Assembly: GCF_028021195.1 (NCBI RefSeq)
Contig: NZ_CP115668.1
Coordinates: 1,984,001-2,048,000 of the forward strand
Direction: 5' to 3'
DNA from: Cutibacterium equinum
GTDB lineage: Bacteria > Actinomycetota > Actinomycetes > Propionibacteriales > Propionibacteriaceae
DNA: 64,000 nt
Below, piece by piece: positions 1 to 64,000 of the stretch. Numbering within the stretch: position 1 is the stretch's first letter; every line of letters begins with the position of its first letter. The notes under the pieces were generated by a model. That model was given only the letters and a program-made list of their open reading frames with translations. It was not told the DNA's origin and made no database searches. The translations under genes and the position numbers were made by a program.

Positions 1-162
1 GGTTCTTCGCGTTGAGTGCGGCCTGGCGAGTGGAGGCCTCCTGCGATGAGGAACGTGCACCGCTTTTAGCCGGGCACGTCGACGACTGGGCGCACAGGGC
101 AGACAGCACCCACCCCGCGTAGCACAATGAACTACACAGTTATCAGGGGCAGAGGTGACGTC
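1..162. other. Left-edge non-coding stretch
   Basis: I see no convincing gene in these bases, which end at the start of the antitoxin gene. The first 18 bases (GGTTCTTCGCGTTGAGTG) loosely recall the terminal repeats of ISL3-family elements, but no partner repeat or transposase is visible, so this is not called as an insertion sequence. Confidence 0.5.
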
Positions 163-384
163 ATGGGTTTTTCGATCCGTTTAACCGACCACGAGCGTCG
201 CGTAGCGGACGCCTACGCCCGCCTGCACTCGCAGTCTCTGAGTGAGGCTTTCAAACAAGCTCTGTTCGACCGCATCGCCGACGAGTTCGATCTACAAGTA
301 GCACGCGACGCACTCACTGACTACGCCAACGACAACTACCAGTCTCACCCCATCAGCGAGCTATGGGACGAATGTGACCTATGA
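163..384 (+). CDS. RelB/DUF6290-like antitoxin of a type II toxin-antitoxin pair
   Basis: This 73-residue protein begins MGFSIRLTDHERRVADAYAR. That pattern is typical of ribbon-helix-helix antitoxins of the RelB/DUF6290 group, in which the N-terminal strand binds operator DNA and the acidic C-terminal tail wraps the toxin. The ATG at 163 is preferred over the in-frame ATG at 127 because GAGGTG (152-157) lies just before it and family members start with this motif. The stop overlaps the toxin ATG by four bases (ATGA), the usual translational coupling of such pairs. The toxin that follows is truncated, so the antitoxin may be an orphan. The assignment to the broad family is fairly sure; the subfamily is not. 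Confidence 0.78.
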   Translation: MGFSIRLTDHERRVADAYARLHSQSLSEAFKQALFDRIADEFDLQVARDALTDYANDNYQSHPISELWDECDL

Positions 385-434
385 CCTGGCAGATCGAAAC
401 CACCAGCCGGTTCGATAAAGAATTCAAAAGACGG
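381..434 (+). pseudogene. Truncated RelE/ParE-like toxin remnant
   Basis: The reading frame opens MTWQIETTSRFDKEFKR, which matches the N-terminus of RelE-family mRNA interferases (first beta strand and start of helix 1). After about 18 codons the family pattern is lost in all three frames, and the frame runs into unrelated sequence until a stop at 621-623. The conserved arginine-rich core and C-terminal catalytic residues of RelE are absent, so no active toxin is expected. The remnant overlaps the antitoxin stop by four bases, showing that a coupled operon once existed. Bases 435-620 hold no recognisable gene; they may be the debris of an insertion or deletion. The exact right end of homology is an estimate. 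Confidence 0.6.
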
Positions 435-632
435 GGTGGTGCGGTGTTCTCATGCTGCGTGACGAACGACCCACAGAACAGCCGACAACCCGTCAACACC
501 GGCGACTCGACCATGATCGTCAACGCACCCAACACAACGACAAAGAGCCGGTACCATTGCGCCACAGGTCAACTGCGAACACAGATCGATCAGGTCAACC
601 GCACCCCTCTTCTTCATTGTTAGGAGGTAGTA

Positions 633-1985
633 TTGAGTACGCGTAAATCTGGCATGTTTATTTCTATAGCTGTCATCACCCTTGAACTGATTGGCGGCAT
701 GCAAGTCTATCTCAACCAGTTGATTTTGCCCATCCATGCAAAGGATTTGAACAGCCAAAACCTCTACGGCGTGATTCTCGGAGTTTCATCTGTTGCGACT
801 ATGGCTGGACTGCCAATAGGCGCCGCTGCGATCAACCGGATGCGGTTGTCCAAGCTTTTGGTGAGCGCCACTCTCGCACTGGTCTTGGGGGCGCTGACGA
901 GTGCCCTTGCGCCGAACATTGTCGTTTTCATGATCGGGTCAGCCATACGAGGCTTAGCTGGTTCCATTCTCGCGATGACGTCGGTCGGCGCAGTAGCACT
1001 CGGATTATCGGGACGGGCACGACAGCTTACACTGGCGTTCGCTTCGGCCAGCTGGGTAATCGCCTCTGTGGTTGGCCCAGCCTATGCCGCTTGGGTCACA
1101 CATCTGTTGTCGTGGCGGTGGGCGATGCTGCTCTACCTGCCCTTGCTCTTGGTCGCCAGATTTGTCATCGCTTTTAACCTGGAGTCCGAGGACAGCAAGA
1201 AGGACACTCCAATTTCATACGAGGCCCTCGCTCTCATCGTCGTCGGCGTAACCGCCACCATACTACCCCTGAAGGGGATAGCTAAGGTTATTTTACTCCT
1301 CATTGGCATTGCACTTTTGTGGCGAGTTGCTATTTTGCTGATGCCTGAGCACACCTTCTCTCGGAGAACGCCGCGAAGAGCCGCCTTGGCTGGCATGTTT
1401 TTCTTAACTGGGAGCTATTTCTCCGCTAATGAACTCGTCGGTTTGACAGCACACGACATTTACCACGCCAATGCCGAGTCGCTCGGCTATATCCTTACAG
1501 GAGGTGGCCTCGCATGGGCTTTGCTCGGGTTTTTTGCGGAATGAAGCCCGCGAAAAGCCTGCGTGTCTACCGGAGGAGATCCATCATCGGCTTGACCTTG
1601 TTAATAGCCTCTGCTCTCGCGATCAGCTTGCTGACCTTGGACAAATGGCACCTCTCCCACCCGACATTGTATTTCGTAGCGCTGTGGACAGTTGCCGGCA
1701 TAGGCATGGGACTGACCTACCTTGACACGCTCAACATCTTCTTCGAAGACCCAGATATTCCCGACGGAATCACCATTGAAGAAATGGCCAGCTCGTCAGT
1801 TATTGTTGAATCACTGTCTTCAACGATGTTCATCCCACTGACCTCGTCAATTGTCGCAATGGCATTCACCAACAATCAGCTCACATCCAACATTCCTTAC
1901 GGAGTGTCTTGGTCCATCGTCCTCGTTTTTGGCGGTCGCCGCCTTATATTATCTCAGGCGCGTACGACCTGCGAATCTCACATAA
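633..1985 (+). pseudogene. MFS transporter with two compensating frameshifts
   Basis: This is a major facilitator superfamily-like membrane protein of about 450 residues with roughly 12 hydrophobic segments. It starts at TTG 633 (MSTRKSGMFISIAVI) with AGGAGG at 622-627. The first frame ends at a TGA just after a T6 run (1530-1535). The protein clearly continues in another frame (KPAKSLRVYRRRSIIGLTLL) until a T5 run (1925-1929), after which the original frame resumes (AVAALYYLRRVRPANLT) and stops at 1983-1985. Restoring one T at the first run and removing one at the second gives a continuous protein. Either this is a decaying gene, phase variation, or homopolymer sequencing error. Base composition is noticeably more AT-rich than the rest of the window, which suggests transfer. 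The substrate is unknown. Confidence 0.75.
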
Positions 1986-2069
1986 GATTCCCTGATTTTC
2001 CGTCAAGACTGCGTGTGATTTGGTCGTTTTTGGCCCATCCCGATCGACAGCGTAATTGGGGTCTAAACC

Positions 2070-2095
2070 CGCCCGCTTCGAGTAGAAAGCGGGCG
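2070..2095. terminator. Hairpin downstream of the MFS gene
   Basis: A 9-bp inverted repeat (CGCCCGCTT ... AAGCGGGCG) with an 8-nt loop lies 85 bases after the MFS stop. There is no T run, so its role as a terminator is uncertain. Confidence 0.3.
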
Positions 2096-2242
2096 ATGTC
2101 GACCAGACACCTGGGGACGGCTGCACCTCGAACCGATCGGGTGTCTCGTGTTCACGGTTGACGAGTACGAGCCGGCGGCCAAGAAAGCAGCATCACGGCA
2201 ACTCAGCCAACGATTCCTCGGGGCAGTCAACCTGCTGGACCG

Positions 2243-2629
2243 TCACCCCATGGGCCACGTCGTAAACCCGACACGCGACCGAGGATGCCGATTTCCCCCG
2301 TCAGGTGGCAGAAGAGAGCCTGACTCCACATGCCTGTATAAGTCGACACGAAACCGGGTCCCCTCACGACTACGCACAACCCACCGGTCGACGACGTTAA
2401 CATCCGGCGGGTTGGTCTCGTTGAACCATGTCTGCGCGGCGTCCGCACGCTCACCGGGCGAGGGAAGCCCCCACGAGTCCAACTCTTTTCGCAGCGCACG
2501 GGGCACGGCAACGTCGGCGCTATTTGCTGCTTGCTCATCCGCCTCAGATTGAATCGTGCTGCAACCCGCCACACCGAAACAGAGCAAGACACACGAAGTC
2601 ATGACGACCACGAACCGAGGACTCCTCAT
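2243..2629 (-). CDS. Secreted lipoprotein of unknown function
   Basis: The protein has about 128 residues. It starts MRSPRFVVVMTSCVLLCFG followed by VAGC, a classical lipoprotein signal peptide with lipobox VAGC, so it should be anchored in the outer face of the membrane. The ATG at 2629 is chosen because AGGAGG precedes it; an upstream in-frame ATG at 2665 would spoil the signal peptide. The mature part has an Asp/Glu-rich start and then the region PSPGERADAAQTWFNETNPP; I do not recognise a domain. The C-terminus may be altered, because another frame remains open past the stop, so a late frameshift is possible but not shown. It is flanked by non-coding sequence on both sides and not in an operon. 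Confidence 0.62.
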   Translation of the reverse strand: MRSPRFVVVMTSCVLLCFGVAGCSTIQSEADEQAANSADVAVPRALRKELDSWGLPSPGERADAAQTWFNETNPPDVNVVDRWVVRSREGTRFRVDLYRHVESGSLLPPDGGNRHPRSRVGFTTWPMG

Positions 2630-2933
2630 CGGCTCCTCCTCAGTATCGAGCGAGTCAAAGAACATTACCCCTGCCGATTTCTTAGAAGAACACGCTGACC
2701 CGGATTTCCCCGTCCGAGGACGTACATATAATCCGCGTCATTTCTATTACCTGGGAAAACACATCACCGTGGCCATCAGAAAAAGAAGCCGACATTCATA
2801 CCAGCACGCATCGGCATCCATGCGCGCTACGCGAAAAGCGGCTGACCGGGCCGAGCACCGTGACACGATGGCATTAGTCGGCGATGCGATGGGCCACCGA
2901 CCACCAATCGCGTACACACCGTAAGGAGTACCA
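2630..2933. promoter_or_regulatory. Intergenic region with a candidate promoter for the disulfide reductase
   Basis: This stretch of about 300 bases has no supportable gene. It contains a perfect TATAAT (2727-2732) in a locally AT-rich patch, oriented toward the reductase gene at 2934. No good -35 box is visible (ATTTCC at 17-bp spacing). If used, it would give a leader of about 195 bases. AAGGAG (2922-2927) is the ribosome site for the downstream GTG. Confidence 0.35.
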
Positions 2934-4286
2934 GTGTCGAACACAGAGCTCACGGTCGATGTTCTGGTCATCGGATGGGGCAAAGCCGGTAAGACGATCG
3001 CCGGACGCCTCGCCGGGGAGGGCCGCAAAGTCGCCCTCGTCGAAAAGTCACCACAGATGTACGGCGGCACCTGCATCAACATCGCCTGCGTACCCACCAA
3101 GGACCTCATCGACTCAGTATCCAAGCGCGATGGTCGTGACCCCATCTCCTACTTCGCCTCGGCGGTCGCCGACCGGGACACCCTCATCGCCAGGCTGAAC
3201 CACGCCATGCTCGAAGACAAGGTGCTCCTCCTTGACGGGGTGGCCAGCTTCACCGGGCCTCACAGCGTGGCAGTCTCTGGTGGCGACGAGGAAATCGCCG
3301 TGCACGCCGAGACGATCATCATCAACACTGGAGCCCACCCAGCGACCCTCCCGATTCCCGGCGCCGATGGCCCCCGAGTCCACGACTCCACCACGATCCA
3401 GCACGTCGATCCCCTGCCGTCACGGCTCGTCGTCGTGGGTGGTGGCTTCATTGGGCTCGAGTTTGCCCAGATGTTCGCCCGATTCGGCTCCCACGTCACC
3501 CTGCTCGAAGCCGGCGAAACCTTCGCCCCGGCTCTGGACTCCGACGTCGCCGACCGCGTTCGCACCATGCTGGACAGCGAAGGGGTCACCATCGTCACGG
3601 ATGCGCGCGCCACCTCGTTCCACGACACCGGCGACCACGTTGACGTCGTCACAGGCGGCCAAACCTTCACCGCCGATGCTGTGTTGGTCGCAGCAGGCAG
3701 GCTCCCCGCCACTGAGGACCTCCACCTTGAGGCCGCCGGAGTGGCCACTGACGAGCGCGGTTACATCACCGTCGACGACCAGCTACGCACCACTGTCGAT
3801 GGGGTCTACGCAGTCGGTGACGTCAATGGCGGCCCACAGTTCACCTACGTCTCCCTCGACGACAACCGGGTGCTGTGGGACACCCTTCACGACGGTCCGC
3901 GTCGTCGCAACGATCGGGTGGCCGTCCCGACGACGACCTTCCTCGACCCGCCGCTGTCCCAGGTGGGCATGACGATGCGCCAAGCCCGACAGTCCGGTCT
4001 CAACGTCCTCGTGGCCACCAAGGACGTCGCCACGATCGCCGCCATGCCGCGCCCCAAGATCGTCGGGCAAACCGAGGGCCTCATCCGAGTTCTCGTCAAT
4101 GCCGACGACCACACCATCCTGGGGGCGACCCTGTGGTGCATTGATTCGCAGGAACTGGTCAACCTCGTCGGTCTGGCCATGCGGCTGGGAGCCCGCTACG
4201 AGACGCTGCGTGACGGCATCTGGACCCACCCGTCGTCAACCGAGGCCTTCAACGAAGTGCTCGGGGCACTCGCAACTCTCGACTGA
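2934..4286 (+). CDS. Pyridine nucleotide-disulfide oxidoreductase, RclA/mercuric reductase-like
   Basis: This is a 450-residue flavoprotein of the class I disulfide reductase family. The N-terminal FAD-binding motif VLVIGWGKAGKTIAG (about residues 10-24) is slightly unusual, with W in the GxGxxG turn. The redox-active disulfide is GGTCINIACVPTK, with cysteines at 47 and 52. A second dinucleotide fold (VVVGGGFIGLE) binds NAD(P)H, and VYAVGDVNGG is the second FAD contact. The dimerisation domain ends WTHPSSTEAFNE, which keeps the catalytic His-Pro and Glu of the family. The CINIxCxPTK form resembles RclA (reactive chlorine resistance) more than lipoamide dehydrogenase, but the substrate cannot be fixed from sequence. 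The GTG start follows AAGGAG. The gene appears monocistronic. Confidence 0.85.
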   Translation: MSNTELTVDVLVIGWGKAGKTIAGRLAGEGRKVALVEKSPQMYGGTCINIACVPTKDLIDSVSKRDGRDPISYFASAVADRDTLIARLNHAMLEDKVLLLDGVASFTGPHSVAVSGGDEEIAVHAETIIINTGAHPATLPIPGADGPRVHDSTTIQHVDPLPSRLVVVGGGFIGLEFAQMFARFGSHVTLLEAGETFAPALDSDVADRVRTMLDSEGVTIVTDARATSFHDTGDHVDVVTGGQTFTADAVLVAAGRLPATEDLHLEAAGVATDERGYITVDDQLRTTVDGVYAVGDVNGGPQFTYVSLDDNRVLWDTLHDGPRRRNDRVAVPTTTFLDPPLSQVGMTMRQARQSGLNVLVATKDVATIAAMPRPKIVGQTEGLIRVLVNADDHTILGATLWCIDSQELVNLVGLAMRLGARYETLRDGIWTHPSSTEAFNEVLGALATLD

Positions 4287-4422
4287 GACACCGGCGACGT
4301 TCACTCCCCCCTGGGCCGTGAACTTCCCTGTTCGCCCCTGTTCGCCGTGTTTCGGTCGGACATCGTGATCATCCCGGGTGCTCTGATGGGCACGCGGCGC
4401 CCTGTGCCCATACCCTGATGAC

Positions 4423-5376
4423 ATGAGTGATGCCGTGCGCAGTGAGTCCTGTCCCGTCCTCGCCGTGGACGCCGGACAGTCCAGTACCCGTGTCCGCTGC
4501 GAGCCGGGCCCATGGGGTCCGGGGTGGATGGTCACCTCATCAGGTGTGCGAACCGCCCTCCCCCTCGCCCCGCAGTTCGCGACCGTCATGGCTGACGTCG
4601 TGAAGGCCCACCCGCAGGTCATGGGGTCAGACTGCACCGTGGCCATCGGATCGTCGGGAGCCCGCGATGACGAAGACCCCGCTCCTGTCCTGGAGGCCCT
4701 CAAACCCTACGGCGTCGCTCGGGTGCTGCTGGCCCATGACTCCATCACCTCCTACCTCGGCGCCCTGGGCGACCAGCTCGGTGTTGTGACGGCAGCGGGA
4801 ACCGGGGTCATCACGCTGGCCGTCGGCCACCACAATGTCGCCCGTGTCGACGGCTGGGGTTACGTCATTGGCGATGCTGGGTCAGCGTTCTGGCTGGGCC
4901 GTCACGCCCTCGATGCCGTCATGCGCGCCCACGACGGCCGTGGCGAACAGACAATCCTCAGCCAGACCATAGGCGGGGACTTCGACGACATCGAGGCCGC
5001 TTACCTGGAACTCCACGCCGATCCCCTCATGGTCTCGCGCATCGCCGCCTACTCCGCCAAGGTCACCGCTGCGGCGGAAGAGGGCGATCACGTCGCCCGC
5101 GACATTTGCGTGCGCGCGGCTCATGAGTTAGCCCATTCATCGCTGACCGGGCTGCGTCAGACCCATCTGGGTGACGAGGACAGCCCTGCCGTCGGCCTGT
5201 TGGGCGGCGTCATGAGGTCTCCCCTCATCCATGCCGCGATCCTCGAGGAAATCTCGGTGGCCATGCCGGGGGCGCGCATCGTCACGCCTCTCGGGGAGGG
5301 ACTTGACGGGGCAGCAGCCCTGACCAGCGTCAGCCCCGATTCCCCGCTCGGCCAGCGCATCCACGTCGCGCAGTGA
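4423..5376 (+). CDS. BadF/BadG/BcrA/BcrD-type ATPase, likely N-acetylglucosamine kinase
   Basis: This 317-residue protein has the actin-like ATPase fold. LAVDAGQSSTRV near residue 13 is the phosphate-1 motif, AAGTGVI near residue 126 is phosphate-2, and GWGYVIGDAGSAFWLGRHAL is the diagnostic stretch of the BadF family that includes eukaryotic-type GlcNAc kinases. A likely reaction is ATP-dependent phosphorylation of an amino sugar, which could complement the nan-like operon at 20-27 kb because no kinase is encoded there; this link is inference. It is convergent with purQ, and a hairpin lies between them. No strong ribosome site precedes the ATG. Confidence 0.8.
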   Translation: MSDAVRSESCPVLAVDAGQSSTRVRCEPGPWGPGWMVTSSGVRTALPLAPQFATVMADVVKAHPQVMGSDCTVAIGSSGARDDEDPAPVLEALKPYGVARVLLAHDSITSYLGALGDQLGVVTAAGTGVITLAVGHHNVARVDGWGYVIGDAGSAFWLGRHALDAVMRAHDGRGEQTILSQTIGGDFDDIEAAYLELHADPLMVSRIAAYSAKVTAAAEEGDHVARDICVRAAHELAHSSLTGLRQTHLGDEDSPAVGLLGGVMRSPLIHAAILEEISVAMPGARIVTPLGEGLDGAAALTSVSPDSPLGQRIHVAQ

Positions 5377-5441
5377 CGAGACTGTTCGGCGCAGCACAGT
5401 TTTGACGACCCTGCTGTGACGACCTTGCCATGACAACACGA

Positions 5442-5473
5442 CGACGGGGTGACCCATGAGGTCCACCCCGTCG
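5442..5473. terminator. Bidirectional hairpin between convergent genes
   Basis: A 10-bp inverted repeat (CGACGGGGTG ... CACCCCGTCG) with a 12-nt loop separates the kinase gene from purQ. It has no T run on either side. Confidence 0.55.
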
Positions 5474-5506
5474 CACCACATGCCCGGAAATCCCGGACAC
5501 CACGTC

Positions 5507-6181
5507 TTACAGCTGCGCCGACAAGAACGTCAGCAGGGACCGGAAGAATCCCAGCCCATCGGTGCCAGCACCCGTGAGTTCCTCGACGGAATGCTCCGGG
5601 TGTGGCATGAGACCGACAACATTGCCCGACTCATTGGTGATGCCGGCGATGTCGTGAACCGAACCATTTGGGTTGGCGGTATAACGGAACACGACCTGAT
5701 TGTTGGCTTCCATGGCCGCCAAGGTCTCAGCGTCAGCCACATAATTGCCCTCACCGTGCTTGGCTGCGATGCGAATGCGCTGGCTGGGAGAGAAGGCGCA
5801 GGTCCACACGGTGTCGACGCTGGCGACCTGCAGTTGCTGCACCGAGCAGTGGAAACGCCGTTTCTCGTTGCGCATGAGGGTGCCAGGCAACAGGTGGGAC
5901 TCACAGAGCACCTGGAAACCGTTGCAGATGCCGAGCACAGGAAGACCAGCGTCCACCGCACTGCGGATCGACGACATCACAGGCGAAGCTGCAGCCAAGG
6001 CTCCCGCTCGCAGGTAGTCACCGTAGGAAAAACCACCCGGAAGGATGACGGCGTCAACCCCGGCCAGATCCGTCGAGGCGTACCACAACGGGACAGGCTG
6101 GGCCCCGGCCAGGCGAACGGCCCTAGCGGCATCCTGGTCGTCAAGGGTGCCGGGGAAGGTGACGACTCCGATACGTGCCAT
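5507..6181 (-). CDS. purQ: Phosphoribosylformylglycinamidine synthase, glutamine amidotransferase subunit
   Basis: The 224-residue class I glutamine amidotransferase supplies ammonia to PurL in the fourth step of purine synthesis (FGAR to FGAM). The N-terminus is [20 protein letters not shown]. The nucleophile elbow is [10 protein letters not shown], with the catalytic Cys, and the His-Glu pair is in MPHPEHSVE near the C-terminus. [15 protein letters not shown] is also characteristic. It needs PurS to bridge to PurL, and PurS is fused to PurC in the gene immediately upstream, with only two bases between that stop and this ATG and a GGAGGAC ribosome site inside it. purL is not in the window. 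Confidence 0.96.
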
Positions 6182-6183
6182 CG

Positions 6184-7377
6184 TCAGTCCTCCACGCGCA
6201 CGTCGAAGGACTCGATGACGGTGTTGGCCAACAACTCGGAGGCGACCTGACGAATCTCGTCGAGACGGCCCTCCAAGCCCTCACCGGTAATTTCGAAGCG
6301 CTTGCCCTGGCGCACGGTCAGGCCATCATGACCGAGTCGGGCGAGGACCGATGTGATGGCCTTGCCCTGGGGATCAAGGATCTCGGGCTTGGGCATGACA
6401 TCCACCACTACACGTGACATGGCACCAATCTTATCGGCACTACGGCGATCCGGCTCGTCGGGGACGTCGACTGCGCCAGGAACAGTGCCATCGGCAGCGG
6501 TCTCATCGTCGGGCATGTGGCCGCCGGTCAGACGCGCCCACGCCTCCTCGTAGCGGCGGCTGGTGGCCTCGACGACCTCCTCGGGCAAGGCTGGAGGCTC
6601 CTCGTCGCTGGTGCGATCCCAACCGGACTCCTGGGCCAGCCAGTCCCGCACGTACTGCTTGTCGAAGGAGTCAGCACCCTTGCCAGGCTGCCAGGTCTGC
6701 GCGTCCCAGAAACGCGAGGAGTCAGGGGTGAGGACCTCGTCAGCCAGGACGATGGTGCCGTCGGCACGACGACCGAACTCGAACTTGGTGTCAGCGAGGA
6801 TGATGCCGCGCTGGCGTGCGATCTCCTCGGCGCGCTGGTAGATCCGCAGCGAAAGGTCATGCAACTGGGCGGCGACCTCAGGGCCGACGAGTTTCACCAG
6901 ATGCAGGTAGTCGATGTTCTCATCGTGCTCGCCCTGGTCAGCCTTGGCAGCCGGGGTGAAGATGGGCTCCTCGAGTCGGGACCCGTCCTGCAGCCCGTCG
7001 GGCAAGCTGATTCCACACACTGCACCAGTGCGCTGGTACTCGGCCCAGCCGGAGCCCGTGAGGTAACCCCGCACCACGCATTCGACGGGGAACATCTCGA
7101 GTTCCTCGACGACCATGGCCCGTCCGGCGACCTCTGCGGGGACGTCAAGACTGACGAGATGGTTGTCGACGATGTCGGCGAGTTGGTCGAACCACCACAG
7201 CGACATGTTCGTCAGGATGGCTCCCTTCCCGGGAACACCCGGGGTCAGGACGTGATCGTAGGCGCTGATCCGGTCAGTGGCGACCATGAGAAGGCGGCCC
7301 GGCTGATCGGGGAGGCGGTAGAGGCGACGGACCTTGCCCTCAGCCAACAACGGGAGATCGAGGTGCGGAGTGACCAT
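6184..7377 (-). CDS. purC: PurC-PurS fusion: SAICAR synthase with C-terminal PurS domain
   Basis: The single 397-residue frame joins two purine enzymes. Residues 1 to about 290 are phosphoribosylaminoimidazole-succinocarboxamide synthase ([12 protein letters not shown] near the start, [24 protein letters not shown]), which couples CAIR to aspartate. An acidic linker follows. From about Met320 (codon at 6420-6418) the sequence [20 protein letters not shown] through FDVRVED is a complete PurS, the small subunit that bridges PurQ and PurL. PurS is usually a separate 80-residue protein; here no stop and no convincing ribosome site lie before its Met, so a fused product is expected. It sits directly upstream of purQ. 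The start ATG follows a weak ribosome site and is divergent from ahpC. Confidence 0.92.
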
Positions 7378-7438
7378 GGGGGCATCATGCCACGGTTGTG
7401 GGCCTTGATGACGCGCAGCGCCCCAATTCTTGCCCGCA

Positions 7439-7485
7439 ATAGGCGTTACCTATAATGAACCCCCTAGCTGATAGGTTCGAGCTAT
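7439..7485. promoter_or_regulatory. Pair of OxyR-type half-sites in front of ahpC
   Basis: Two ATAG-N7-CTAT elements occur: ATAGGCGTTACCTAT (7439-7453) and ATAGGTTCGAGCTAT (7471-7485). The second fits the E. coli OxyR half-site pattern ATAGntnnnanCTAT at every fixed position. Their centres are 32 bp apart, versus 22 bp in the classical tandem site, that is one extra helical turn. The regulator gene oxyR is 2.3 kb downstream in the same cluster. Confidence 0.75.
7451..7456 (+). promoter_or_regulatory. Candidate -10 box of ahpC
   Basis: A perfect TATAAT overlaps the first OxyR-type half-site. Possible -35 boxes are TTGCCC (7430-7435, 15-bp spacing) or TTCTTG (7427-7432, 18-bp spacing). Overlap of operator and -10 would favour repression by the bound regulator. 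Confidence 0.5.
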
Positions 7486-7511
7486 CTTGCCATCGACCAG
7501 AGAGGACTGAC

Positions 7512-8075
7512 ATGAGTCTCATCAACACCAAGATCCTCCCCTTCACGTCCAACGCCTTCCGCAATGGGGACTTCATTGAGGTCTCCGACGCCGACATCAA
7601 CGGCAAGTGGGCCATCTTCTTCTTTTACCCCGGTGACTTCACCTTCGTCTGCCCGACCGAGCTGGGTGACCTCGCCGACCACTACGAGGAGTTGCAGGGG
7701 CTAGGCGTCGAGGTGTTCTCGGTGTCCACCGACTCGCACTTCGTCCACAAGGCATGGCACGCCGACTCCGAGACCGTCGGCAAGGTCAACTACACGATGA
7801 TCGGCGACCCGAACCTCCAGCTGACGCGCAACTTCGACGTCGAGCGCGAAGGAGCCGGACAGGCCGACCGAGCCACCTTCCTCGTCGATCCCGACGGCGT
7901 CATCCAGTTCTACGAGCTGACCGCCGAGGGCATCGGGCGTAACGCCACCGAGCTCGTCCGCAAGGTCAAGGCTGCCCAGTACATCTACACCCATCCGGGC
8001 GAGGTCTGCCCGGCCAAGTGGGAAGAGGGATCCGACACCCTCACCCCGTCAATCGACCTGGTCGGCAAGATCTGA
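7512..8075 (+). CDS. ahpC: Alkyl hydroperoxide reductase subunit C (2-Cys peroxiredoxin)
   Basis: This 187-residue cytoplasmic peroxiredoxin reduces hydrogen peroxide and organic hydroperoxides. The peroxidatic cysteine is Cys47 in [13 protein letters not shown] and the resolving cysteine is Cys166 in [10 protein letters not shown], the same layout as enterobacterial AhpC. The ATG at 7512 is chosen over an upstream frame extension because GAGAGGA precedes it and family members start MSLINTKI. The gene is followed after 95 bases by ahpF, its dedicated reductase, and then oxyR. Two OxyR-type sites lie 27-73 bases upstream. Confidence 0.97.
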
Positions 8076-8170
8076 TCCGACCCGAGCATCTGTCGCAGGG
8101 GCAAACGTCCCTGCGACGGATCCCCGGACCGGCACATTCACGTCCCCCACTTCCCCCATCCAGGAGAACC

Positions 8171-9745
8171 ATGCTTGACAGCGCCCTGACCACCCAGCTC
8201 AAGACCTACCTCGAGATGGTGCGCGAGCCCATCATCCTGGTGCCCTCCCCCTACCGGGGAGACGACGCCACGAAGTCGTCGAAGTCAGCTCAGATGGACG
8301 AGCTCCTTGCCGAGATCGCCGCCCTTTCGGACAAGGTGAGCGTCGGTGAGCCCGTGGACAATGAGCGCACCCCGTCCTTCGCCATCACCCGACCCGGTTC
8401 CCAGATCGATGTCCGCTTCGCTGGTCTGCCGATGGGCCACGAGTTCACCTCTTTGGTGCTGGCTCTGCTCCAGGTCGGCGGCCACCCCGTCAAGGATGAG
8501 CAGTCCCTCATTGACGCGGTGCGCGCGGTCAAGGGCGAGCACCATTTCGTCACCTACATGTCGCTGACCTGCCAGAACTGCCCGACGGTGGTGCAGGCCC
8601 TCAACGCGATGGCCGTCCTCAACCCGAATATCCACCACACGGCCGTCGAGGGTGGCACCCACACCGACGAGGTCGAGGCCAAGGGAATCGCCTCGGTGCC
8701 AGCCATCTACCTTGACGGCGAAGACTGGGGTTCAGGCCGCATGGACATGGCCGAAATCCTCGAACGTCTTGACGCCGACGCGGCTCAGGGAGCCAAGGAA
8801 AACCTGTCCGAGCGTGACCCCTACGACGTGCTCGTCGTCGGCGCTGGTCCTGCCGGTGCTGCGGCTGCCGTTTATGCCGCCCGCAAGGGCATTCGCACCG
8901 CGATGGTCGGGTCTCGGATCGGCGGTCAGGTGCTCGACACCGAGGCCATCGACAACCTCATCTCGGTGCCTCACACCACTGGCCCGAAACTGGCCGACGC
9001 CTTGCGTGCCCACGCCAACGACTACGACATCGACATCGTCGAGCGTCAGACCGCTACTGGCCTCGAAACCGCCGACGGCATGACGACCGTGCATCTGACC
9101 GACGGCGACCTGCGCGCCCGCTCGGTTGTCCTCGCGACCGGCGCGCGCTGGCGCAACCTCGGCGTTCCTGGCGAGGAGGAGTACCGCACCAAGGGTGTGA
9201 CCTACTGCCCACACTGCGACGGGCCGCTGTTCAAGGGCAAGAAGGTCGCCGTCGTCGGTGGCGGAAACTCCGGCATCGAGGCAGCCATCGACCTGGCCGG
9301 TGTCGTCGACCACGTCACCGTCGTCGAGTTCCTTGACGTTCTCAAGGCCGACGACGTGCTGCTGCGCACCCTCAAGTCCCTGCCGAACATCGACGTCATC
9401 ACCTCGGCTCGCACCACCCAGATCGTGGGAGACGGCTCCAAGGTGACCGGACTGGAGTACGAGGACCGCACCAACGGTGAGACCAAGTCCATCGAGCTGT
9501 CTGGCGTCTTCGTCCAGATCGGCCTGCTGCCCAACACCGAGTGGCTCGAGGGTGCTGTGGAGCGCACCGGACGCGGTGAGATCGTCGTCGACGAGCGCGG
9601 CACCACCTCGGTGCCGGGCGTATTCGCTGCCGGTGACTGCACGACCCAGCCCTACAAGCAGATCATCATCTCGATGGGTGCTGGCGCGACGGCGGCTCTT
9701 GGGGCGTTCGATCACCTCATTCGCCAGAACCCCACGCAAAGCTGA
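8171..9745 (+). CDS. ahpF: Alkyl hydroperoxide reductase subunit F (NADH:peroxiredoxin reductase)
   Basis: The protein has 524 residues and full AhpF architecture. An N-terminal tandem thioredoxin-like domain carries [14 protein letters not shown] (Cys134/Cys137), and a thioredoxin-reductase-like half has the FAD motif [19 protein letters not shown], the second active disulfide TYCPHCDGP (Cys346/Cys349), the NADH fold [19 protein letters not shown] and a closing [16 protein letters not shown]. Electrons flow from NADH through FAD and both disulfides to AhpC. The ATG at 8171 follows CAGGAGAA. It is co-directional with ahpC and six bases upstream of oxyR. Confidence 0.97.
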
Positions 9746-9751
9746 CCTCGC

Positions 9752-10702
9752 GTGAACCTTCGTGATCTGAGGTACCTCGTCGCCCTGGCCGAGGAACACC
9801 ACTTCGGCCGGGCAGCGGCGTCGTGTGGCGTCAGTCAACCGACCCTGTCGACGCAGGTTCATCGGCTCGAGACCGAGCTCGGTGTGCCGCTGGTCGTCAA
9901 GGCGGGACGACGCATCGAGATCACGCCGGTGGGCGAGCGTATTGTTCAGACCGCTCGGGAAATGCTGGTGTTGGCTGACGACATTCGGACCTTGGCCTTG
10001 GACGAATCGAACCGGGCGACCCACCAGCTTGGGGTTGGGGTTTTCCCCACCCTGGGGCCGTTCCTGCTGCCCCGCGTCATCGCCCGTTTCGACCAGCACG
10101 ACCCCGGTGTCAACATCCACGTCGTGGAGAAACGCACGGCTCACTTGCTGGAGGCCGTCCACCGAGGGGATCTTGACGTCGCCGTGGTTGCGGCTCCTGT
10201 CACCGACGAGACACTGACGGTGATTCCGGTCTTCCGTGAGGAGTTCCTGTTGGTGACAGGTGTTGACGACGAGTTGGCCCATGACGAGGGGCCTATCGAT
10301 CCCCGTGGCATCCCCACCGATGGACTCATCCTGATGTCGGAGGGGCACTGTTTGCGTGACCAAGTGCTCGAGGTGTGCAGCCCGTCGCATCCAATGCCAT
10401 CGGATGGTCTGTCGGCAGGGTCGCTATCGACGATCCGCGAGCTGGTGTCAGTGGGGGCCGGACGAACGCTGATGCCACGCAGTGCGGTGTCGGCGCCCAA
10501 GCCGAAGGACCCCCGCATCGTCATTCGGGAGTTCACCCCGCCTCGACCCCACCGCGACATCGTCGTGTGCGGCAGGCCTGGGACGATGGCACGTCCATCG
10601 GTCCTCGCCCTGGTCAACATCTTGCGGAGTCTGCCCGGCGATATCGTCGAGCCGCTGGGAGTCGATGGGGCGACGCTTTGCTCCCATGGCCTGGGGAACT
10701 GA
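9752..10702 (+). CDS. oxyR: OxyR peroxide-sensing LysR-family regulator
   Basis: This 316-residue LysR-type regulator has an N-terminal winged helix (MNLRDLRYLVALAEEHHFGR through LSTQVHRLETELGV). Its C-terminal sensor domain carries LMSEGHCLRDQVLEVC, whose Cys200 and Cys209 match the redox-active Cys199 and Cys208 of E. coli OxyR almost residue for residue. Peroxide should form this disulfide and switch DNA binding. It starts with GTG six bases after ahpF and probably shares its transcript. The ATAG-N7-CTAT sites in front of ahpC are its likely targets. In some actinobacteria OxyR acts as a repressor, and the site position here would allow that. Confidence 0.95.
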   Translation: MNLRDLRYLVALAEEHHFGRAAASCGVSQPTLSTQVHRLETELGVPLVVKAGRRIEITPVGERIVQTAREMLVLADDIRTLALDESNRATHQLGVGVFPTLGPFLLPRVIARFDQHDPGVNIHVVEKRTAHLLEAVHRGDLDVAVVAAPVTDETLTVIPVFREEFLLVTGVDDELAHDEGPIDPRGIPTDGLILMSEGHCLRDQVLEVCSPSHPMPSDGLSAGSLSTIRELVSVGAGRTLMPRSAVSAPKPKDPRIVIREFTPPRPHRDIVVCGRPGTMARPSVLALVNILRSLPGDIVEPLGVDGATLCSHGLGN

Positions 10703-10775
10703 GGGTCCTGGCCTGGTTGCATTCCCCGACCCCGTAGACTTCCCCCGGTCTGATCGCACTCCCCCTTTTCGCACC

Positions 10776-10836
10776 TGCGCCAGTTGTGCCCCACCTGCGC
10801 CAAAAAATCTGGCGCAGGTGGGGCACAACTGGCGCA
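10776..10836. repeat. Hairpin element: 27-bp perfect inverted repeat, 7-nt loop
   Basis: The left arm (10776-10802) begins TGCGCCAGTTGTGCCCCACC and ends TGCGCCA. The right arm (10810-10836) is its exact reverse complement, and the loop is AAAAATC. The same architecture recurs at 54210-54270 with two compensated base-pair changes. A third single-arm copy is at 10883-10910. Confidence 0.95.
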
Positions 10837-10882
10837 ACTAGGTCAGTGCAGCAGCCGAGGAATGGATGGGCTGCATAGTTTC

Positions 10883-10910
10883 GGCGCAGGTGGGGCACAA
10901 CTGGCGCAGG
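10883..10910. repeat. Single copy of the hairpin-arm motif
   Basis: This is the right-arm sequence of the neighbouring hairpin (GGCGCAGGTGGGGCACAACT followed by GGCGCAGG) without a partner arm. It shares the GGGGCAC core of the nearby hairpin rather than the GAGACAC core of the distant locus. Confidence 0.9.
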
Positions 10911-10919
10911 TAATAGGGG

Positions 10920-11050
10920 TCGGGACCGTCTATAGCAGGGTCGGGACCGTCTATCGCGGGTGAGGGTAGTCGGTCGCGGAGTGGGGATGATCTAGTGAGG
11001 ATGATCTATAGCGGGCGAGGGCCGTCGGTCGCGGAGTGGGGACCGTCGGC
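10920..11050. repeat. Degenerate short direct repeats
   Basis: Variants of TCGGGACCGTCTAT, GATGATCTA and CGGTCGCGGAGTGGGGA each recur two or more times in about 130 bases. The array is imperfect and has no clear single period. Confidence 0.6.
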
Positions 11051-11150
11051 ACCGCGACAACGCCCCCATCGTCCTCAGTCTCAGCCCGGACGCGCCCTCA
11101 CCCCGTGGCCCCGTCCCCAGGCTCGTCCCGGAGCTGGCCGTGGGACAAAG

Positions 11151-11179
11151 ATCGCGGCGGACACGTGGTCCGCCGCGAT
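11151..11179 (-). terminator. Terminator of purB
   Basis: A 12-bp perfect stem (ATCGCGGCGGAC ... GTCCGCCGCGAT) with a 5-nt loop is followed on the minus strand by CTTTGT. It lies 36 bases after the purB stop. Confidence 0.65.
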
Positions 11180-11214
11180 GCACCGTGTGACCCGAGATCA
11201 CCCAATCCGCACGG

Positions 11215-12648
11215 TCACAGCACCAGCCCAGGCAGGTAGCTGGCAGCCTCCGGGTACTCCCGGACGATGTCCTCAACCTTGGCGCACAGCGCCTCGACCT
11301 GATCCTGAGCCCCACCGGTGAGATCCAACGGCGAGGAGACGAGACCGCGCAACTGCTCCTTGGTCAGCGGGATCCGCGGGTCGGCAGCCAGACGGGCGAA
11401 CAGATCGTTCTCGGTCGTGCCGGTCTCACGCATCTCCAGGGCGAGGGCCACGGAGTGTTCCTTGATGGCCTCGTGGGCGTCCTCACGACCGACTCCGGCG
11501 CGCACGCACGCCATGAGGACCTTTGTCGTCGTCAGGAAGGGCAGGTAACGCTCCAACTCGGCCTCGATGACGGCCGGGAAGGCCCCGAACTCGCCCAGGA
11601 TCGTCAGGAAGGTCTCGAAGGCCCCGTCGATGGCATAGAAGGAATCCGGCAGGGCGACACGGCGCACCACAGAGCAGGAGACGTCCCCCTCATTCCACTG
11701 CACACCAGCCAGACCCGTGGCCATGGTGAGGTACCCGCGCAACACGACGAGGAAGCCGTTGACTCGCTCACACGAGCGGGCATTCATCTTGTGCGGCATG
11801 GCCGAGGACCCGACCTGGCCAGGCTTGAACCCCTCAGTGACGAGCTCGTTGCCAGCCATGAGGCGGATCGACGTCGCCAGGTTCGACGGCCCCGACAGCA
11901 CCTGTACCAGGGTCGAGATGACCTCAAAGTCCAAGGACCTGGGGTAGATCTGGCCGGTCGAGGTCAGTACCTGGTTGAAGCCGAGGTGATCGGCGACCCG
12001 ACGCTCCAGCTCGTCAAGCTTGGAGGCGTCCCCGCCGAGCAGGTCGAGCATGTCCTGAGAGGTTCCCATCGGCCCCTTGATCCCGCGAGCCGGGTAGCGC
12101 TCGATGAGCTCGTTGACGTGATCCCACGCCACCAGCATCTCGTCGATGGTGGTCGCAAACCTCTTGCCCAGGGTCGTCACCTGGGCGGCAACGTTGTGGG
12201 ACCGACCAGCGATCGGCTGATCCGAGTACTGGGCAGCCAGTCGGGCCAGCTGGTTGAGGGTGGCGACCATCCTCTCGCGCACCAGCTTCAGCGACTCCAG
12301 CACCTGCATCTGTTCGATGTTCTCGGTGAGGTCGCGGCTCGTCATGCCCTTGTGGATGTGCTCATGGCCGGCCAGGGCGTTGAACTCCTCGATCCGCGCC
12401 TTGACGTCGTGCCGTGTGATGGCCTCACGCTCGGCGATCGAGTCCAGGTCGACCTTGTCGAGAACAGCCTGGTAGTCGGCCAGCACCTGTTCGGGATCGT
12501 CGCCTCCGAAACTGACGCCGAGGTCCGCCTGGGCCTCGAGGACGGCCAGCCACAGCCTGCGCTCGGCACGGATCTTGTTCTCCGGGGTCCAGATGGAACG
12601 CATCTGCGAGGACGCGTAACGGGTGGCAAGGATGTTGGGAACGCTCAT
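11215..12648 (-). CDS. purB: Adenylosuccinate lyase
   Basis: The 477-residue fumarase/aspartase-superfamily enzyme splits SAICAR to AICAR and adenylosuccinate to AMP, releasing fumarate. The signature loop is GSSAMPHKMNARSCERVNGF, with the mobile catalytic Ser; HNVAAQVTTLGKR and KGMTSRDLTENIEQ are further active-site segments. Its ATG overlaps the purD stop by four bases (ATGA), so the two are translationally coupled. The length is near that of the actinobacterial long form. A strong hairpin ends the unit. Confidence 0.95.
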   Translation of the reverse strand: MSVPNILATRYASSQMRSIWTPENKIRAERRLWLAVLEAQADLGVSFGGDDPEQVLADYQAVLDKVDLDSIAEREAITRHDVKARIEEFNALAGHEHIHKGMTSRDLTENIEQMQVLESLKLVRERMVATLNQLARLAAQYSDQPIAGRSHNVAAQVTTLGKRFATTIDEMLVAWDHVNELIERYPARGIKGPMGTSQDMLDLLGGDASKLDELERRVADHLGFNQVLTSTGQIYPRSLDFEVISTLVQVLSGPSNLATSIRLMAGNELVTEGFKPGQVGSSAMPHKMNARSCERVNGFLVVLRGYLTMATGLAGVQWNEGDVSCSVVRRVALPDSFYAIDGAFETFLTILGEFGAFPAVIEAELERYLPFLTTTKVLMACVRAGVGREDAHEAIKEHSVALALEMRETGTTENDLFARLAADPRIPLTKEQLRGLVSSPLDLTGGAQDQVEALCAKVEDIVREYPEAASYLPGLVL

Positions 12649-13967
12649 GAGTTCTCCCCGTCGGTCGGGTTACTGGGATGGGTTGCGGGTTGGGGCGTGA
12701 GTCCGTCGGTCATCTCGTCATCGGCCTCGAGCTCAGCTGCGCCAAGGGCAATGTCAGTACGGTGGAATCCGCCGGCCACCTCGAGCTGGTCGACCCTGGT
12801 GTAGGCATCGGTTCGGGCTCCGGCAAGGGTCTCCCCGTGACCGAGCACGACGAGGACACGGCCACCGCTGGTGACCAGCCCGTCGCCCTCGATGCGAGTA
12901 CCGGCGTGCAGGACGTCCTCGTCGTCGACCGGGGCAACGACTCGGCGTCCCTTCACCGGGGATGCAGGATACCCCTCACTCGCCATGACGACACCGACAG
13001 CCGCGCCACGACGGAAGCGCAGCCCATCGACTCCCGACAGGTCACCACGGGCGGCCGCCAGCATGATCTGCGCCAGCGGGGACTCCACCATGCTGAGCAG
13101 CGGCTCGGTTTCCGGATCACCGAAACGGACGTTGAACTCCACAACCTTCGGACCCTCCGACGTCAGGGCCAGGCCCACGTACAGCAGGCCCATGAACGGG
13201 GTGCCGCGATCATTCATGGCTGCCAGCGTCGGGGAAATCACCGTCGTCGCCACCGTCTCGACGAGGTCGTCGGGCGCCCAGGGCAGCGGTGTGTATGCGC
13301 CCATACCGCCGGTATTGGGGCCGACCCCGCCATCGCCGACCCGCTTGAAGTCCTGGGCCGGTTGCATGGGAAGGGCGCGCTGCCCGTCGCAGATCGCGAA
13401 GAGGCTCACCTCGGGGCCGTCGAGATACTCCTCGACGACCACCTGGTGGCCAGCCTTGAGGCAATGCTCGGCATGAGCCAGGGCCTCGGCACGGTCATCG
13501 GTGACGACAACTCCCTTGCCGCCTGCGAGCCCGTCATCCTTGACGACGTGGGGAGCTGCGAATTCGTCGAGGGCTGCCCCCACCGAGTCAAGGTCACCGC
13601 AGGATCGAGAGGCGGCAGTGGGAACCCCCGCAGCAGCCATGACCTCCTTGGCGAAAGCCTTCGAGCCCTCCAGTCGAGCAGCTTCGGCGCTGGGACCGAA
13701 GCAATCGATCCCGGCGTCACGAAGGGCGTCCGCCACCCCCGCAACCAGTGGGGCCTCCGGGCCGACGACGACAAGATCGGCGCCGACGTCGCGGGCAAGG
13801 GCGACGACGGCGCCCTTGTCGCATGGGTCGATCGGATGGTTCGTGGCGAAGGATGCCGTCCCGGGGTTACCGGGAGCGACATGGACGGCAGCAACCTGTG
13901 GGTCACGGCGGCACGCCAGGGCGAGGGCGTGCTCGCGACCACCAGACCCGAGGACGAGAACAGTCAT
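12645..13967 (-). CDS. purD: Phosphoribosylamine-glycine ligase (GARS)
   Basis: This ATP-grasp enzyme of 440 residues makes glycinamide ribonucleotide from phosphoribosylamine and glycine. The N-terminus MTVLVLGSGGREHALALACR is the standard start, which is why ATG 13967 is chosen over a GTG five codons upstream. HVVKDDGLAGGKGVVV is the ATP-grasp lid, GGVGPNTGGMGAYTPLPW the substrate-binding segment and EFNVRFGDPETEPLL the metal-binding segment. The C-terminus has a non-conserved tail. The stop overlaps purB by four bases. No strong ribosome site is visible. Confidence 0.95.
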   Translation of the reverse strand: MTVLVLGSGGREHALALACRRDPQVAAVHVAPGNPGTASFATNHPIDPCDKGAVVALARDVGADLVVVGPEAPLVAGVADALRDAGIDCFGPSAEAARLEGSKAFAKEVMAAAGVPTAASRSCGDLDSVGAALDEFAAPHVVKDDGLAGGKGVVVTDDRAEALAHAEHCLKAGHQVVVEEYLDGPEVSLFAICDGQRALPMQPAQDFKRVGDGGVGPNTGGMGAYTPLPWAPDDLVETVATTVISPTLAAMNDRGTPFMGLLYVGLALTSEGPKVVEFNVRFGDPETEPLLSMVESPLAQIMLAAARGDLSGVDGLRFRRGAAVGVVMASEGYPASPVKGRRVVAPVDDEDVLHAGTRIEGDGLVTSGGRVLVVLGHGETLAGARTDAYTRVDQLEVAGGFHRTDIALGAAELEADDEMTDGLTPQPATHPSNPTDGENS

Positions 13968-14055
13968 GCTGGACACAACCACAAGCGTAGAGGGTCACCA
14001 CGACAGGTTGACGCCGCCACCGCCCCGGCACGCAAGACGGACGCAGAACCGCCCG

Positions 14056-14709
14056 TCAGTGGCCCAGAGCGTTGAGCATGTCCTCGAACTCCTCGACAGG
14101 GCCGAGGCCATCGTCGAGGTCGGTGTGAGAGGACTGGCCTGGGACGGGTTCCTCGTTGCCGCTGTCACCCTCGTCGCGTCCCGGAGTGTTGGTCCCACCG
14201 ACGAGCAGTCGGGTGAAGGCCCGGGCTGCCCGGTCGATGCGTCGGTCCAAGGCTGACGGGTTTCCCCAGTCCTCCGTGGCGGCGAACACCGACACGGGCG
14301 AGACGAGGGCGTGGTGGTAGTGCAGTGAGGCGACGACGTCGCGGTCCATGACGAGGCTGTGACGGGCTGTCCCTCCGGTGGCCCCCACGAGCATCGGCTT
14401 ACCCTCCAAGACCCCCTCATCGAGGACTTCGAAGAACAGATGGAACACCGCGGCGGCATGAGCGTTGTACACCGGGGTCACGACCACCAGCCCGTCAGCA
14501 CCGCTGATGGATTCCTGAGCCTTCGTGACGCTGGCTGATCGCACCCCGGTGAATTCGGCGTTGAGAAGGTCGTGGCCCAGATCACGCACCTCAATGACCT
14601 CAACCTCAGCATCGGAAACCTGCTGAGTGATCTGGGAGACCAGACGGTCAACCAGCATTCGGGTCGAGGAGGGCTGTCCCAGTCCTGCACTGATGGCAAC
14701 AATCTTCAT
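14056..14709 (-). CDS. NADPH-dependent FMN reductase (CE1759-like)
   Basis: The 217-residue flavodoxin-fold protein starts MKIVAISAGLGQPSSTRMLV, the phosphate-binding loop of the FMN reductase family, and has DGLVVVTPVYNAHAAAVFH as the flavin and NAD contact. The gene begins one base after the stop of the luciferase-like monooxygenase, so the two form a functional pair: this enzyme probably supplies reduced FMN. The last 45 residues are acidic and poorly conserved. The substrate of the partner, and hence the pathway, is unknown. Confidence 0.85.
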   Translation of the reverse strand: MKIVAISAGLGQPSSTRMLVDRLVSQITQQVSDAEVEVIEVRDLGHDLLNAEFTGVRSASVTKAQESISGADGLVVVTPVYNAHAAAVFHLFFEVLDEGVLEGKPMLVGATGGTARHSLVMDRDVVASLHYHHALVSPVSVFAATEDWGNPSALDRRIDRAARAFTRLLVGGTNTPGRDEGDSGNEEPVPGQSSHTDLDDGLGPVEEFEDMLNALGH

Positions 14710-14710
14710 G

Positions 14711-15907
14711 TCAGTTCCTGTCCGAGGTTCCCGTCACCGCGTCGCCAGGGGTGAAACGGTACTCGTCGCTGTGCTTGCCCTGAGCCGCCACGAGGGACTC
14801 ATGGGTGGGGGCATCCGGGATGTCAGCGGGGCGACCCTCCGCGAACCCCTTGCGCAGCTCCGGAAGGATCTCGCCCAGCATGTCCATCTGCTCCAGCACC
14901 GTCTTGAGCGGCAGACCCGCGTGATCGATGAGGAACAGCTGACGCTGGTAGTGACCGACGTGATCCTTGAACGACAACGTCCTCTCGAGGACCTGCTGGG
15001 GCGACCCGACGGTCAACGGGGTGGCCGAGGTGAACTCCTCCAGGCTGGGGCCGTGGCCGTAGACCGGGGCGTTGTCGAAGTAGGGACGGAACTCGCGCAC
15101 GGCATCCTGGGAGTTCTTTCGCATGAAGAACTGGCCTCCCAGTCCGACGATGGCGTCTTCAGGACGGCCGTGACCGTAGTGGGCGTAGCGAGCCCGGTAT
15201 CGCTCGATCATGCGCTGCGTGTGGTCCATCGTCCAGAAAATGTTGTTGTGGAAGAACCCGTCACCGTAGTAGGCGGCCTGTTCGGGGATCTCTGGGGAAC
15301 GAATTGAGCCGTGCCAGACGAAGGGGGCCACGTCGTCGAGGGGACGCGGGGTCGACGTGAACGACTGCAACGGAGTGCGGAAGTTCCCGCTCCAGTTCAC
15401 GATGTCGTTGCGCCACAGCTGATGGAGCAGGTCGTAGTTTTCCAGGGTGAGCTTGATGCCGTCGCGGATGTCACGGCCAAACCAGGGGTAGACCGGGCCG
15501 GTGTTGCCCCTGCCCAGCATGAGATCGACACGCCCGTCAGCGAGGTGCTGGGCATAGGCGTAGTCCTCGGCCAGACGCACCGGGTCGTTGGTGGTGATGA
15601 GGGTGGTCGCCGTCGACAGGATGATCCGCTTGGTCATCGCAGCGAGGTGGGCCATGAGGATCGGCGGATTGGCGGGAGCCACGAATGGCGGGTTGTGATG
15701 CTCACCGGTGGCGAAGACGTCCAAGCCGATGTCCTCGGCCTTGCGGGCAATGGTGACGGTGTTCTTGATGCGTTCGTGCTCGGTGGGGGTCTGGCCTGTC
15801 GTGGGATCGGTCGTCACGTCCCCGATGCTGAAGACGCCAATCTGGACGGGAACCCGATCGGCAGGGGCGGGGGTGTGTTCGGCGTGAGGCTGGGCGTCTG
15901 TGCTCAT
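14711..15907 (-). CDS. Luciferase-like flavin-dependent monooxygenase (CE1758-like)
   Basis: The 398-residue LLM-class oxidoreductase uses reduced FMN and oxygen. It shows the TIM-barrel features of bacterial luciferases: VQIGVFSIGDV at the first strand, EDIGLDVFATGEHHNPPF, LSTATTLITTNDPVRLAEDYA and RVDLMLGRGNTGPVYPWFG. The N-terminal 20 residues and the last 40 are low-complexity tails. It is the first gene of a two-gene unit with the FMN reductase. Such pairs are common in corynebacteria and propionibacteria, and their physiological substrate is not known to me. Confidence 0.88.
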   Translation of the reverse strand: MSTDAQPHAEHTPAPADRVPVQIGVFSIGDVTTDPTTGQTPTEHERIKNTVTIARKAEDIGLDVFATGEHHNPPFVAPANPPILMAHLAAMTKRIILSTATTLITTNDPVRLAEDYAYAQHLADGRVDLMLGRGNTGPVYPWFGRDIRDGIKLTLENYDLLHQLWRNDIVNWSGNFRTPLQSFTSTPRPLDDVAPFVWHGSIRSPEIPEQAAYYGDGFFHNNIFWTMDHTQRMIERYRARYAHYGHGRPEDAIVGLGGQFFMRKNSQDAVREFRPYFDNAPVYGHGPSLEEFTSATPLTVGSPQQVLERTLSFKDHVGHYQRQLFLIDHAGLPLKTVLEQMDMLGEILPELRKGFAEGRPADIPDAPTHESLVAAQGKHSDEYRFTPGDAVTGTSDRN

Positions 15908-15993
15908 GAGGGAACTCCTATCGACTCAGGTAGTTGACATGACACCTACCATAACGTCACATCTCCCCCGTGTGTTCCCGTCAACGGGAAAAA

Positions 15994-17361
<1,368 letters not shown>

Positions 17362-17449
17362 TTACGTGGTCGCTACGACAATGACGGCGCCGGACCGGGC
17401 AGCGGAAGGTTTCCCCACGTCGGGTGGGCGTGCGTCGTCATGACGTCGA

Positions 17450-18373
17450 TCAGGCCTCGGCCGCCCCGCCCTCACTCGTGGTCCGTTCATCGACATCGTC
17501 ACCCTCAGAGGGCAGGACCGGGATCTCCAGCAGAATGAGACTTGCCCCTTCGAGAGGCAGACGCGAGGACAGCGGCCCGAAGTGCGGATCGCTGCGGTGC
17601 CCGTCAAAATTGACGCGCTTGTAACCGGCATCCTCGGCCCAACTGATGACTGCCGACATTGCCGAGGCGACGGCAGCGTCGCCGTCGGGGGTGTCGGCCT
17701 GCACCGTCTCTGCGACCACGGTTGGGTTCTCATCGACGAAGACGAAGGCGACCGCTGCCGGCTGGCCATCGATGAGGGCGACTCGGGTAGCTTCGGCGTC
17801 GAGGTCCTCAAGTTCCTGACGCAGGGCCTCGTGGGCGGCCTCACTGTCATCAACCGGTGACCAGGACTCGTGCATCCACACGTAGATCTGTTCCCACAGC
17901 GTCTCGAGCACCCCAGGGGCCAGCGTGGCACCTGAAATGGCCCCACCCGGACCCAGACTCACCTCTGCGAGGGACTCAATGGCACGGCCGAAATGGCGGC
18001 GCGGCAGCTCGAAAGGCGAGCAGTACGCATAGACCTCACCACCCAGGGACATGATGAACTTCTCGGCGTCGGAACCGGCGATGGCCTTGGTCGCCAGGGG
18101 ACGATCCACCCGCTGCTGGATCTGGCGCACCAGCCGGGTACCGATCAGACGCCCTCGGGAGTCGGGATGGACCTCGACGTCAATGAATCGACGGGTGCGG
18201 TGAACCACCGCCAACCACGACACTGCGTACCCAACAATTCGGTTCTCGTGGAGAGCCACCCTGGCGACGACGTCCGGACGGTCGATGAGATCAATGAGGG
18301 CGCCAGGTTCTCCGAAGGTGATCACCGTGACGTCTTCGGGCCGCATGTCGCGGAAAACAACGTGCTCGCTCAT
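17450..18373 (-). CDS. Tandem GNAT-family acetyltransferase-like protein
   Basis: This 307-residue protein appears to contain two GNAT-like halves. The first half has VHRTRRFIDVEVHPDSRGRLIGTRLVRQ (the acetyl-CoA binding R/G-rich loop near residues 65-92). The second has ATRVALIDGQPAAVAFVFVDENP and a final WAEDAGYKRVNFDGH. The second acetyl-CoA loop is degenerate, so only the N-terminal half may be catalytic. The substrate is unknown. AGGAGTG before ATG 18373 fixes the start. It is divergent from the FadR-type regulator. Confidence 0.75.
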   Translation of the reverse strand: MSEHVVFRDMRPEDVTVITFGEPGALIDLIDRPDVVARVALHENRIVGYAVSWLAVVHRTRRFIDVEVHPDSRGRLIGTRLVRQIQQRVDRPLATKAIAGSDAEKFIMSLGGEVYAYCSPFELPRRHFGRAIESLAEVSLGPGGAISGATLAPGVLETLWEQIYVWMHESWSPVDDSEAAHEALRQELEDLDAEATRVALIDGQPAAVAFVFVDENPTVVAETVQADTPDGDAAVASAMSAVISWAEDAGYKRVNFDGHRSDPHFGPLSSRLPLEGASLILLEIPVLPSEGDDVDERTTSEGGAAEA

Positions 18374-18502
18374 GTCGCACTCCTGAGTCTGGGGACGCCT
18401 TTGACGTCGCTGTGTCTCCATTCTTCCGCCTTTTGCGCGCTCGCGTCGACCAAGGGGTTAATCCGGTATCGCGATCATGGCGATCATGAGATGATTAACG
18501 GC

Positions 18503-19225
18503 ATGTCAGATGAGAAGGACGCGGTCCATCTAGCCGATACCCTCAATCCGGCGGCACAACGGATGTTCGAGTGGATTCTGTCCTCGGATCTGACTCCGGG
18601 AGATCCGATTCCGATTGAGCAGGATCTGGCGACCCAGTTTGGAATGGCGCGGGGCACGGTCCGTGAAGCAGTGCGTGAGCTGCGGGCCTTGGGGATCATC
18701 GAGGTGCGTCGCGGTCTGGGAACATACCTGTCAACAGCCTCCGCGTCGACGATTCGTCCGGGGCTCGTCTACCGCAGCGTCAAGCAGATCAGTCATGGCG
18801 ATGACGGCACGAAGGATTTCACGGGACTACGCGAGATGGTGGAGGTGCGTGCGCTCATGGAGTGCTCGCTCATCGCCGAGGTCACCGGTCACATCAGCGC
18901 CGAAACTGGACATGCGCTCCATGCCCTTGCGGCGCGAATGGACGACCCGAACGACTCTGCCGCCGCCGATCGTCACTTTCACCGGCTGCTGTACGCGGAG
19001 ACGGACAATCAACTCGCTCGCGAGCTCATCGACGTGTTCTGGGACTCTCTCAACCTTGCCGGTCTCAGACTGCCGCCGACCAACACCGTCAAGGCAACTC
19101 GTGCCGCCCACGACCTCATTGCGGACTGTGTGGTCGGCAACGACCCGCAGGCCAGTCGCGACGCCATGTGGGACCACTTTGACGCCATCCGGGAGCGGCT
19201 TGGCAGAGCCGCCAACCAGCAGTGA
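18503..19225 (+). CDS. FadR-subfamily GntR regulator, likely controlling the sialic acid operon
   Basis: The protein has about 240 residues. A GntR winged helix (PGDPIPIEQDLATQFGMARG through GIIEVRRGLGTYL, about residues 28-75) is followed by an FCD effector domain whose metal/ligand histidines are in ADRHFHRLLYAET and AHDLIAD. It is convergent with nanE and about 9 kb from the first gene of the nan-like operon, whose promoter carries a 22-bp palindrome of the kind dimeric GntR proteins bind; control of that operon is inference. An ATG at 18491 is an equally possible start; neither has a strong ribosome site. Confidence 0.85.
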   Translation: MSDEKDAVHLADTLNPAAQRMFEWILSSDLTPGDPIPIEQDLATQFGMARGTVREAVRELRALGIIEVRRGLGTYLSTASASTIRPGLVYRSVKQISHGDDGTKDFTGLREMVEVRALMECSLIAEVTGHISAETGHALHALAARMDDPNDSAAADRHFHRLLYAETDNQLARELIDVFWDSLNLAGLRLPPTNTVKATRAAHDLIADCVVGNDPQASRDAMWDHFDAIRERLGRAANQQ

Positions 19226-19261
19226 CACACCCACAGCGACATGTTTCGAGCATGGCGAGTA

Positions 19262-19284
19262 GGGCCCGCCTGATGGCGAGCCCC
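19262..19284. terminator. Weak hairpin between convergent genes
   Basis: GGGC and GCC segments pair with GGC and GCCC across a short loop, with internal mismatches. It lies between the regulator gene and nanE. Confidence 0.3.
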
Positions 19285-19297
19285 CTGCGATGATCAC

Positions 19298-19987
19298 TCA
19301 CGACAGAGCGGCGCTGAACCACCCCGTGATCGACGTCGGATGGGTGATCGCGGTCCCCACGACGACGGCATGGGCGCCCAGATCCATCGCCCGGCGAGCT
19401 TGGTCCGGGGTGTGGACACGACCCTCAGCAATGACAGGACGACCACCGTCGAGCTTGTTCACGAGGGTCTCGATGACCTCGTAGTCGGGCCCGTCAGTCT
19501 TGGGACGTTCCCCGGTGTAGCCCGACAGCGTGGTGCCGATGAGATCAGCCCCCGCCTCAGCGGCGAACAAGCCGTCGTCAACCGAACCACAATCGGCCAT
19601 GACGGCGACGTCGTACTCCTCTTTGAGGGCCTTGATCGTCTCAGCCAATGTCAGTCCATCAGCGCGATCACGCCGGGTGCCGTCGAGGGCGACGATGTCA
19701 GCCCCGGCAGCTGCCACGCAGCGGGCGTGACGCAGAGTTGGGGTGATGTAGATGCCCTCGTCGCCCTCTTTCCAGATGCCGACCACCGGGACACTCACCC
19801 GCCCCTTGACAGCAGAGACGTCGGAGAGCCCCTGGGCGCGCACCGCCACCGCTCCCCCGGCCTCGACGGCCGCGGCCATCTGGGCCATCGTCTCGGGGTG
19901 ACGCAGCGGTTCTCCTGGGTAAGCCTGGCATGAAACCACAAGTCCTCCAGCCATGGAGGCGATGATCGTGTCGGTGAATGCGCTCAT
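19298..19987 (-). CDS. nanE: N-acetylmannosamine-6-phosphate 2-epimerase
   Basis: This 229-residue TIM-barrel epimerase converts ManNAc-6-P to GlcNAc-6-P in sialic acid catabolism. The diagnostic segments are GGLVVSCQAYPGEPL at the N-terminus, VPVVGIWKEGDEGIYITPT, VALDGTRRDR, VMADCGSVDDGLFAAEAGAD, IGTTLSGYT and PVIAEGRVHTPDQARRA. It is the last gene of the leftward operon, 33 bases after the NanA-like lyase, and has a GAGGAGG ribosome site. No ManNAc kinase is encoded next to it. Confidence 0.95.
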   Translation of the reverse strand: MSAFTDTIIASMAGGLVVSCQAYPGEPLRHPETMAQMAAAVEAGGAVAVRAQGLSDVSAVKGRVSVPVVGIWKEGDEGIYITPTLRHARCVAAAGADIVALDGTRRDRADGLTLAETIKALKEEYDVAVMADCGSVDDGLFAAEAGADLIGTTLSGYTGERPKTDGPDYEVIETLVNKLDGGRPVIAEGRVHTPDQARRAMDLGAHAVVVGTAITHPTSITGWFSAALS

Positions 19988-20020
19988 GGTTGAATCCTCC
20001 TCAGATCAAGGTCGCGCCAT

Positions 20021-20941
20021 TCACGCCAACTGGCCAACGCGACGCAGTACCTCGGCCACTCTCTCGACGTTGTCACCGGTCAGGGTTGGCAGCGGCACGC
20101 TCATGGTGTTGGTCTCAATGATGCCCAAAAGCTGCATGGCCGTCTTGAATGCCCCCACACCGGCGGCGGGACCGACGACACCCTGGGGTGCAAACGCGAT
20201 CTCCATGAGCTCGGCGGCCTTGTCCTGTTCGGCGCGCACCGTCTCCCAGTCGCCTTGACGGTAGGCCTTGTACATGGTGACGTAGGGGGCCGCGTCGACG
20301 TTGGCCAGACCGGGGACGACACCGTCAGCACCCGACATGAAAGCTCCGTCGACGACGACCTCATGACCAGTGAACAGGGACAGCGGAGACCCAGCAGCAC
20401 GGTTGGCCAGGGCGAGGCGACGGAAGGAGACGTCGTCAGCCGAAGAATCCTTGCACCCAGCGATGACCCCCTCACGGCCCAGTGTGATCATGAGGTCGAC
20501 GGGGACCTTGACATGCACGCACACCGGGATGTCGTAGACGAACAATGGCAGGTCGGTGGCCTGGTGCAGGGCGCGGAAATGGTTCTCGATCTCGGTCGGG
20601 CCGGTGATCGCGTAGAACGGCGCTGTAGCGACGACGGCGTCAACCCCGATCTCCTCGGCCTGGCGGATGTGATGGATGACGCGCAAGGTCTCGGTGTCGA
20701 TGACACCGGCGAGCAGCGGAACCCGTCCATTGATGATCCGCTTGGCCTCGCCCAGCACCCGGCCGCGCATCTCGTCGTCGAAGAAGGCGACCTCGGAGGT
20801 GGAGCCGAGGACGAACAAGCCATCGACCCCTTGGTCGATGAGGCGATTGATGAGTTTCTCGTACGACGGCACGTCAAGATCGCCATCAGCCGTCAACGGG
20901 GTGACGACGGGGGGAATGACTCCGTGGAACTTCGTGATCAT
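20021..20941 (-). CDS. nanA: Dihydrodipicolinate synthase-family lyase, probable N-acetylneuraminate lyase
   Basis: The protein has 306 residues and the DHDPS/NAL TIM-barrel fold. VIPPVVTPLTADGDLDV and GLFVLGSTSEVAFF (the GST-SE carboxylate-binding motif) are near the N-terminus, LFVYDIPVCVHVKV holds the catalytic Tyr, and VIAGCKDSSAD holds the Schiff-base Lys. NAL would split N-acetylneuraminate into ManNAc and pyruvate. Sequence alone does not separate it from other family lyases; the call rests on nanE directly downstream and a transporter upstream. AAAGGAC before ATG 20941 sets the start. Confidence 0.78.
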   Translation of the reverse strand: MITKFHGVIPPVVTPLTADGDLDVPSYEKLINRLIDQGVDGLFVLGSTSEVAFFDDEMRGRVLGEAKRIINGRVPLLAGVIDTETLRVIHHIRQAEEIGVDAVVATAPFYAITGPTEIENHFRALHQATDLPLFVYDIPVCVHVKVPVDLMITLGREGVIAGCKDSSADDVSFRRLALANRAAGSPLSLFTGHEVVVDGAFMSGADGVVPGLANVDAAPYVTMYKAYRQGDWETVRAEQDKAAELMEIAFAPQGVVGPAAGVGAFKTAMQLLGIIETNTMSVPLPTLTGDNVERVAEVLRRVGQLA

Positions 20942-20982
20942 GGTGTTGTCCTTTGTGGGGGTTGTGAGTGGTGTGGTGGGTG

Positions 20983-21888
20983 TCATGCCGACGCCATGGC
21001 GTCGTGGATATGGGTGATCATGGCCAGTCGCTGTTCGACGTTGGCATCGGCGGGGGTCTGGATCTTGATGCCCTGGTAGGACTGCAACCCTCGGGCAGCT
21101 GCCATGAAGGAGCCGACGAGATCAGTCGTCAACAGGCTGGTGGGCTCGTCATCGTGAAGGGGAAGATGCGCGTCTCCCCAAGCCGGACCATATTGGGTGG
21201 CCTCGGGGCCAGCTCCTGAGACCATGAGGCCGCCGAGCAGACCGGAATCAGCGAGCCGAGCAGCTTGACGGGCCGGCACATGAGGATCATGGGACTCGAC
21301 GACGCTGCGCCCCCAGTTGATCGTCACGTGCATCCCCCCGCCACCCACGGCTGCAATCTCGTCGTCCAGGCTGAGAAACTCCTTCTCCCCCGGGCCAACT
21401 CCGCCAGCCGCGTCGCAGTGCTCAATGACGCCAATGAGATCAGCGTCTGCGAAGAGGCTTGAGAGTTCGGCCAGGGAGGCCTGGAGTGCAGTCGGCTCGG
21501 CATGGTTACTGGGTGCCGAATGGATCTCGACGAAACGGACGACTCGGTGGCCGACCATCTCATGCAAGGCCTGCACATCGGCCACCAGGCCGGTGATCCA
21601 CCTCATGGCCCGCCGGCGACCCTCCTCCTCAGGTGAGGCGAGCCCGAAGTCACGATCATGGGCCAGACGACCCATCGTCCCTGGAATGGCCGTCACGACG
21701 CACTGGGTGAACCGGTCGCCCAACTGGTCTGCCAGCCAGCGCGGGTCGTCGTCAAGACCGTCTCGATACGGGATCTCAATACCGTCGACCCAGCCAGTCT
21801 CGCCGAGCTCCCGGTAGAAATCCTCCCGAGCGGCCGTGGCACGCGGCATCGCAGCGTACGCGCCGACGATCGTTGGAACCGTGTTCAT
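20983..21888 (-). CDS. DUF4862 family protein, predicted TIM barrel, in the sialic acid operon
   Basis: This 301-residue protein starts MNTVPTIVGAYAAMPRATAA and has segments seen in DUF4862 proteins: DGIEIPYRDGL, CVVTAIPGTMGRL, RFVEIHSAPSNHAE, LIGVIEHCDAA and HVTINWGRSVVESHDP. The run of E/H-bearing strand ends (EIP, EIHSAP, EHCD, NWGR) looks like a metal-dependent xylose-isomerase-type TIM barrel; this is inference. It lies between the ABC transporter and nanA with 41 bases to nanA, which suggests a catabolic step acting on the imported sugar or a derivative, such as isomerisation or de-O-acetylation. Function is unknown. GGAGATGAC precedes the chosen ATG. Confidence 0.75.
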   Translation of the reverse strand: MNTVPTIVGAYAAMPRATAAREDFYRELGETGWVDGIEIPYRDGLDDDPRWLADQLGDRFTQCVVTAIPGTMGRLAHDRDFGLASPEEEGRRRAMRWITGLVADVQALHEMVGHRVVRFVEIHSAPSNHAEPTALQASLAELSSLFADADLIGVIEHCDAAGGVGPGEKEFLSLDDEIAAVGGGGMHVTINWGRSVVESHDPHVPARQAARLADSGLLGGLMVSGAGPEATQYGPAWGDAHLPLHDDEPTSLLTTDLVGSFMAAARGLQSYQGIKIQTPADANVEQRLAMITHIHDAMASA

Positions 21889-22031
21889 GTCATCTCCACT
21901 GCATTGTTGGTTCGTCATCAAAGATCACGCTGCTGACCGCTGGTGAGGTCGCGCGCCGTTGGGAGGCCGAGTCGGTCCTGCACAGGCCGCCTTGAAGCGG
22001 CTACCGCACCAACCGTCCGACCGTCTCACGG

Positions 22032-22856
22032 TCAGGTCACCAGCAGGGACGGGACCGCTCCTAGCAACTTCCTCGTGTACGGGTCCTTCGGGTGGTCGAA
22101 GATCTCTTCGGTATCAGCCAGCTCCAGAATTCGTCCCGAATACATCACGGCGATCCGGTCTGAAATGTGGCGAACCGTGTTCATGTCATGGGAAATGAAC
22201 ACCAGCCCCAGTCCGAGTTCATTCTGAAGATCATCGAAGAGATTGAGGATCTGAGCCCGCACCGAAACGTCCAGTGCAGAAGTCGGCTCGTCAGCGACGA
22301 TAATGTCGGGGGCAAGGGCCAACGCCCGAGCGATCGCCACACGTTGACGCTGACCACCAGAAATCTGGCGGGGCAACACGTTCATGACCGACGACGGCAG
22401 ACCAACCATGCCGAGGAGGTCGCGCACTCGGTCCTCTCGTTCAGCCTTGCCCCCGATACCGTGGACGTTGAGGGGATCCATGAGAATTTGACGGATTGGA
22501 AGCCTCGGGTTGAGCGCCGTTGCCGGGTCCTGGAAGACCACCGACACGGCACGTCCGAAATTCTTGCGGTCACGGGCGTGCCTACCACGCGGTTTCCCCC
22601 GGAAGAACACCTCCCCAGACGTCGGTTTTTGCAGACCAACCATGACTCGCGCTGTCGTCGTCTTCCCACAACCGGACTCACCGACGATCCCCAGCGTCTC
22701 GCCACGATGAACCGAGAGGTTCACTTTGTCCATGGCACGCACCTTGGACGGATGGAAGAGTTTGCCGCCACGACCTCGATGGATCACCGAGACATCACGG
22801 AGCTCGATGGCCGGGGTGTCTGACTCGGATCGGCGAGCAATTGCTGTGTCAGTCAT
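22032..22856 (-). CDS. Oligopeptide/dipeptide-type ABC ATPase (DppF-like), sialic acid uptake candidate
   Basis: The 274-residue ATPase has Walker A GIVGESGCGKTTTARVM, signature QISGGQRQRVAIARAL and Walker B DIIVADEPTSALDVS. The C-terminal DPYTRKLLGAVPSL is the hallmark of the Opp/Dpp group. It would pair with the ATPase half of the upstream fusion. Its ATG overlaps the fusion stop by four bases (ATGA). Between this gene and DUF4862 there are 143 bases without a visible gene, so a second promoter there is possible. Confidence 0.9.
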   Translation of the reverse strand: MTDTAIARRSESDTPAIELRDVSVIHRGRGGKLFHPSKVRAMDKVNLSVHRGETLGIVGESGCGKTTTARVMVGLQKPTSGEVFFRGKPRGRHARDRKNFGRAVSVVFQDPATALNPRLPIRQILMDPLNVHGIGGKAEREDRVRDLLGMVGLPSSVMNVLPRQISGGQRQRVAIARALALAPDIIVADEPTSALDVSVRAQILNLFDDLQNELGLGLVFISHDMNTVRHISDRIAVMYSGRILELADTEEIFDHPKDPYTRKLLGAVPSLLVT

Positions 22857-24904
22857 CGAACGACCTCCTCGGCCTCGGGGTGGCATGCCCACGAATGGGT
22901 CGTGCCTGCCACGGTCTGCATGGTGGCCTTGACGTCTCTGCCGATCTCTGGGTGGGAGGATCGCGGAGCGAACCGGTCGCCAGCCACGAACTCCGATGGT
23001 GGAGGCACAACACCGGGAACCTGATGCAGACGCCCCCGTCCAGCCTCAATGGACAACACCGATCCCAGCAAACCACGCGTGTATTCGTGCCGAGGATCAG
23101 ACATGACCTCGGTAGTGGTTCCAGTCTCGACGACCTGCCCGGCGTACATCACTGTGATGCGGTGGGACAACTGGGCGACGAGGGCCAGGTCATGGGAGAC
23201 GAAGACCATGGCAAAGCCCAGTTCCTCGCGCAGCTTGTTGAGCAATTCCACCACCTGCTGCTGGACCGTGACGTCCAGAGCTGTCGTCGGCTCATCGGCG
23301 ATGAGTAGTTGAGGATCACGAGTCAGTGCCATCGCGATGAGAACTCGCTGACGCTGTCCGCCGGACAATTCGTGCGGGTACGACTTCAAGGTGCGCACCG
23401 GGTCCAAGCCGACCATCTCGAGCAAGTCCTTGGCGCTGCGTGTGCCCCCACGCTTGGTCAATTGGGCCATCTGGGAACGGATGAGCATCGACGGGTTGAG
23501 GGCGCTGAGGGCATCCTGATAGATCATGCTCATCTCGTGGCCGCGCAGGGCATTGCGCTGTGCGGGAGACATGTCCAGTAGTTCCTGACCGTCGAACATG
23601 ATCGAACCGCGGATGTCAGCAGTCTTGGGAAGCAGCCCCATGATTGCAAACGAGCTGATCGACTTTCCGCACCCAGACTCTCCGACCAATCCCATGGTCT
23701 CTCCGGGCCGTACCGCGAAAGAAACCTTGTCGACAATGTCGACGTCGCCGTGAGCCTGCGGGAACGCAATAGAGAGGTCCTTGACTTCCAGCACCGGCTT
23801 CTTGGCCGCAAGTTCTGCGGGCAGGACAGGTCGGTCGCTACGAGCCGTCTCTGAGCGTCGCAACTGGGCCAGACGATCCTGTAACTGCGCCTCGGAGCCG
23901 CCACGAATGACATGGACCGCAGAATCACTGCGGGTCTGAGCATCGTCGTCCTCGACTTCGCCTGCCTCGTCGGTGATGCCGACGCTCTCCACCGGATCCG
24001 CGACGCGCACTCGCGGTGGCGGAGCGACCATGGCGTCGGTCAGCCCCTCGGAGAGCACGTTGAGGCACAACACCGTGATGAGGATCATCATGCCAGGGAA
24101 GAAGGTGGGCCACCACGCGCCCGATGAAATGATCGCTTTGCCGTCAGCGAGGATGTTGCCCCACGACGGGGAAGGCGGCTTGATGCCGGCATTGATGAAG
24201 GACAACGACGCTTCGAAGACGATCGCGTCGGCGACCAGAACAGCCGCGAACACCAGCACCGGGGCCAAAGCGTTGCGGGCGACCTGGGTAACGATGATCC
24301 ACCAGGTCGGTGCTCCCATCACGCGGGCCGATGCCACGTAGTCCTCCCCGTATTGTTCGAGGACATTTGCTCGAACGACACGGGTGAGCTGAGGAATGTA
24401 GAGGAAGCCGATAGTGATGATCAGCAGTGGTATCGATGGAAGCGACTGGGAGAACACGGCCACGAACACGGCTGCCAGGGCGATGCCCGGGAAGCTCATG
24501 ATGATATCCATGGTCCGCATGAGGATCTCAGAGACGACCTTGCCGCCAGTTGCAGCGATCGATCCCAGGACAACGGCGATGGCCAGCGCAAACAGAGTCG
24601 CTCCCAGGCCAATGATGAGTGATCCCCGAGCCCCGTACAACACGCGGGAAAAGATGTCGCGACCGGAGTTGTCGGTGCCGAACCAGAAATCCCCGTCAGG
24701 CGCATGGAAAGGGAAATTGATGCCGTCAACGACAGTCGGCTGCGAGAGACCGGTCTGGGTGGGGCTGTAGCGAGCCAGCACCGGGGCGAAAATCGCACCG
24801 AGGGCGACAATGCCCAAAATCACCAGACAGATGCGGGAGCCGACCGACAGACGACCAAATCTCAGGCCAGGACGTTCCAACTTGCGGGTGAGTTCGCGTC
24901 GCAT
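22853..24904 (-). CDS. Permease-ATPase fusion (DppC-DppD-like) of an ABC importer
   Basis: This 683-residue protein fuses two subunits that are usually separate. Residues 1 to about 290 are a DppC-type permease with an N-terminal hydrophobic anchor (ICLVILGIVALGAIFAPVLA), the GTDNSGRDIFSRVLYGARGS segment and the coupling motif EDYVASARVMGAPTWWII. A charged linker of about 60 residues follows. The rest is a DppD-type ATPase with Walker A GLVGESGCGKSISSF, signature LSGGQRQRVLIAMAL and DPQLLIADEPTTALDVT. AGGAG before ATG 24904 sets the start, two bases after the upstream permease stop. Comparable gene content is known for SatABCD-type sialic acid importers. Confidence 0.9.
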   Translation of the reverse strand: MRRELTRKLERPGLRFGRLSVGSRICLVILGIVALGAIFAPVLARYSPTQTGLSQPTVVDGINFPFHAPDGDFWFGTDNSGRDIFSRVLYGARGSLIIGLGATLFALAIAVVLGSIAATGGKVVSEILMRTMDIIMSFPGIALAAVFVAVFSQSLPSIPLLIITIGFLYIPQLTRVVRANVLEQYGEDYVASARVMGAPTWWIIVTQVARNALAPVLVFAAVLVADAIVFEASLSFINAGIKPPSPSWGNILADGKAIISSGAWWPTFFPGMMILITVLCLNVLSEGLTDAMVAPPPRVRVADPVESVGITDEAGEVEDDDAQTRSDSAVHVIRGGSEAQLQDRLAQLRRSETARSDRPVLPAELAAKKPVLEVKDLSIAFPQAHGDVDIVDKVSFAVRPGETMGLVGESGCGKSISSFAIMGLLPKTADIRGSIMFDGQELLDMSPAQRNALRGHEMSMIYQDALSALNPSMLIRSQMAQLTKRGGTRSAKDLLEMVGLDPVRTLKSYPHELSGGQRQRVLIAMALTRDPQLLIADEPTTALDVTVQQQVVELLNKLREELGFAMVFVSHDLALVAQLSHRITVMYAGQVVETGTTTEVMSDPRHEYTRGLLGSVLSIEAGRGRLHQVPGVVPPPSEFVAGDRFAPRSSHPEIGRDVKATMQTVAGTTHSWACHPEAEEVVR

Positions 24905-24905
24905 G

Positions 24906-25871
24906 TCATACACTCCTGATCCTCGGATTAACCAGTACGTAGAGCAGGTCGACCACGATATTGATGATGATGAAAGCGATGGCGACCGTGAGGGTCACTC
25001 CCTGTACCAGAAAAATGTCGTTGCGAGACACTCCGTCGAGGATCAACTGACCCATGGCCTTGATGTTGAAGATGATCTCGATGATCACGGCACCACCCAT
25101 GAGATAGCCGAACTTGAGGCCGACCACCGTCAACGGGTTGATCAGGGCGTTGCGCAATACATTGCGGGCGATGACGGTGTGGTAAGGAATCCCTGAACCG
25201 ATGGCAGTTCGCACGTAGTCCTTGTCGAGTTCCTCGACAACGGAGGTGCGCACCACTCGCGTCAGCGAGCCGGTCACTGGAACCGCCAGTGCGATGACAG
25301 GCAGGGCAAGCGAGTTGAAGTAGGCGGCCGGGTTCTCCGACAACGGAATCCACGATGAGACAACTGCGGGGAAGGTACCGCTGCCTCCCGGAATGTCGCC
25401 GAGCCACTGAATCAACAGGATGGCCAGCCAGAAAGACGGTGTCGCAAGACTGGCGATCGACACGATACGGATGAGCTGGTCGGGCCAGCGGTCACGGTAG
25501 AGGGCTGCGATGACACCGAGGATCGTCGAGACGATGATCGCGATGAGCAGGCCCCACACCGTCAGCTGCAAGGTGATGGGGAAGGCCCTGCTCACCATGT
25601 CGACAACGGGGGTGCCACCCGAAGTGGTCCCAAGATCGCCGTGCACCATTCCGACCAAGAACCGCCCGTACCTGACAAGCAGTGGTGAATTGAGCCCGTT
25701 CGTTTCCCGGTACTGCGCCAGGGCCTCCGGAGTCGCTGATTCTCCCAGCGCAAGGATCGCGGGGTCTCGTGGCGAGAAGGACATGACGATGAAGACGAGC
25801 AGGACCACACCGAGCACCATGATCGGCAGCGCGATGAGTCGTTTCCCGATGACTCGAAGGAGATTCGACAT
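24906..25871 (-). CDS. DppB-like permease of the same ABC importer
   Basis: The 321-residue membrane protein has about six transmembrane segments. MSNLLRVIGKRLIALPIMVLG is the typical cytoplasmic start, and GMVHGDLGTTSGGTPVVDMV is a conserved extracytoplasmic loop of the family. LDKDYVRTAIGSGIPYHTVIARNVLRNA is the EAA loop that contacts the ATPase. It forms the translocation pore with the permease half of the next gene. The start has a GGAGAGA ribosome site. It follows the binding protein gene by about 160 bases. Confidence 0.92.
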   Translation of the reverse strand: MSNLLRVIGKRLIALPIMVLGVVLLVFIVMSFSPRDPAILALGESATPEALAQYRETNGLNSPLLVRYGRFLVGMVHGDLGTTSGGTPVVDMVSRAFPITLQLTVWGLLIAIIVSTILGVIAALYRDRWPDQLIRIVSIASLATPSFWLAILLIQWLGDIPGGSGTFPAVVSSWIPLSENPAAYFNSLALPVIALAVPVTGSLTRVVRTSVVEELDKDYVRTAIGSGIPYHTVIARNVLRNALINPLTVVGLKFGYLMGGAVIIEIIFNIKAMGQLILDGVSRNDIFLVQGVTLTVAIAFIIINIVVDLLYVLVNPRIRSV

Positions 25872-26028
25872 CAGTGTCTCTCCAAGGGGTGAGGATTGGG
25901 GTCAGTAGAGGCGTGACCGTATGCCGGGCACGCAGTGACGACGAGATCGTCGAAGATGGCCGGGGCGACTGCGGGCGCCATGACGCGGCGTCTCGGCAGC
26001 CTGCCCCGGCACGAGTCGATGGTGGCAC

Positions 26029-27675
26029 TCACTTGGTGGTGGCGACATCGAGGAAGTCGAGTCCGGTGAGGGATATCGGCTTGAAACCAACCAAGGACTT
26101 GCCGTCCCATGCCGTTGGAGTCTTGCGATGGAAGAGCGGGTAGAGCGGGACGTTTTCGGCAAGGATGTCGAAGCATTCGTGCCAGCCATTCAACTGCTCG
26201 TCGCCGACGGCTTGGGCGGCTTTCTCCAAGGTCTGGGTGAACTTGTCGTAGCCTGGTTGACCCTTCCAGTGCATGCGGGCGTCGACCCACACATCGCCGG
26301 CGTACCACCAGCGCATCAGGAGATCAGCGTCGGCACCGAAGACCGAGGGATCGCCAGGGGCCAGAAGAACGTCGAAGGAATCGGGCTTCCCGGTAATTTC
26401 GTTATAAACGTCAGCCGACTGCTTCTGGTCGAATTCGACTGTGACTCCAGCCTCCTTGAGGGAGTCAACGAGAATGTTCTCGATGGCTTTCATCCAGTCG
26501 TGGTCAGTGCCCATGACGCGGAATTTCTTCAACCCGGTCTCGTTGAACAAGGACTTGGCCTTCTCCAGATCACGGTCGTAGACGGTCTTGGCCTTCCGAT
26601 AAGCAGGATGGCCATCCTGTACGAAGCTGGTGGCCGGAGTTGCCTGTCCAGAGAGGCCGACCTTGCAAGCTTTCGCGACGTCCATCGCGTACAGGACAGC
26701 CTGACGGTTCTTGACGTTGTTGAAGGGGTTCCCGGCCGAGCAGTTGAACATCGCGAAGGCCAGACTGAAGCCCTGTTGAGAGGCTTGCTCGAAACCACTG
26801 GACTTGACGCTGGGAATCTTGGTGTACGGCAGCGAATCGATGGCCTGGACACTTCCCGAAGTAAGGGCATTGGTGCGCGCATCGGGGTCCGGCATGATGT
26901 TCCAGACCATTTTCGCGGCTTTGGCCGGACGGGGGCCGTTGTAGTGCTCGTTCTTCTCGAACTTGAGACTACCGCTGGAACCGTTATCGGTCATCTTCCA
27001 GGGGCCAGTGCCGACAGGATTGGAGTCAAACTTCTTCTGATCCTTCTCGACGATGGCCTTGGGGACGATCTTGAAGGTTGCGAGGCGGTTGGCCAGCAGC
27101 TCCTCGAAGGGGAACTTGAGCTTGATGACAACGGTCGAATCATCTTTCTTGGTAATCGAGTCGATGACGAATCCGCTGAATTGGCTGTACAACGAGTTGT
27201 TCTTGGGGTCCATGACCCGTTCATAACTGTAAACCACGTCGTCGGCCGTGACCTTGCTGCCATCAGAGAAGGCTGCTTTGTCGCGCAGTGTGACCTCGTA
27301 GGTCTTCTCGTCGATCTTCTTCGGCTTGTCGTCGGCAGCCAAGGCAGCGTAGGCCTTCGTCGGGTCGGTAGCCTCGATCTCGTAGAGCCCTTCGAACGTG
27401 TGCCAGTTAGCAGCCACGGTCAATGCTGCCGTCGTCGTCATTGGGTCATAACCGTTGGTTCCAAGCTCGTAGGAGATGCCAGCGGTGATGGTCCCGTCGT
27501 TCTTTCCTGCCCCGCCCGACGACTGCCCTCCGGCGCCACCGGTCTTCTTGTTCGGGTTGTCCCCACCGCATGCCGACAAGCTAGCGGTCAGACCTGCGGC
27601 TGCCGCGATAGCGCCGCTCAACTTCATGAATCCCCGGCGGTCAACGTGGTTGCCCGGCCCGATAGGAGTGATCAT
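26029..27675 (-). CDS. Family 5 solute-binding lipoprotein, probable sialic acid receptor
   Basis: This 548-residue protein is the extracellular receptor of the importer. DRRGFMKLSGAIAAAAGL is a Tat-like twin-arginine signal, followed by lipobox SLSAC, so the mature protein is lipid-anchored. ADDVVYSYERVMDPKN and GTGPWKM are typical of OppA/DppA/SatA-type (family 5) receptors. GGAGG sits eight bases before ATG 27675. Ligand specificity for N-acetylneuraminate is inferred from nanA and nanE in the same run of genes; a peptide ligand is the alternative. A 22-bp palindrome lies 21 bases upstream of the start. Confidence 0.88.
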   Translation of the reverse strand: MITPIGPGNHVDRRGFMKLSGAIAAAAGLTASLSACGGDNPNKKTGGAGGQSSGGAGKNDGTITAGISYELGTNGYDPMTTTAALTVAANWHTFEGLYEIEATDPTKAYAALAADDKPKKIDEKTYEVTLRDKAAFSDGSKVTADDVVYSYERVMDPKNNSLYSQFSGFVIDSITKKDDSTVVIKLKFPFEELLANRLATFKIVPKAIVEKDQKKFDSNPVGTGPWKMTDNGSSGSLKFEKNEHYNGPRPAKAAKMVWNIMPDPDARTNALTSGSVQAIDSLPYTKIPSVKSSGFEQASQQGFSLAFAMFNCSAGNPFNNVKNRQAVLYAMDVAKACKVGLSGQATPATSFVQDGHPAYRKAKTVYDRDLEKAKSLFNETGLKKFRVMGTDHDWMKAIENILVDSLKEAGVTVEFDQKQSADVYNEITGKPDSFDVLLAPGDPSVFGADADLLMRWWYAGDVWVDARMHWKGQPGYDKFTQTLEKAAQAVGDEQLNGWHECFDILAENVPLYPLFHRKTPTAWDGKSLVGFKPISLTGLDFLDVATTK

Positions 27676-27696
27676 CGTCGAAGCCTCCATGTACAA

Positions 27697-27718
27697 GGAC
27701 ATCCAACGTTGGATGTCC
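27697..27718. promoter_or_regulatory. 22-bp perfect palindrome, candidate operator of the nan-like operon
   Basis: The palindrome has core ATCCAACGTTGGAT flanked by GGAC and GTCC arms and is exact over all 22 bases. It lies between a possible -10 box on the minus strand (TATGCT, about 27731-27736) and the ribosome site of the binding protein gene, a position expected for a repressor. The FadR-type regulator at 18503 is the nearest candidate ligand-responsive protein. Confidence 0.75.
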
Positions 27719-27805
27719 GACTGCTGGTAAGCATAACACCAGCATCGTATCCATGGGAAACACGCCGAGGCCCCCTGAGAGCCAGCGCTGTCGGCGCTCA
27801 GGCAC

Positions 27806-28321
27806 CTACTCCTGATCACCGTCGGAGTGCTCGTCGTCCACCTCGACGTCAACAGCACCGTCGGATGGCACCTCGTCGCCACGAAGCGCCCGCCACGCCT
27901 CGACGCTCAACTCGCGCAGCAGGGTGTCGGCGTCGTCGGACTCGTCACCAAATCCCAGACGCTCAGCCGCCATCGCGAAGGCATGGAGGCACCGGAAGAC
28001 CCCCTGGTTGGGCAGGTATCCCCAGTCGACAGCCTCCTCGCCGTCCCATCCGGCGTCGCGCAGCTGTTCCAGACCAAGATCACGTCCCGTGCGCGCATAG
28101 GCATAGGCAGCGACATCGGCAGCGTCAGTGCCGCTCAGCAGAGACCCCTCGGCCAGCAGGGCCCAGCACAGAGTCGAGGACGGATGCTCCTTGACGACCG
28201 CCATGAACTCGTCTCGTCCCCGCTTGGCAAGTTTGCGAATGGCCGGGTCCGGCGGCAAGTGCACGCCGTGGTCCTGTATCTCGATCTCAGCGGTCGGATC
28301 GGTGTTCTGCTCCTCAGCCAT
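27806..28321 (-). CDS. DUF3151 family protein
   Basis: This 171-residue cytoplasmic protein has the conserved core of DUF3151, an actinobacterial family: LPPDPAIRKLAKRGRDEFMAVVKEHPSSTLCWALLAEG, YARTGRDLGLEQLRDAGWDG, and VDWGYLPNQGVFRCLHAFAMAAERLG. The C-terminal 45 residues are acidic and poorly conserved. The helical pattern resembles a TPR-like fold, but I cannot name a function. It stands alone, convergent to nothing and upstream of no operon partner. Confidence 0.85.
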   Translation of the reverse strand: MAEEQNTDPTAEIEIQDHGVHLPPDPAIRKLAKRGRDEFMAVVKEHPSSTLCWALLAEGSLLSGTDAADVAAYAYARTGRDLGLEQLRDAGWDGEEAVDWGYLPNQGVFRCLHAFAMAAERLGFGDESDDADTLLRELSVEAWRALRGDEVPSDGAVDVEVDDEHSDGDQE

Positions 28322-28421
28322 GGTTCCAAGCCTAGGGCGAAACGCATGACGGCGCTCGTTCAGGTCGCACACCAGGGTGTGTGGCATAAACTTGATGCAG
28401 CAAAAGGAAAGGATCACGACC

Positions 28422-28598
28422 ATGTGCCGACCCGTCAAGTGTGACGTCTGTGGCAAGACAACCTGGGCCGGATGTGGCCAGCACATCGACCAGGTCAAGG
28501 CACAGGTGCCGCCCTCCCAGTGGTGCGATGGCCACCACACTGCCGCCGAGAAGTCAGCCGCCACGTCACCGCGTCGCCGCTTCAGACTGTCGCGCTGA
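28422..28598 (+). CDS. Small Cys/His-rich protein, possible zinc ribbon
   Basis: The 58-residue protein begins MCRPVKCDVCGKTTWAGCGQHIDQV. The early C-x-x-C pair, further Cys at WAGCG and WCDGHH, and nearby His could bind one zinc ion. Very similar short proteins occur in many actinobacteria, but no function is known to me. GGAAAGGA precedes ATG 28422. A basic tail (SPRRRFRLSR) may touch nucleic acid. It lies 119 bases upstream of typA in the same direction and may share its transcript. Confidence 0.7.
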   Translation: MCRPVKCDVCGKTTWAGCGQHIDQVKAQVPPSQWCDGHHTAAEKSAATSPRRRFRLSR

Positions 28599-28717
28599 CC
28601 CGCTCATTCGTAGCTCGCCCCTGCCCTGACCTACACTTCACGGTGGCGCGTTTTCGTCCGCCGACACCCCGCGGCCTCGTCGCGGTGTCCCGTCCTCGAT
28701 CTGAACCGGAGTTCTGC

Positions 28718-30580
28718 ATGCCCGTACGCAAGGATCTGCGCAACATCGCCATCGTGGCCCACGTTGACCACGGAAAGACCACACTGGTCGACGCGATGCT
28801 GTGGCAGTCGGGAGCCTTCCGCGAGGGCGCCGACGTCGAAAAGCGCGTCATGGACTCGATGGACCTCGAGCGCGAGAAGGGCATCACCATTCTCGCCAAG
28901 AACACCGCCGTCAAGCACGTCATGAGCGACGGCGAGGAAATCACCCTCAACATCATCGACACCCCCGGACACGCCGACTTCGGTGGCGAGGTCGAGCGCG
29001 GCCTCGAGATGGTTGATGGCGTCATCCTCCTCGTCGACGCATCCGAGGGTCCCCTCCCCCAGACCCGCTTCGTGCTGCGCAAGGCCCTGGCCAAGAAACT
29101 CCCGCTCATCCTCGTCCTCAACAAGGTCGACCGCTCCGACGCCCGCATCGACGAGGTTGTCGAGGAGACCTACGACCTGTTCATGGATCTTTCCGACGAC
29201 GACGACACCTCCCTGCTCGACGTCCCCGTCGTCTACGCCTCTGCGAAGGCCGGACGCGCCTCTCTCAACAAGCCCGAGGACGGCGGGATGCCCGATTCCC
29301 CCGACCTTCAGCCGCTGTTCGACTGCATCCTCGAGAACATCCCGGCACCCACCTACAAGGAAGACGGGGTGTTGCGCGCCCATGTGACCAACCTCGACGC
29401 TTCCCCCTACCTCGGTCGTCTGGCCCTGTGCCGCGTCGTCTCCGGAGAGATCGTCAAGGGCCAGACGGTGGCTTGGTGCAAGCGCGACGGTTCGGTGCAG
29501 AACGTCAAACTGTCCGAGCTGCTCATGACCGAGGCCCTCGAGCGAGTCCCCGCCGAGAAGGCTGGCCCCGGTGACATCGTCGCCATCGCCGGCATCCCCG
29601 ACATCACCATCGGCGAGACCCTCTCGGACCCCGAGAACCCGGATCCGCTGCCCCTCATCCACGTCGACGAGCCGTCGATGTCGATGACCATCGGCATCAA
29701 CACCTCGCCGCTGTCAGGCCGGTCCGGTGACAAACTCACCGCCCGTCTCGTCAAGGCCCGCCTCGATCAGGAACTCATCGGTAACGTGTCCATCAAGGTG
29801 GCCGACACCGATCGTCCCGACATGTGGGAGGTTCAGGGCCGCGGTGAGCTGCAGCTGGCCGTCCTCGTCGAGCAGATGCGCCGCGAGGGATTCGAGCTCA
29901 CCGTCGGCAAGCCGCAGGTCGTCACCAAGACCATCGACGGCAAGCTGCACGAGCCCTTCGAGCGGGTCACCATCGACGCCCCCGAGGAGTTCATGGGGGC
30001 CGTCACCCAGATGATGGGCCTGCGCAAGGGCCAGATGATGCACATGGTCAATCACGGTTCCGGCTGGGTGCGCATGGAGTTCATCGTGCCGGCTCGCGGG
30101 CTCATCGGCTTCCGCACCGAATTCCTGACCCAGACCCGAGGCCAGGGCATCATGAACCAGATCTTCGAGAACTTCCAGCCGTGGGTGGGCGAGCTGCGCA
30201 CCCGTCAAAATGGCTCGATGGTCGCCGACCGTCAGGGAGTCGTCACCTCCTACGCCCTGTTCAACCTGCAGGAGCGCGGCACAATGTTCGTCTCCCCCGG
30301 CGAGGACACCTACGAGGGCATGGTCGTTGGCGAGAACTCCCGCCCCGACGACATGGACGTCAACCCCACCAAGGAAAAGCACCTCACCAACGTGCGCTCC
30401 TCCACCGGTGACGAACTGGAACGCCTCATTCCGGCCACCAAACTCTCAATGGAGCAGCAGCTGGAGTTCTGCCGTGAGGATGAGTGCCTCGAGGTCACCC
30501 CGGACGTTGTTCGTATCCGCAAGACTGAGCTAAACGCCCACGAGCGGGCCAAGGCTCGCACTCGCGCGAAGAACAGTTGA
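28718..30580 (+). CDS. typA: GTP-binding protein TypA/BipA
   Basis: This 620-residue translational GTPase associates with ribosomes and helps assembly and stress adaptation. G1 is IVAHVDHGKTTLVDAML, the switch I segment is EREKGITI, G3 is IIDTPGHADFGGEV and G4 is LNKVDR. EF-G-like domain V and the BipA-specific C-terminal domain follow (RGLIGFRTEFLTQTRGQGI; MVVGENSRPDDMDVNPTKEK). ATG 28718 is chosen from family alignment (MPVRKDLRNIAIVAH); the frame is open further upstream. The length is that of a complete protein. Confidence 0.97.
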   Translation: MPVRKDLRNIAIVAHVDHGKTTLVDAMLWQSGAFREGADVEKRVMDSMDLEREKGITILAKNTAVKHVMSDGEEITLNIIDTPGHADFGGEVERGLEMVDGVILLVDASEGPLPQTRFVLRKALAKKLPLILVLNKVDRSDARIDEVVEETYDLFMDLSDDDDTSLLDVPVVYASAKAGRASLNKPEDGGMPDSPDLQPLFDCILENIPAPTYKEDGVLRAHVTNLDASPYLGRLALCRVVSGEIVKGQTVAWCKRDGSVQNVKLSELLMTEALERVPAEKAGPGDIVAIAGIPDITIGETLSDPENPDPLPLIHVDEPSMSMTIGINTSPLSGRSGDKLTARLVKARLDQELIGNVSIKVADTDRPDMWEVQGRGELQLAVLVEQMRREGFELTVGKPQVVTKTIDGKLHEPFERVTIDAPEEFMGAVTQMMGLRKGQMMHMVNHGSGWVRMEFIVPARGLIGFRTEFLTQTRGQGIMNQIFENFQPWVGELRTRQNGSMVADRQGVVTSYALFNLQERGTMFVSPGEDTYEGMVVGENSRPDDMDVNPTKEKHLTNVRSSTGDELERLIPATKLSMEQQLEFCREDECLEVTPDVVRIRKTELNAHERAKARTRAKNS

Positions 30581-30595
30581 TGAACCCCTGACCAG

Positions 30596-30650
30596 ATGGC
30601 CGTGGCGTTGCAGTTGCCCCTGACTAGGCAAGCTGCAGCGCCACTGCCAT
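30596..30650 (+). terminator. Terminator-like hairpin after typA
   Basis: A long interrupted stem pairs GTGGCGTTGCAGTTGCC with GGCAAGCTGCAGCGCCAC, with ATGGC and GCCAT beyond, starting 16 bases after the typA stop. No U tract follows. Confidence 0.5.
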
Positions 30651-30754
30651 ATCGCACCAATTGCACCGCCCCCAGGGGGCCGGTAAACCGCGTCGAGGCG
30701 TCGACGAAAAGGCGTATTATCCTCTCGCCCACATTCTCGAAAGGTGTTTGATCC

Positions 30755-32449
30755 ATGCAGTCCTCCCGCGCTGCCAGTCTGGCAGCCGCACTGGCCTTAT
30801 CTTTGTCCGCCGGGATCGTCGGTACTGCTCATGCGGAACCCACCACCCCTCCCACCACCACGGATTCCTCTTTGCGTCCCGCATCGCCCGCTCGCGTTTC
30901 TGAGGATCCTGCTGCCCCGGTGACGACGTCTGCCCCCGAGGAGAACTCCCCGTCAGAGCCAACTCTTTCTTCCAAGGCAACCTCATCGGCCACTGAATCG
31001 GAAACGCCGAGCGCACCGGCCACCCCGAAGACCTCCGCAACATCGACGCCCCATGAGACAGTGCGCACAGCCGTGCGATCGGTCCAGGGCGAGCAGCCGA
31101 CGTGGATCTACATCGCTACCGACCTGCGCACCGGCGCCTCGACCTCCTTCCGCTCCATGGGGAAGATCCAGGCAGCCTCCCAGGTCACCATCCGGGGCGA
31201 CGAGCGCAACGGCTGGACCCCGGTCCTGTACCACGGTAAGAAGGGCTGGATTCCCACCAACACCATGACGACGACCCGCCCGCAGTCGATGTGGATTTAC
31301 GTGTCCTCCGACCTGCGCACCGGCGCCTCGACCTCCTTCCGCTCCATGGGACACACCCGTGCCACGGCCGCCGTCATCCGCCGTGGCCCGAACAACCACG
31401 GCTGGGCCCCGGTCCTGTACCAGGGCAAGCAGGGTTGGGTGCCGGCCAGCACCTTGACGACGACCCGCCCGCAGACGATGTGGGTGTACCTGTCCTCCGA
31501 CCTGCGCACCGGCGCCTCGACCTCCTTCCGCTCCATGGGACACACCGCCTCGACCCACGCCCTGGTTCGCCGTGGCCCGAACCGCAACGGCTGGATCCCG
31601 GTCCTGTACAAGAACACTCAGGGCTGGGTTCCTGCCAGCACGGTGACGACCTGGCACCCGCAGACCCAGTGGATCTACGTCGAGACTGACCTGCGTACCG
31701 GCGCCTCGAACTCCTTCCGCTCCATGGGACGCACCCATGCCACGACCGCCATGGTCCGACGTGGCCCGAACCGCAATGGCTGGGCCCCGGTCTTTTACAA
31801 GGGCAAGCAGGGCTGGCTGCCGGGCCACACCGTCACTTCCACCCGTCCGCAAACCTTCTGGGTGAAGAAGAACCAGACGATGCGGGCTGGCGCCTCGACC
31901 TCCTTCCGCTCCATGGGCACCGCCTACCAGGGCACCCGCGTCGTCCGTCGCGGCCCGAACCGCAACGGCTGGATGCCAGTCGTGTTCAACAAGATGCAGA
32001 GCTGGATCCCGGTCTCGGCGGTGTCCTCCCGCCCCGTGTCGGTGCCGGTGAGCCTGCCGATCAACAACTCGGGCGCTCATCTTGACCGTCGCTGCATGAC
32101 GGGGACCGTCATCTGCGCCTCGAAGAGCCAGCGCAAGCTGTGGATGGTTCAAAACGGGCGCATCCTCATCACCTTGGACGCTCGCTTCGGACGTCCCAGT
32201 ATGCCCACCACCGAGGGCGTCCACACCGTGTACTGGAAGGACAAGCATCACGTGTCGGGCATCTACGGATCCCCGATGCCGTACTCGATGTTCTTCCACA
32301 ATGGCGAGGCCATCCACTACTCGTCGGACTTCTCCCGTCGTGGATGGAATGGCGCCTCTCACGGCTGCATCAACATCCGCAACATGAACGGCCTGAAGTG
32401 GCTGTGGGACCACACCCCGACTGGTCGCAAGATGATCGTCTTCAAGTGA
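30755..32449 (+). CDS. Exported L,D-transpeptidase (YkuD) with five SH3-like repeats
   Basis: The 564-residue protein has a Sec signal peptide ending AGIVGTAHA, then a Ser/Thr/Pro-rich wall-spanning region to about residue 105. Five tandem 63-residue SH3-like repeats follow, each with DLRTGASTSFRSMG (or close variants) and GPNRNGW. The C-terminal YkuD domain has IHYSSDF and the active site SHGCINIRNMNGLKWLWD with its catalytic Cys. It should form or remodel 3-3 peptidoglycan crosslinks or attach proteins, with the repeats binding the wall. At DNA level the repeats have an exact 189-bp period. Upstream is TATTAT (30715-30720) as a possible -10 box. Confidence 0.93.
   Translation: MQSSRAASLAAALALSLSAGIVGTAHAEPTTPPTTTDSSLRPASPARVSEDPAAPVTTSAPEENSPSEPTLSSKATSSATESETPSAPATPKTSATSTPHETVRTAVRSVQGEQPTWIYIATDLRTGASTSFRSMGKIQAASQVTIRGDERNGWTPVLYHGKKGWIPTNTMTTTRPQSMWIYVSSDLRTGASTSFRSMGHTRATAAVIRRGPNNHGWAPVLYQGKQGWVPASTLTTTRPQTMWVYLSSDLRTGASTSFRSMGHTASTHALVRRGPNRNGWIPVLYKNTQGWVPASTVTTWHPQTQWIYVETDLRTGASNSFRSMGRTHATTAMVRRGPNRNGWAPVFYKGKQGWLPGHTVTSTRPQTFWVKKNQTMRAGASTSFRSMGTAYQGTRVVRRGPNRNGWMPVVFNKMQSWIPVSAVSSRPVSVPVSLPINNSGAHLDRRCMTGTVICASKSQRKLWMVQNGRILITLDARFGRPSMPTTEGVHTVYWKDKHHVSGIYGSPMPYSMFFHNGEAIHYSSDFSRRGWNGASHGCINIRNMNGLKWLWDHTPTGRKMIVFK
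31121..32065 (+). repeat. Five tandem 189-bp repeats inside the L,D-transpeptidase gene
   Basis: The segment GACCTGCGCACCGGCGCCTC recurs at 31121, 31310 and 31499, with a near copy at 31688 and a diverged one at 31877, each exactly 189 bases apart. The central copies are nearly identical and the last is most diverged. The right boundary is approximate. Confidence 0.9.
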
Positions 32450-32460
32450 TCTGAATCACG

Positions 32461-32494
32461 AACGGCCCGCCTCCTCGTGAAGGCGGGCCGTTTT
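32461..32494 (+). terminator. Terminator of the L,D-transpeptidase gene
   Basis: An 11-bp stem (ACGGCCCGCCT ... AGGCGGGCCGT) with an 8-nt loop is followed by TTTT, just 12 bases after the stop codon. Confidence 0.85.
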
Positions 32495-32589
32495 CACGTC
32501 CTCGGGCAATCACAGGGCGACGACGGCCGGTGCTGGCCCAGTGTGTCCACGAGCAACGCTGGCCACGCAGCCACGAGTTCCCTCCGACA

Positions 32590-32635
32590 CATGACACCGG
32601 ACACAGGACACCGGACACCGGACACAGGACACACA
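32590..32635. repeat. Short tandem GGACAC(C/A) repeat
   Basis: Copies of GACACCG and GACACAG alternate about six times in 46 bases between two convergent terminators. It is AC-rich with no coding potential. Confidence 0.75.
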
Positions 32636-32672
32636 AAACAGTGGCGCCGCACCCGAAGGTGCGGCGCCACTG
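32631..32672 (-). terminator. Strong terminator of the transcarboxylase operon
   Basis: On the minus strand a perfect 15-bp stem (CAGTGGCGCCGCACC ... GGTGCGGCGCCACTG) closes on a C(TTCG)G tetraloop and is followed by TTTTGTGTG. It starts 20 bases after the 1.3S stop. Confidence 0.9.
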
Positions 32673-32691
32673 TGGTCTTGCGTACCGGGGG

Positions 32692-33054
32692 TCAGCCCAG
32701 AGCCACCAGGCCCTGGCCACCCTGGACGGCGTCACCGACAGCCACCAGGATGCCCTTGACGGTGCCATCGGCCGGGGCGTTGATCTCGGTCTCCATCTTC
32801 ATGGCCTCGAGGGTCAGGAGCACCTGACCAGCCTTGACGGCGTCACCCTCAGCCACGAGGATCTTGGCGACGGTGCCGGCCAGCGGGGCGGGAACCTCGC
32901 CCTCTCCGGCCTTGCCAGCGCCACCACCGGAGGTCTTCATCGGGCCACCGGAGCCGCCTCCAAACAGAATCGGCGCCATCGGCGTATTAGGGGTCTTGTC
33001 AACGTCAACGTCCACGTCGTATGCGACGCCATTGACGGTCACCTTGAGCTTCAT
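32692..33054 (-). CDS. Methylmalonyl-CoA carboxytransferase 1.3S subunit (biotin carboxyl carrier)
   Basis: The 120-residue biotinyl protein matches the Propionibacterium 1.3S subunit in start and layout: [20 protein letters not shown], a Gly/Ala-rich linker, then the biotinyl domain [20 protein letters not shown] with biotinylation site [16 protein letters not shown]. The Lys of AMKM carries biotin, which shuttles carboxyl between the 12S and 5S active sites. It is the last gene of the operon, before a strong terminator. A biotin ligase must act in trans. Confidence 0.96.
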
Positions 33055-33069
33055 GTCAGTTTCTCCAGG

Positions 33070-33312
33070 TCAACGAATCGAATGGTTCTGCTGAGCCCTG
33101 CGTCCCTGACGGACCCAGGTCTCACTCGGGGCGAAACGGACGGCCTGAACCTTTCCGTCGTTGCCCAGGTAAGCCGAAACGGCGGCGCAGATGACGGCGA
33201 GCACGTCCTCAGGAACGTCCTTGCTGGTCTTCTTGAGCCGGGAAACCTCGGCCTCCAGCGCCGCGAGTCGCTTGTTCAGCGTCTCGATGACGAGTTCATT
33301 GTTCTCACTCAT
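33070..33312 (-). CDS. Small coiled-coil subunit-like protein of the transcarboxylase operon (MmdE-like)
   Basis: The 80-residue protein begins MSENNELVIETLNKRLAALEAEVSRLKK, a short coiled coil, then PEDVLAVICAAVSAYLGNDGKVQAVRF. The latter resembles the small accessory (epsilon/MmdE-like) proteins of decarboxylases and acyl-CoA carboxylases. The gene lies between the 12S and 1.3S genes, 15 bases from the latter. A role in holding the complex together is plausible but unproven. It is not one of the three classical transcarboxylase subunits. Confidence 0.7.
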   Translation of the reverse strand: MSENNELVIETLNKRLAALEAEVSRLKKTSKDVPEDVLAVICAAVSAYLGNDGKVQAVRFAPSETWVRQGRRAQQNHSIR

Positions 33313-33338
33313 CTTGTCCTCCCATCAGCCTTGTTCAC

Positions 33339-34913
33339 TCAGCACGGCATGACGCCGTGCTTCTTGGCCGGACGGGACTGACGCTTGGTGGCGTAGATCT
33401 CCAGTGCGGCGGTGATCTTGCGACGAGTGTCGGCGGGATCGATCACGTCATCAACCTGTCCACGGGCGGCAGCCACGTAGGGGGTGTTGAAGGCGTTGCG
33501 GTACTCCTCGATCTTGGCAGCACGGGTGGCCGCGGGATCCTCGGACTCCTTGATCTGACGACGGAAGATGACGTTGGCAGCGCCATCGGCACCCATCACC
33601 GCAATCTCGGCGCTCGGCCAGGCGTAAACGGCGTCGGCACCCAAGTCACGGTTGCACATGGCCAGGTAGGAGCCGCCGTATGCCTTGCGCAGCACCACGG
33701 TGATCTTCGGGACGGTGGCCTCGGAGTAGGCGTACAGCATCTTCGCACCGTGGCGAATGATGCCGCCGTACTCCTGCTGGACACCGGGCAGGAAGCCAGG
33801 AACGTCCACCAACTGCACCAACGGGATGTTGAAGGAGTCGCAGAAGGTGATGAACTCGGCGGCCTTGTCGGAGGCGTTGATGTCGAGGCAGCCCGACATG
33901 ACCTTCGGCTGGTTGGCCACGATGCCGACGGTCCGACCGTTGACACGGGCGAAGGCGGTGACGATGTTGGTCGCCCAGCCTGCCTTGACCTCGAGGTAGT
34001 CGCCCCAGTCGACGATCTTGGCGATGACGTCGCGGACGTCGTAGCCCTTCTTGCCATCCAACGGCACGATGTCGCGCAGTTCAGGCTGCGGGGAGACGTC
34101 GTTGTTGGGGTTGGAGATCTGGGCGTCCTCGGTGTTGTTCTGCGGCAGGAAGCTCAGCAGCTTCTGCGCGATGAGCACCGCGGCGTCGTCGTCCTCAGCC
34201 ACGAAGTGGATGTTGCCCGAGGTGGACATGTGCGCATCGGCACCACCCAGATCGTCAGCACTGACCTCCTCGCCGGTGACCGACTTGATGACTCCAGGCC
34301 CCGTGATGAACATGTGGGCCTTCTTCGTCATGATGATGAAGTCGGTCAGGGCCGGGGAGTAGGAGGCGCCACCGGCGCACGGCCCGGCGATGATGGCGAT
34401 CTGCGGCACGACGCCCGAGAGCTTGACGTTCGCGTAGAACATCTTGCCGTAGCCCGACAGCGAGTCGATGCCCTCCTGGATTCGGGCGCCGCCCGAGTCG
34501 TAGAAGAACAGGAACGGGGTGCCGGTCAGCAGGGCCTGCTCCATCGTCTCGACGACCTTGATCGACTGGGTCTCACCAGCGGAACCACCCATGACGGTGA
34601 AGTCCTGGGAGGCGACGTGCACCGGGCGACCGTGGATGGTCGCGCGTCCGGTGACGACACCGTCGGCGGGAACCTCGGCCTTGTCCATGCCGAAGAGGGT
34701 GGTGCGGTGCTTGCGGAACGCACCCACCTCGTCGAAGGAGTAAGCGTCAACGAGGTTGTCGATGCGCTCACGGGCAGTTTGCTTGCCCTTCTCACGCTGC
34801 TTCTCGAGTCGAGCCTCGCCGCCGCCGACCTCCACGTTGTGGCGCTCGTCGGCAAGCTGCTCGATTCGGCCGGCCATGGTGTCGGCCAGCTTGATTGGTT
34901 TCTTCTCAGCCAT
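33339..34913 (-). CDS. Methylmalonyl-CoA carboxytransferase 12S subunit
   Basis: The 524-residue crotonase-fold carboxyltransferase moves carboxyl from methylmalonyl-CoA to biotin, giving propionyl-CoA. Diagnostic segments are FLFFYDSGGARIQEGIDSLSGYG, AGPCAGGASYSPALTDFI, VANQPKVMSGCLDINASDKAAEF and VDVPGFLPGVQQEYGGIIRHGAKMLYAYSEATVPKITV; the GGAS and YGG loops bind CoA. The protein keeps the usual N-terminal and C-terminal halves of the family (AccD- and AccA-like). It lies 15 bases after the 5S stop. A 1144-residue open frame on the opposite strand is a shadow. Confidence 0.96.
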   Translation of the reverse strand: MAEKKPIKLADTMAGRIEQLADERHNVEVGGGEARLEKQREKGKQTARERIDNLVDAYSFDEVGAFRKHRTTLFGMDKAEVPADGVVTGRATIHGRPVHVASQDFTVMGGSAGETQSIKVVETMEQALLTGTPFLFFYDSGGARIQEGIDSLSGYGKMFYANVKLSGVVPQIAIIAGPCAGGASYSPALTDFIIMTKKAHMFITGPGVIKSVTGEEVSADDLGGADAHMSTSGNIHFVAEDDDAAVLIAQKLLSFLPQNNTEDAQISNPNNDVSPQPELRDIVPLDGKKGYDVRDVIAKIVDWGDYLEVKAGWATNIVTAFARVNGRTVGIVANQPKVMSGCLDINASDKAAEFITFCDSFNIPLVQLVDVPGFLPGVQQEYGGIIRHGAKMLYAYSEATVPKITVVLRKAYGGSYLAMCNRDLGADAVYAWPSAEIAVMGADGAANVIFRRQIKESEDPAATRAAKIEEYRNAFNTPYVAAARGQVDDVIDPADTRRKITAALEIYATKRQSRPAKKHGVMPC

Positions 34914-34928
34914 GGTTGGCGATCATCC

Positions 34929-36422
34929 TCACGCAGGCTCGACGGTCACCTGGTGGCTGTTGCCACCAACCGTCACGTTGTAGTTGACCGGTCCGGTGAT
35001 GCCGGCAGCGCCGGTGCCCTCCGCCTCGGCCTTCATCTGAGCCTCGGTCATAGCGACGCTCTTCGGGCCCTCCGGGCGCTCCTTGAAGAACTTCGGGGCA
35101 ACTCCCGGGAACAGGGCGTTGGTGAGGACGTCCTCGTCGGTGCCGTCGAAGCCCTCAAGGCCCTTGGCCTGCTCAACCAACTGATCCCACTCGGGGTCGA
35201 GCAGGTCGGCGGGACGGCAGTCGATCGGCTCCTTGCCGGTCTGCTTCTTGGCCATCTCGACAATGTCGGGGTTGAGATCACCAATCGGCTTGCCGTAGTA
35301 ACCAAGCATGAGGTCAGCGAACTCGGCGGTGAGGTTCTTGTACTCGCCGTTGCCCATGAGGACGTTGAACACAGCCTGGGTTCCCACGATCTGGGACGAC
35401 GGGGTGACCAGCGGCGGGTAACCGGCATCCTTGCGGACGCGCGGCACCTCCTTGAGGACCTCGTCCATGCGGTCGCCAGCGCCCTGGGCCTCGAGCTGGG
35501 ACTCCATGTTGGACAGCATTCCGCCGGGGATCTGGGACTGGAAGATGTTGGTGTTGACCAGGGTCTTCGACTCGAACCTCTTGTACTTGGGACGAATCTT
35601 CTTGAAGTGGTCACGGATCTTGAGGAGGCGATCCATGTCGAGGTCGGTGGTGTACTCGGTGCCTTCGAGCATCTCGACGAGGGACTCGGTCGGGTTGTGG
35701 CCCGGGCCCAGCGACAACGAGGAGATGGCGGTGTCAACGACGTCGACACCGGCCTCGATGGCCTTCTGCAGGGTGACCAGGGTGACGCCCGTGGTGGAGT
35801 GGCAGTGCAGGTTGATCTGCACGTCGGGGTGGTTCTCCTTGATGCCCTTGATGATGTCGAAGGCGGGCTGGGGCTTGAGGAGGGCTGCCATGTCCTTGAA
35901 GGCGATCGAATCAGCACCCATGTCGATGAGGCGATCGGCCTGCTTGATGAAGCTCTCCGGGGTGTGAATCGGGGAGGTGGTGTAGCAGATGGTGCCCTGA
36001 GCATGCTTGCCGGTCTTCTTGACCGCAGCCATGGCGTGCTCGAGGTTACGCGGGTCATTCAGTGCGTCGAACACACGGAACACGTCCATGCCGTTCTCGG
36101 CCGACTTCTCGACGAACTTGTCGACGACCTCATCGTTGTAGTGACGGTATCCCAGGAGGTTCTGGCCACGCAGCAGCATCTGCAGCCGGGAGTTCGGCAG
36201 CAGCTTGCGGAAGGTGCGCAGACGCTCCCACGGGTCTTCGTTGAGGAATCGGATGCAGGAATCGAAGGTAGCTCCACCCCAGCACTCAACGGACCAGAAG
36301 CCTGCAGCATCGATGTCGGCACAGGCATCGACCATGTCCTCCATGGCCATGCGGGTGGCAAGCAGGCTCTGATGCGCGTCGCGGAGCACGAGCTCGGTAA
36401 CGCCAATCTTTCGCGGACTCAT
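34929..36422 (-). CDS. Methylmalonyl-CoA carboxytransferase 5S subunit
   Basis: The 497-residue TIM-barrel subunit transfers carboxyl from biotin to pyruvate, making oxaloacetate. It resembles the carboxyltransferase domain of pyruvate carboxylase. ELVLRDAHQSLLATRM holds the metal-binding Asp, FWSVECWGGATFDSCIRFL the substrate site, SIAFKDMAALLKP the carbamylated Lys and INLHCHSTTGVTLV the metal-binding His pair. It is the first gene of the operon 5S-12S-small protein-1.3S and opens the Wood-Werkman cycle typical of propionic acid bacteria. Confidence 0.96.
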   Translation of the reverse strand: MSPRKIGVTELVLRDAHQSLLATRMAMEDMVDACADIDAAGFWSVECWGGATFDSCIRFLNEDPWERLRTFRKLLPNSRLQMLLRGQNLLGYRHYNDEVVDKFVEKSAENGMDVFRVFDALNDPRNLEHAMAAVKKTGKHAQGTICYTTSPIHTPESFIKQADRLIDMGADSIAFKDMAALLKPQPAFDIIKGIKENHPDVQINLHCHSTTGVTLVTLQKAIEAGVDVVDTAISSLSLGPGHNPTESLVEMLEGTEYTTDLDMDRLLKIRDHFKKIRPKYKRFESKTLVNTNIFQSQIPGGMLSNMESQLEAQGAGDRMDEVLKEVPRVRKDAGYPPLVTPSSQIVGTQAVFNVLMGNGEYKNLTAEFADLMLGYYGKPIGDLNPDIVEMAKKQTGKEPIDCRPADLLDPEWDQLVEQAKGLEGFDGTDEDVLTNALFPGVAPKFFKERPEGPKSVAMTEAQMKAEAEGTGAAGITGPVNYNVTVGGNSHQVTVEPA

Positions 36423-36480
36423 GGCTCCATGATTCCACGTGAGGACCGAGCGCGGACCAAGTGGGTCGGTATTTCAAAGT

Positions 36481-36493
36481 TGAACAATGTTCA
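36481..36493. promoter_or_regulatory. Short palindrome upstream of the transcarboxylase operon
   Basis: TGAACAATGTTCA is a palindrome around one central base, about 60 bases upstream of the 5S start. It could be an operator for a dimeric regulator, but no partner gene is evident and such short palindromes occur by chance. Confidence 0.3.
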
Positions 36494-36508
36494 GTCGTTG
36501 GCGTTCAG

Positions 36509-38644
36509 TCATGGCCTCGATGCGCGCTGGGCCCACCACGACGCGACCAGCACACCGATGAGGCTGACGACCACCAAACCGAGGGCGATCCCGAGCAGCA
36601 TCCCGAGCCGGTACACCGTCACACCCATACCCATCCCGATCATCGCGAACAGCACCGCACCGGCGGCACCGACGGGAACACCGACGAGGATGGGCAGGGT
36701 GACGCTCCACAGGTGGGTCCGTGCCGCCTCCGTCGGGGTCAGGCCAACCGGCAGTAGGTTCCTCTCAGTCCACGTCGCCATGATCGCCTGATCACCCAGC
36801 TCGCGCAGGATGACGACCGAGCCGACGAGGACCGCGCACCCCAGGCCAAGGGCGAACCAGTCGGTCCCCGGATGCCGGTACTGCTGTACACCCATGACTT
36901 TCGTGACGTTGGGCGCAGCCAGACCGTCGACGGCTCCGAGGACATCAACGTCGCGGTTGCCTCGAGGTGCGCTGACGAGAACTCGATCAGCGGCATGCCG
37001 ACCAGTCCCAGCGCCCAGGATCGCGTCGACGGGGGCGTCCTTGACGGTGGCCCGGGAGGAATCGCAGCGCACCATACCGGTCGGTGCGCCGGTGAGCTGG
37101 CCGAACTGCTCACAGGTGAGCCCGATCGCGGTCGCGACCACGGGCTGGGTCACCTCGTCGGGATCGTCGGGACCGACTGCGGCCACCGACATCCCGCGCG
37201 CCCGCAACTGTCTAGTCACCTCGGTCACGTCTGTGGGGTGAGGGTCCTGCCAGCGCAGCATCCACACCTCACGCGATGAGTCCGGGAGCTCGAGAGCCGG
37301 CGGTTGGGCTGTGCCGAGGAACAGGGCGGAGCCCGACCCCAGGAGGAACATCAACGCCCCGATAATTCCCCCGACCCGGGTGAGCCCTCGTACGCTGCCA
37401 CGCAGGCGCCGGCAGGCAAGCCACAGGGCAGGCGACCCCGCATTCTCGAGTCTGCGACCAATGATCTCCACGAGCCCACCGACACCCGACGGTAGGGCGA
37501 CAAGGCTCAGGCCGCCTCCGACGAACAAGAGGATGACCGACAAGGAGGACGCGAACGCGTCAGAGATGAGGAAGGTCACTGCCGAGCCGAGCATCATGAT
37601 GACAAATCCGCTCGTCAGCAGGAGGATCGGCCACCTTGTACGGCCTCGGTGGACCGTATGACGACGCCGCAAACCTTGACGATCGCGGTCTGGATCGACC
37701 CCGATCACCGATGCCAGCACCGTGACCACCTCGACGACGACCAGGACGAGGACGGCTGCCGCCCATGAGGCTCTGAAACCGTTTGGTAACAGTTCGGCGT
37801 CAACCAGGGGAAGGTCCCGGATCCCCGAGATCACAAGCAGCCATGCGATACCGCCGACCATCGCGCCGAGGAAGGCCAGGACACCGTTCTCGGCCGCCAA
37901 CAGAAGCCGAATCCGACCGACCCGAACCCCCTGACGCCACATGCCGTCGATCCGGCGGTCCCGCTGCGGGGAGAAGGATCTCACGGCCCCGATCATGACG
38001 AGGACCCCCGGCAGCGCCAGCAGGACGAGGCCGCCCCACCCGGCGACCTGGCGGGTCGGCATGTCCAAGGTCGTCTCCACCCAGGGGTACCGATCCCCCA
38101 TCGTGTGGTATCCGGAGATCATGACGTCGGCGGTAATGTGGCGACCCAATGGCGGACGCGCGATGACGTACGCCTCACTGCGGGATGCCAAGGCGTCGTC
38201 GCCGATCGTCCCACCCGGGCCGGTGCCCACCGTCGACGCGCGAAGCCCGAAGTCCTTGGCAGCCAAGCCATGTCTGACGATGCCCGGCGAGACGACGGCT
38301 GTTCCGGGGGCAGGCAGCCGGGAGAGGCCTGGGGGCACCAAGGCGGCGTCGTTCTCATGTCCGGCACGTGGCTCGATCCATATCACCGGCACCTGCCCCA
38401 GCCCGGCCTCGACGGGCAGGGTTGTCGTCAGGGCCGCAGCCTCGAGCTCTTTCGAATCGGCCAGGACGGGATGACGAGCCTCGACGTGGTCGCTGACCGT
38501 GTTGCCGATGGTCATGAGAGCCGAGGCTGCGAGCAGGGCGACGCTCGCCACAGCGGCAGCAAGCACCATCGCGATCTGATGCCAGCGGTGCGCGCGATGT
38601 CGGGAGAAGGCGAAGAGGGCGGCGGTCCGCAGGAAGGTACTCAT
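36509..38644 (-). CDS. FtsX/MacB-type ABC transporter permease
   Basis: The 711-residue membrane protein has an N-terminal transmembrane segment (ALLAASALMTIGNTV), a first extracytoplasmic domain to about residue 190, a group of transmembrane segments (WGGLVLLALPGVLVMIGAVRS onward) and a last FtsX-like bundle (VGVPVGAAGAVLFAMIGMGMG). This is the layout of exporters such as MacB and lipoprotein translocases. Its ATG overlaps the stop of the ATPase gene by four bases (ATGA). The substrate is unknown; no two-component system lies alongside. Confidence 0.82.
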   Translation of the reverse strand: MSTFLRTAALFAFSRHRAHRWHQIAMVLAAAVASVALLAASALMTIGNTVSDHVEARHPVLADSKELEAAALTTTLPVEAGLGQVPVIWIEPRAGHENDAALVPPGLSRLPAPGTAVVSPGIVRHGLAAKDFGLRASTVGTGPGGTIGDDALASRSEAYVIARPPLGRHITADVMISGYHTMGDRYPWVETTLDMPTRQVAGWGGLVLLALPGVLVMIGAVRSFSPQRDRRIDGMWRQGVRVGRIRLLLAAENGVLAFLGAMVGGIAWLLVISGIRDLPLVDAELLPNGFRASWAAAVLVLVVVEVVTVLASVIGVDPDRDRQGLRRRHTVHRGRTRWPILLLTSGFVIMMLGSAVTFLISDAFASSLSVILLFVGGGLSLVALPSGVGGLVEIIGRRLENAGSPALWLACRRLRGSVRGLTRVGGIIGALMFLLGSGSALFLGTAQPPALELPDSSREVWMLRWQDPHPTDVTEVTRQLRARGMSVAAVGPDDPDEVTQPVVATAIGLTCEQFGQLTGAPTGMVRCDSSRATVKDAPVDAILGAGTGRHAADRVLVSAPRGNRDVDVLGAVDGLAAPNVTKVMGVQQYRHPGTDWFALGLGCAVLVGSVVILRELGDQAIMATWTERNLLPVGLTPTEAARTHLWSVTLPILVGVPVGAAGAVLFAMIGMGMGVTVYRLGMLLGIALGLVVVSLIGVLVASWWAQRASRP

Positions 38645-39300
38645 CGGATCACTGACAGGTCAACGTTCCGGTCACAGCGATTGACGACCCGGGCATCATG
38701 GGTGGCAATGATCGCGGCCAATCCGCGAGCTCTCACCTGGTCCACCATCGTCTCGGTCACAGCGTCAACATGCGCCGGGTCCAGATTGGCAGTGGGTTCG
38801 TCGGCCACCAGGACGTGGGCCTGCGGCCGGCAGAACGCCCGCGCCAACGACACCCGCTGCGCCTCACCACCCGACAGGTCGGTGGTCCTACGGTGCGCCA
38901 AGTGCTCAATGCCGACTCCAGCGAGGCACTCAGTGGCCTCGTGAAGGGCCCTCGAGCGCTCCACTCCGTCGAAGATGCGCACCAAGGCGACGTTCTCGAC
39001 AACCGTGAGCTCGTCCATGAGATAGGGGTCCTGGTTCGACACCCCAATGTGGCGGCGTCGCACGTCGGCGCGTTGTCGACTCGTCGATGTGGAGTCAAGG
39101 ACCGTGCGGGCGATCGTCACCCGGCCAGCAGTGATCCTCCGCAATCCGGTGACCAAGGAGAGCAGGCTCGTCTTACCCGACCCGCTGGGACCGGTGAGGG
39201 CGATGATCTCCCCGGGCTCAATGCGAAGGTCGAAGGAGTCGATGAGCACCTCCTCACCTGGGCAGACGCGCAGACCCTCAATGACGACGGCATCAACCAT
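38641..39300 (-). CDS. ABC transporter ATPase (MacB/LolD-type)
   Basis: The 219-residue ATPase has Walker A ALTGPSGSGKTSLLSLV, a Q-loop with VSNQDPYLMDELT, signature LSGGEAQRVSLARAF, Walker B VLVADEPTANLDP and switch His in IIATHDAR. It is the size of stand-alone MacB-type ATPases. ATG 39300 is favoured over the GTG two codons upstream because it gives a normal gap to AGGGG. It is coupled to the permease by a four-base overlap. Confidence 0.92.
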   Translation of the reverse strand: MVDAVVIEGLRVCPGEEVLIDSFDLRIEPGEIIALTGPSGSGKTSLLSLVTGLRRITAGRVTIARTVLDSTSTSRQRADVRRRHIGVSNQDPYLMDELTVVENVALVRIFDGVERSRALHEATECLAGVGIEHLAHRRTTDLSGGEAQRVSLARAFCRPQAHVLVADEPTANLDPAHVDAVTETMVDQVRARGLAAIIATHDARVVNRCDRNVDLSVIR

Positions 39301-39469
39301 TGGCACTCACCCCTTGCGTCAGCCCCTCCCATGACGACGCGAAAGTAGCATGACGCCGTGCCGCAAACCACGACCCACCAGCCGTGTTAACTGAGCGTTC
39401 AACGATTCATCCCTCGTCGTCGCCCAAGCCTTGGTCTCGAGGTGTCGGCCCAGCCGTGCCGGAGCACGA

Positions 39470-39531
39470 AAAATCCCGCCTGGCAAGGAAACCACCCCCA
39501 CAGGGGCGGAAACCTCGCTGGGCGGGATTTT
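39470..39531. terminator. Bidirectional terminator after class II aldolase
   Basis: Outer arms AAAATCCCGCC (39470-39480) and GGCGGGATTTT (39521-39531) are exact complements, so the hairpin ends in a T run on either strand. The 40-nt loop is GC-rich. It lies between the aldolase stop and the ABC exporter promoter region. Confidence 0.7.
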
Positions 39532-39548
39532 CCTACCTATCTCAGGTC

Positions 39549-40574
39549 TCAGGCGTTGACCGAGGTGCCCTTCGAGCCAAGACGCTCACAGGCCTCGATG
39601 ACGCGGGCAGCCATGCCAGCCTCAGCCTTCTTGCCCCACGAGCGCGGGTCGTACATCTTCTTGTTGCCGACCTCACCGTCAATCTTCAACATGCCGCTGT
39701 AGTTGGAGAACATGTGATCGACGACCGGACGCGAGAAGGCGTACTGGGTATCGGTGTCGACGTTCATCTTGATGACGCCGTAGGACACCGCGTCAGCGAT
39801 CTCCTGAGCGGTGGAGCCGGAGCCACCGTGGAAGACGAGGTCGAACGGCTTGTCCTTGCCGTACTTCTTGCCGCACTCGTCCTGGATCTCCTTGAGGATC
39901 TCCGGACGCAGCTTGACGAAACCGGGCTTGTAGGCGCCGTGGACGTTGCCGAAGGTGAGGGCGGTGATGTAGCGGCCCTTCTCCCCCAGGCCGAGGACCT
40001 CGAGGGTACGCATGCCGTCAGCGACGGTGGTGTACAGCTTCTCGTTGATCTCGCCCGTGACGCCGTCTTCCTCGCCACCAACAGCGCCCACCTCGATCTC
40101 GAGGATCAGCTTGGCCTTCGAGGTGCGCGAGAGCAGCTCCTCGGCGATCTGCAGGTTCTCCTCGACCTCGATGGCCGAGCCGTCCCACATGTGGGAGTTG
40201 AACAGCGGGTCCTGGCCCTTGTCGACACGCTCCTGCGAGATGGCGATGAGCGGGTTGACGTACTTGTCCAGCTTCTCCTTCTGGCAGTGGTCAGTGTGCA
40301 GGGCCACGTTGACCGGGTAGTTCTTGGCGACGACGTGGGCGTACTCGGCCAGAGCAACCGCACCAGTCACCATGTCCTTGACCTTCTGACCCGACAGGTA
40401 CTCAGCGCCACCGGTGGAGATCTGGATGATGCCGTCGGAACCAGCCTCAGTGAAGCCCTGAAGGGCAGCGTTGAGGGTCTGGGAAGAGGTCACGTTGATG
40501 GCCGGGTACGCGAAGCCCTTTTCCTTCGCGCGATCGATCATCTCGCCGTAAACCTCGGGTGTTGCGATGGGCAT
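39549..40574 (-). CDS. fbaA: Class II fructose-bisphosphate aldolase
   Basis: The 341-residue zinc enzyme splits fructose 1,6-bisphosphate in glycolysis and runs in reverse in gluconeogenesis. Zinc ligands are in [43 protein letters not shown] and [27 protein letters not shown] is the phosphate-binding strand. The start [20 protein letters not shown] and length match actinobacterial enzymes. AGGAAGG precedes the ATG. A second, unrelated class I aldolase is at 54.6 kb. Confidence 0.96.
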
Positions 40575-40683
40575 ATTGGGCCTTCCTGTATGAACTCACG
40601 ATGACGAAAGCCCATTCTTCCGCATTTCCCCAGTGATGTCAGTCCGGGTACTCGGCGCGCTCACAAGTGCTGCGCAACGGGCG

Positions 40684-41274
40684 TCAGTCGGCGGTGTCAA
40701 CCCCCGCGTGTTCTATGCGTACCCGACCCTCGGAAGCCGTTGAGACTGCGGCGTCAATATCGGCTAGTGGGCGATCCAGCCACGACAGCGGAACCTCCCA
40801 CTGACGGCCGTCGACAGCGCGGACGACGAGCCCAGGCCCCGATCCCACCGACGAGCCACCCACCTTGATCGACGCCATGTCCTTCCAGTCGATCTGGTCC
40901 ATGGCCGATGTGGCCGAATCACCCTTTCCGGTGCGCAGCATCCGTCGCAGCCCCAATCCATCGGAGGTGACGATGAGGGCTGGCCCTTCCCCGACGTCGA
41001 GGAGGTCCTTGCGCGCGGCGTGCAGGCGAAGATTCTGGATGACGAAGAGCACCAGGAACAGCACCACCCAGGCGCCGAGCATCCACATGACGGTGGACAG
41101 TTCAAAGGCGTCGGCGGCCAACGCCCACAGCAGGCCGCCGATGATGACGACGACGAGGGCCTGTACAGCCAGGCGGAATCTCGTCGCGTGGTGGTGGGCA
41201 ACCCGGGAGGCACTTGGTACTGGATTGAACGTCACTACCAGCCGTGTTGGGTCCTCAGTGGGTTGTGTGCTCAT
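40684..41274 (-). CDS. Small membrane protein with a PH-like C-terminal domain
   Basis: The 196-residue protein has two closely spaced hydrophobic helices (LAVQALVVVIIGGLLWALAA and MWMLGAWVVLFLVLFVIQNL), then a cytoplasmic beta-rich part (ALIVTSDGLGLRRM ... IDWKDMASIKVG ... WEVPLSWLD) that resembles bacterial PH-like domains. No function can be named. Its ATG overlaps the methyltransferase stop by four bases, so the two are co-translated. Confidence 0.72.
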   Translation of the reverse strand: MSTQPTEDPTRLVVTFNPVPSASRVAHHHATRFRLAVQALVVVIIGGLLWALAADAFELSTVMWMLGAWVVLFLVLFVIQNLRLHAARKDLLDVGEGPALIVTSDGLGLRRMLRTGKGDSATSAMDQIDWKDMASIKVGGSSVGSGPGLVVRAVDGRQWEVPLSWLDRPLADIDAAVSTASEGRVRIEHAGVDTAD

Positions 41275-41903
41275 GGGACGAGCCTAGGGGGTCTCGGCCT
41301 CCCAGGTCTGTCGGTGGGTGGGTTTGGAGCGTCGCGCCACTGGGTCGTCCAGGCGTACATGGCGATCGCGGCAGCGGCCCCCGCATTCATCGACCGCGTC
41401 GATCCGTACTGGGTGATGGCGACCAGATGGTCACACCCCGCGACGACCTCGTCGGTCAGCCCAGGGCCTTCTGACCCGAAGACCAGGCAGCAGTCCTGGG
41501 GGAGCTGTGCGGTTTCCAGCGGCACCGATCCAGGCAGGTTGTCCACGCCGACCGGGGTGACGCCGTGCTCGTCAAGCCACGCCAGGAAGGTGGGGACGTC
41601 CGGGTGATGGTAGACGTGCAGGTACCGATCGGTCACCATCGCACCGCGTCGATTCCAGCGTCGTCGTCCCAGAATGTGCACAGCCGCAACGTTGAAGGCA
41701 TTTGCAGTACGCACCACGGAACCGATGTTGAAGTCATGTTCCCAGTTCTGGATGGCCACGTGGAGCCGAGAACGCTGGGCGTCGAGGTCAGCGACGATGG
41801 CCTCCATCGTCCAATATCGATACCGGTCAATGACATTGCGTCGATCCCCTGACGCCAACAATTCCCGATCGAGTCTTGGGTCATCGGGCCACGGTTCGGG
41901 CAT
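41271..41903 (-). CDS. SpoU/TrmH-family RNA 2'-O-methyltransferase
   Basis: The enzyme has about 210 residues and a SPOUT knot fold. QNWEHDFNIGSVVRTANAFN is motif 1 (with its catalytic Arg), LVFGSEGPGLTDEVV is motif 2 and ITQYGSTRSMNAGAAAAIAMY is motif 3, all three intact. It would methylate a ribose in tRNA or rRNA. The open frame extends to a GTG at 41993, but ATG 41903 is preferred because AGGAG stands nine bases before it and it leaves room for a promoter of the divergent DedA gene. The exact target nucleotide is unknown. Confidence 0.88.
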   Translation of the reverse strand: MPEPWPDDPRLDRELLASGDRRNVIDRYRYWTMEAIVADLDAQRSRLHVAIQNWEHDFNIGSVVRTANAFNVAAVHILGRRRWNRRGAMVTDRYLHVYHHPDVPTFLAWLDEHGVTPVGVDNLPGSVPLETAQLPQDCCLVFGSEGPGLTDEVVAGCDHLVAITQYGSTRSMNAGAAAAIAMYAWTTQWRDAPNPPTDRPGRPRPPRLVP

Positions 41904-42016
41904 CGGCCCGACTCCTACGACTGTGGTCGTTTTCTGGCCGGGAATCTCCAGTGAGGGGGCCTGGGCGAGGTCATCGTCGGTCTGGGCACACACGAACCAA
42001 AGATAGTCTTGACCCC

Positions 42017-42745
42017 ATGCCGAGTCTCCTCATGACCCTCCCCGCCCTGCTCACCCCCGCCTGGATGGACCCCCAAGCCATCATCGAGGGCGCCGGTGCT
42101 GCAGCCCTGTGGATCGTCGCGCCGATCGTCTTCGCAGAATGCGGCCTGGCCGTGTTCTTCATGCCCGGAGACTCCCTGCTCTTCGCCCTGGGGATGTTTG
42201 CCGCCGTGGGCGTCAACTCCTCCGCCCCTCTGGTCCACTACGGACCTCCGGTGACGACCCTCATCATCGTCAACCTCGTCCTCATCATCTGCGCCATCGC
42301 CGGAAACATCTGCGGTTACTGGATCGGCTACGTGGTGGGCCCCAAGCTCTTCCGGGAGCGGGAAGGGTTCATGGGCAAGGTGTTCTCGCCCAAGCACGTC
42401 GACACCACTCACGACTTCTTCCGCAAGCACGGGTCAGTGGCCCTCATCCTGGCCCGCTTCGTGCCGATCGTGCGCACCTTCGTGACGATGATTGCCGGTG
42501 TGGGTCGGATGACCTTCCGCAAATACATCAGCTACACGGCCATCGGTGGCGTTCTCTGGGTGCTCATCGCCGTCCAGGCTGGGTACTTCCTGGGGCAGAT
42601 CCCCGTCATCCGAGACAACTTCGAGGCGGCGCTACTCCTCATCATCGTGGTGTCGGTGCTGCCGATGGTCTTCGAGTGGCTCAAGGCCCGCCGCAAGGGC
42701 CAGGCCAGTCGTCCTCAGTCGGCGGAGCGTTCCAGCGTCGAGTGA
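42017..42745 (+). CDS. DedA family membrane protein
   Basis: The 242-residue DedA/SNARE-associated protein has about five hydrophobic segments. The conserved pair is in VFFMPGDSLLFALGMFA and the cytoplasmic motif FFRKHGSVALILARFVPIVRTFVTMIAGVGRM is intact, with the essential Arg residues of the family. DedA proteins recycle lipid carriers such as undecaprenyl phosphate or flip phospholipids. The C-terminal 20 residues are basic and polar. It is divergent from the methyltransferase and ends at a hairpin. Confidence 0.93.
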   Translation: MPSLLMTLPALLTPAWMDPQAIIEGAGAAALWIVAPIVFAECGLAVFFMPGDSLLFALGMFAAVGVNSSAPLVHYGPPVTTLIIVNLVLIICAIAGNICGYWIGYVVGPKLFREREGFMGKVFSPKHVDTTHDFFRKHGSVALILARFVPIVRTFVTMIAGVGRMTFRKYISYTAIGGVLWVLIAVQAGYFLGQIPVIRDNFEAALLLIIVVSVLPMVFEWLKARRKGQASRPQSAERSSVE

Positions 42746-42760
42746 GGTTGTCGTGACGAG

Positions 42761-42795
42761 GAAGGGCTGGTGCACATCATGCTGACCAGCCCTTC
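42761..42795. terminator. Bidirectional terminator between convergent genes
   Basis: An 11-bp exact stem (GAAGGGCTGGT ... ACCAGCCCTTC) with a 13-nt loop follows the DedA stop by 15 bases and precedes the stop of the membrane protein gene on the other strand. Confidence 0.7.
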
Positions 42796-42830
42796 TCTTG
42801 TTCACTGGGTCGGGTGTTCGTGGGGTTCGC

Positions 42831-43358
42831 TCACCGCGCTGCGGTCTGCCACGGCTGCGTCTGTCCCGGCTCAAGCCAGCCCCCTTCCGGAGGGTTGGCA
42901 ATGGCCTTGTCTCGCTCGGCGATGGCCTTGATCCACGTGTTGACCGGACCGCTCCACACGGTCACCAGCACTCCCATCACCATCATGACCCCGAAGACAT
43001 CGGGATTGGACGCGAACTCGTTGCCTCGCGCCAACGTCCACATCCACAACAGGGAGACCGCCGTGAAAAGGTAACGGTCAATGGCATGGCCGCGACCCAT
43101 CGTCACCGTGAGAACACAACCCGCCAGCGGGATGAGCAGGTATTGCGCCCACGTACCCGATTCCAGGCCCAGGGTGAACGAGTCCATGGGCCCGTCGGGT
43201 GCGTTCCGGCGCCAGCCCCACATGACACAGACGAATAAGATCCACAATGCCGAAATGCCGATGACGACAACCCGCGCCAACACTATGGCCGTCGGCATGG
43301 CTGGAGCTACCGGCAGGTGACCGTACTCGGGCTTGTTGTCAGGGCTGGAAGTGGCCAT
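42831..43358 (-). CDS. Hypothetical four-helix membrane protein
   Basis: The 175-residue protein has four hydrophobic stretches: AIVLARVVVIGISALWILFV, QYLLIPLAGCVLTVTMG, YLFTAVSLLWMWTL and FGVMMVMGVLVTVWSG. The N-terminus is polar and the C-terminus (PPEGGWLEPGQTQPWQTAAR) is hydrophilic. No family is recognised and no signature residues stand out. It is a single gene between two hairpins or short gaps, so context gives no role. Confidence 0.62.
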   Translation of the reverse strand: MATSSPDNKPEYGHLPVAPAMPTAIVLARVVVIGISALWILFVCVMWGWRRNAPDGPMDSFTLGLESGTWAQYLLIPLAGCVLTVTMGRGHAIDRYLFTAVSLLWMWTLARGNEFASNPDVFGVMMVMGVLVTVWSGPVNTWIKAIAERDKAIANPPEGGWLEPGQTQPWQTAAR

Positions 43359-43409
43359 ACCGCCATCATGTCACCAGGCACAGACGCCGACGACGGTCAG
43401 GCACGCGAC

Positions 43410-44273
43410 TCAGGAGAAGAATGTCGCTCCCCCTGGTGGGCCGGGAGAGGGCTCGACGTCATCGTCACGGAAAGGCTCGGTACCCGCAAGAAGCTTCGTC
43501 AGGGAATCTCCACTGATGAGCCGGAACGGGAAGGCGGCCCCGCTACAGCGTCGCGTCAGCTCCTGGGTGTGCAATGGCCCGTTCGAGCCAGCCAGGATGA
43601 TATTGCCGTAGCGACGCCCCTTGAGGGTCGAGGACTCTGCGGCCAGACAGACGTTGGAGAAGGCTTCCTCGGCTGCCCTGACGACCCGTTTGGTCCAGGT
43701 CAACGGGGCCGAGTCAGCCAAGTTCGCCACGACGATGCCGTCAGCGTGCAAGATTCGCAACACGTCGGTGAAGAACTCGACGGTGACGAGGTCAGCGGGC
43801 ACCCTGGCGCCATCGAAGGCGTCCAGGATGACGACGTCGGCGAAGTCCTCGCGCATCGCAGCGACCCCTGACCGTCCGTCCACGGGGCGCACCTTGATGC
43901 CACAACGAGGCGGGAGAGGAGCCTTGAGACGCACTTCCTCAGTGAGCTCGACGTCGGGTTCACAGACGATTTGTGGACTCGTCGGCCGGGTGAACGCCAC
44001 GTACCGTGCCAGACACATTCCCGCCCCGCCGATGTGAATGACGCGCATCCTCTCCCCCGCCGGACGGTGGAGGTCGAGGTGGTCTGCGATGCGTTCCATG
44101 TAGTCGAACTCGAGACGGGTGGGGTCGTCAGGGTCGATCCAGGACTGGTCGGCGCCACCGATCCGCACGATCCATGCGCCAGGCGTGTCGGGATCAGGCA
44201 CGAGGCGATCGTGCCGCTGGTCGGGGTCAGGGGCAAGCACGGACTCGACCCTATCGAGGCGGTCGACGCACAT
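43410..44273 (-). CDS. Spermidine synthase-like methyltransferase-fold protein
   Basis: This protein of about 287 residues has the Rossmann core of polyamine aminopropyltransferases. MRVIHIGGAGMCLARYVAFT is the nucleotide loop, IKVRPVDGRSGVAAMREDFADVVILDAFDGARVP the acidic and Asp-containing active-site region, and DSLTKLLAG a late strand. True spermidine synthases have DGG and DSTDP-type catalytic motifs; here they are not well kept, so another substrate is likely. Such proteins are common in actinobacteria as single genes. ATG 44273 is a choice; the frame opens 60 bases earlier. Confidence 0.72.
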   Translation of the reverse strand: MCVDRLDRVESVLAPDPDQRHDRLVPDPDTPGAWIVRIGGADQSWIDPDDPTRLEFDYMERIADHLDLHRPAGERMRVIHIGGAGMCLARYVAFTRPTSPQIVCEPDVELTEEVRLKAPLPPRCGIKVRPVDGRSGVAAMREDFADVVILDAFDGARVPADLVTVEFFTDVLRILHADGIVVANLADSAPLTWTKRVVRAAEEAFSNVCLAAESSTLKGRRYGNIILAGSNGPLHTQELTRRCSGAAFPFRLISGDSLTKLLAGTEPFRDDDVEPSPGPPGGATFFS

Positions 44274-44409
44274 CACACCCGCACCGACTGTTCGCCCTCT
44301 CGTATCCCCGCGTTCACAAGGCCGTGGGACCAACGTCTCGCCCGTCTGGTCAGATCAATGGCGGGGCTGTGACGCAGTGTCCAGCCATGAGTGTCGAGGA
44401 GCCATATAC

Positions 44410-46641
44410 ATGTCGTCGATCAGTCGTCGCAACCTCATTCTGGGCGGGGCCGCCATCACCGTGGCCGGGGTAGCCGTCCACAAGGGATGGCCAGCCAACG
44501 CCGCCCCCTACACCACCACCGGAACGGTCGAGGATGGCCCCGGCATCCGTGGCTGCATCGCCCTGCTGCCCGACACCCAGTTCTACTCACGCTACGGCGT
44601 CGCCGACGCCGACCTGTTCACCAAGCAGTACCCCGGACTCCCCAACCCGTATGACTGCCAGACGAAGTGGATCGCCGACAACACCAAGACCTACCGGATC
44701 GAGATGACTCACCACCTGGGCGACGTCGTCGACCAGTCCGGCGATGGCCATGAGGACCAGTTCGTCGTCGCATCCCGTGCCATGAAGATTCTGGACGACG
44801 CCAAGGTGTCGTACTCGGTCATCCCGGGCAACCACGACGTCGCCGACGACTTCAGGTACTACCGCACGTGGTTCCCGGAGTCTCGCCAGAAGTCGTCGCC
44901 CAGCTTCAAGGCCATGGGCCCCAGCGGACTGTCCAACTGGCACTCGTTCTCGGTCGCCGGAGTGCCGATGATGGCGGTCAACGTCCCGTGGGGCTCTGAC
45001 ACCGCCGACCTCGACTGGGCTGAGTCGGTGCTCAACGCCCACCCGACGGTGCCGACCATCATCACCACCCACCAGATCATCGACATCTCGCCGGAGGGCA
45101 CCGCCCTGTCGACCGCCTTCGGCGAGCGCATCTGGGATCGCCTCATCAAGACCCACAACCAGGTGTTCCTCACCGTCAATGGCCACCACCACGGGGCGAC
45201 GAACCGCATCCTCAAGAATGACGCCGGTCAGCCGGTGTTCCAGCAGCTCCTCGACTACCAGATGGCCTACCAGGGTGGCAACGGTCTCATGGCACTCATG
45301 GAGTTCGACTTCACCCACAACCAGCTGTCGCAGACGGCCTTCTCGCCGTGGGTGCCGCTCAAGGGGGACAAGGCCAACTCCCTGGACCGCGCCCTGCTCG
45401 AGGGTCCCGGCGACACGTGGTCAACGCCCTTTGACTTCGCATCCCGGTTCGCATCCTTCGGCGCCGACTTCCACCCGACCGGCGAGGTTCCCTCCGCCAC
45501 CAAGGCGCTTCGTGACCATCTCCGGGAGGTCTTCACCCCGATCGCCGAATTGCCGCTCGTGCCCCCGGCTGACGATCAGGACTACCCCCAGGTTCCCGGC
45601 ACCCTGGCCCACTGGCGACCGATGTCGGTCGACGGGAAGCTCATCGAGAAGGACATCACCGACAACGGCAACGACATGACGCTCATGGTGGCCGGAGCCG
45701 CCCCGAACTCGGCCGCCCTCGTCGACGATCACATGAACTTCTCGTCCGGTATGCAAGCCATCAAGTTCACACCGGCATCGAAGGGCAACTTCTCCTACTT
45801 CGCCACGAGCAAGGACGCCCCCCTCAACAAGGAACACTTCGAGAAGGGCTACACCTTCGAGACCTTCATCAACATCGACAAGGACTACAGCGACCCCAAC
45901 CACTGGAGCGCCTTCGTGACCCGAGGCGGCAAGCGCGGGGACCTGCCGAACTTCAACGTCCCCGGCGCTGATGACAGTGATCTGGAAGAGCCGCCGATGT
46001 CGGGCGCGATCTCCAGCCTCAAGGAGATCCAGTGGGCGTTCACCGACATCGCCGAGGTGGGTATGGGCTACTCGAACTGGTCCGGCGACGTCGACCTGGG
46101 CAAGTGGTACCACATTGCGATCGTCGACGACCCTGCCCAGGGCTCGGTCTTCATGTATGTCAATGGCGTTCCCATGCTGCGCAACCAGTACGGCGCCAAG
46201 GGCCAGGCTCACGGCATCAACGGCTTCGACGACCTGCCGTGGATCATCGGAGGCAGCATCTATGACAACGCCATGGACAAGGGCTTCTTCGGGCTCATCG
46301 GTGAGATGCGCTTCATCGACCATCCGACCACGGCTGAGCAGTGGCTGACGGCGCGCGCCAACAAGCCTTCTGCCACTCCGAATCCCTCCTCGACGCCGAC
46401 CTCGACCCCCACCGTAACACCAACCTCGACCCCGACCTCGACCGGGACGCCGTCGTCGACCCCCACCGGAACACCGACCTCGACCCCCACCGGAGCCGGG
46501 AAGCCGTCGGGAGCAACCCCCTCGACCACCCCGTCGGGAACGACCCCCTCGGCTGGAATCTCGGTGACCAAACCGTCGATCCGCCCGAGTCGCCCGGGCC
46601 GCACCCTGCGTCCGCCGAGGTTGCCACGCACCGGCCGCTGA
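44410..46641 (+). CDS. Tat-exported calcineurin-like phosphoesterase with LamG-like domain and terminal LPRTG
   Basis: The 743-residue protein starts SSISRRNLILGGAAITVAGVAV, a twin-arginine signal. The phosphoesterase domain (about 45-300) has metal motifs LLPDTQF, GDVVDQ, GNHDVADDF and NGHHHG. A concanavalin/LamG-like beta domain (about 470-640) has KGYTFETFINIDKDYSDPNHW and GKWYHIAIVDDPAQGSVFMYVNG. A Thr/Pro/Ser-rich low-complexity stalk (from about residue 650) ends in LPRTGR-stop: the LPxTG sorting motif without the membrane anchor that sortase substrates need. GAGGAG precedes the ATG. It may be released to the surface or wall; the substrate is unknown. Confidence 0.85.
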   Translation: MSSISRRNLILGGAAITVAGVAVHKGWPANAAPYTTTGTVEDGPGIRGCIALLPDTQFYSRYGVADADLFTKQYPGLPNPYDCQTKWIADNTKTYRIEMTHHLGDVVDQSGDGHEDQFVVASRAMKILDDAKVSYSVIPGNHDVADDFRYYRTWFPESRQKSSPSFKAMGPSGLSNWHSFSVAGVPMMAVNVPWGSDTADLDWAESVLNAHPTVPTIITTHQIIDISPEGTALSTAFGERIWDRLIKTHNQVFLTVNGHHHGATNRILKNDAGQPVFQQLLDYQMAYQGGNGLMALMEFDFTHNQLSQTAFSPWVPLKGDKANSLDRALLEGPGDTWSTPFDFASRFASFGADFHPTGEVPSATKALRDHLREVFTPIAELPLVPPADDQDYPQVPGTLAHWRPMSVDGKLIEKDITDNGNDMTLMVAGAAPNSAALVDDHMNFSSGMQAIKFTPASKGNFSYFATSKDAPLNKEHFEKGYTFETFINIDKDYSDPNHWSAFVTRGGKRGDLPNFNVPGADDSDLEEPPMSGAISSLKEIQWAFTDIAEVGMGYSNWSGDVDLGKWYHIAIVDDPAQGSVFMYVNGVPMLRNQYGAKGQAHGINGFDDLPWIIGGSIYDNAMDKGFFGLIGEMRFIDHPTTAEQWLTARANKPSATPNPSSTPTSTPTVTPTSTPTSTGTPSSTPTGTPTSTPTGAGKPSGATPSTTPSGTTPSAGISVTKPSIRPSRPGRTLRPPRLPRTGR

Positions 46642-46660
46642 TACCGGAACGTCACTGACG

Positions 46661-46702
46661 CGTGGGGGGTTGGGCTGCACACTCGCGGCCCAACCCCCCA
46701 CG
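46661..46702. terminator. Bidirectional 15-bp hairpin between convergent genes
   Basis: CGTGGGGGGTTGGGC (46661-46675) and its exact complement (46688-46702) enclose a 12-nt loop between the phosphoesterase gene and clpB. There is no T run, so this may be a rho-independent terminator of the GC-rich type. Confidence 0.65.
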
Positions 46703-46725
46703 GGTTCATGGAGTCGGCTGACCCC

Positions 46726-49299
46726 TCATCGGCTCGTCAGGCCGTCGGAGTCCGTGGCGACATCGAAGGTGATCGTGTCCCCATCGTGCACCTGGCCGGA
46801 GAGCACCTTGCGGGCCAACTGGTCCTCGATGGTGGTCTGGATGAGTCGACGCAGCGGTCGCGCGCCGTAGACGGGGTCGAATCCAGTCATCGCGAGCCAG
46901 TCCTTGCCGGCGTCAGTCACTGAGACGGTGATCCTGCGCTCGCCCAGCCGGGCGTTGAGCTTGGCCAGGTTGGTGTCGACGATCCGCGTGAGATCGGCGG
47001 TCGTCAACGGATCGAACATGACGATGTCGTCGAGCCGATTGAGGAACTCTGGACGGAACGCTTGGCGCACCGCACCCATGACGGCGTCGTGCTTGGCCTT
47101 GTCGTCGAGAGTCGCCTCCGAGAGGAACTGCGAACCCAGATTGCTCGTGAGCACCAGGATCGTGTTCCGGAAGTCGACGGTGCGACCCTGGCCGTCAGTG
47201 AGCCGCCCGTCGTCAAGGACCTGCAGCAAGATGTTGAAGACATCCGGGTGGGCCTTCTCAACCTCATCGAGCAGGATGACCGAGTAAGGACGGCGCCGCA
47301 CAGCCTCGGTGAGCTGACCGCCCTCCTCGTATCCGACATAACCCGGAGGGGCACCGACCAGACGCGAGACGGAGTGCTTCTCCATGTACTCGCTCATATC
47401 GATACGCACCATCGCGGTCTCGTCGTCGAAGAGGAACTCAGCCAGGGACTTGGCCAGCTCGGTCTTGCCAACGCCGGTCGGCCCCAGAAAGAGGAAGGAT
47501 CCGGTCGGACGATTCGGGTCCGAGATGCCCGCCCGGGAGCGGCGCACCGCATCCGAGACCGTCGCGACGGCACGATCCTGACCAATGAGGCGTTCGTGGA
47601 GGCGTTGTTCCATGTGAAGCAGCTTTTCCTGCTCGCCCTGCATCATCCTGCCGACGGGGATACCCGTCCACGAGGACACGACCTCGGCAATGTCGGAACT
47701 GCCGACCTCCTCGGGGACCATCCGCGGGGTCTGTTCCTTGGCCTGTGCAGCCTCCTCCATCTCCTTCTCCAGGCCGGGGATCTGGCCGTAGAGAATCTCG
47801 GAAGCCTTCCCGAAGTCGCCCTCGCGCTGGAACTTCTCAGCAGTGGTGCGCAGCTGATCAATGCGGGATTTCAGCTCGCCAACCTCGTTGAGGCCGGCCT
47901 TTTCGGCCTCCCAGCGAGTCTCGAGTCCTCGCAGGGTCTCCTCCTTGTCAGCCATCTCGGCGCGCAACCTCTCGAGGCGCTGCTTGCTGGCCGGGTCCTC
48001 CTCCTTCTCGACGGCGAAGATCTCCATCTTCATGCGGTCAACCTCGCGGCGCAGGGTGTCGATCTCCTCCGGGGAGGAGTCGATTTCCATGCGCAGCCGC
48101 GACGCAGCCTCGTCAATGAGGTCAATGGCCTTGTCAGGTAGCTGTCGGGCAGTGATGTACCGGTTCGACAGACTGGCCGCAGCGACGAGGGCACCGTCGG
48201 TGATGCGCACCTTGTGGTGGGCCTCGTAACGCTCCCGCAGACCACGCAGGATGGCGATGGTGTCCTCCACCGAGGGTTCACCGACGAAGACCTGCTGGAA
48301 ACGACGCTCGAGGGCCGGGTCCTTCTCGATGTGCTCGCGGTACTCGTCAAGGGTGGTGGCGCCGATCATGCGCAGTTCGCCACGAGCCAGCATCGGCTTG
48401 AGCATATTGCCCGCATCCATCGCTCCTTCGCCCGACGCTCCGGCACCGACGACGGTGTGCAGCTCGTCGATGAAGGTGATGATCTGCCCTTCGGCCTCCT
48501 TGATCTCGTTGAGGACAGCCTTGAGGCGCTCCTCGAACTCGCCGCGGTATTTGGCGCCCGCAACCATTGACGACAGATCCAGGGAGACGACGCGGCGTCC
48601 CTTGAGGGAGTCGGGGACGTCACCGGCGACGACACGTTGAGCCAGCCCCTCGACGACGGCTGTCTTGCCGACGCCGGGTTCGCCGATGAGAACCGGGTTG
48701 TTCTTGGTGCGGCGTGCCAGCACCTGGACGACGCGGCGAATCTCCTGGTCGCGGCCAATGACCGGGTCGAGCTTGCCAGCGCGGGCACGCTCGGTGAGGT
48801 CGACGGAGTACTTGGCCAACGCCGACTGGCCGCCCTCGGACCCCTCCGAGGTGACGCGACGATCGCCACGTCCCTCGTTGAAGGCGGCCGCCAGGGAATC
48901 GGGTTTGAGACCGAGATTCGCCAAACCACTCTGGACGTCAGATGGAACCGCCGTCAGGGAGATGAGGAGATGCTCGGTGGCGACGAAGGAGTCTCCCATG
49001 GCCTGGGCGCGATTCTGGGCGTCGGCGATGACCCGGGCAAAAGCGCCTGAAAGCTGCGGCTGGGCGACCGATGCCCCCGAACTCGACGGCAGGGCGCGCA
49101 TGGCGGTGGTGGCAACGGCGTCGACTTGTTGCGGATCAATTCCCAAACCAGCCACGAGTGGGCCGACGGTGTTGTCCGCGATCGTGAAAAGTGCGTGAAG
49201 AAGATGCGAGGGCTCCACGGACGGGTTCCCGTGGGCCAACGCGTGCCGGGTGGCGGCGGTGACCGCGTCACGGCTCATCGTGGTGAGATTGGTGTCCAT
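46726..49299 (-). CDS. clpB: Chaperone protein ClpB (disaggregase)
   Basis: The 857-residue hexameric AAA+ chaperone pulls polypeptides out of aggregates together with DnaK. It has an N-domain (to about 145), NBD1 with Walker [14 protein letters not shown], the M-domain coiled coil ([20 protein letters not shown] onward) and NBD2 with Walker [14 protein letters not shown] and pore loop [13 protein letters not shown]. All parts are complete. The start at 49299 follows GAGGC. Two HspR-type inverted repeats lie 17-88 bases upstream, so heat-shock control by HspR is expected, though hspR is not in the window. Confidence 0.97.
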
Positions 49300-49315
49300 A
49301 ACCTGCCTCGCTGAA

Positions 49316-49336
49316 GTTGAGTAGCTATGACTCAAG
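49316..49336. promoter_or_regulatory. HAIR element (HspR site) upstream of clpB, proximal copy
   Basis: GTTGAGT-N7-ACTCAAG matches the HspR inverted-repeat consensus CTTGAGT-N7-ACTCAAG in 13 of 14 fixed positions, 17 bases upstream of clpB. Confidence 0.85.
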
Positions 49337-49366
49337 TATGAACCTTCGTGAGCCACAGTCAAGTGG

Positions 49367-49387
49367 GTTGAGTCTCAGTGGCTCAAC
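49367..49387. promoter_or_regulatory. HAIR element (HspR site) upstream of clpB, distal copy
   Basis: GTTGAGT-N7-GCTCAAC keeps the same spacing as the proximal copy with three deviations from consensus. The centres of the two copies are 51 bases apart, about five helical turns. Confidence 0.7.
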
Positions 49388-49452
49388 TTTGCTGTGAGCG
49401 GATGCAACCTCGTCAATCCCCCGGTATTCCGGCGTCAGGGGCGACAACACGA

Positions 49453-49482
49453 GCGACGCCGCACCCGAAGGCGCGGCGTCGC
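49453..49482 (-). terminator. Hairpin after the sugar ABC transporter operon
   Basis: A 10-bp stem (GCGACGCCGC ... GCGGCGTCGC) with a 10-nt loop lies 48 bases after the stop of the binding protein gene. On the minus strand it is followed by TCGTGTTGT, a weak U tract. Confidence 0.55.
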
Positions 49483-49529
49483 CGGTTGTCATCGGATGAT
49501 CGACGGTCTGGTCAACCGCCGCATCGCGA

Positions 49530-50894
49530 TCACAGGTGAGGCTTCACCTGGGTGTTGTAGATGTTCTCGAGGGTGGAATGCAGCTTGGTCATGGCCGGCT
49601 TCAGCTCAGCGCCCTGCTGGATGACCGAGGCGACGGCCTTGGCGATCTCCTGGTCGCCACCGGGCAGGAAGACGCGGGCGTAATCCTGCGGACGGGTGAC
49701 GTCGAGCTGCTTGATGGCCTGACCGATGAGCGGGTTCTCCTTGAGCAGGGCCGAGGTGTCGGCGTCGTTGCACACCGGCATGTAACCAGTGGCAGCGGAG
49801 AAATCGACAGTGTTCTGAGCATTGGTGAGGAAGCCGATGAACTTGGCGGCAGCCAGCTGCTTTTCCTTGCTGGAGCGAGAGCAGATCGCCACGCCGGCGC
49901 CACCGGTCGGGCACACCGGCTGCTTGGCGGCCGGGCCACCGGGAAGGAACCCGACGCCCACCTCGAACTTGTCACCGACGGCCTTCTGAACGCCGACCAG
50001 CGAGCCAGTGGAACCAATGGTGGCCGAGCAGGCTCCAGCGGCCATGTCGTCAGTGGACTCATTGGAGGACACTCCAGCCCACTTGTCCTTGAGGACGGCG
50101 TCGCGGACGACCGTCAGGGCCTCGATGGACTTGTCGGAGTCACAGGTGATCTCGAAGGAGTCCTTCTTGGACCAGCCGCCGCCGTAGCCCCACAGCATGT
50201 TCTGCAGGGTCCAGCCGGCGTAGTCGGTGACCGAGGGGAACTGGTAGGCGTGCTGGGCGCCGGTCTTGGCGTCCTGCAGCTTCTTGGCCCAGGTCTTCCA
50301 CTCGTCCCAGGTCTTGGGGGCGCGGTCAGGCAGACCTGCAGCCTTGAAGTGGTTCTTGTTGTAGTAGAACAGCGGCGTCGAGCGTGAGAACGGCAGGGCG
50401 TACAGGCTGTCCTTGTAGCGGTAATCGTCGATGAGGCCCTTGCGATAGGCCGAGACGTCGACCTTGGCAGCCTTGAGCAGGTCGTCCAGCGGAGCGATGG
50501 CGTCCTGCATGTAGTAGCGGAACCACCACACATCAGAGCCGATGACGACGTCAGGGGTGTCCTTGCCGGTCAGAGCGGTCTGGAACTTCTGCGCCACCTC
50601 CTCGTAGGAGGAGCCGGCCGGGACGATCTTGACCGAAATACCCTCCTTGGCCTTGAAGTCGTCGCAGATCTTCTTGGTGACGTCACCAGATCCGCCGGGG
50701 TTGTTGGTCCAGAAGGTGATCTCGCTGGCGGGCTTGACGCCGGAGTAATCAACCTTTTCGGCAGCCTTGGAGCTTCCCTTGTCGGAGCCGCTGACGGCAG
50801 AGGGGCCCGAGCATGCAGCCAGGCCGAGGGTTCCGGCCCCGAGGGCCGCCATGGTGAGCAGCCGCCGACGGCTGATCGAGTTGATGTCGGACAC
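49530..50894 (-). CDS. Sugar ABC transporter substrate-binding lipoprotein (UgpB-like)
   Basis: This 454-residue family 1 receptor has a twin-arginine-type signal (SRRRLLTMAALGAGTLGL) with lipobox LAAC. EITFWTNNPGGSGDVTKKI, DVVIGSDVWWFRYYMQ and LYALPFSRSTPLFYYNKNHF are typical of sugar and glycerol-phosphate receptors. It is the last gene of a three-gene unit, after two permeases. No ATPase is encoded here, so a shared MsmK-type ATPase elsewhere is likely. The exact ligand is unknown. Confidence 0.9.
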   Translation of the reverse strand: MSDINSISRRRLLTMAALGAGTLGLAACSGPSAVSGSDKGSSKAAEKVDYSGVKPASEITFWTNNPGGSGDVTKKICDDFKAKEGISVKIVPAGSSYEEVAQKFQTALTGKDTPDVVIGSDVWWFRYYMQDAIAPLDDLLKAAKVDVSAYRKGLIDDYRYKDSLYALPFSRSTPLFYYNKNHFKAAGLPDRAPKTWDEWKTWAKKLQDAKTGAQHAYQFPSVTDYAGWTLQNMLWGYGGGWSKKDSFEITCDSDKSIEALTVVRDAVLKDKWAGVSSNESTDDMAAGACSATIGSTGSLVGVQKAVGDKFEVGVGFLPGGPAAKQPVCPTGGAGVAICSRSSKEKQLAAAKFIGFLTNAQNTVDFSAATGYMPVCNDADTSALLKENPLIGQAIKQLDVTRPQDYARVFLPGGDQEIAKAVASVIQQGAELKPAMTKLHSTLENIYNTQVKPHL

Positions 50895-50992
50895 GATGAT
50901 GTTCTCCTTGTGAATCGAGTCGAGGGCGACACGGAATGGATGGAAATTCGCGCCGGAAGAATGCCGGCAGCGTCACGGGGTCAGGAGGCAGG

Positions 50993-51892
50993 TCACTTGA
51001 CCGCGCCCTGGGTGAGCCCGGCGACGAGGTATCGCTGGAGCAGGACGAAGATGATGAGCACAGGCAGGATGACGAAGACGGCACCGGCCATGAGGACCGG
51101 GTAGACACCGGCATCGGAGTCAACGGCCTGCAGGGCGGTCAGACCCACCGGGAGCACCATCCGAGAGGTGTCGGAGGTGATGACCAACGGCCAGATGTAG
51201 TTGTTCCACTCATCGACGATCGTCACCAGGGCGACCGTGGCGATGGCGGGAGCTGACATCGGAATGACCATGCGAAACAGTCGAGTCATGTGGCCCGCAC
51301 CGTCGACCTCCGCAGCCTCCATGACCTCACCTGGCAGGGAGAGGAAGTGCTGTCTCAACAGGAACGTCCCGAAGGCCGTCCCCAGACCGGGAAGGATGAT
51401 GCCCCAGTAGGTGTTGACTCCCCCCAGCTCGGAGATGAGGACATAGTTCGGCACCAGGGAGACCTGGGCGGGAACCATGAGGGCGACGAGAACCAGGATG
51501 AAGATGATCTTGCGTCCGGGAAAGTGCAGGAAGGCGAAGGCATAGGCGCTGGAGCAGGCCAGTACGAGCTTGACCGTCGCGCCGATCACGGTGACGATCA
51601 CGGTGTTGACGAACAACTGCGGGAAGTCGATCGCCTGGGATGCCTGCCGGTAGGCGTCGAAGCTCCAGTGGTGGGGCCACCAGACGACATTCTGGCCGAC
51701 GATCTCGGAGGGTGTCTTGAACGATCCCAGCACCATCCACAGCAGTGGCAGGACGACGATGAGCGCGGCCAGAATCATCGGCAGATAGCCGGTGAAGGCC
51801 TTGGAGAGGCCAGACTCGGCTCCCACGACCGACTCGTCGACCTTGCGAGATCGACGGATGTCGGCGCGGCGAACGGCTGCATTCAGGCTCAT
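50993..51892 (-). CDS. Sugar ABC transporter permease (UgpE/MalG-like)
   Basis: The 299-residue permease has six hydrophobic helices. VMEAAEVDGAGHMTRLFRMVIPM is the EAA loop with the conserved Gly, and LLWMVLGSFKT is the usual start of the MalG type. It pairs with the next-door MalF-type permease. Its ATG overlaps that gene's stop by four bases (ATGA). Confidence 0.93.
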   Translation of the reverse strand: MSLNAAVRRADIRRSRKVDESVVGAESGLSKAFTGYLPMILAALIVVLPLLWMVLGSFKTPSEIVGQNVVWWPHHWSFDAYRQASQAIDFPQLFVNTVIVTVIGATVKLVLACSSAYAFAFLHFPGRKIIFILVLVALMVPAQVSLVPNYVLISELGGVNTYWGIILPGLGTAFGTFLLRQHFLSLPGEVMEAAEVDGAGHMTRLFRMVIPMSAPAIATVALVTIVDEWNNYIWPLVITSDTSRMVLPVGLTALQAVDSDAGVYPVLMAGAVFVILPVLIIFVLLQRYLVAGLTQGAVK

Positions 51893-52914
51893 GAGTAGTG
51901 CACCCGCCTTTCGAGGAAGCGCATCTGGATGACGGTGAGGATGAGCAGGATGACGACGAGGACCGTCGACTGAGCGGCCGAGTAACCGGCGCGGTTGTAC
52001 GTCCCGAAGGCCTGGATGTACGAGGAGTACATGAGGGTCGAGGTGCCCTGCCCCAACGGGGTCATGATCTTGATGATGTCGAAGGCCTGCAGGGAGGACA
52101 GCATCGTCGTCAGGGTGAGGAAGAAGGTTGCCGGGGACAGCAGCGGCCAGACCACCGAGTGGAAGGTGCGGCGACGAGATGCGCCGTCCAGGGCTGCTGC
52201 CTCGAGCAGGTCGCGTGGCACTCCCTGGAGCGCGGCCAGGTAGATGACGGCACAGTAGCCGAGGTTCTTCCAGACGTAGACGATGATGACCATCACGAGG
52301 GCCAGGTGCGGGTTGTTGAACCACTGCGGCACCGGCAGGTGCATTCCTCGCAGGATCGCCGAGAGGACGCCGGTGACGGGGTCGAAGATGAACATCCACA
52401 CCATGCCGATGCCCACACCGGACAGGACGTAGGGGGCGAAGACGACGGCTCGGGCGATATTGCGTCCCACCAGTTGACGGTTGAGGACCACGGCCAACCC
52501 CAGGCCGATGAACAACGACAACCCGACCGTCGCGACGGTGAATATGAGGGTCGTCGTCAAGACGGTGCCGGCGTCGCGAGTGAAGAACTCCACGTAGTTC
52601 TGAAAACCGACCCAGGTGGCATTGGTCGAGCCAAGAGTCCAGTCAAGGGCCGAGTAGTAGATGTTGAGGAAGAATGGCCGGTAAACGAACAGCGCAATGA
52701 GAATCGCATTCGGGGCCACGAAGGCCAGGAAGAGCAGGGCCTCCCGTCGCATTCTGCGGTTCGGGCGGCGCTTGGGCAGTCTTTGCGTGGCCGTGGACTC
52801 AGCTGGTGACGTGGTCACAGACCTGGGCTGCGGCGCTGAATCCGGTGACGGCGACACCACCACCCCAGACGACGTCGCGCCCGCCGGCATGGCTTCGTCG
52901 ACTCGGATGTTCAC
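51889..52914 (-). CDS. Sugar ABC transporter permease (UgpA/MalF-like)
   Basis: The 341-residue permease has a long polar N-terminal extension of about 60 residues (Pro/Ser-rich then Arg/Lys-rich), followed by six helices beginning ALLFLAFVAPNAILIALFVY. The EAA loop is DLLEAAALDGASRRRTFHSVVWP. It is the first gene of the three-gene importer and overlaps the second permease by four bases. The 244 bases upstream hold its likely promoter. Confidence 0.92.
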   Translation of the reverse strand: MNIRVDEAMPAGATSSGVVVSPSPDSAPQPRSVTTSPAESTATQRLPKRRPNRRMRREALLFLAFVAPNAILIALFVYRPFFLNIYYSALDWTLGSTNATWVGFQNYVEFFTRDAGTVLTTTLIFTVATVGLSLFIGLGLAVVLNRQLVGRNIARAVVFAPYVLSGVGIGMVWMFIFDPVTGVLSAILRGMHLPVPQWFNNPHLALVMVIIVYVWKNLGYCAVIYLAALQGVPRDLLEAAALDGASRRRTFHSVVWPLLSPATFFLTLTTMLSSLQAFDIIKIMTPLGQGTSTLMYSSYIQAFGTYNRAGYSAAQSTVLVVILLILTVIQMRFLERRVHYS

Positions 52915-53109
52915 CGGTCCTCCTCAGGGTCTCATTGCCGCTTTCTGGCAGGCGGCACCGGGAAGGACGGTAGAAAAGCGAGATGTCGTCATCTGGATGG
53001 TCAGATAGCAACACCGAAACCCCAAGATGAACTCTTGTACCACATTGTGGAAAAGGTCACGAATACGGCATCCTTACGAACCATAAAGGGGTTTCCATGT
53101 GGTGCTACA

Positions 53110-53139
53110 ACACCGTTCAATGATCGTCGAGAACGGTGT
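53110..53139 (-). terminator. Hairpin after the HAD phosphatase gene
   Basis: A 9-bp stem (ACACCGTTC ... GAACGGTGT) with a 12-nt loop starts about 20 bases past the phosphatase stop on the minus strand. Confidence 0.5.
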
Positions 53140-53158
53140 CGTCAATGCGTGAACCGGG

Positions 53159-53908
53159 TCAGTCAGCCAATAACTTTTCGAGTTTGTCAGCCGTATCTTC
53201 CCAGTCAGTGACGGCCACGCAGGGGATGCCCATCGCCTTGACCGGATAGTCGTTGCCGTGCTCGTCGAGACGGTCACCGTAGAAAAGGACATCCTCCTTG
53301 GCCAGGTTCGTCATCTCCAGCAGCTTGCCCATCCCGAAGGACTTGTCACGACCGACGCGAGTGATGTCGACAGAGGTGGACCCGCCGGCACGCACTTCGA
53401 GGTCAGGAAGTTTCGCCGCGACGGCCTCGCGCAGCGTGAGCTTCTTCTGGCCACTGGGGTCCCATGCCTTCTTGGCGTCAACAGGAGCCTGCTGACCCAG
53501 GGCGGAGAAGGTGATCTGAGATTCACGGTCCTCCAACACCGGACCCCAGGTGTGCTCCTCCCAGAATCCCAGGTCCCGGGCGCAGGTCTCGACGGCCTCG
53601 GTGGCACGGGACTTCTCGTCGTCGGTCAAGGCCTCGATGTAAATGCGCTGCCATTGACCGTCAACATAGCGGTAGTACTGGGTGCCACAGGCGGGCAGCA
53701 GGTGCAGCCGATCGACGTGGGATGCGTTGACGTCGTCCAGAGCCTCGATGACCTGGGTATGGAACTGGCCAAACTGGCCGCCGGAGATGACGCAGACGCT
53801 GACACGGTCCAAGAGCCGCGAAAGGATGCGCGCCATGGGTTCGGGCAGACGGGACTTCGAGGGGGCCAGGGTGTCGTCAAGATCGAATGCGACGAGTTTG
53901 GGGATCAC
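53159..53908 (-). CDS. HAD-superfamily hydrolase (phosphomannomutase/Cof-like group)
   Basis: The 249-residue protein has HAD motif I VAFDLDDTLAPSK near the start, motif II VISGGQF, Lys/Arg motif III in the middle (VGRDKSFGMGKLLEM) and motif IV VLFYGDRLDEHGNDYPVKAMG. The cap region and the DLTGGSTS-like segment resemble type IIB enzymes related to eukaryotic phosphomannomutase and Cof phosphatases. The substrate is unknown but a sugar phosphate is likely. The GTG at 53908 is a choice; no strong ribosome site is present. It lies after a repeat-rich region. Confidence 0.8.
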   Translation of the reverse strand: MIPKLVAFDLDDTLAPSKSRLPEPMARILSRLLDRVSVCVISGGQFGQFHTQVIEALDDVNASHVDRLHLLPACGTQYYRYVDGQWQRIYIEALTDDEKSRATEAVETCARDLGFWEEHTWGPVLEDRESQITFSALGQQAPVDAKKAWDPSGQKKLTLREAVAAKLPDLEVRAGGSTSVDITRVGRDKSFGMGKLLEMTNLAKEDVLFYGDRLDEHGNDYPVKAMGIPCVAVTDWEDTADKLEKLLAD

Positions 53909-54061
53909 GGTTGCACTGTACAAGGCGGCTGGGTTCGTGCACCAATGATGACCCCGTTTTCAAGGCTGTTTGCTGCCAATGGCGGGCCCGGGATTCGGGA
54001 GGGTTCCGCAGTGTTTCGGGGTGTTGGTGTTTCGGGGTGTTTCGGGCGCGGAGGGGGTGGT

Positions 54062-54236
54062 CCTGCGCCAGTTGTGTCCCACCTGCGCCACTCAACCAGT
54101 CCCCCGGCCACCCAAACTCCCCTACCCCCGCCTACCTGCGCCAGTTGTGTCCCACCTGCGCCACCCAACCAGTCCCCCGGCCACCCAAACTCCCCTACCC
54201 CCGCCTACCTGCGCCAGTTGTGTCTCACCTGCGCCA
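54062..54236. repeat. 73-bp tandem repeat, about 2.4 copies
   Basis: The unit starts at 54062, 54135 and 54208. Each begins CCTGCGCCAGTTGTGT and the first two continue into an AC-rich segment (CAACCAGTCCCCCGGCCACC). The third copy stops after the hairpin-arm motif and leads into the inverted repeat. Confidence 0.92.
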
Positions 54237-54270
54237 AAAAAGTTGGCGCAGGTGAGACACAACTGGCGCA
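54210..54270. repeat. Second hairpin element: 27-bp perfect inverted repeat, 7-nt loop
   Basis: The left arm (54210-54236) is TGCGCCAGTTGTGTCTCACC plus TGCGCCA and the right arm (54244-54270) is its exact complement; the loop is AAAAAGT. Compared with the hairpin at 10776-10836, two stem pairs are changed from C-G to T-A on both sides. The sequence just after the right arm (ACTGGATCAG here, ACTAGGTCAG there) is also similar. Confidence 0.95.
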
Positions 54271-54320
54271 ACTGGATCAGGAACTGCCGACGCGGGCACA
54301 GCTGGGCTCGGAAACTGCTG

Positions 54321-54469
54321 GGGCCTGCCCCGGGACGCGGCAAGGCAACGGGAAACCCAACAGCGGCCGCGACTGTTCCAGTTTGCCCCCGGGATGCGGC
54401 AAGGAACCCACAGCTCATCCAGCAGCAGACGGCTTGGATGTTTGCCCCGGGACGCGGCAAGGCAGAACC
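54321..54469. repeat. Three interspersed copies of a GC-rich motif
   Basis: The motif GCCCCGGGACGCGGCAAGG occurs near 54326 and 54444, with a variant carrying GGGATGCGG near 54386. Spacing is about 60 bases. It is outside any gene. Confidence 0.75.
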
Positions 54470-54515
54470 TGGCGGCATTAAAACGACGTCACTGCTTTCG
54501 ACGTCCGGACACGGC

Positions 54516-54547
54516 AACGGGCCCGCGAGGTTCCTCGCAGGCCCGTT
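54516..54547 (-). terminator. Terminator of class I aldolase gene
   Basis: A 14-bp stem with one mismatch (AACGGGCCCGCGAG ... CTCGCAGGCCCGTT) closes on a 4-nt loop 16 bases past the aldolase stop. There is no long T run after it. Confidence 0.65.
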
Positions 54548-54562
54548 TAGCACGATGACGGC

Positions 54563-55471
54563 TCAGGACACCGACGCAGCGTAAATCGAATCGATGGAGG
54601 CGCGTAGAGTCTCGTCGAACTCCTCTTGAGACTGGCCGTGGCTGAGTCCCTCGGCGAGGGCACGCGAGAAGCTCGCAATCAGTCCGTGGTTGCGGGCCAG
54701 TTTCTCGTTGGCCTCCTCACGGGAGTAGCCACCGGACAGAGCAACCACCCGAAGAACCTTCGGATCGGCGATGAAGTCGGCGTACAGGTCATCAGTCGTC
54801 GGGATCGTCAGCTTCAGCATGATCCTGGCGTCGAGAGGCAGAGCGTCGATGTGCTCACGGATGAGACCGTGCAGCCTCTCCTCAGCCTTCTGCTTGTTCG
54901 GGGCGTGAATGTCGACCTCGGGCTCAAGAATCGGGACCAGGCCAGCGGCGCGGACCTGCTCACCGAGTTCGAACTGTTGATCGACGATCTTCTTGATGCC
55001 GTCCTGGTCGTCGTCAAGAATGACCGAGCGCTCCTTGGTGCCGAAGATGTGTTTGTCCTCGACAGCACGGTGAAGCAGCTCGTCAAGACCGGGAATCGGC
55101 TTCATGACGCGGACGTGGGACTCCTCGTCGGCCAAGCCCTTGTCAATCTTGAGGAAGGGGACGATGCCCTTCTCCTGCCACAGGAAATCGGCGGTGGGGA
55201 TTCCCTCGATCTCACGATCCATCGTCATCTCGAACAGAATCGCGGCGAGAATGTGGTCGCTGGTGAAGGACGGGCTGGTGATGATCCTGGTCCGCATCTG
55301 GTGGACCAGATCGAACATCTTGTCCTTGTCGTCGCCGTAGACCTCGGGCTCGATCCCGTACGCCTTGAGGGCCTTCGGGGTGGAACCGCCAGATTGGTCC
55401 AGAGCGGCAACGAATCCAGGCGTGGTGCCCATACGTTCAGTCTGTCGGGCGCGCGCATCAGTAGCTGTCAT
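54563..55471 (-). CDS. fda: Class I fructose-bisphosphate aldolase
   Basis: This protein of about 302 residues is a metal-independent aldolase of the short bacterial class I type. PGFVAALDQSGGSTPKALKAYG is the conserved N-terminal active-site segment and VPFLKIDKGL holds conserved residues. MLKLTIPTTDDLYADF holds the Schiff-base Lys and VVALSGGYSREEANEKL the phosphate-binding loop. It does the same reaction as the class II enzyme at 39.5 kb by a different mechanism. AAGGAG before ATG 55471 sets the start, 12 codons inside a longer frame. Confidence 0.93.
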   Translation of the reverse strand: MTATDARARQTERMGTTPGFVAALDQSGGSTPKALKAYGIEPEVYGDDKDKMFDLVHQMRTRIITSPSFTSDHILAAILFEMTMDREIEGIPTADFLWQEKGIVPFLKIDKGLADEESHVRVMKPIPGLDELLHRAVEDKHIFGTKERSVILDDDQDGIKKIVDQQFELGEQVRAAGLVPILEPEVDIHAPNKQKAEERLHGLIREHIDALPLDARIMLKLTIPTTDDLYADFIADPKVLRVVALSGGYSREEANEKLARNHGLIASFSRALAEGLSHGQSQEEFDETLRASIDSIYAASVS

Positions 55472-55536
55472 GGCGACATCTCCTTCGATTTCGATGACAC
55501 CATCCAACGTACCTGAAAAAGCGGGTCAGACAAGGT

Positions 55537-56046
55537 CTAGCGAGGTATTTCGTACCACCCTCGCGCCATCCTCACCAGACCGGGAGCGCCACGGTTTCCG
55601 CTGTCGATGCGATCAATGGTGACGGCGACGAGGGTGGCCGATCCGGTATCAACCATCGTCTGCACAAAACCGTGCAAAACCGGACCTGGGGTTTTCAGTT
55701 GAGGCGCCCCCTCGGCGCTGGTTGTCCACTCGGTCCCGACGAAGTGGTCTCCGCCGGGTACCGCGAACGCATCTGCTAGATCGGTTCGGTCCGCATCAAG
55801 CATGTGGACGACCACACGAGACCCTTCTTTGAGCGCAGCCAGGGTCGTCGAGCGGTTACCCATCGACACCGAGACGACGGCCGGTACGACCGACACCGAT
55901 GCCAGGGAGGAGACAGTCAGCCCCTCTGGGCCAGCCTCGCCCATCGTCGTCAGGATTGCCACACCTGCGGGGTGCCCGCGAAACGCGGTCGCCAGATCAG
56001 TGGCCAATTCGTGGCTGGGGCTCGGCGTGGGGTTCGGCGTCGTCAC
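55537..56046 (-). CDS. Flavin reductase-like protein
   Basis: The protein has about 169 residues and the split beta-barrel fold of flavin reductases. AFRGHPAGVAILTTMGEAGPEG, GLTVSSLASVSVVPAVVSVSMGNRS and VVHMLDADRTDLADAF are typical; FVGTEWTTSAEGAPQLKTPGP is the substrate region. It probably uses NAD(P)H to reduce free FMN or FAD for a partner monooxygenase, which is not next door. The GTG at 56046 is a choice based on alignment, since no ATG precedes the conserved part. It is divergent from the sensor kinase gene. Confidence 0.85.
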   Translation of the reverse strand: MTTPNPTPSPSHELATDLATAFRGHPAGVAILTTMGEAGPEGLTVSSLASVSVVPAVVSVSMGNRSTTLAALKEGSRVVVHMLDADRTDLADAFAVPGGDHFVGTEWTTSAEGAPQLKTPGPVLHGFVQTMVDTGSATLVAVTIDRIDSGNRGAPGLVRMARGWYEIPR

Positions 56047-56179
56047 GCCCTGAGTCTGCCACTGACATCCCGAATGACGCCACATCGTCTCACCCAGGGA
56101 TGATCGACCCGGTGCTCGTCGAGAAAAATCGGCCGACGGAAGGATGCGTCTCCTCCGGCGCAGCCGTAGGGTCGGGAGG

Positions 56180-57448
56180 GTGAGCAGTACACCGGTCCTC
56201 GATCGTCGTCCCCCGGGGCGTTTGCGTCGTGGCTACCGGTGGTTGCATGCGCGTCCGATGATCCTCGACTCGGTGTTCGCATCCGTCGTCGTGGTGGCGA
56301 TCTCGTTGGTCTGGATCGAGCAAGGTCATGTCAGCGAGCACAAGACGTGGATGCGTGTACTGGTCCTCGTCGTGGCAGTTTCGTGGGTCTGGGCACGGTC
56401 CAAGCCGGAGATCACGGCGTCAGTACTGGTCGCCTCGCATCTGGTGCAGCTTGCCGTGACGACCGACCCGTGGCCCCAGAACGCCCTGGTTCCCATCATC
56501 GTCTACCAACTCTCGCTGAAAACTGACAGACCACGGCGCAGCTTCTGGTGGGCGTTGTGTTTCATAGCCCCGATCGCGGCGGCAGTGAGTTGGGGATTCG
56601 ATCCCACATCCGGACTGGACACGCGCACCAAACTGGTGCAATCCGCCATCACTGCGGTCGGGTGTATGGCGTGTTGCCTGGCAGCTTGGTTCGCCGGAAG
56701 CGCGGCTCGGGATCGTCGCCAGACCATGGAGGCGTTGCGTCAGCGAGCCATCGACCTGGAACGCGAACGCGACCAGAGCATCAAGCTGGCCACCCAGGAG
56801 GAACGCGCCAACATCGCCCGGGACATGCACGACATCGTCGCCCACTCCTTGTCGGTCATCGTGGTACAGGCCGATGGAGGCTCCTATCTCGCCCACCACG
56901 AGGAGGTCGGTGACGCGGAGACACGCCTTGCAGCCAGCGGGCAGGCCCTCGACACCATCGCCTCGACCGCCCGCCACGCCCTTGACGAGACTCGGCGCCT
57001 CGTCGGTGTGCTACGCGACGATGACTCCACCCCCGAGCTGGCCCCCACCCGAGGCCTTGACGACATTGCCCATCTCGTTGACGAGATGAAGGGCGCACTG
57101 TCCATCGACCTGACGATCGAGGGCGACCCAGAATGCCACGAACCCCTCTCCCAAGGTGCCGAACTGGCGTGTTACCGCATCGCCCAGGAGGCCCTCACCA
57201 ACGCCCTCAAGCATGGCGGCCCGAACACCAGTGCCCAGGTCATCGTCAGTCACCATCCCGACGACGTCACCTTGGAGATCCTCGACGACGGCCGCGGAGC
57301 CGGCGTGCACGGTATCAAGAGCGCTGACGGTGCTGGCCACGGTCTGGTGGGGATGCGTGAGCGAGTGTCCGCCTGGGGTGGCACCCTTGACGTGGGGAGT
57401 CGCCCAGACCGTGGGTTCCGCGTCCACGCCGTCATCCCCACTCACTGA
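56180..57448 (+). CDS. Membrane sensor histidine kinase (DesK/LiaS group)
   Basis: This protein of about 422 residues has several N-terminal transmembrane helices (SVFASVVVVAISLVWIEQG, VLVLVVAVSWVW and others), then a dimerisation and phosphoacceptor segment QEERANIARDMHDIVAHSLSVI with His217 as acceptor, and an ATPase domain with RIAQEALTNALKHG (N box) and LEILDDGRGAGV / GHGLVGMRERV (G boxes). It belongs to the HisKA_3 group that partners LuxR-type regulators. The start (GTG 56180) is uncertain. The response regulator follows after 30 bases and an FtsX-type exporter after that. Confidence 0.92.
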   Translation: MSSTPVLDRRPPGRLRRGYRWLHARPMILDSVFASVVVVAISLVWIEQGHVSEHKTWMRVLVLVVAVSWVWARSKPEITASVLVASHLVQLAVTTDPWPQNALVPIIVYQLSLKTDRPRRSFWWALCFIAPIAAAVSWGFDPTSGLDTRTKLVQSAITAVGCMACCLAAWFAGSAARDRRQTMEALRQRAIDLERERDQSIKLATQEERANIARDMHDIVAHSLSVIVVQADGGSYLAHHEEVGDAETRLAASGQALDTIASTARHALDETRRLVGVLRDDDSTPELAPTRGLDDIAHLVDEMKGALSIDLTIEGDPECHEPLSQGAELACYRIAQEALTNALKHGGPNTSAQVIVSHHPDDVTLEILDDGRGAGVHGIKSADGAGHGLVGMRERVSAWGGTLDVGSRPDRGFRVHAVIPTH

Positions 57449-57478
57449 CCACCACGTCGAGTTCTCAAGGACCACGCC

Positions 57479-58153
57479 ATGCCCGACCCCATCAGACTCC
57501 TCCTGGCCGATGACCAGCAGATGGTTCGCGCCGGATTCCGCCTGGTCCTCGACGCCCAACCCGACATGTCCGTCGTCGGTGAGGCCAACAACGGCGTCGA
57601 AGCCGTGGCCCTCGTCGATGAGCTGTCCCCCGACGTCGTCCTCATGGACATCCGGATGCCCGTCCTCGACGGCCTGGGTGCCACCGAGAAGATCATGACG
57701 ACCCATCCTGCGGCCAGGATCCTCATCCTGACGACCTTCGACCTCGACGAGTACGTCCATGCCGCCCTGCGTGCCGGGGCGTCCGGATTCATGCTCAAGG
57801 ACGCCGGCCCCACGGAACTGCTGGCCGCCATCCGCGCGGTCCACGACGGCGACTCGGTTGTCGCACCCTCAGCCACTCGTCGTCTCATCGAACGTTTCAT
57901 CCCTCGTCAGGGGGAGACAGCCGTGACGATGACCGACCCCAAACTCGTCGATTCCCTGTCCGACCGGGAGCGCGAGGTGCTTATCTGCGTCGGCGAGGGA
58001 CTGACGAACGCCGAGATCGCCGAGCGGCTCTACCTGGCCGAGACCACCGTCAAGACCCACATCGGCCACATCCTGGCCAAGCTCGGCCTGCGTGACCGGG
58101 TGTCGATGGTCATCACCGCCTACGACGCCGGGCTGGTTCGACCCGGCCGGTGA
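57479..58153 (+). CDS. LuxR/NarL-family response regulator
   Basis: The 224-residue regulator has a receiver domain with acidic pair LLADDQQM (Asp11-12), phosphoacceptor Asp57 in DVVLMDIRMP, Thr switch LILTTFD and Lys in GFMLKDAGP. The C-terminal LuxR helix-turn-helix is LSDREREVLICVGEGLTNAE and RLYLAETTVKTHIGHILAKLGL. It should be phosphorylated by the preceding kinase and probably controls the ABC exporter genes 155 bases downstream. Confidence 0.95.
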   Translation: MPDPIRLLLADDQQMVRAGFRLVLDAQPDMSVVGEANNGVEAVALVDELSPDVVLMDIRMPVLDGLGATEKIMTTHPAARILILTTFDLDEYVHAALRAGASGFMLKDAGPTELLAAIRAVHDGDSVVAPSATRRLIERFIPRQGETAVTMTDPKLVDSLSDREREVLICVGEGLTNAEIAERLYLAETTVKTHIGHILAKLGLRDRVSMVITAYDAGLVRPGR

Positions 58154-58308
58154 CCATTCGCGCGTGAGCAAGCTCACCACGATCCTTCCGTGGACTGGCA
58201 GCATCCTCCTGTGGTAGGACGGCCCGAACCACTCCCGGGACTGATGTGTGACGAGGGAGAACACCCGTAGCGTCAACGGTGTTGTTGAACCTCGACACAG
58301 GAGTTTCC

Positions 58309-59046
58309 ATGTCTGCCTCGTTGACGGCCGCGTCGACCACGTCCTCGACGACCACCCCCAGTGCGGTCCGTACCCTTGACCTCACCAAGACCTACGGTTC
58401 CGGGGCCACCCTCGTGCGGGCACTGCGCTCAGTGACCCTCGACATCCCGGCCGGGCGCTTCACCGCCATCATGGGAGCATCGGGGTCGGGCAAGTCAACC
58501 CTGCTGCACTGCATGACGGGTCTGGACTCCCCCACCTCGGGGCGGGTGTGGATCGGCGACACCGAGATCACCCACCTCAACGACGACGCCCTCACCCAAC
58601 TGCGTCGCGACCACGTTGGATTCGTCTTCCAATCCTTCAACCTCATGCCAACGCTGACGGCCGCCGACAACATCACGCTGCCGTTGCGGCTGTCCCACCG
58701 CAAGGTCGACAAGGAGTGGTTCGACCACATCACCGGGATGCTCGGCCTCACCGAGCGTCTGCGCCACAAGCCGTCGGAACTGTCGGGTGGCCAGCAGCAG
58801 CGCGTCGCCGTCGCCCGTGCCCTGGTGACTCGCCCGGACGTCATCGTCGCTGACGAGCCCACCGGCGCCCTCGACTCGGAGGCCAGCGACGACCTGCTCG
58901 CCTTCCTGCGCCACTGCGTCGACGATCTCGGCCAGAGCGTCGTCATGGTCACCCACGACCGAGACGCGGCTTCCCGGGCCGACGACATCGTCACCGTGGC
59001 TGACGGCCAGGTGTCGACAGCTCCCCGTCAGGAGGTGCTGGCATGA
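58309..59046 (+). CDS. ABC transporter ATPase (MacB-type) next to a two-component system
   Basis: The 245-residue ATPase has Walker A AIMGASGSGKSTLLHCM, Q-loop FVFQSFNLMPTLTA, signature LSGGQQQRVAVARAL, Walker B VIVADEPTGALDSE and switch VTHDRDAASRAD. A Ser/Thr-rich N-terminal tail of about 20 residues precedes the domain. ATG 58309 follows CAGGAG. It is coupled to the FtsX-type permease by a four-base overlap. Such sets often export or resist membrane-active peptides; that role is inferred. Confidence 0.93.
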   Translation: MSASLTAASTTSSTTTPSAVRTLDLTKTYGSGATLVRALRSVTLDIPAGRFTAIMGASGSGKSTLLHCMTGLDSPTSGRVWIGDTEITHLNDDALTQLRRDHVGFVFQSFNLMPTLTAADNITLPLRLSHRKVDKEWFDHITGMLGLTERLRHKPSELSGGQQQRVAVARALVTRPDVIVADEPTGALDSEASDDLLAFLRHCVDDLGQSVVMVTHDRDAASRADDIVTVADGQVSTAPRQEVLA

Positions 59047-61466
59047 TTCATGAACGTCGTCGTCTCGTACCCACCATGATCGCCGTCATCATCGGGGTGG
59101 CCTTCGTGGCCAGCACCCTCATGTTGATGGATTCGATCAAGGCGTCCACGCTGCGGACTCAGGCTGCAGCCGTCGGGGATGCCGCAGTCGTGGTGACCGC
59201 CAAGGACCGGAGCAAGCCCATTCCCCAGGCCACTGTCGACAAGGTCGCCAAGGTCGAAGGTGTGTCCTCGGTGGAGGCCACCCGTAACATCTTCCTGCAG
59301 CGCACCGACAACGGGCAATCCGCCTATGTGTCGGGCCATCTGGTTGCGCCCCACCCCGACATCGTCAAGGGGCGCGCCCCATCTGGCCCCGACGAGGTCG
59401 CCGTCAACCAGAGCAGTGCGGACAACCATGCCGACGTCGGCTCGACGATCACGGTCAACGACATGTCCCAGGAGAAGGCCAAGCCAGTCACCCTCACCGT
59501 GGTGGGCGTGCTCAACCCGAATGCTCGGACCACGAACACCCCGACCTCCCAGGAGATCTATCTGCCTGCCGCCACCCTGGCCCGCATCAGTGGCGAGTCC
59601 GGAGCGGACGTGCTGTACGTGAACTCTGACCGTCGCGCCGCCCAGGTCGTCGAGGACGTTTCCGCGGCCACCGGCTCCATCGCCACCGTCCGTACCGCCG
59701 ACGAGGAGCGGGCCTTCCAGGCCGAGCACGCTTCCCAGGGGTTCGCAGCCATGACGATCTTCATGGGCGCCTTCGCCGTCATCGCCCTGGCCGTCGCGGC
59801 GATGGTGATCGTCAACACCTTCACCATCCTCGTCGCCCAGCGCACTCGCACCCTGGCTCTGGCCCGCTGCATCGGTGCCACCCGTAAGCAGGTACGTCGC
59901 TCGGTGCTCAGCGAGGCCCTCACCGCCGGTCTCATCGGATCGGTGGTCGGGACGGCTCTGGGGGTTGGTGTCACCAAACTCATGCTCATGGGCCTCAAGG
60001 CTGCCGGCTCCCCCGTCGACACGTCGGTCAGCGTCACCGTCATGTCGTGCGTCATCCCGATCGCTGTCGGAGTCGTCGTGACGACCTTGGCCGCCCTGCG
60101 ACCGGCACGTCGCGCCACCAAGGTCGCCCCGGTTGCGGCCCTGCAGCCCATGACCGAGACTCCCACCCGCAGGATCGGACGGGTCCGCATCGTCCTCGGC
60201 ACCCTGCTCTTCCTCGCCGGCGCGGCCCTCGTCATCGCCTGCGCCACCGCTGACATGGAGACCAAGGTCGCCGTGCTGTGCGGGGTGGCCGGTGGCTTCA
60301 TCAGCTTTGCTGGCGTGCTGGTGCTGGCCCCCGTCCTCATTGGCGCGTTGACCCGAGCCATCGGAGCAACCCACGTCGGTGGGGTCCCAGGTGAGCTGGC
60401 CGTCGAGAACACCCAGCGCAACCCGAGCCGCACCGCCACCACGGCCTCGGCCCTGCTCATCGGAGTCACCCTCATCGCCACCGTTGCGACGGGAGCTGCC
60501 ACCGGGCGGGCATCCGTCACCGAGGTCATGAATAGCCAATTCCCCGTCGACGCCACCGTGGAAGGCCAGGGTCCCCTCGACGCGGCGACCATCCAGGACG
60601 CCAAGAAGACCAACGGAGTCGCCCAGGTTGCCACCGTCACGACGCTGACCGGGACCGTTGAGGGAGGCGGGAATGCCAAGGAGACGATCGTCCGGGGAGT
60701 CTCACCGGAGTTCTCCAAGATCGTTCGTGACCAGTCGGCCACCAAGGGTCTCGACGGCGCTCACGCCGTAGGCTCCGTGCCAGGTGTCTCTGACGGGGAC
60801 AAGATCACCGTCACCGTCAACGGCAACAAGGTTGATCTGACCTTGGTCGTCAAGGGTCGCGATGATCAAGGCATCGTCGTCACCCAGGACGTCATGACCA
60901 AGCTGGCCCCCGAGGCCAAGCCCACCCAGATGCAGGTCCGCTACAACGATGGCGTCGACCACTCCAAGACCACCCAGGCCCTGTCCAAGGCGATGTCGGC
61001 CCATCAGGGAGTGACGGTCACCTCGACGGCAGACCAGAAGGCTCAGATTGACAAGATCATCAACACCATGCTCGGCATGGTCGTCGGCCTGCTGGTGATT
61101 TCGGTCATCATCGCGATGGTGGGTGTCGCCAACACCCTTGGCTTGTCGGTGGTGGAACGCACCCGAGAGATCGGATTGCTACGAGCCCTCGGGCTGACGC
61201 GCAGGCAGGTGCGGTCGATGTTCGGCAAGGAGGCACTCATGCTCTCGGGTATCGCAGCGATCCTTGGCATCGCCCTGGGTATCGGGTACGGCATCGCCGG
61301 GTCCCACGCGCTGTTCGACTCGATCATGACTGTTCGGACATCCGTGCCGTGGCTGCAAATGCTCGCCGTGGCCGTCGTGGCGGTGCTGGCCGGATGGCTG
61401 GCCTCCGTGATCCCTGGTCGCCGGGGAGCCAAGATCCGCCCCGCCGTCGCACTGGCTGAGGAGTGA
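59043..61466 (+). CDS. FtsX-like permease with two FtsX domains
   Basis: The 807-residue permease starts MIHERRRLVPTMIAVIIGVAFVASTLMLMDSIKAS, a membrane anchor followed by an extracytoplasmic domain (to about 230), then three helices (MTIFMGAFAVIALAVAAMVIVN; ALTAGLIGSVVGTALGVGVTK). A fourth helix region and second extracytoplasmic domain follow, and a last FtsX bundle (NTMLGMVVGLLVISVIIAMVGVANTLG ... ERTREIGLLRALGLTRRQVR) ends near the C-terminus. It works with the ATPase as an exporter or membrane-peptide resistance pump. A long open frame on the other strand (59028-60539) is a shadow. Confidence 0.9.
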   Translation: MIHERRRLVPTMIAVIIGVAFVASTLMLMDSIKASTLRTQAAAVGDAAVVVTAKDRSKPIPQATVDKVAKVEGVSSVEATRNIFLQRTDNGQSAYVSGHLVAPHPDIVKGRAPSGPDEVAVNQSSADNHADVGSTITVNDMSQEKAKPVTLTVVGVLNPNARTTNTPTSQEIYLPAATLARISGESGADVLYVNSDRRAAQVVEDVSAATGSIATVRTADEERAFQAEHASQGFAAMTIFMGAFAVIALAVAAMVIVNTFTILVAQRTRTLALARCIGATRKQVRRSVLSEALTAGLIGSVVGTALGVGVTKLMLMGLKAAGSPVDTSVSVTVMSCVIPIAVGVVVTTLAALRPARRATKVAPVAALQPMTETPTRRIGRVRIVLGTLLFLAGAALVIACATADMETKVAVLCGVAGGFISFAGVLVLAPVLIGALTRAIGATHVGGVPGELAVENTQRNPSRTATTASALLIGVTLIATVATGAATGRASVTEVMNSQFPVDATVEGQGPLDAATIQDAKKTNGVAQVATVTTLTGTVEGGGNAKETIVRGVSPEFSKIVRDQSATKGLDGAHAVGSVPGVSDGDKITVTVNGNKVDLTLVVKGRDDQGIVVTQDVMTKLAPEAKPTQMQVRYNDGVDHSKTTQALSKAMSAHQGVTVTSTADQKAQIDKIINTMLGMVVGLLVISVIIAMVGVANTLGLSVVERTREIGLLRALGLTRRQVRSMFGKEALMLSGIAAILGIALGIGYGIAGSHALFDSIMTVRTSVPWLQMLAVAVVAVLAGWLASVIPGRRGAKIRPAVALAEE

Positions 61467-61517
61467 GATCAGGACTGGCTGAGAAATGAGATCAGGAATC
61501 TGACGACACCGTGAGGT

Positions 61518-61928
61518 TCACAGCAGGCCTCGCTGTTGCAGAGCCGGGATGACCCGCTCGAGCAGCAGCGGGGCCTGTCTGGCGTCGTCGTGGCAGTGGT
61601 CGAGGTCGGTCCACTCGTATTCGACGATCTCAGAGTCGGGGACCGGTTCGGGCCAGGAATCCCGCCAGTGGCACAGGTAGACCGCGCAGCGGATACCGTC
61701 GGCGTCGCGGTTGGCGGCGGGGGCGTCGAAGGTGCCCAGATGGGTGAGGTCAGCCGGGTCGAGGACGAGGCGGGTTTCCTCGCACGCCTCACGAATGGCC
61801 GCATCGAGAGGGGTTTCGCCGGGCTCGATCTTTCCGCCGGGGAGAATGACGTGATCGGCTCCTCGTTTGCGGACGTTGAGGCATGTTCGGCCTCGCATCA
61901 GGCACACGGCGGACAGGTTGAAGATCAC
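61518..61928 (-). CDS. NUDIX hydrolase
   Basis: The 136-residue protein has the Nudix motif GGKIEPGETPLDAAIREACEETRLVL, with all acidic metal ligands but Arg in place of the usual Gly near the end (REACEETRL against REXXEEXG). RCAVYLCHWRDSWPEPVPDSEIVEYEWTDL is the usual following sheet. It hydrolyses a nucleoside diphosphate-linked compound; the substrate is unknown. The start is a GTG with no strong ribosome site. It is divergent from the amino acid permease. Confidence 0.85.
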   Translation of the reverse strand: MIFNLSAVCLMRGRTCLNVRKRGADHVILPGGKIEPGETPLDAAIREACEETRLVLDPADLTHLGTFDAPAANRDADGIRCAVYLCHWRDSWPEPVPDSEIVEYEWTDLDHCHDDARQAPLLLERVIPALQQRGLL

Positions 61929-62037
61929 CTGGTCAAGGTACCGACTGTTGCCGTCATTGTCGCATCTGGTCTGCGGGAGTGCTCACTTTGTGGTCACCGT
62001 CACCTTCTTCCCGCGTCCACCCCCTAGACTCGCCGCC

Positions 62038-63411
62038 ATGACCGAACCCGATCAGCAGCTGCACCGCAGTCTGCGCAACCGACACATCCAGCTCATCGCT
62101 CTGGGTGGCGCCATCGGAACCGGCCTGTTCTATGGAGCTGCCGACTCGATCGCTGCCGCCGGCCCCGCCATCGTCCTCAGTTACCTGGTGGGTGGCGCGG
62201 TGATCTATCTGATCATGCGCGCCCTCGGCCAGATGAGCGTCCACCACCCGACCTCGGGTGCCTTCAGTGAGTATGCGCACCGATGGTGGGGGGACCTGCC
62301 CGGTTTCATCTCCGGCTGGAACTACTGGTTCAACTACATCTTCGTGTCGATGGCCGAGCTGTCGGTGGTCGGAATCTACGTCAACTACTGGTTCCCGGCC
62401 ATCCCCCGCTGGCTGTCGGCGGCTGTCCTGCTCGTCATCGTGACCACCGTCAACCTGCTTCACGTCCGCGCATACGGCGAGGTGGAGTTCTGGTTCGCCA
62501 TCATCAAGGTTGTCGCCATCGTCGCGATGATCATTCTGGGCCTGTGGATCATCCTCTTCGGATCGCCTTCCACCCCGGCGACCGGATTCGCCAACATGTG
62601 GCGAAACGGCGGGTTCATGCCTCACGGAGTTACCGGGATGCTCGTCGGCATCATCGTCGTCATGTTCTCCTTCGGCGGCACCGAACTCATCGGCATCACT
62701 GCCGGGGAGGCCGAGGACCCGAAGCGCTCCATTCCGAAGGCCATCAACCAGGTCGTGGCACGAATCCTGATCTTCTACGTCGGGGCCCTCATCGTCATGT
62801 TAGCGATCGTCCCGTGGACCAAGATCGACGGCACCGCCAGCCCCTTCGTCCAGATCTTCGACCTCGTCGGGGTCCCGGGAGCGGCCGCCATCCTCAACCT
62901 CGTCGTACTCACCGCGGCGATGTCGGCGTACAACTCCGGGCTCTATGCCAATGGCCGGATGCTGCACGCCCTGGCCCACCAGGGTGATGCCCCCAAGGTC
63001 CTCGGCAAGGTCAACAAGGCCGGTTCCCCGTGGGTCGGCGTGCTGGTCTCCAGTGCGGTGACGGCCATCGCGGTCGTCATCGTCGGGCTGCTGCCGGAGC
63101 AAGCGTTCATGTACATCATGTCGATCGCCACGATCGCCGGCATCATCAACTGGGCGACGATCGTCATCACCCAGATGCTCTTCCGTCGCCATCTGGACCC
63201 CGCAACCCGAGCCGAGCTGACCTTCCGGATGCCAGGGGCCCCGGTCACCAACTGGATCGTCATCGCCTTCCTGGTCCTCATGATCGTCGTCATGTCGATC
63301 ATGCCGCAGTATCGGATCGCCGTCGTGATCGGCCCGATCTGGCTGGCCGTCCTGACGCTGGGGTGGTGGCTGTCGCGTCGCCACAAGCAGACGGACTCAG
63401 CCACAGCCTGA
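62038..63411 (+). CDS. Amino acid permease of the APC superfamily (AroP/GabP-like)
   Basis: The 457-residue permease has about 12 transmembrane helices. RNRHIQLIALGGAIGTGLFYGAADSIAAAGPA is helix 1 with the conserved GxGxG-like unwound motif. YLVGGAVIYLIMRALGQMSV, GFISGWNYWFNYI and VVMFSFGGTELIGITAGEAEDPKRSIPKA are signature segments of the AAT family. A proton-coupled amino acid is the likely substrate; I cannot tell which. No ribosome site is visible before ATG 62038, so a leaderless message is possible. Confidence 0.93.
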   Translation: MTEPDQQLHRSLRNRHIQLIALGGAIGTGLFYGAADSIAAAGPAIVLSYLVGGAVIYLIMRALGQMSVHHPTSGAFSEYAHRWWGDLPGFISGWNYWFNYIFVSMAELSVVGIYVNYWFPAIPRWLSAAVLLVIVTTVNLLHVRAYGEVEFWFAIIKVVAIVAMIILGLWIILFGSPSTPATGFANMWRNGGFMPHGVTGMLVGIIVVMFSFGGTELIGITAGEAEDPKRSIPKAINQVVARILIFYVGALIVMLAIVPWTKIDGTASPFVQIFDLVGVPGAAAILNLVVLTAAMSAYNSGLYANGRMLHALAHQGDAPKVLGKVNKAGSPWVGVLVSSAVTAIAVVIVGLLPEQAFMYIMSIATIAGIINWATIVITQMLFRRHLDPATRAELTFRMPGAPVTNWIVIAFLVLMIVVMSIMPQYRIAVVIGPIWLAVLTLGWWLSRRHKQTDSATA

Positions 63412-63432
63412 GACAGGTACCCGTTGACACGA

Positions 63433-63468
63433 CGAGGGCCGGTCGGTTGCACAACCGACCGGCCCTCG
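63433..63468. terminator. Bidirectional 17-bp hairpin between convergent genes
   Basis: CGAGGGCCGGTCGGTTG and its exact complement close on a 2-nt loop (CA) 21 bases after the permease stop and 17 bases past the stop of the last gene on the other strand. Confidence 0.8.
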
Positions 63469-63485
63469 TGTGTCCTAACAAGATC

Positions 63486-64000
63486 TCACACCAGGACGAT
63501 GACCTGCACCAGCAAGATCTTGACGATGGTTCCCAGCGCGAACAGGGCACCATAGGCCGACTCGATGCGCTCGTCGTTGACCAGCGAGTTGGCGTAGCTG
63601 AGGATGGCCGGCTGGCCCACGAAACCAGCAAAGGCGCCGGTGGCACGCTGGGCCGACAACTTGTTGAACCAAGCCGCCGCGATGACGATCGCACCGCCGA
63701 GAACCAAGGTGATCGCCGAGACGCCGACGACTGCCAGGCCCGTCCAACTGATGGCCTGGGACAGGAAGGCCGGGCCCGACGCCAGCCCGACACAGGCCAG
63801 GAAGAGCATGAGACCCAGCTGACGCAAGATCGCGTTGGTGGCGTGCGGCAGTTGCCAGCGAATCGGGCCAGTACGGTGCACCGCCCCCAGGATCATGCCC
63901 ATGACGAGCGGTCCGGCAGCGGCCCCCAGCTCGAACTGCAGACCGCTGGGCAAGGCCACCATGAGTGCACCGAGCAGGAGACCAAGGGCCGCACCCAGCC
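63486..64000 (-). CDS. C-terminal part of an AspT/YidE-type membrane transporter, cut by the window edge
   Basis: The visible 171 residues run in from the right edge without a start, so the gene is partial. They hold at least four hydrophobic helices, including MGMILGAVHRTGPIRW, LGLMLFLACVGLASGPAF and GLAVVGVSAITLVLGGAIVIAA. GAFAGFVGQPAILSYANSLVNDERIESAYGALFALGTIVKI is the repeat signature of the aspartate:alanine exchanger / YidE-YbjL duplication family. The usual TrkA_C domains would be in the missing N-terminal part. Substrate unknown. Confidence 0.82.
   Translation of the reverse strand, partial: LGAALGLLLGALMVALPSGLQFELGAAAGPLVMGMILGAVHRTGPIRWQLPHATNAILRQLGLMLFLACVGLASGPAFLSQAISWTGLAVVGVSAITLVLGGAIVIAAAWFNKLSAQRATGAFAGFVGQPAILSYANSLVNDERIESAYGALFALGTIVKILLVQVIVLV

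Follow-up and report, generated by a model that had tools for sequence, protein, structure and literature searches.

The window, i.e. the whole 64,000-nucleotide stretch of DNA analysed here, contains two hairpins which differ by paired changes in their stems. The question raised by these loci is what makes the two arms of each hairpin match: selection for the fold, the spread of a mobile unit, or the copying of one arm onto the other. The hairpins, the single arms beside them and the flanking frames are as follows.

9752..10702, + strand: LysR-type regulator frame flanking hairpin 1, with its 3' end facing the hairpin
10773..10775, + strand: outer triplet ACC preceding the first heptamer of hairpin 1, unpaired with ACT at 10837-10839
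10776..10802, + strand: left arm of hairpin 1, consisting of TGCGCCA, a 13-nt core and TGCGCCA
10803..10809, no strand: A-rich loop of hairpin 1
10810..10836, - strand: right arm of hairpin 1, the exact reverse complement of the left arm
10883..10908, - strand: single arm near hairpin 1, in the same direction as the adjoining right arm, 26 bases identical
11215..12648, - strand: lyase frame (adenylosuccinate lyase C-terminus), with its 3' end facing hairpin 1
53159..53923, - strand: phosphomannomutase/HAD-like hydrolase frame, with hairpin 2 upstream of it
54064..54090, + strand: single arm, TCCC variant, within a 73-bp tandem duplication (54062-54207)
54137..54163, + strand: single arm, TCCC variant
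54210..54236, + strand: left arm of hairpin 2, TCTC variant
54237..54243, no strand: A-rich loop of hairpin 2
54244..54270, - strand: right arm of hairpin 2, the exact reverse complement of the left arm
54563..55507, - strand: class-I fructose-bisphosphate aldolase-like frame, with its 3' end facing hairpin 2

An earlier note on this DNA had described two perfect 27-bp inverted repeats with 7-nt loops, and both were found where it placed them, with 100% complementarity at hairpin 1; the inverted-repeat tool reports hairpin 2 as 28 bp with a 5-nt loop, which is the same site. Both C-G to T-A differences between the hairpins are matched on the opposite arm, and the two TCCC single arms, which the note had also observed, each have one difference from either arm of hairpin 2. 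The folding energies were -40.9 kcal/mol for hairpin 1 (z -11.7) and -40.5 kcal/mol for hairpin 2 (z -12.1), with 0/200 shuffles as good in either case. An assembly artefact that duplicated a single site is excluded, since both hairpins lie on one contig and their flanking genes differ. The similar bases which the note reported beyond the right arms do not exceed chance for this pair, whose right flanks score 6.5, short of the 8.0 that marks the 1% level for shuffled flanks.

Rather than the two hairpins of the earlier note, the host genome (2.51 Mb, one contig) contains 12 hairpins and 14 single arms, giving an inventory of 38 arms at ≤ 3 mismatches. All 14 single arms are oriented like their neighbouring arm, and arm spacings of 72-73 bp occur at five of the eight hairpin sides bearing single arms. 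By our own frame calls, six hairpins lie between convergent genes, four between co-directional genes and two between divergent genes, with 10/12 downstream of at least one gene; this count includes a likely minus-strand gene in the gap between rplN and rpsQ, both of which were recognised by eye. The hairpins are extragenic, in the case of 2197700 only on the assumption of an in-frame GTG start after the hairpin. We scanned 20 frames, comprising 19 direct hairpin neighbours (the right neighbour of hairpin 2197700 being left out) and a DUF559-like frame between hairpins 1853043 and 1854260, and 18 of these matched known families, mostly metabolic or housekeeping. The DUF559-like frame itself had a Pfam score below the cut-off (E 0.08) and no match in NCBIfam; DUF559 was dropped as a general link because the neighbours belong mostly to metabolic and housekeeping families. 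Eleven of the 12 hairpins lie within a 739-kb arc, chosen after seeing the data, and 84 of 200,000 random draws were as tight (251 of 200,000 with two neighbours merged). A replichore bias was also considered and set aside, as neither end of the contig showed a recognisable dnaA, with one frame scanned.

Across the 12 hairpins, arms of the same hairpin mismatched at 4 of 312 cells, versus a mean of 22.1 on re-pairing, with none of 100,000 permutations as low, and six stem positions were changed on both sides (0/500 shuffles). These results support the covariation or arm-to-arm conversion which had been proposed from the window alone. All four mismatches are confined to two hairpins, with three in one arm of 1854260; these three one-sided changes are all of the G-U type on the + strand, and the variant block GGGGCATAAC was found elsewhere only in the single arm 1852909, 1.4 kb away and in the opposite direction. 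Mirrored changes can also span several bases: hairpin 1738195 has CTGT at stem positions 17-20 of both arms, where 9 of the 11 other hairpins have CACC in both, the exceptions being 1853043 (CACT in both arms) and 2269775 (CACC and CATC). A comparison of stem changes with flanking bases, which the earlier note had suggested, showed that matching ends at the stem, since the outer triplets, if anything, mismatch more often than after re-pairing (17 vs a mean of 12.3) and flank positions 4-15 are unmatched (100/144 vs 93.4).

A second regularity concerns the word at either end of each arm. The TGCGCCA heptamer showed 0 changes in 494 cells vs 49 in 494 core cells across the 38 arms, with 0/13 variable columns vs 7/13 in the core (Fisher p 0.005). 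It should be noted that this constancy derives in part from the pattern search at 3-4 mismatches, in which changes were allowed at any position. In 30 of the 38 arms the inner word ends in A, and the heptamer stands in the context A[CG][CT]TGCGCC[AG]. Heptamers recur with a period of 19-21 bp, close to two turns of the helix, in both direct and inverted order. The 14 single-arm spacings, several of which come from tandem copies, have their mean resultant of 0.7 at 10.4-10.6 bp, for which we claim no significance. In the window there are 32 heptamer matches vs 12.6 expected, 13 in the arrays and 19 elsewhere. The constancy of the word in the 38 arms suggests that the heptamer at 19-21-bp steps is the conserved feature.

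We compared these loci with those of relatives. A related MAG (G004) has the same layout with other cores, the heptamer spacing being kept; a TTTGYRCA core was found in 15/32 of its arms and at 10/15 of its loci, whereas the host genome has a core like TTGTGYCYCACC, as do the G005, G002 and G006 copies observed. In the six four-heptamer elements of G004 the arms match no better than on re-pairing, 570 of 720 re-pairings giving at least as good a match, and some of its arrays have no inverted arm at all, with heptamers in one direction only. Three G004 elements nevertheless fold better than most shuffles (z -6.1, -4.5 and -2.1; 0, 0 and 4 of 200 as good). One element of this MAG, L159, has a shifted register in which the inner-left heptamer pairs with the right arm. 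G006 carries an orthologous hairpin, with flanks identical at 127/151 and 115/144 positions, in which the length difference is mirrored: both arms have a 10-nt core, paired at 10/10 positions vs the unmatched arms of the six G004 elements. At seven of the eight gaps examined, one relative or more retains a variant or relic, and at each gap most of the relatives compared have no array. Family-wide, the hairpin pattern was matched in 48 of 198 genomes, with many matches only in the host genome (37) and G004 (13) and 1-3 in each of the other matching genomes, about the level of a backward control. A search of genome contigs with the arm pattern, in which near relatives of the host genome may be absent, gave 17 stretches, of which two are from a Cutibacterium sp. 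MAG and the other 15, single matches in other organisms, are taken as chance.

The explanation we favour, which falls just short of even probability, is that the loci are long-standing intergenic sites made up of a conserved, probably protein-bound word, and that their facing arms are kept identical by template switching. The ancestral sites of the genus would have consisted of TGCGCCA repeats, direct and inverted, and a putative protein probably recognises these heptamers in double-stranded DNA. Replication would switch template between facing arms and copy one onto the other (quasi-palindrome correction), a process that would yield base, multi-base and length changes on both sides, so that arms are both made and held identical. 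Tandem duplication of an arm with its flank would add the outer single arms, each of which keeps the orientation of the arm beside it. Such homogenisation of hairpin arms is described in PMC8604942, and the creation and upkeep of hairpins by template switching in PMC8794818. On this view copying would be the main source of the compensated pairs, which then do not prove that an RNA or cruciform fold is selected. Arm-to-arm copying alone does not account for the near-equal cores across loci of the host genome; these would also require the loci to exchange sequence or the core to be under selection. A further version, which we consider unlikely, is a genus-specific DNA-binding system, in which a putative protein reads two-turn-spaced TGCGCCA arrays at a dozen sites or more, the core "dialect" of a species has shifted at scattered sites, and template switching gives both arms the same sequence.

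Improbable, too, is the alternative that the fold is the selected function, either as a DNA cruciform or as an RNA hairpin that might, between converging genes, stabilise 3' ends or terminate transcription in both directions, with the paired changes being compensatory. The strong covariation of stem positions, the very low folding energies of both hairpins in the window and the better-than-shuffle folding of three G004 elements all fit this, as do the fully paired G006 core of different length, the frequent placement between converging genes or downstream of a gene, and the one-sided changes in 1854260, which would be tolerable in an RNA stem. However, the heptamers are constant though any base pair would preserve the fold, a scan of the window against Rfam at gathering thresholds gave 0 matches, and neither window hairpin has the T tract which follows the stem of an intrinsic terminator (0 terminator-like sites around hairpin 1; the 2 around hairpin 2 lie elsewhere). 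Covariation is weakened as evidence for a fold because six G004 elements lack arm matching beyond re-pairing and the heptamers at some of this MAG's loci all run the same way. The suggestion of the earlier note that the fold itself matters is therefore supported in part, three G004 elements still folding better than most shuffles. Matching in the host genome and in the G006 copy could also come from selection for the fold, with G004 having lost it.

A REPIN-like non-autonomous mobile element, inserting between genes in either direction, appears quite unlikely. Twelve dispersed copies are present. In 8/12 hairpins the outer triplet is ACC at one end and either AGC or AGT at the opposite end, by which both directions are seen, and the inverted doublets and singlets resemble REPINs as presented in PMC3116915. 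The 72-73 bp arm spacing recurs, and two pairs of loci share sequence beyond the arms: 1994776 and 1854260 (80% identity over 135 bases, spacer and single arm included; flank score 10.0) and 2055995 and 2038210 (left-flank score 15.0, against the 1% level of 8.0). The mobile unit proposed earlier was nevertheless not shown, though some mobility is possible: for 7/8 gaps a relative has a variant or relic in the corresponding gap, and Y1_Tnp, the sign of a RAYT-like transposase, was absent from 9/9 genomes of the genus, while the same search was positive in 5/14 control genomes. Phage and plasmid records gave no match at E 0.01, viral contigs gave 0, and no target duplication was demonstrated. 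A binding array for a protein that organises or segregates the chromosome, confined largely to one chromosomal region and needing inverted order, is the most doubtful of these readings: the two-turn spacing, the heptamer constancy across 38 arms, the single-arm spacings and the 739-kb arc favour it, but there is no protein candidate, most relatives lack the array at each gap, and the arc was chosen post hoc on a chromosome whose origin was not located.

Copying between facing arms at word-based sites, our preferred reading, matters in that stem covariation is usually read as proof of a functional fold, and a natural family may separate the two causes. The separating contrast is one layout with arms matched in one species and unmatched in another, and the mirrored length difference is not easily given by stepwise compensation. 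If confirmed in a strain series, this would be a clean bacterial case of identical hairpin arms maintained by copying; the conserved word can also now be named and its binding protein sought.

The earlier note knew of no named family with such a layout, and we found none, nor any earlier description of such a hairpin family, in the literature searched. DNA uptake sequences (DUS/USS) are short words which likewise occur in inverted pairs, often between converging genes, where they act as terminators; here, however, there is no large heptamer excess in the window. The CRISPR repeats of Propionibacterium avidum are also short, with spacers of similar length and several loci, but the repeat published in PMC3316620 is unrelated in sequence, the arms here are inverted and dispersed, and 0/20 scanned frames match cas families. 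REPs and REPINs share with our loci the short, intergenic, hairpin-forming inverted doublets and singlets, and REPs are found chiefly where the neighbouring genes converge or run in the same direction (PMC3733652 and PMC3116915). They differ in having a cognate RAYT, whose absence from nine genus genomes speaks against REPIN membership, a constant unpaired GTAG/CGTC tag (here GTAG in 5/24 and CGTC in 0/24 of the outward flanks, first 6 nt, by eye) and hundreds of copies per genome, against 12 hairpins in the host genome, whereas here the arm is a direct heptamer pair around a variable core and the arms are near-perfect with mirrored changes. Quasi-palindrome correction, as portrayed in PMC8604942 and PMC8794818, shares the homogenisation of arms and the mirrored multi-base and length differences limited to the stem; it is described there as mutation at individual sites, whereas in our case its targets would be the dispersed members of a family that share a conserved word.

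Both inverted repeats claimed in the earlier note, at window positions 10776 and 54210, are in place, with folding z-scores near −12; no terminator-like site coincides with either. The two-copy family described there is larger, as the whole genome of Cutibacterium equinum (one contig, 2,510,028 bases) holds 12 hairpins, named here by genome coordinate.

Hairpins in the C. equinum genome
157538, hairpin
1530812, hairpin
1738195, hairpin
1853043, hairpin in the rplN-rpsQ gap
1854260, hairpin in the rplN-rpsQ gap
1869999, hairpin by tuf, crossed by a 71-aa frame
1994776, hairpin 1 (window 10776)
2038210, hairpin 2 (window 54210)
2055995, hairpin
2197700, hairpin within which the longest frame begins; an in-frame GTG comes after it
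2258715, hairpin
2269775, hairpin by upp

A genome-wide pattern search (≤ 3 mismatches) returned 38 arms, of which hairpins account for 24 and the other 14 are single; its backward control gave 0 matches. Each arm comprises TGCGCCA, a 13-nt core (GTTGTGYCYCACC) and a second TGCGCC[A], whose seventh base is A in 30 of 38 arms, with a word-to-word step of 20 bp; facing arms enclose a loop of 7–8 bases, mostly A/T. All 14 single arms share the direction of the adjoining hairpin arm. Across the 38 arms, the seven columns of the outer word and six of the inner one were invariant (13 heptamer columns, 0/494 cells changed), whereas 7 of 13 core columns varied (49/494 cells; Fisher on columns: P = 0.005). 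Outer triplets were mostly A[CG][CT], and 8 of 12 hairpins had ACC at one end and AGC or AGT at the other. These triplets paired worse than when permuted (17 mismatches versus 12.3; no more mismatches than observed in 19,948 of 20,000 permutations), and the element therefore tends to have a direction despite its symmetric arms.

By frame calls all 12 hairpins are intergenic (6 convergent, 4 co-directional, 2 divergent), mostly beside metabolic or housekeeping genes, including tuf, upp, crgA, a class II tRNA synthetase and a folD-like gene. Eleven lie on a 739-kb arc (1530812–2269775), as in 84 of 200,000 random draws, a clustering noticed post hoc. The window contains 32 TGCGCCA matches (12.6 expected), of which 13 belong to the arrays. 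A 22-nt repeat (TGCCCCGGGACGCGGCAAGGCA; three copies at window 54326–54464, 58–59-bp steps) is unrelated to the arms and adjoins hairpin 2 in the same gap. Two hairpins also flank a 307-aa minus-strand frame between rplN and rpsQ (L016 4209–5132; genome 1853208–1854131) with weak DUF559 similarity; in the eight relatives shown, the DNA at this place is short or unrelated.

The two arms were identical in 10 of 12 hairpins, with 3 mismatches in 1854260 and 1 in 2269775, whereas re-paired arms gave a mean of 22.1 and none of 100,000 permutations came down to the observed 4. In a structural count of 10 distinct rows, 99.6% of cells paired, falling to 25–45% when the partner was shifted by 1–3 columns. 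The paired changes seen between the two window copies were borne out genome-wide, with 6 stem pairs changed on both sides, exceeding 500 of 500 shuffles. Among seven hairpins with adjoining single arms, arms differed from each other by a mean of 0.57 and from the single arms by 1.14, a modest gap, and no such difference appeared at 2055995, at 1994776 or for one single arm of 2258715.

Arm-to-arm copying would explain the matched arms better than would a fold under selection. Copying is favoured because mirrored differences come as blocks: both arms of 1738195 read CTGT where 9 of the 11 others read CACC, again on both sides. The ortholog of 1738195 in the relative G006 (flank identity 127/151 and 115/144) has a 10-nt core in both arms, 10/10 paired, and 3 mismatches within heptamers. 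It is also favoured because the variant block in the odd arm of 1854260 recurs in a single arm at a distance of 1.4 kb, as if exchanged between arms, and because matching is confined to the stem, stopping at its boundary.

The unmatched arms of G004, a metagenome-assembled genome of the same genus, likewise favour copying. In 15 stretches chosen there from pattern matches (heptamers counted at ≤ 1 mismatch), heptamers were mostly at 19-bp steps, with three or four in one direction in L153, L156, L158 and L163 and two in L160; cores were variable, with TTTGYRCA in 15/32 arms and 10/15 loci. Six four-heptamer elements had 0–9 of 25 arm positions mismatched, and their arms matched no better than re-paired ones (within 5.17, between 4.67; 570 of 720 permutations gave as few mismatches or fewer), while 299 of 500 shuffles equalled their covariation score. 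It is nonetheless possible that the fold itself is functional, as RNA or cruciform: six elements are few, one (L161) is perfectly paired, three out-fold shuffles (z = −6.1, −4.5 and −2.1), and G004 may be a lineage in which constraint was lost.

The word is constant, is spaced at two helical turns and persists even where arms are unmatched, which points to TGCGCCA arrays being recognised as duplex DNA by a putative protein. A stretch of the relative G002 (L166; G002:C1, about 1507800–1507870) contains four TGGCGCA-like words, three of them exact, at intervals of 21 bp with TGATC in the spacer, and is possibly a distant form of these arrays.

Comparison with relatives covered eight intergenic regions, in which 9 of the 12 hairpins lie (all except 157538, 1530812 and 2197700).

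Matching gaps in relatives
1994776 (window 10776): three-heptamer form in G005, one heptamer mismatched; no exact heptamer in five others, including G004 (two one-mismatch words)
2038210 (window 54210): one arm with one exact heptamer in G004; none in five others
1869999 (tuf): bare pair TGCGCCA-N7-TGGCGCA in G004; no exact heptamer in five others
1853043/1854260 (rplN-rpsQ): one degenerate arm in G005; no arm in seven others, G008 having one exact heptamer apparently inside a gene
2258715: truncated hairpin with TTGTGTCCCC core in G005 and G002; none in three others
2269775 (upp): direct words only in G004; none exact in five others
1738195: hairpin in G006, found through its match, the only species looked at
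2055995: six relatives shown; G005 has just one heptamer, with one mismatch; G004 has two that face apart, one exact and one with one mismatch

A clear variant or relic was found in at least one species at 7 of 8 gaps, and at each gap the majority of species shown were without an array (1738195, with its one species, excepted). Old sites with many losses would be the simplest reading; possibly the same gaps were instead hit by insertion more than once. By eye, the gap orthologous to 2258715 is near-identical in G002 (L212) and G005 (L214), species otherwise diverged, which suggests recent transfer. These stretches and L227 of G006 also hold another hairpin family with a common GATGGTGACGTTGCCATC-like middle and differing ends (by eye), resembling a small inverted-repeat element.

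At some loci similarity extends beyond the stems. Hairpins 1994776 and 1854260 share 80% identity over 135 bases spanning hairpin, spacer and single arm, and of 276 outward-flank comparisons 10 reached the shuffled 1% level, where about 3 would be expected. In most of the 10 the flanks include all or part of a single arm; 2055995L/2038210L and 1994776R/1854260R are exceptions. Of the 8 hairpin sides that have single arms, 5 show an arm-to-arm spacing of 72–73 bp. Taken with the shared flanks, this spacing suggests that certain loci may be copies of one another, flank included.

No earlier description of such hairpins was found in the literature searched, subscription journals lying mostly outside it; the words palindrome, intergenic and hairpin are absent from PMC3848858, and a term search of PMC3733652 found none of three actinobacterial names. 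Literature compared, in part, comprised PMC8604942, PMC8794818, PMC3116915 and PMC3316620. Membership of the REPIN/REP families, known repeats with a RAYT transposase, a constant end tag and a high copy number, was rejected on transposase (none found in nine genus genomes), tag and copy number.
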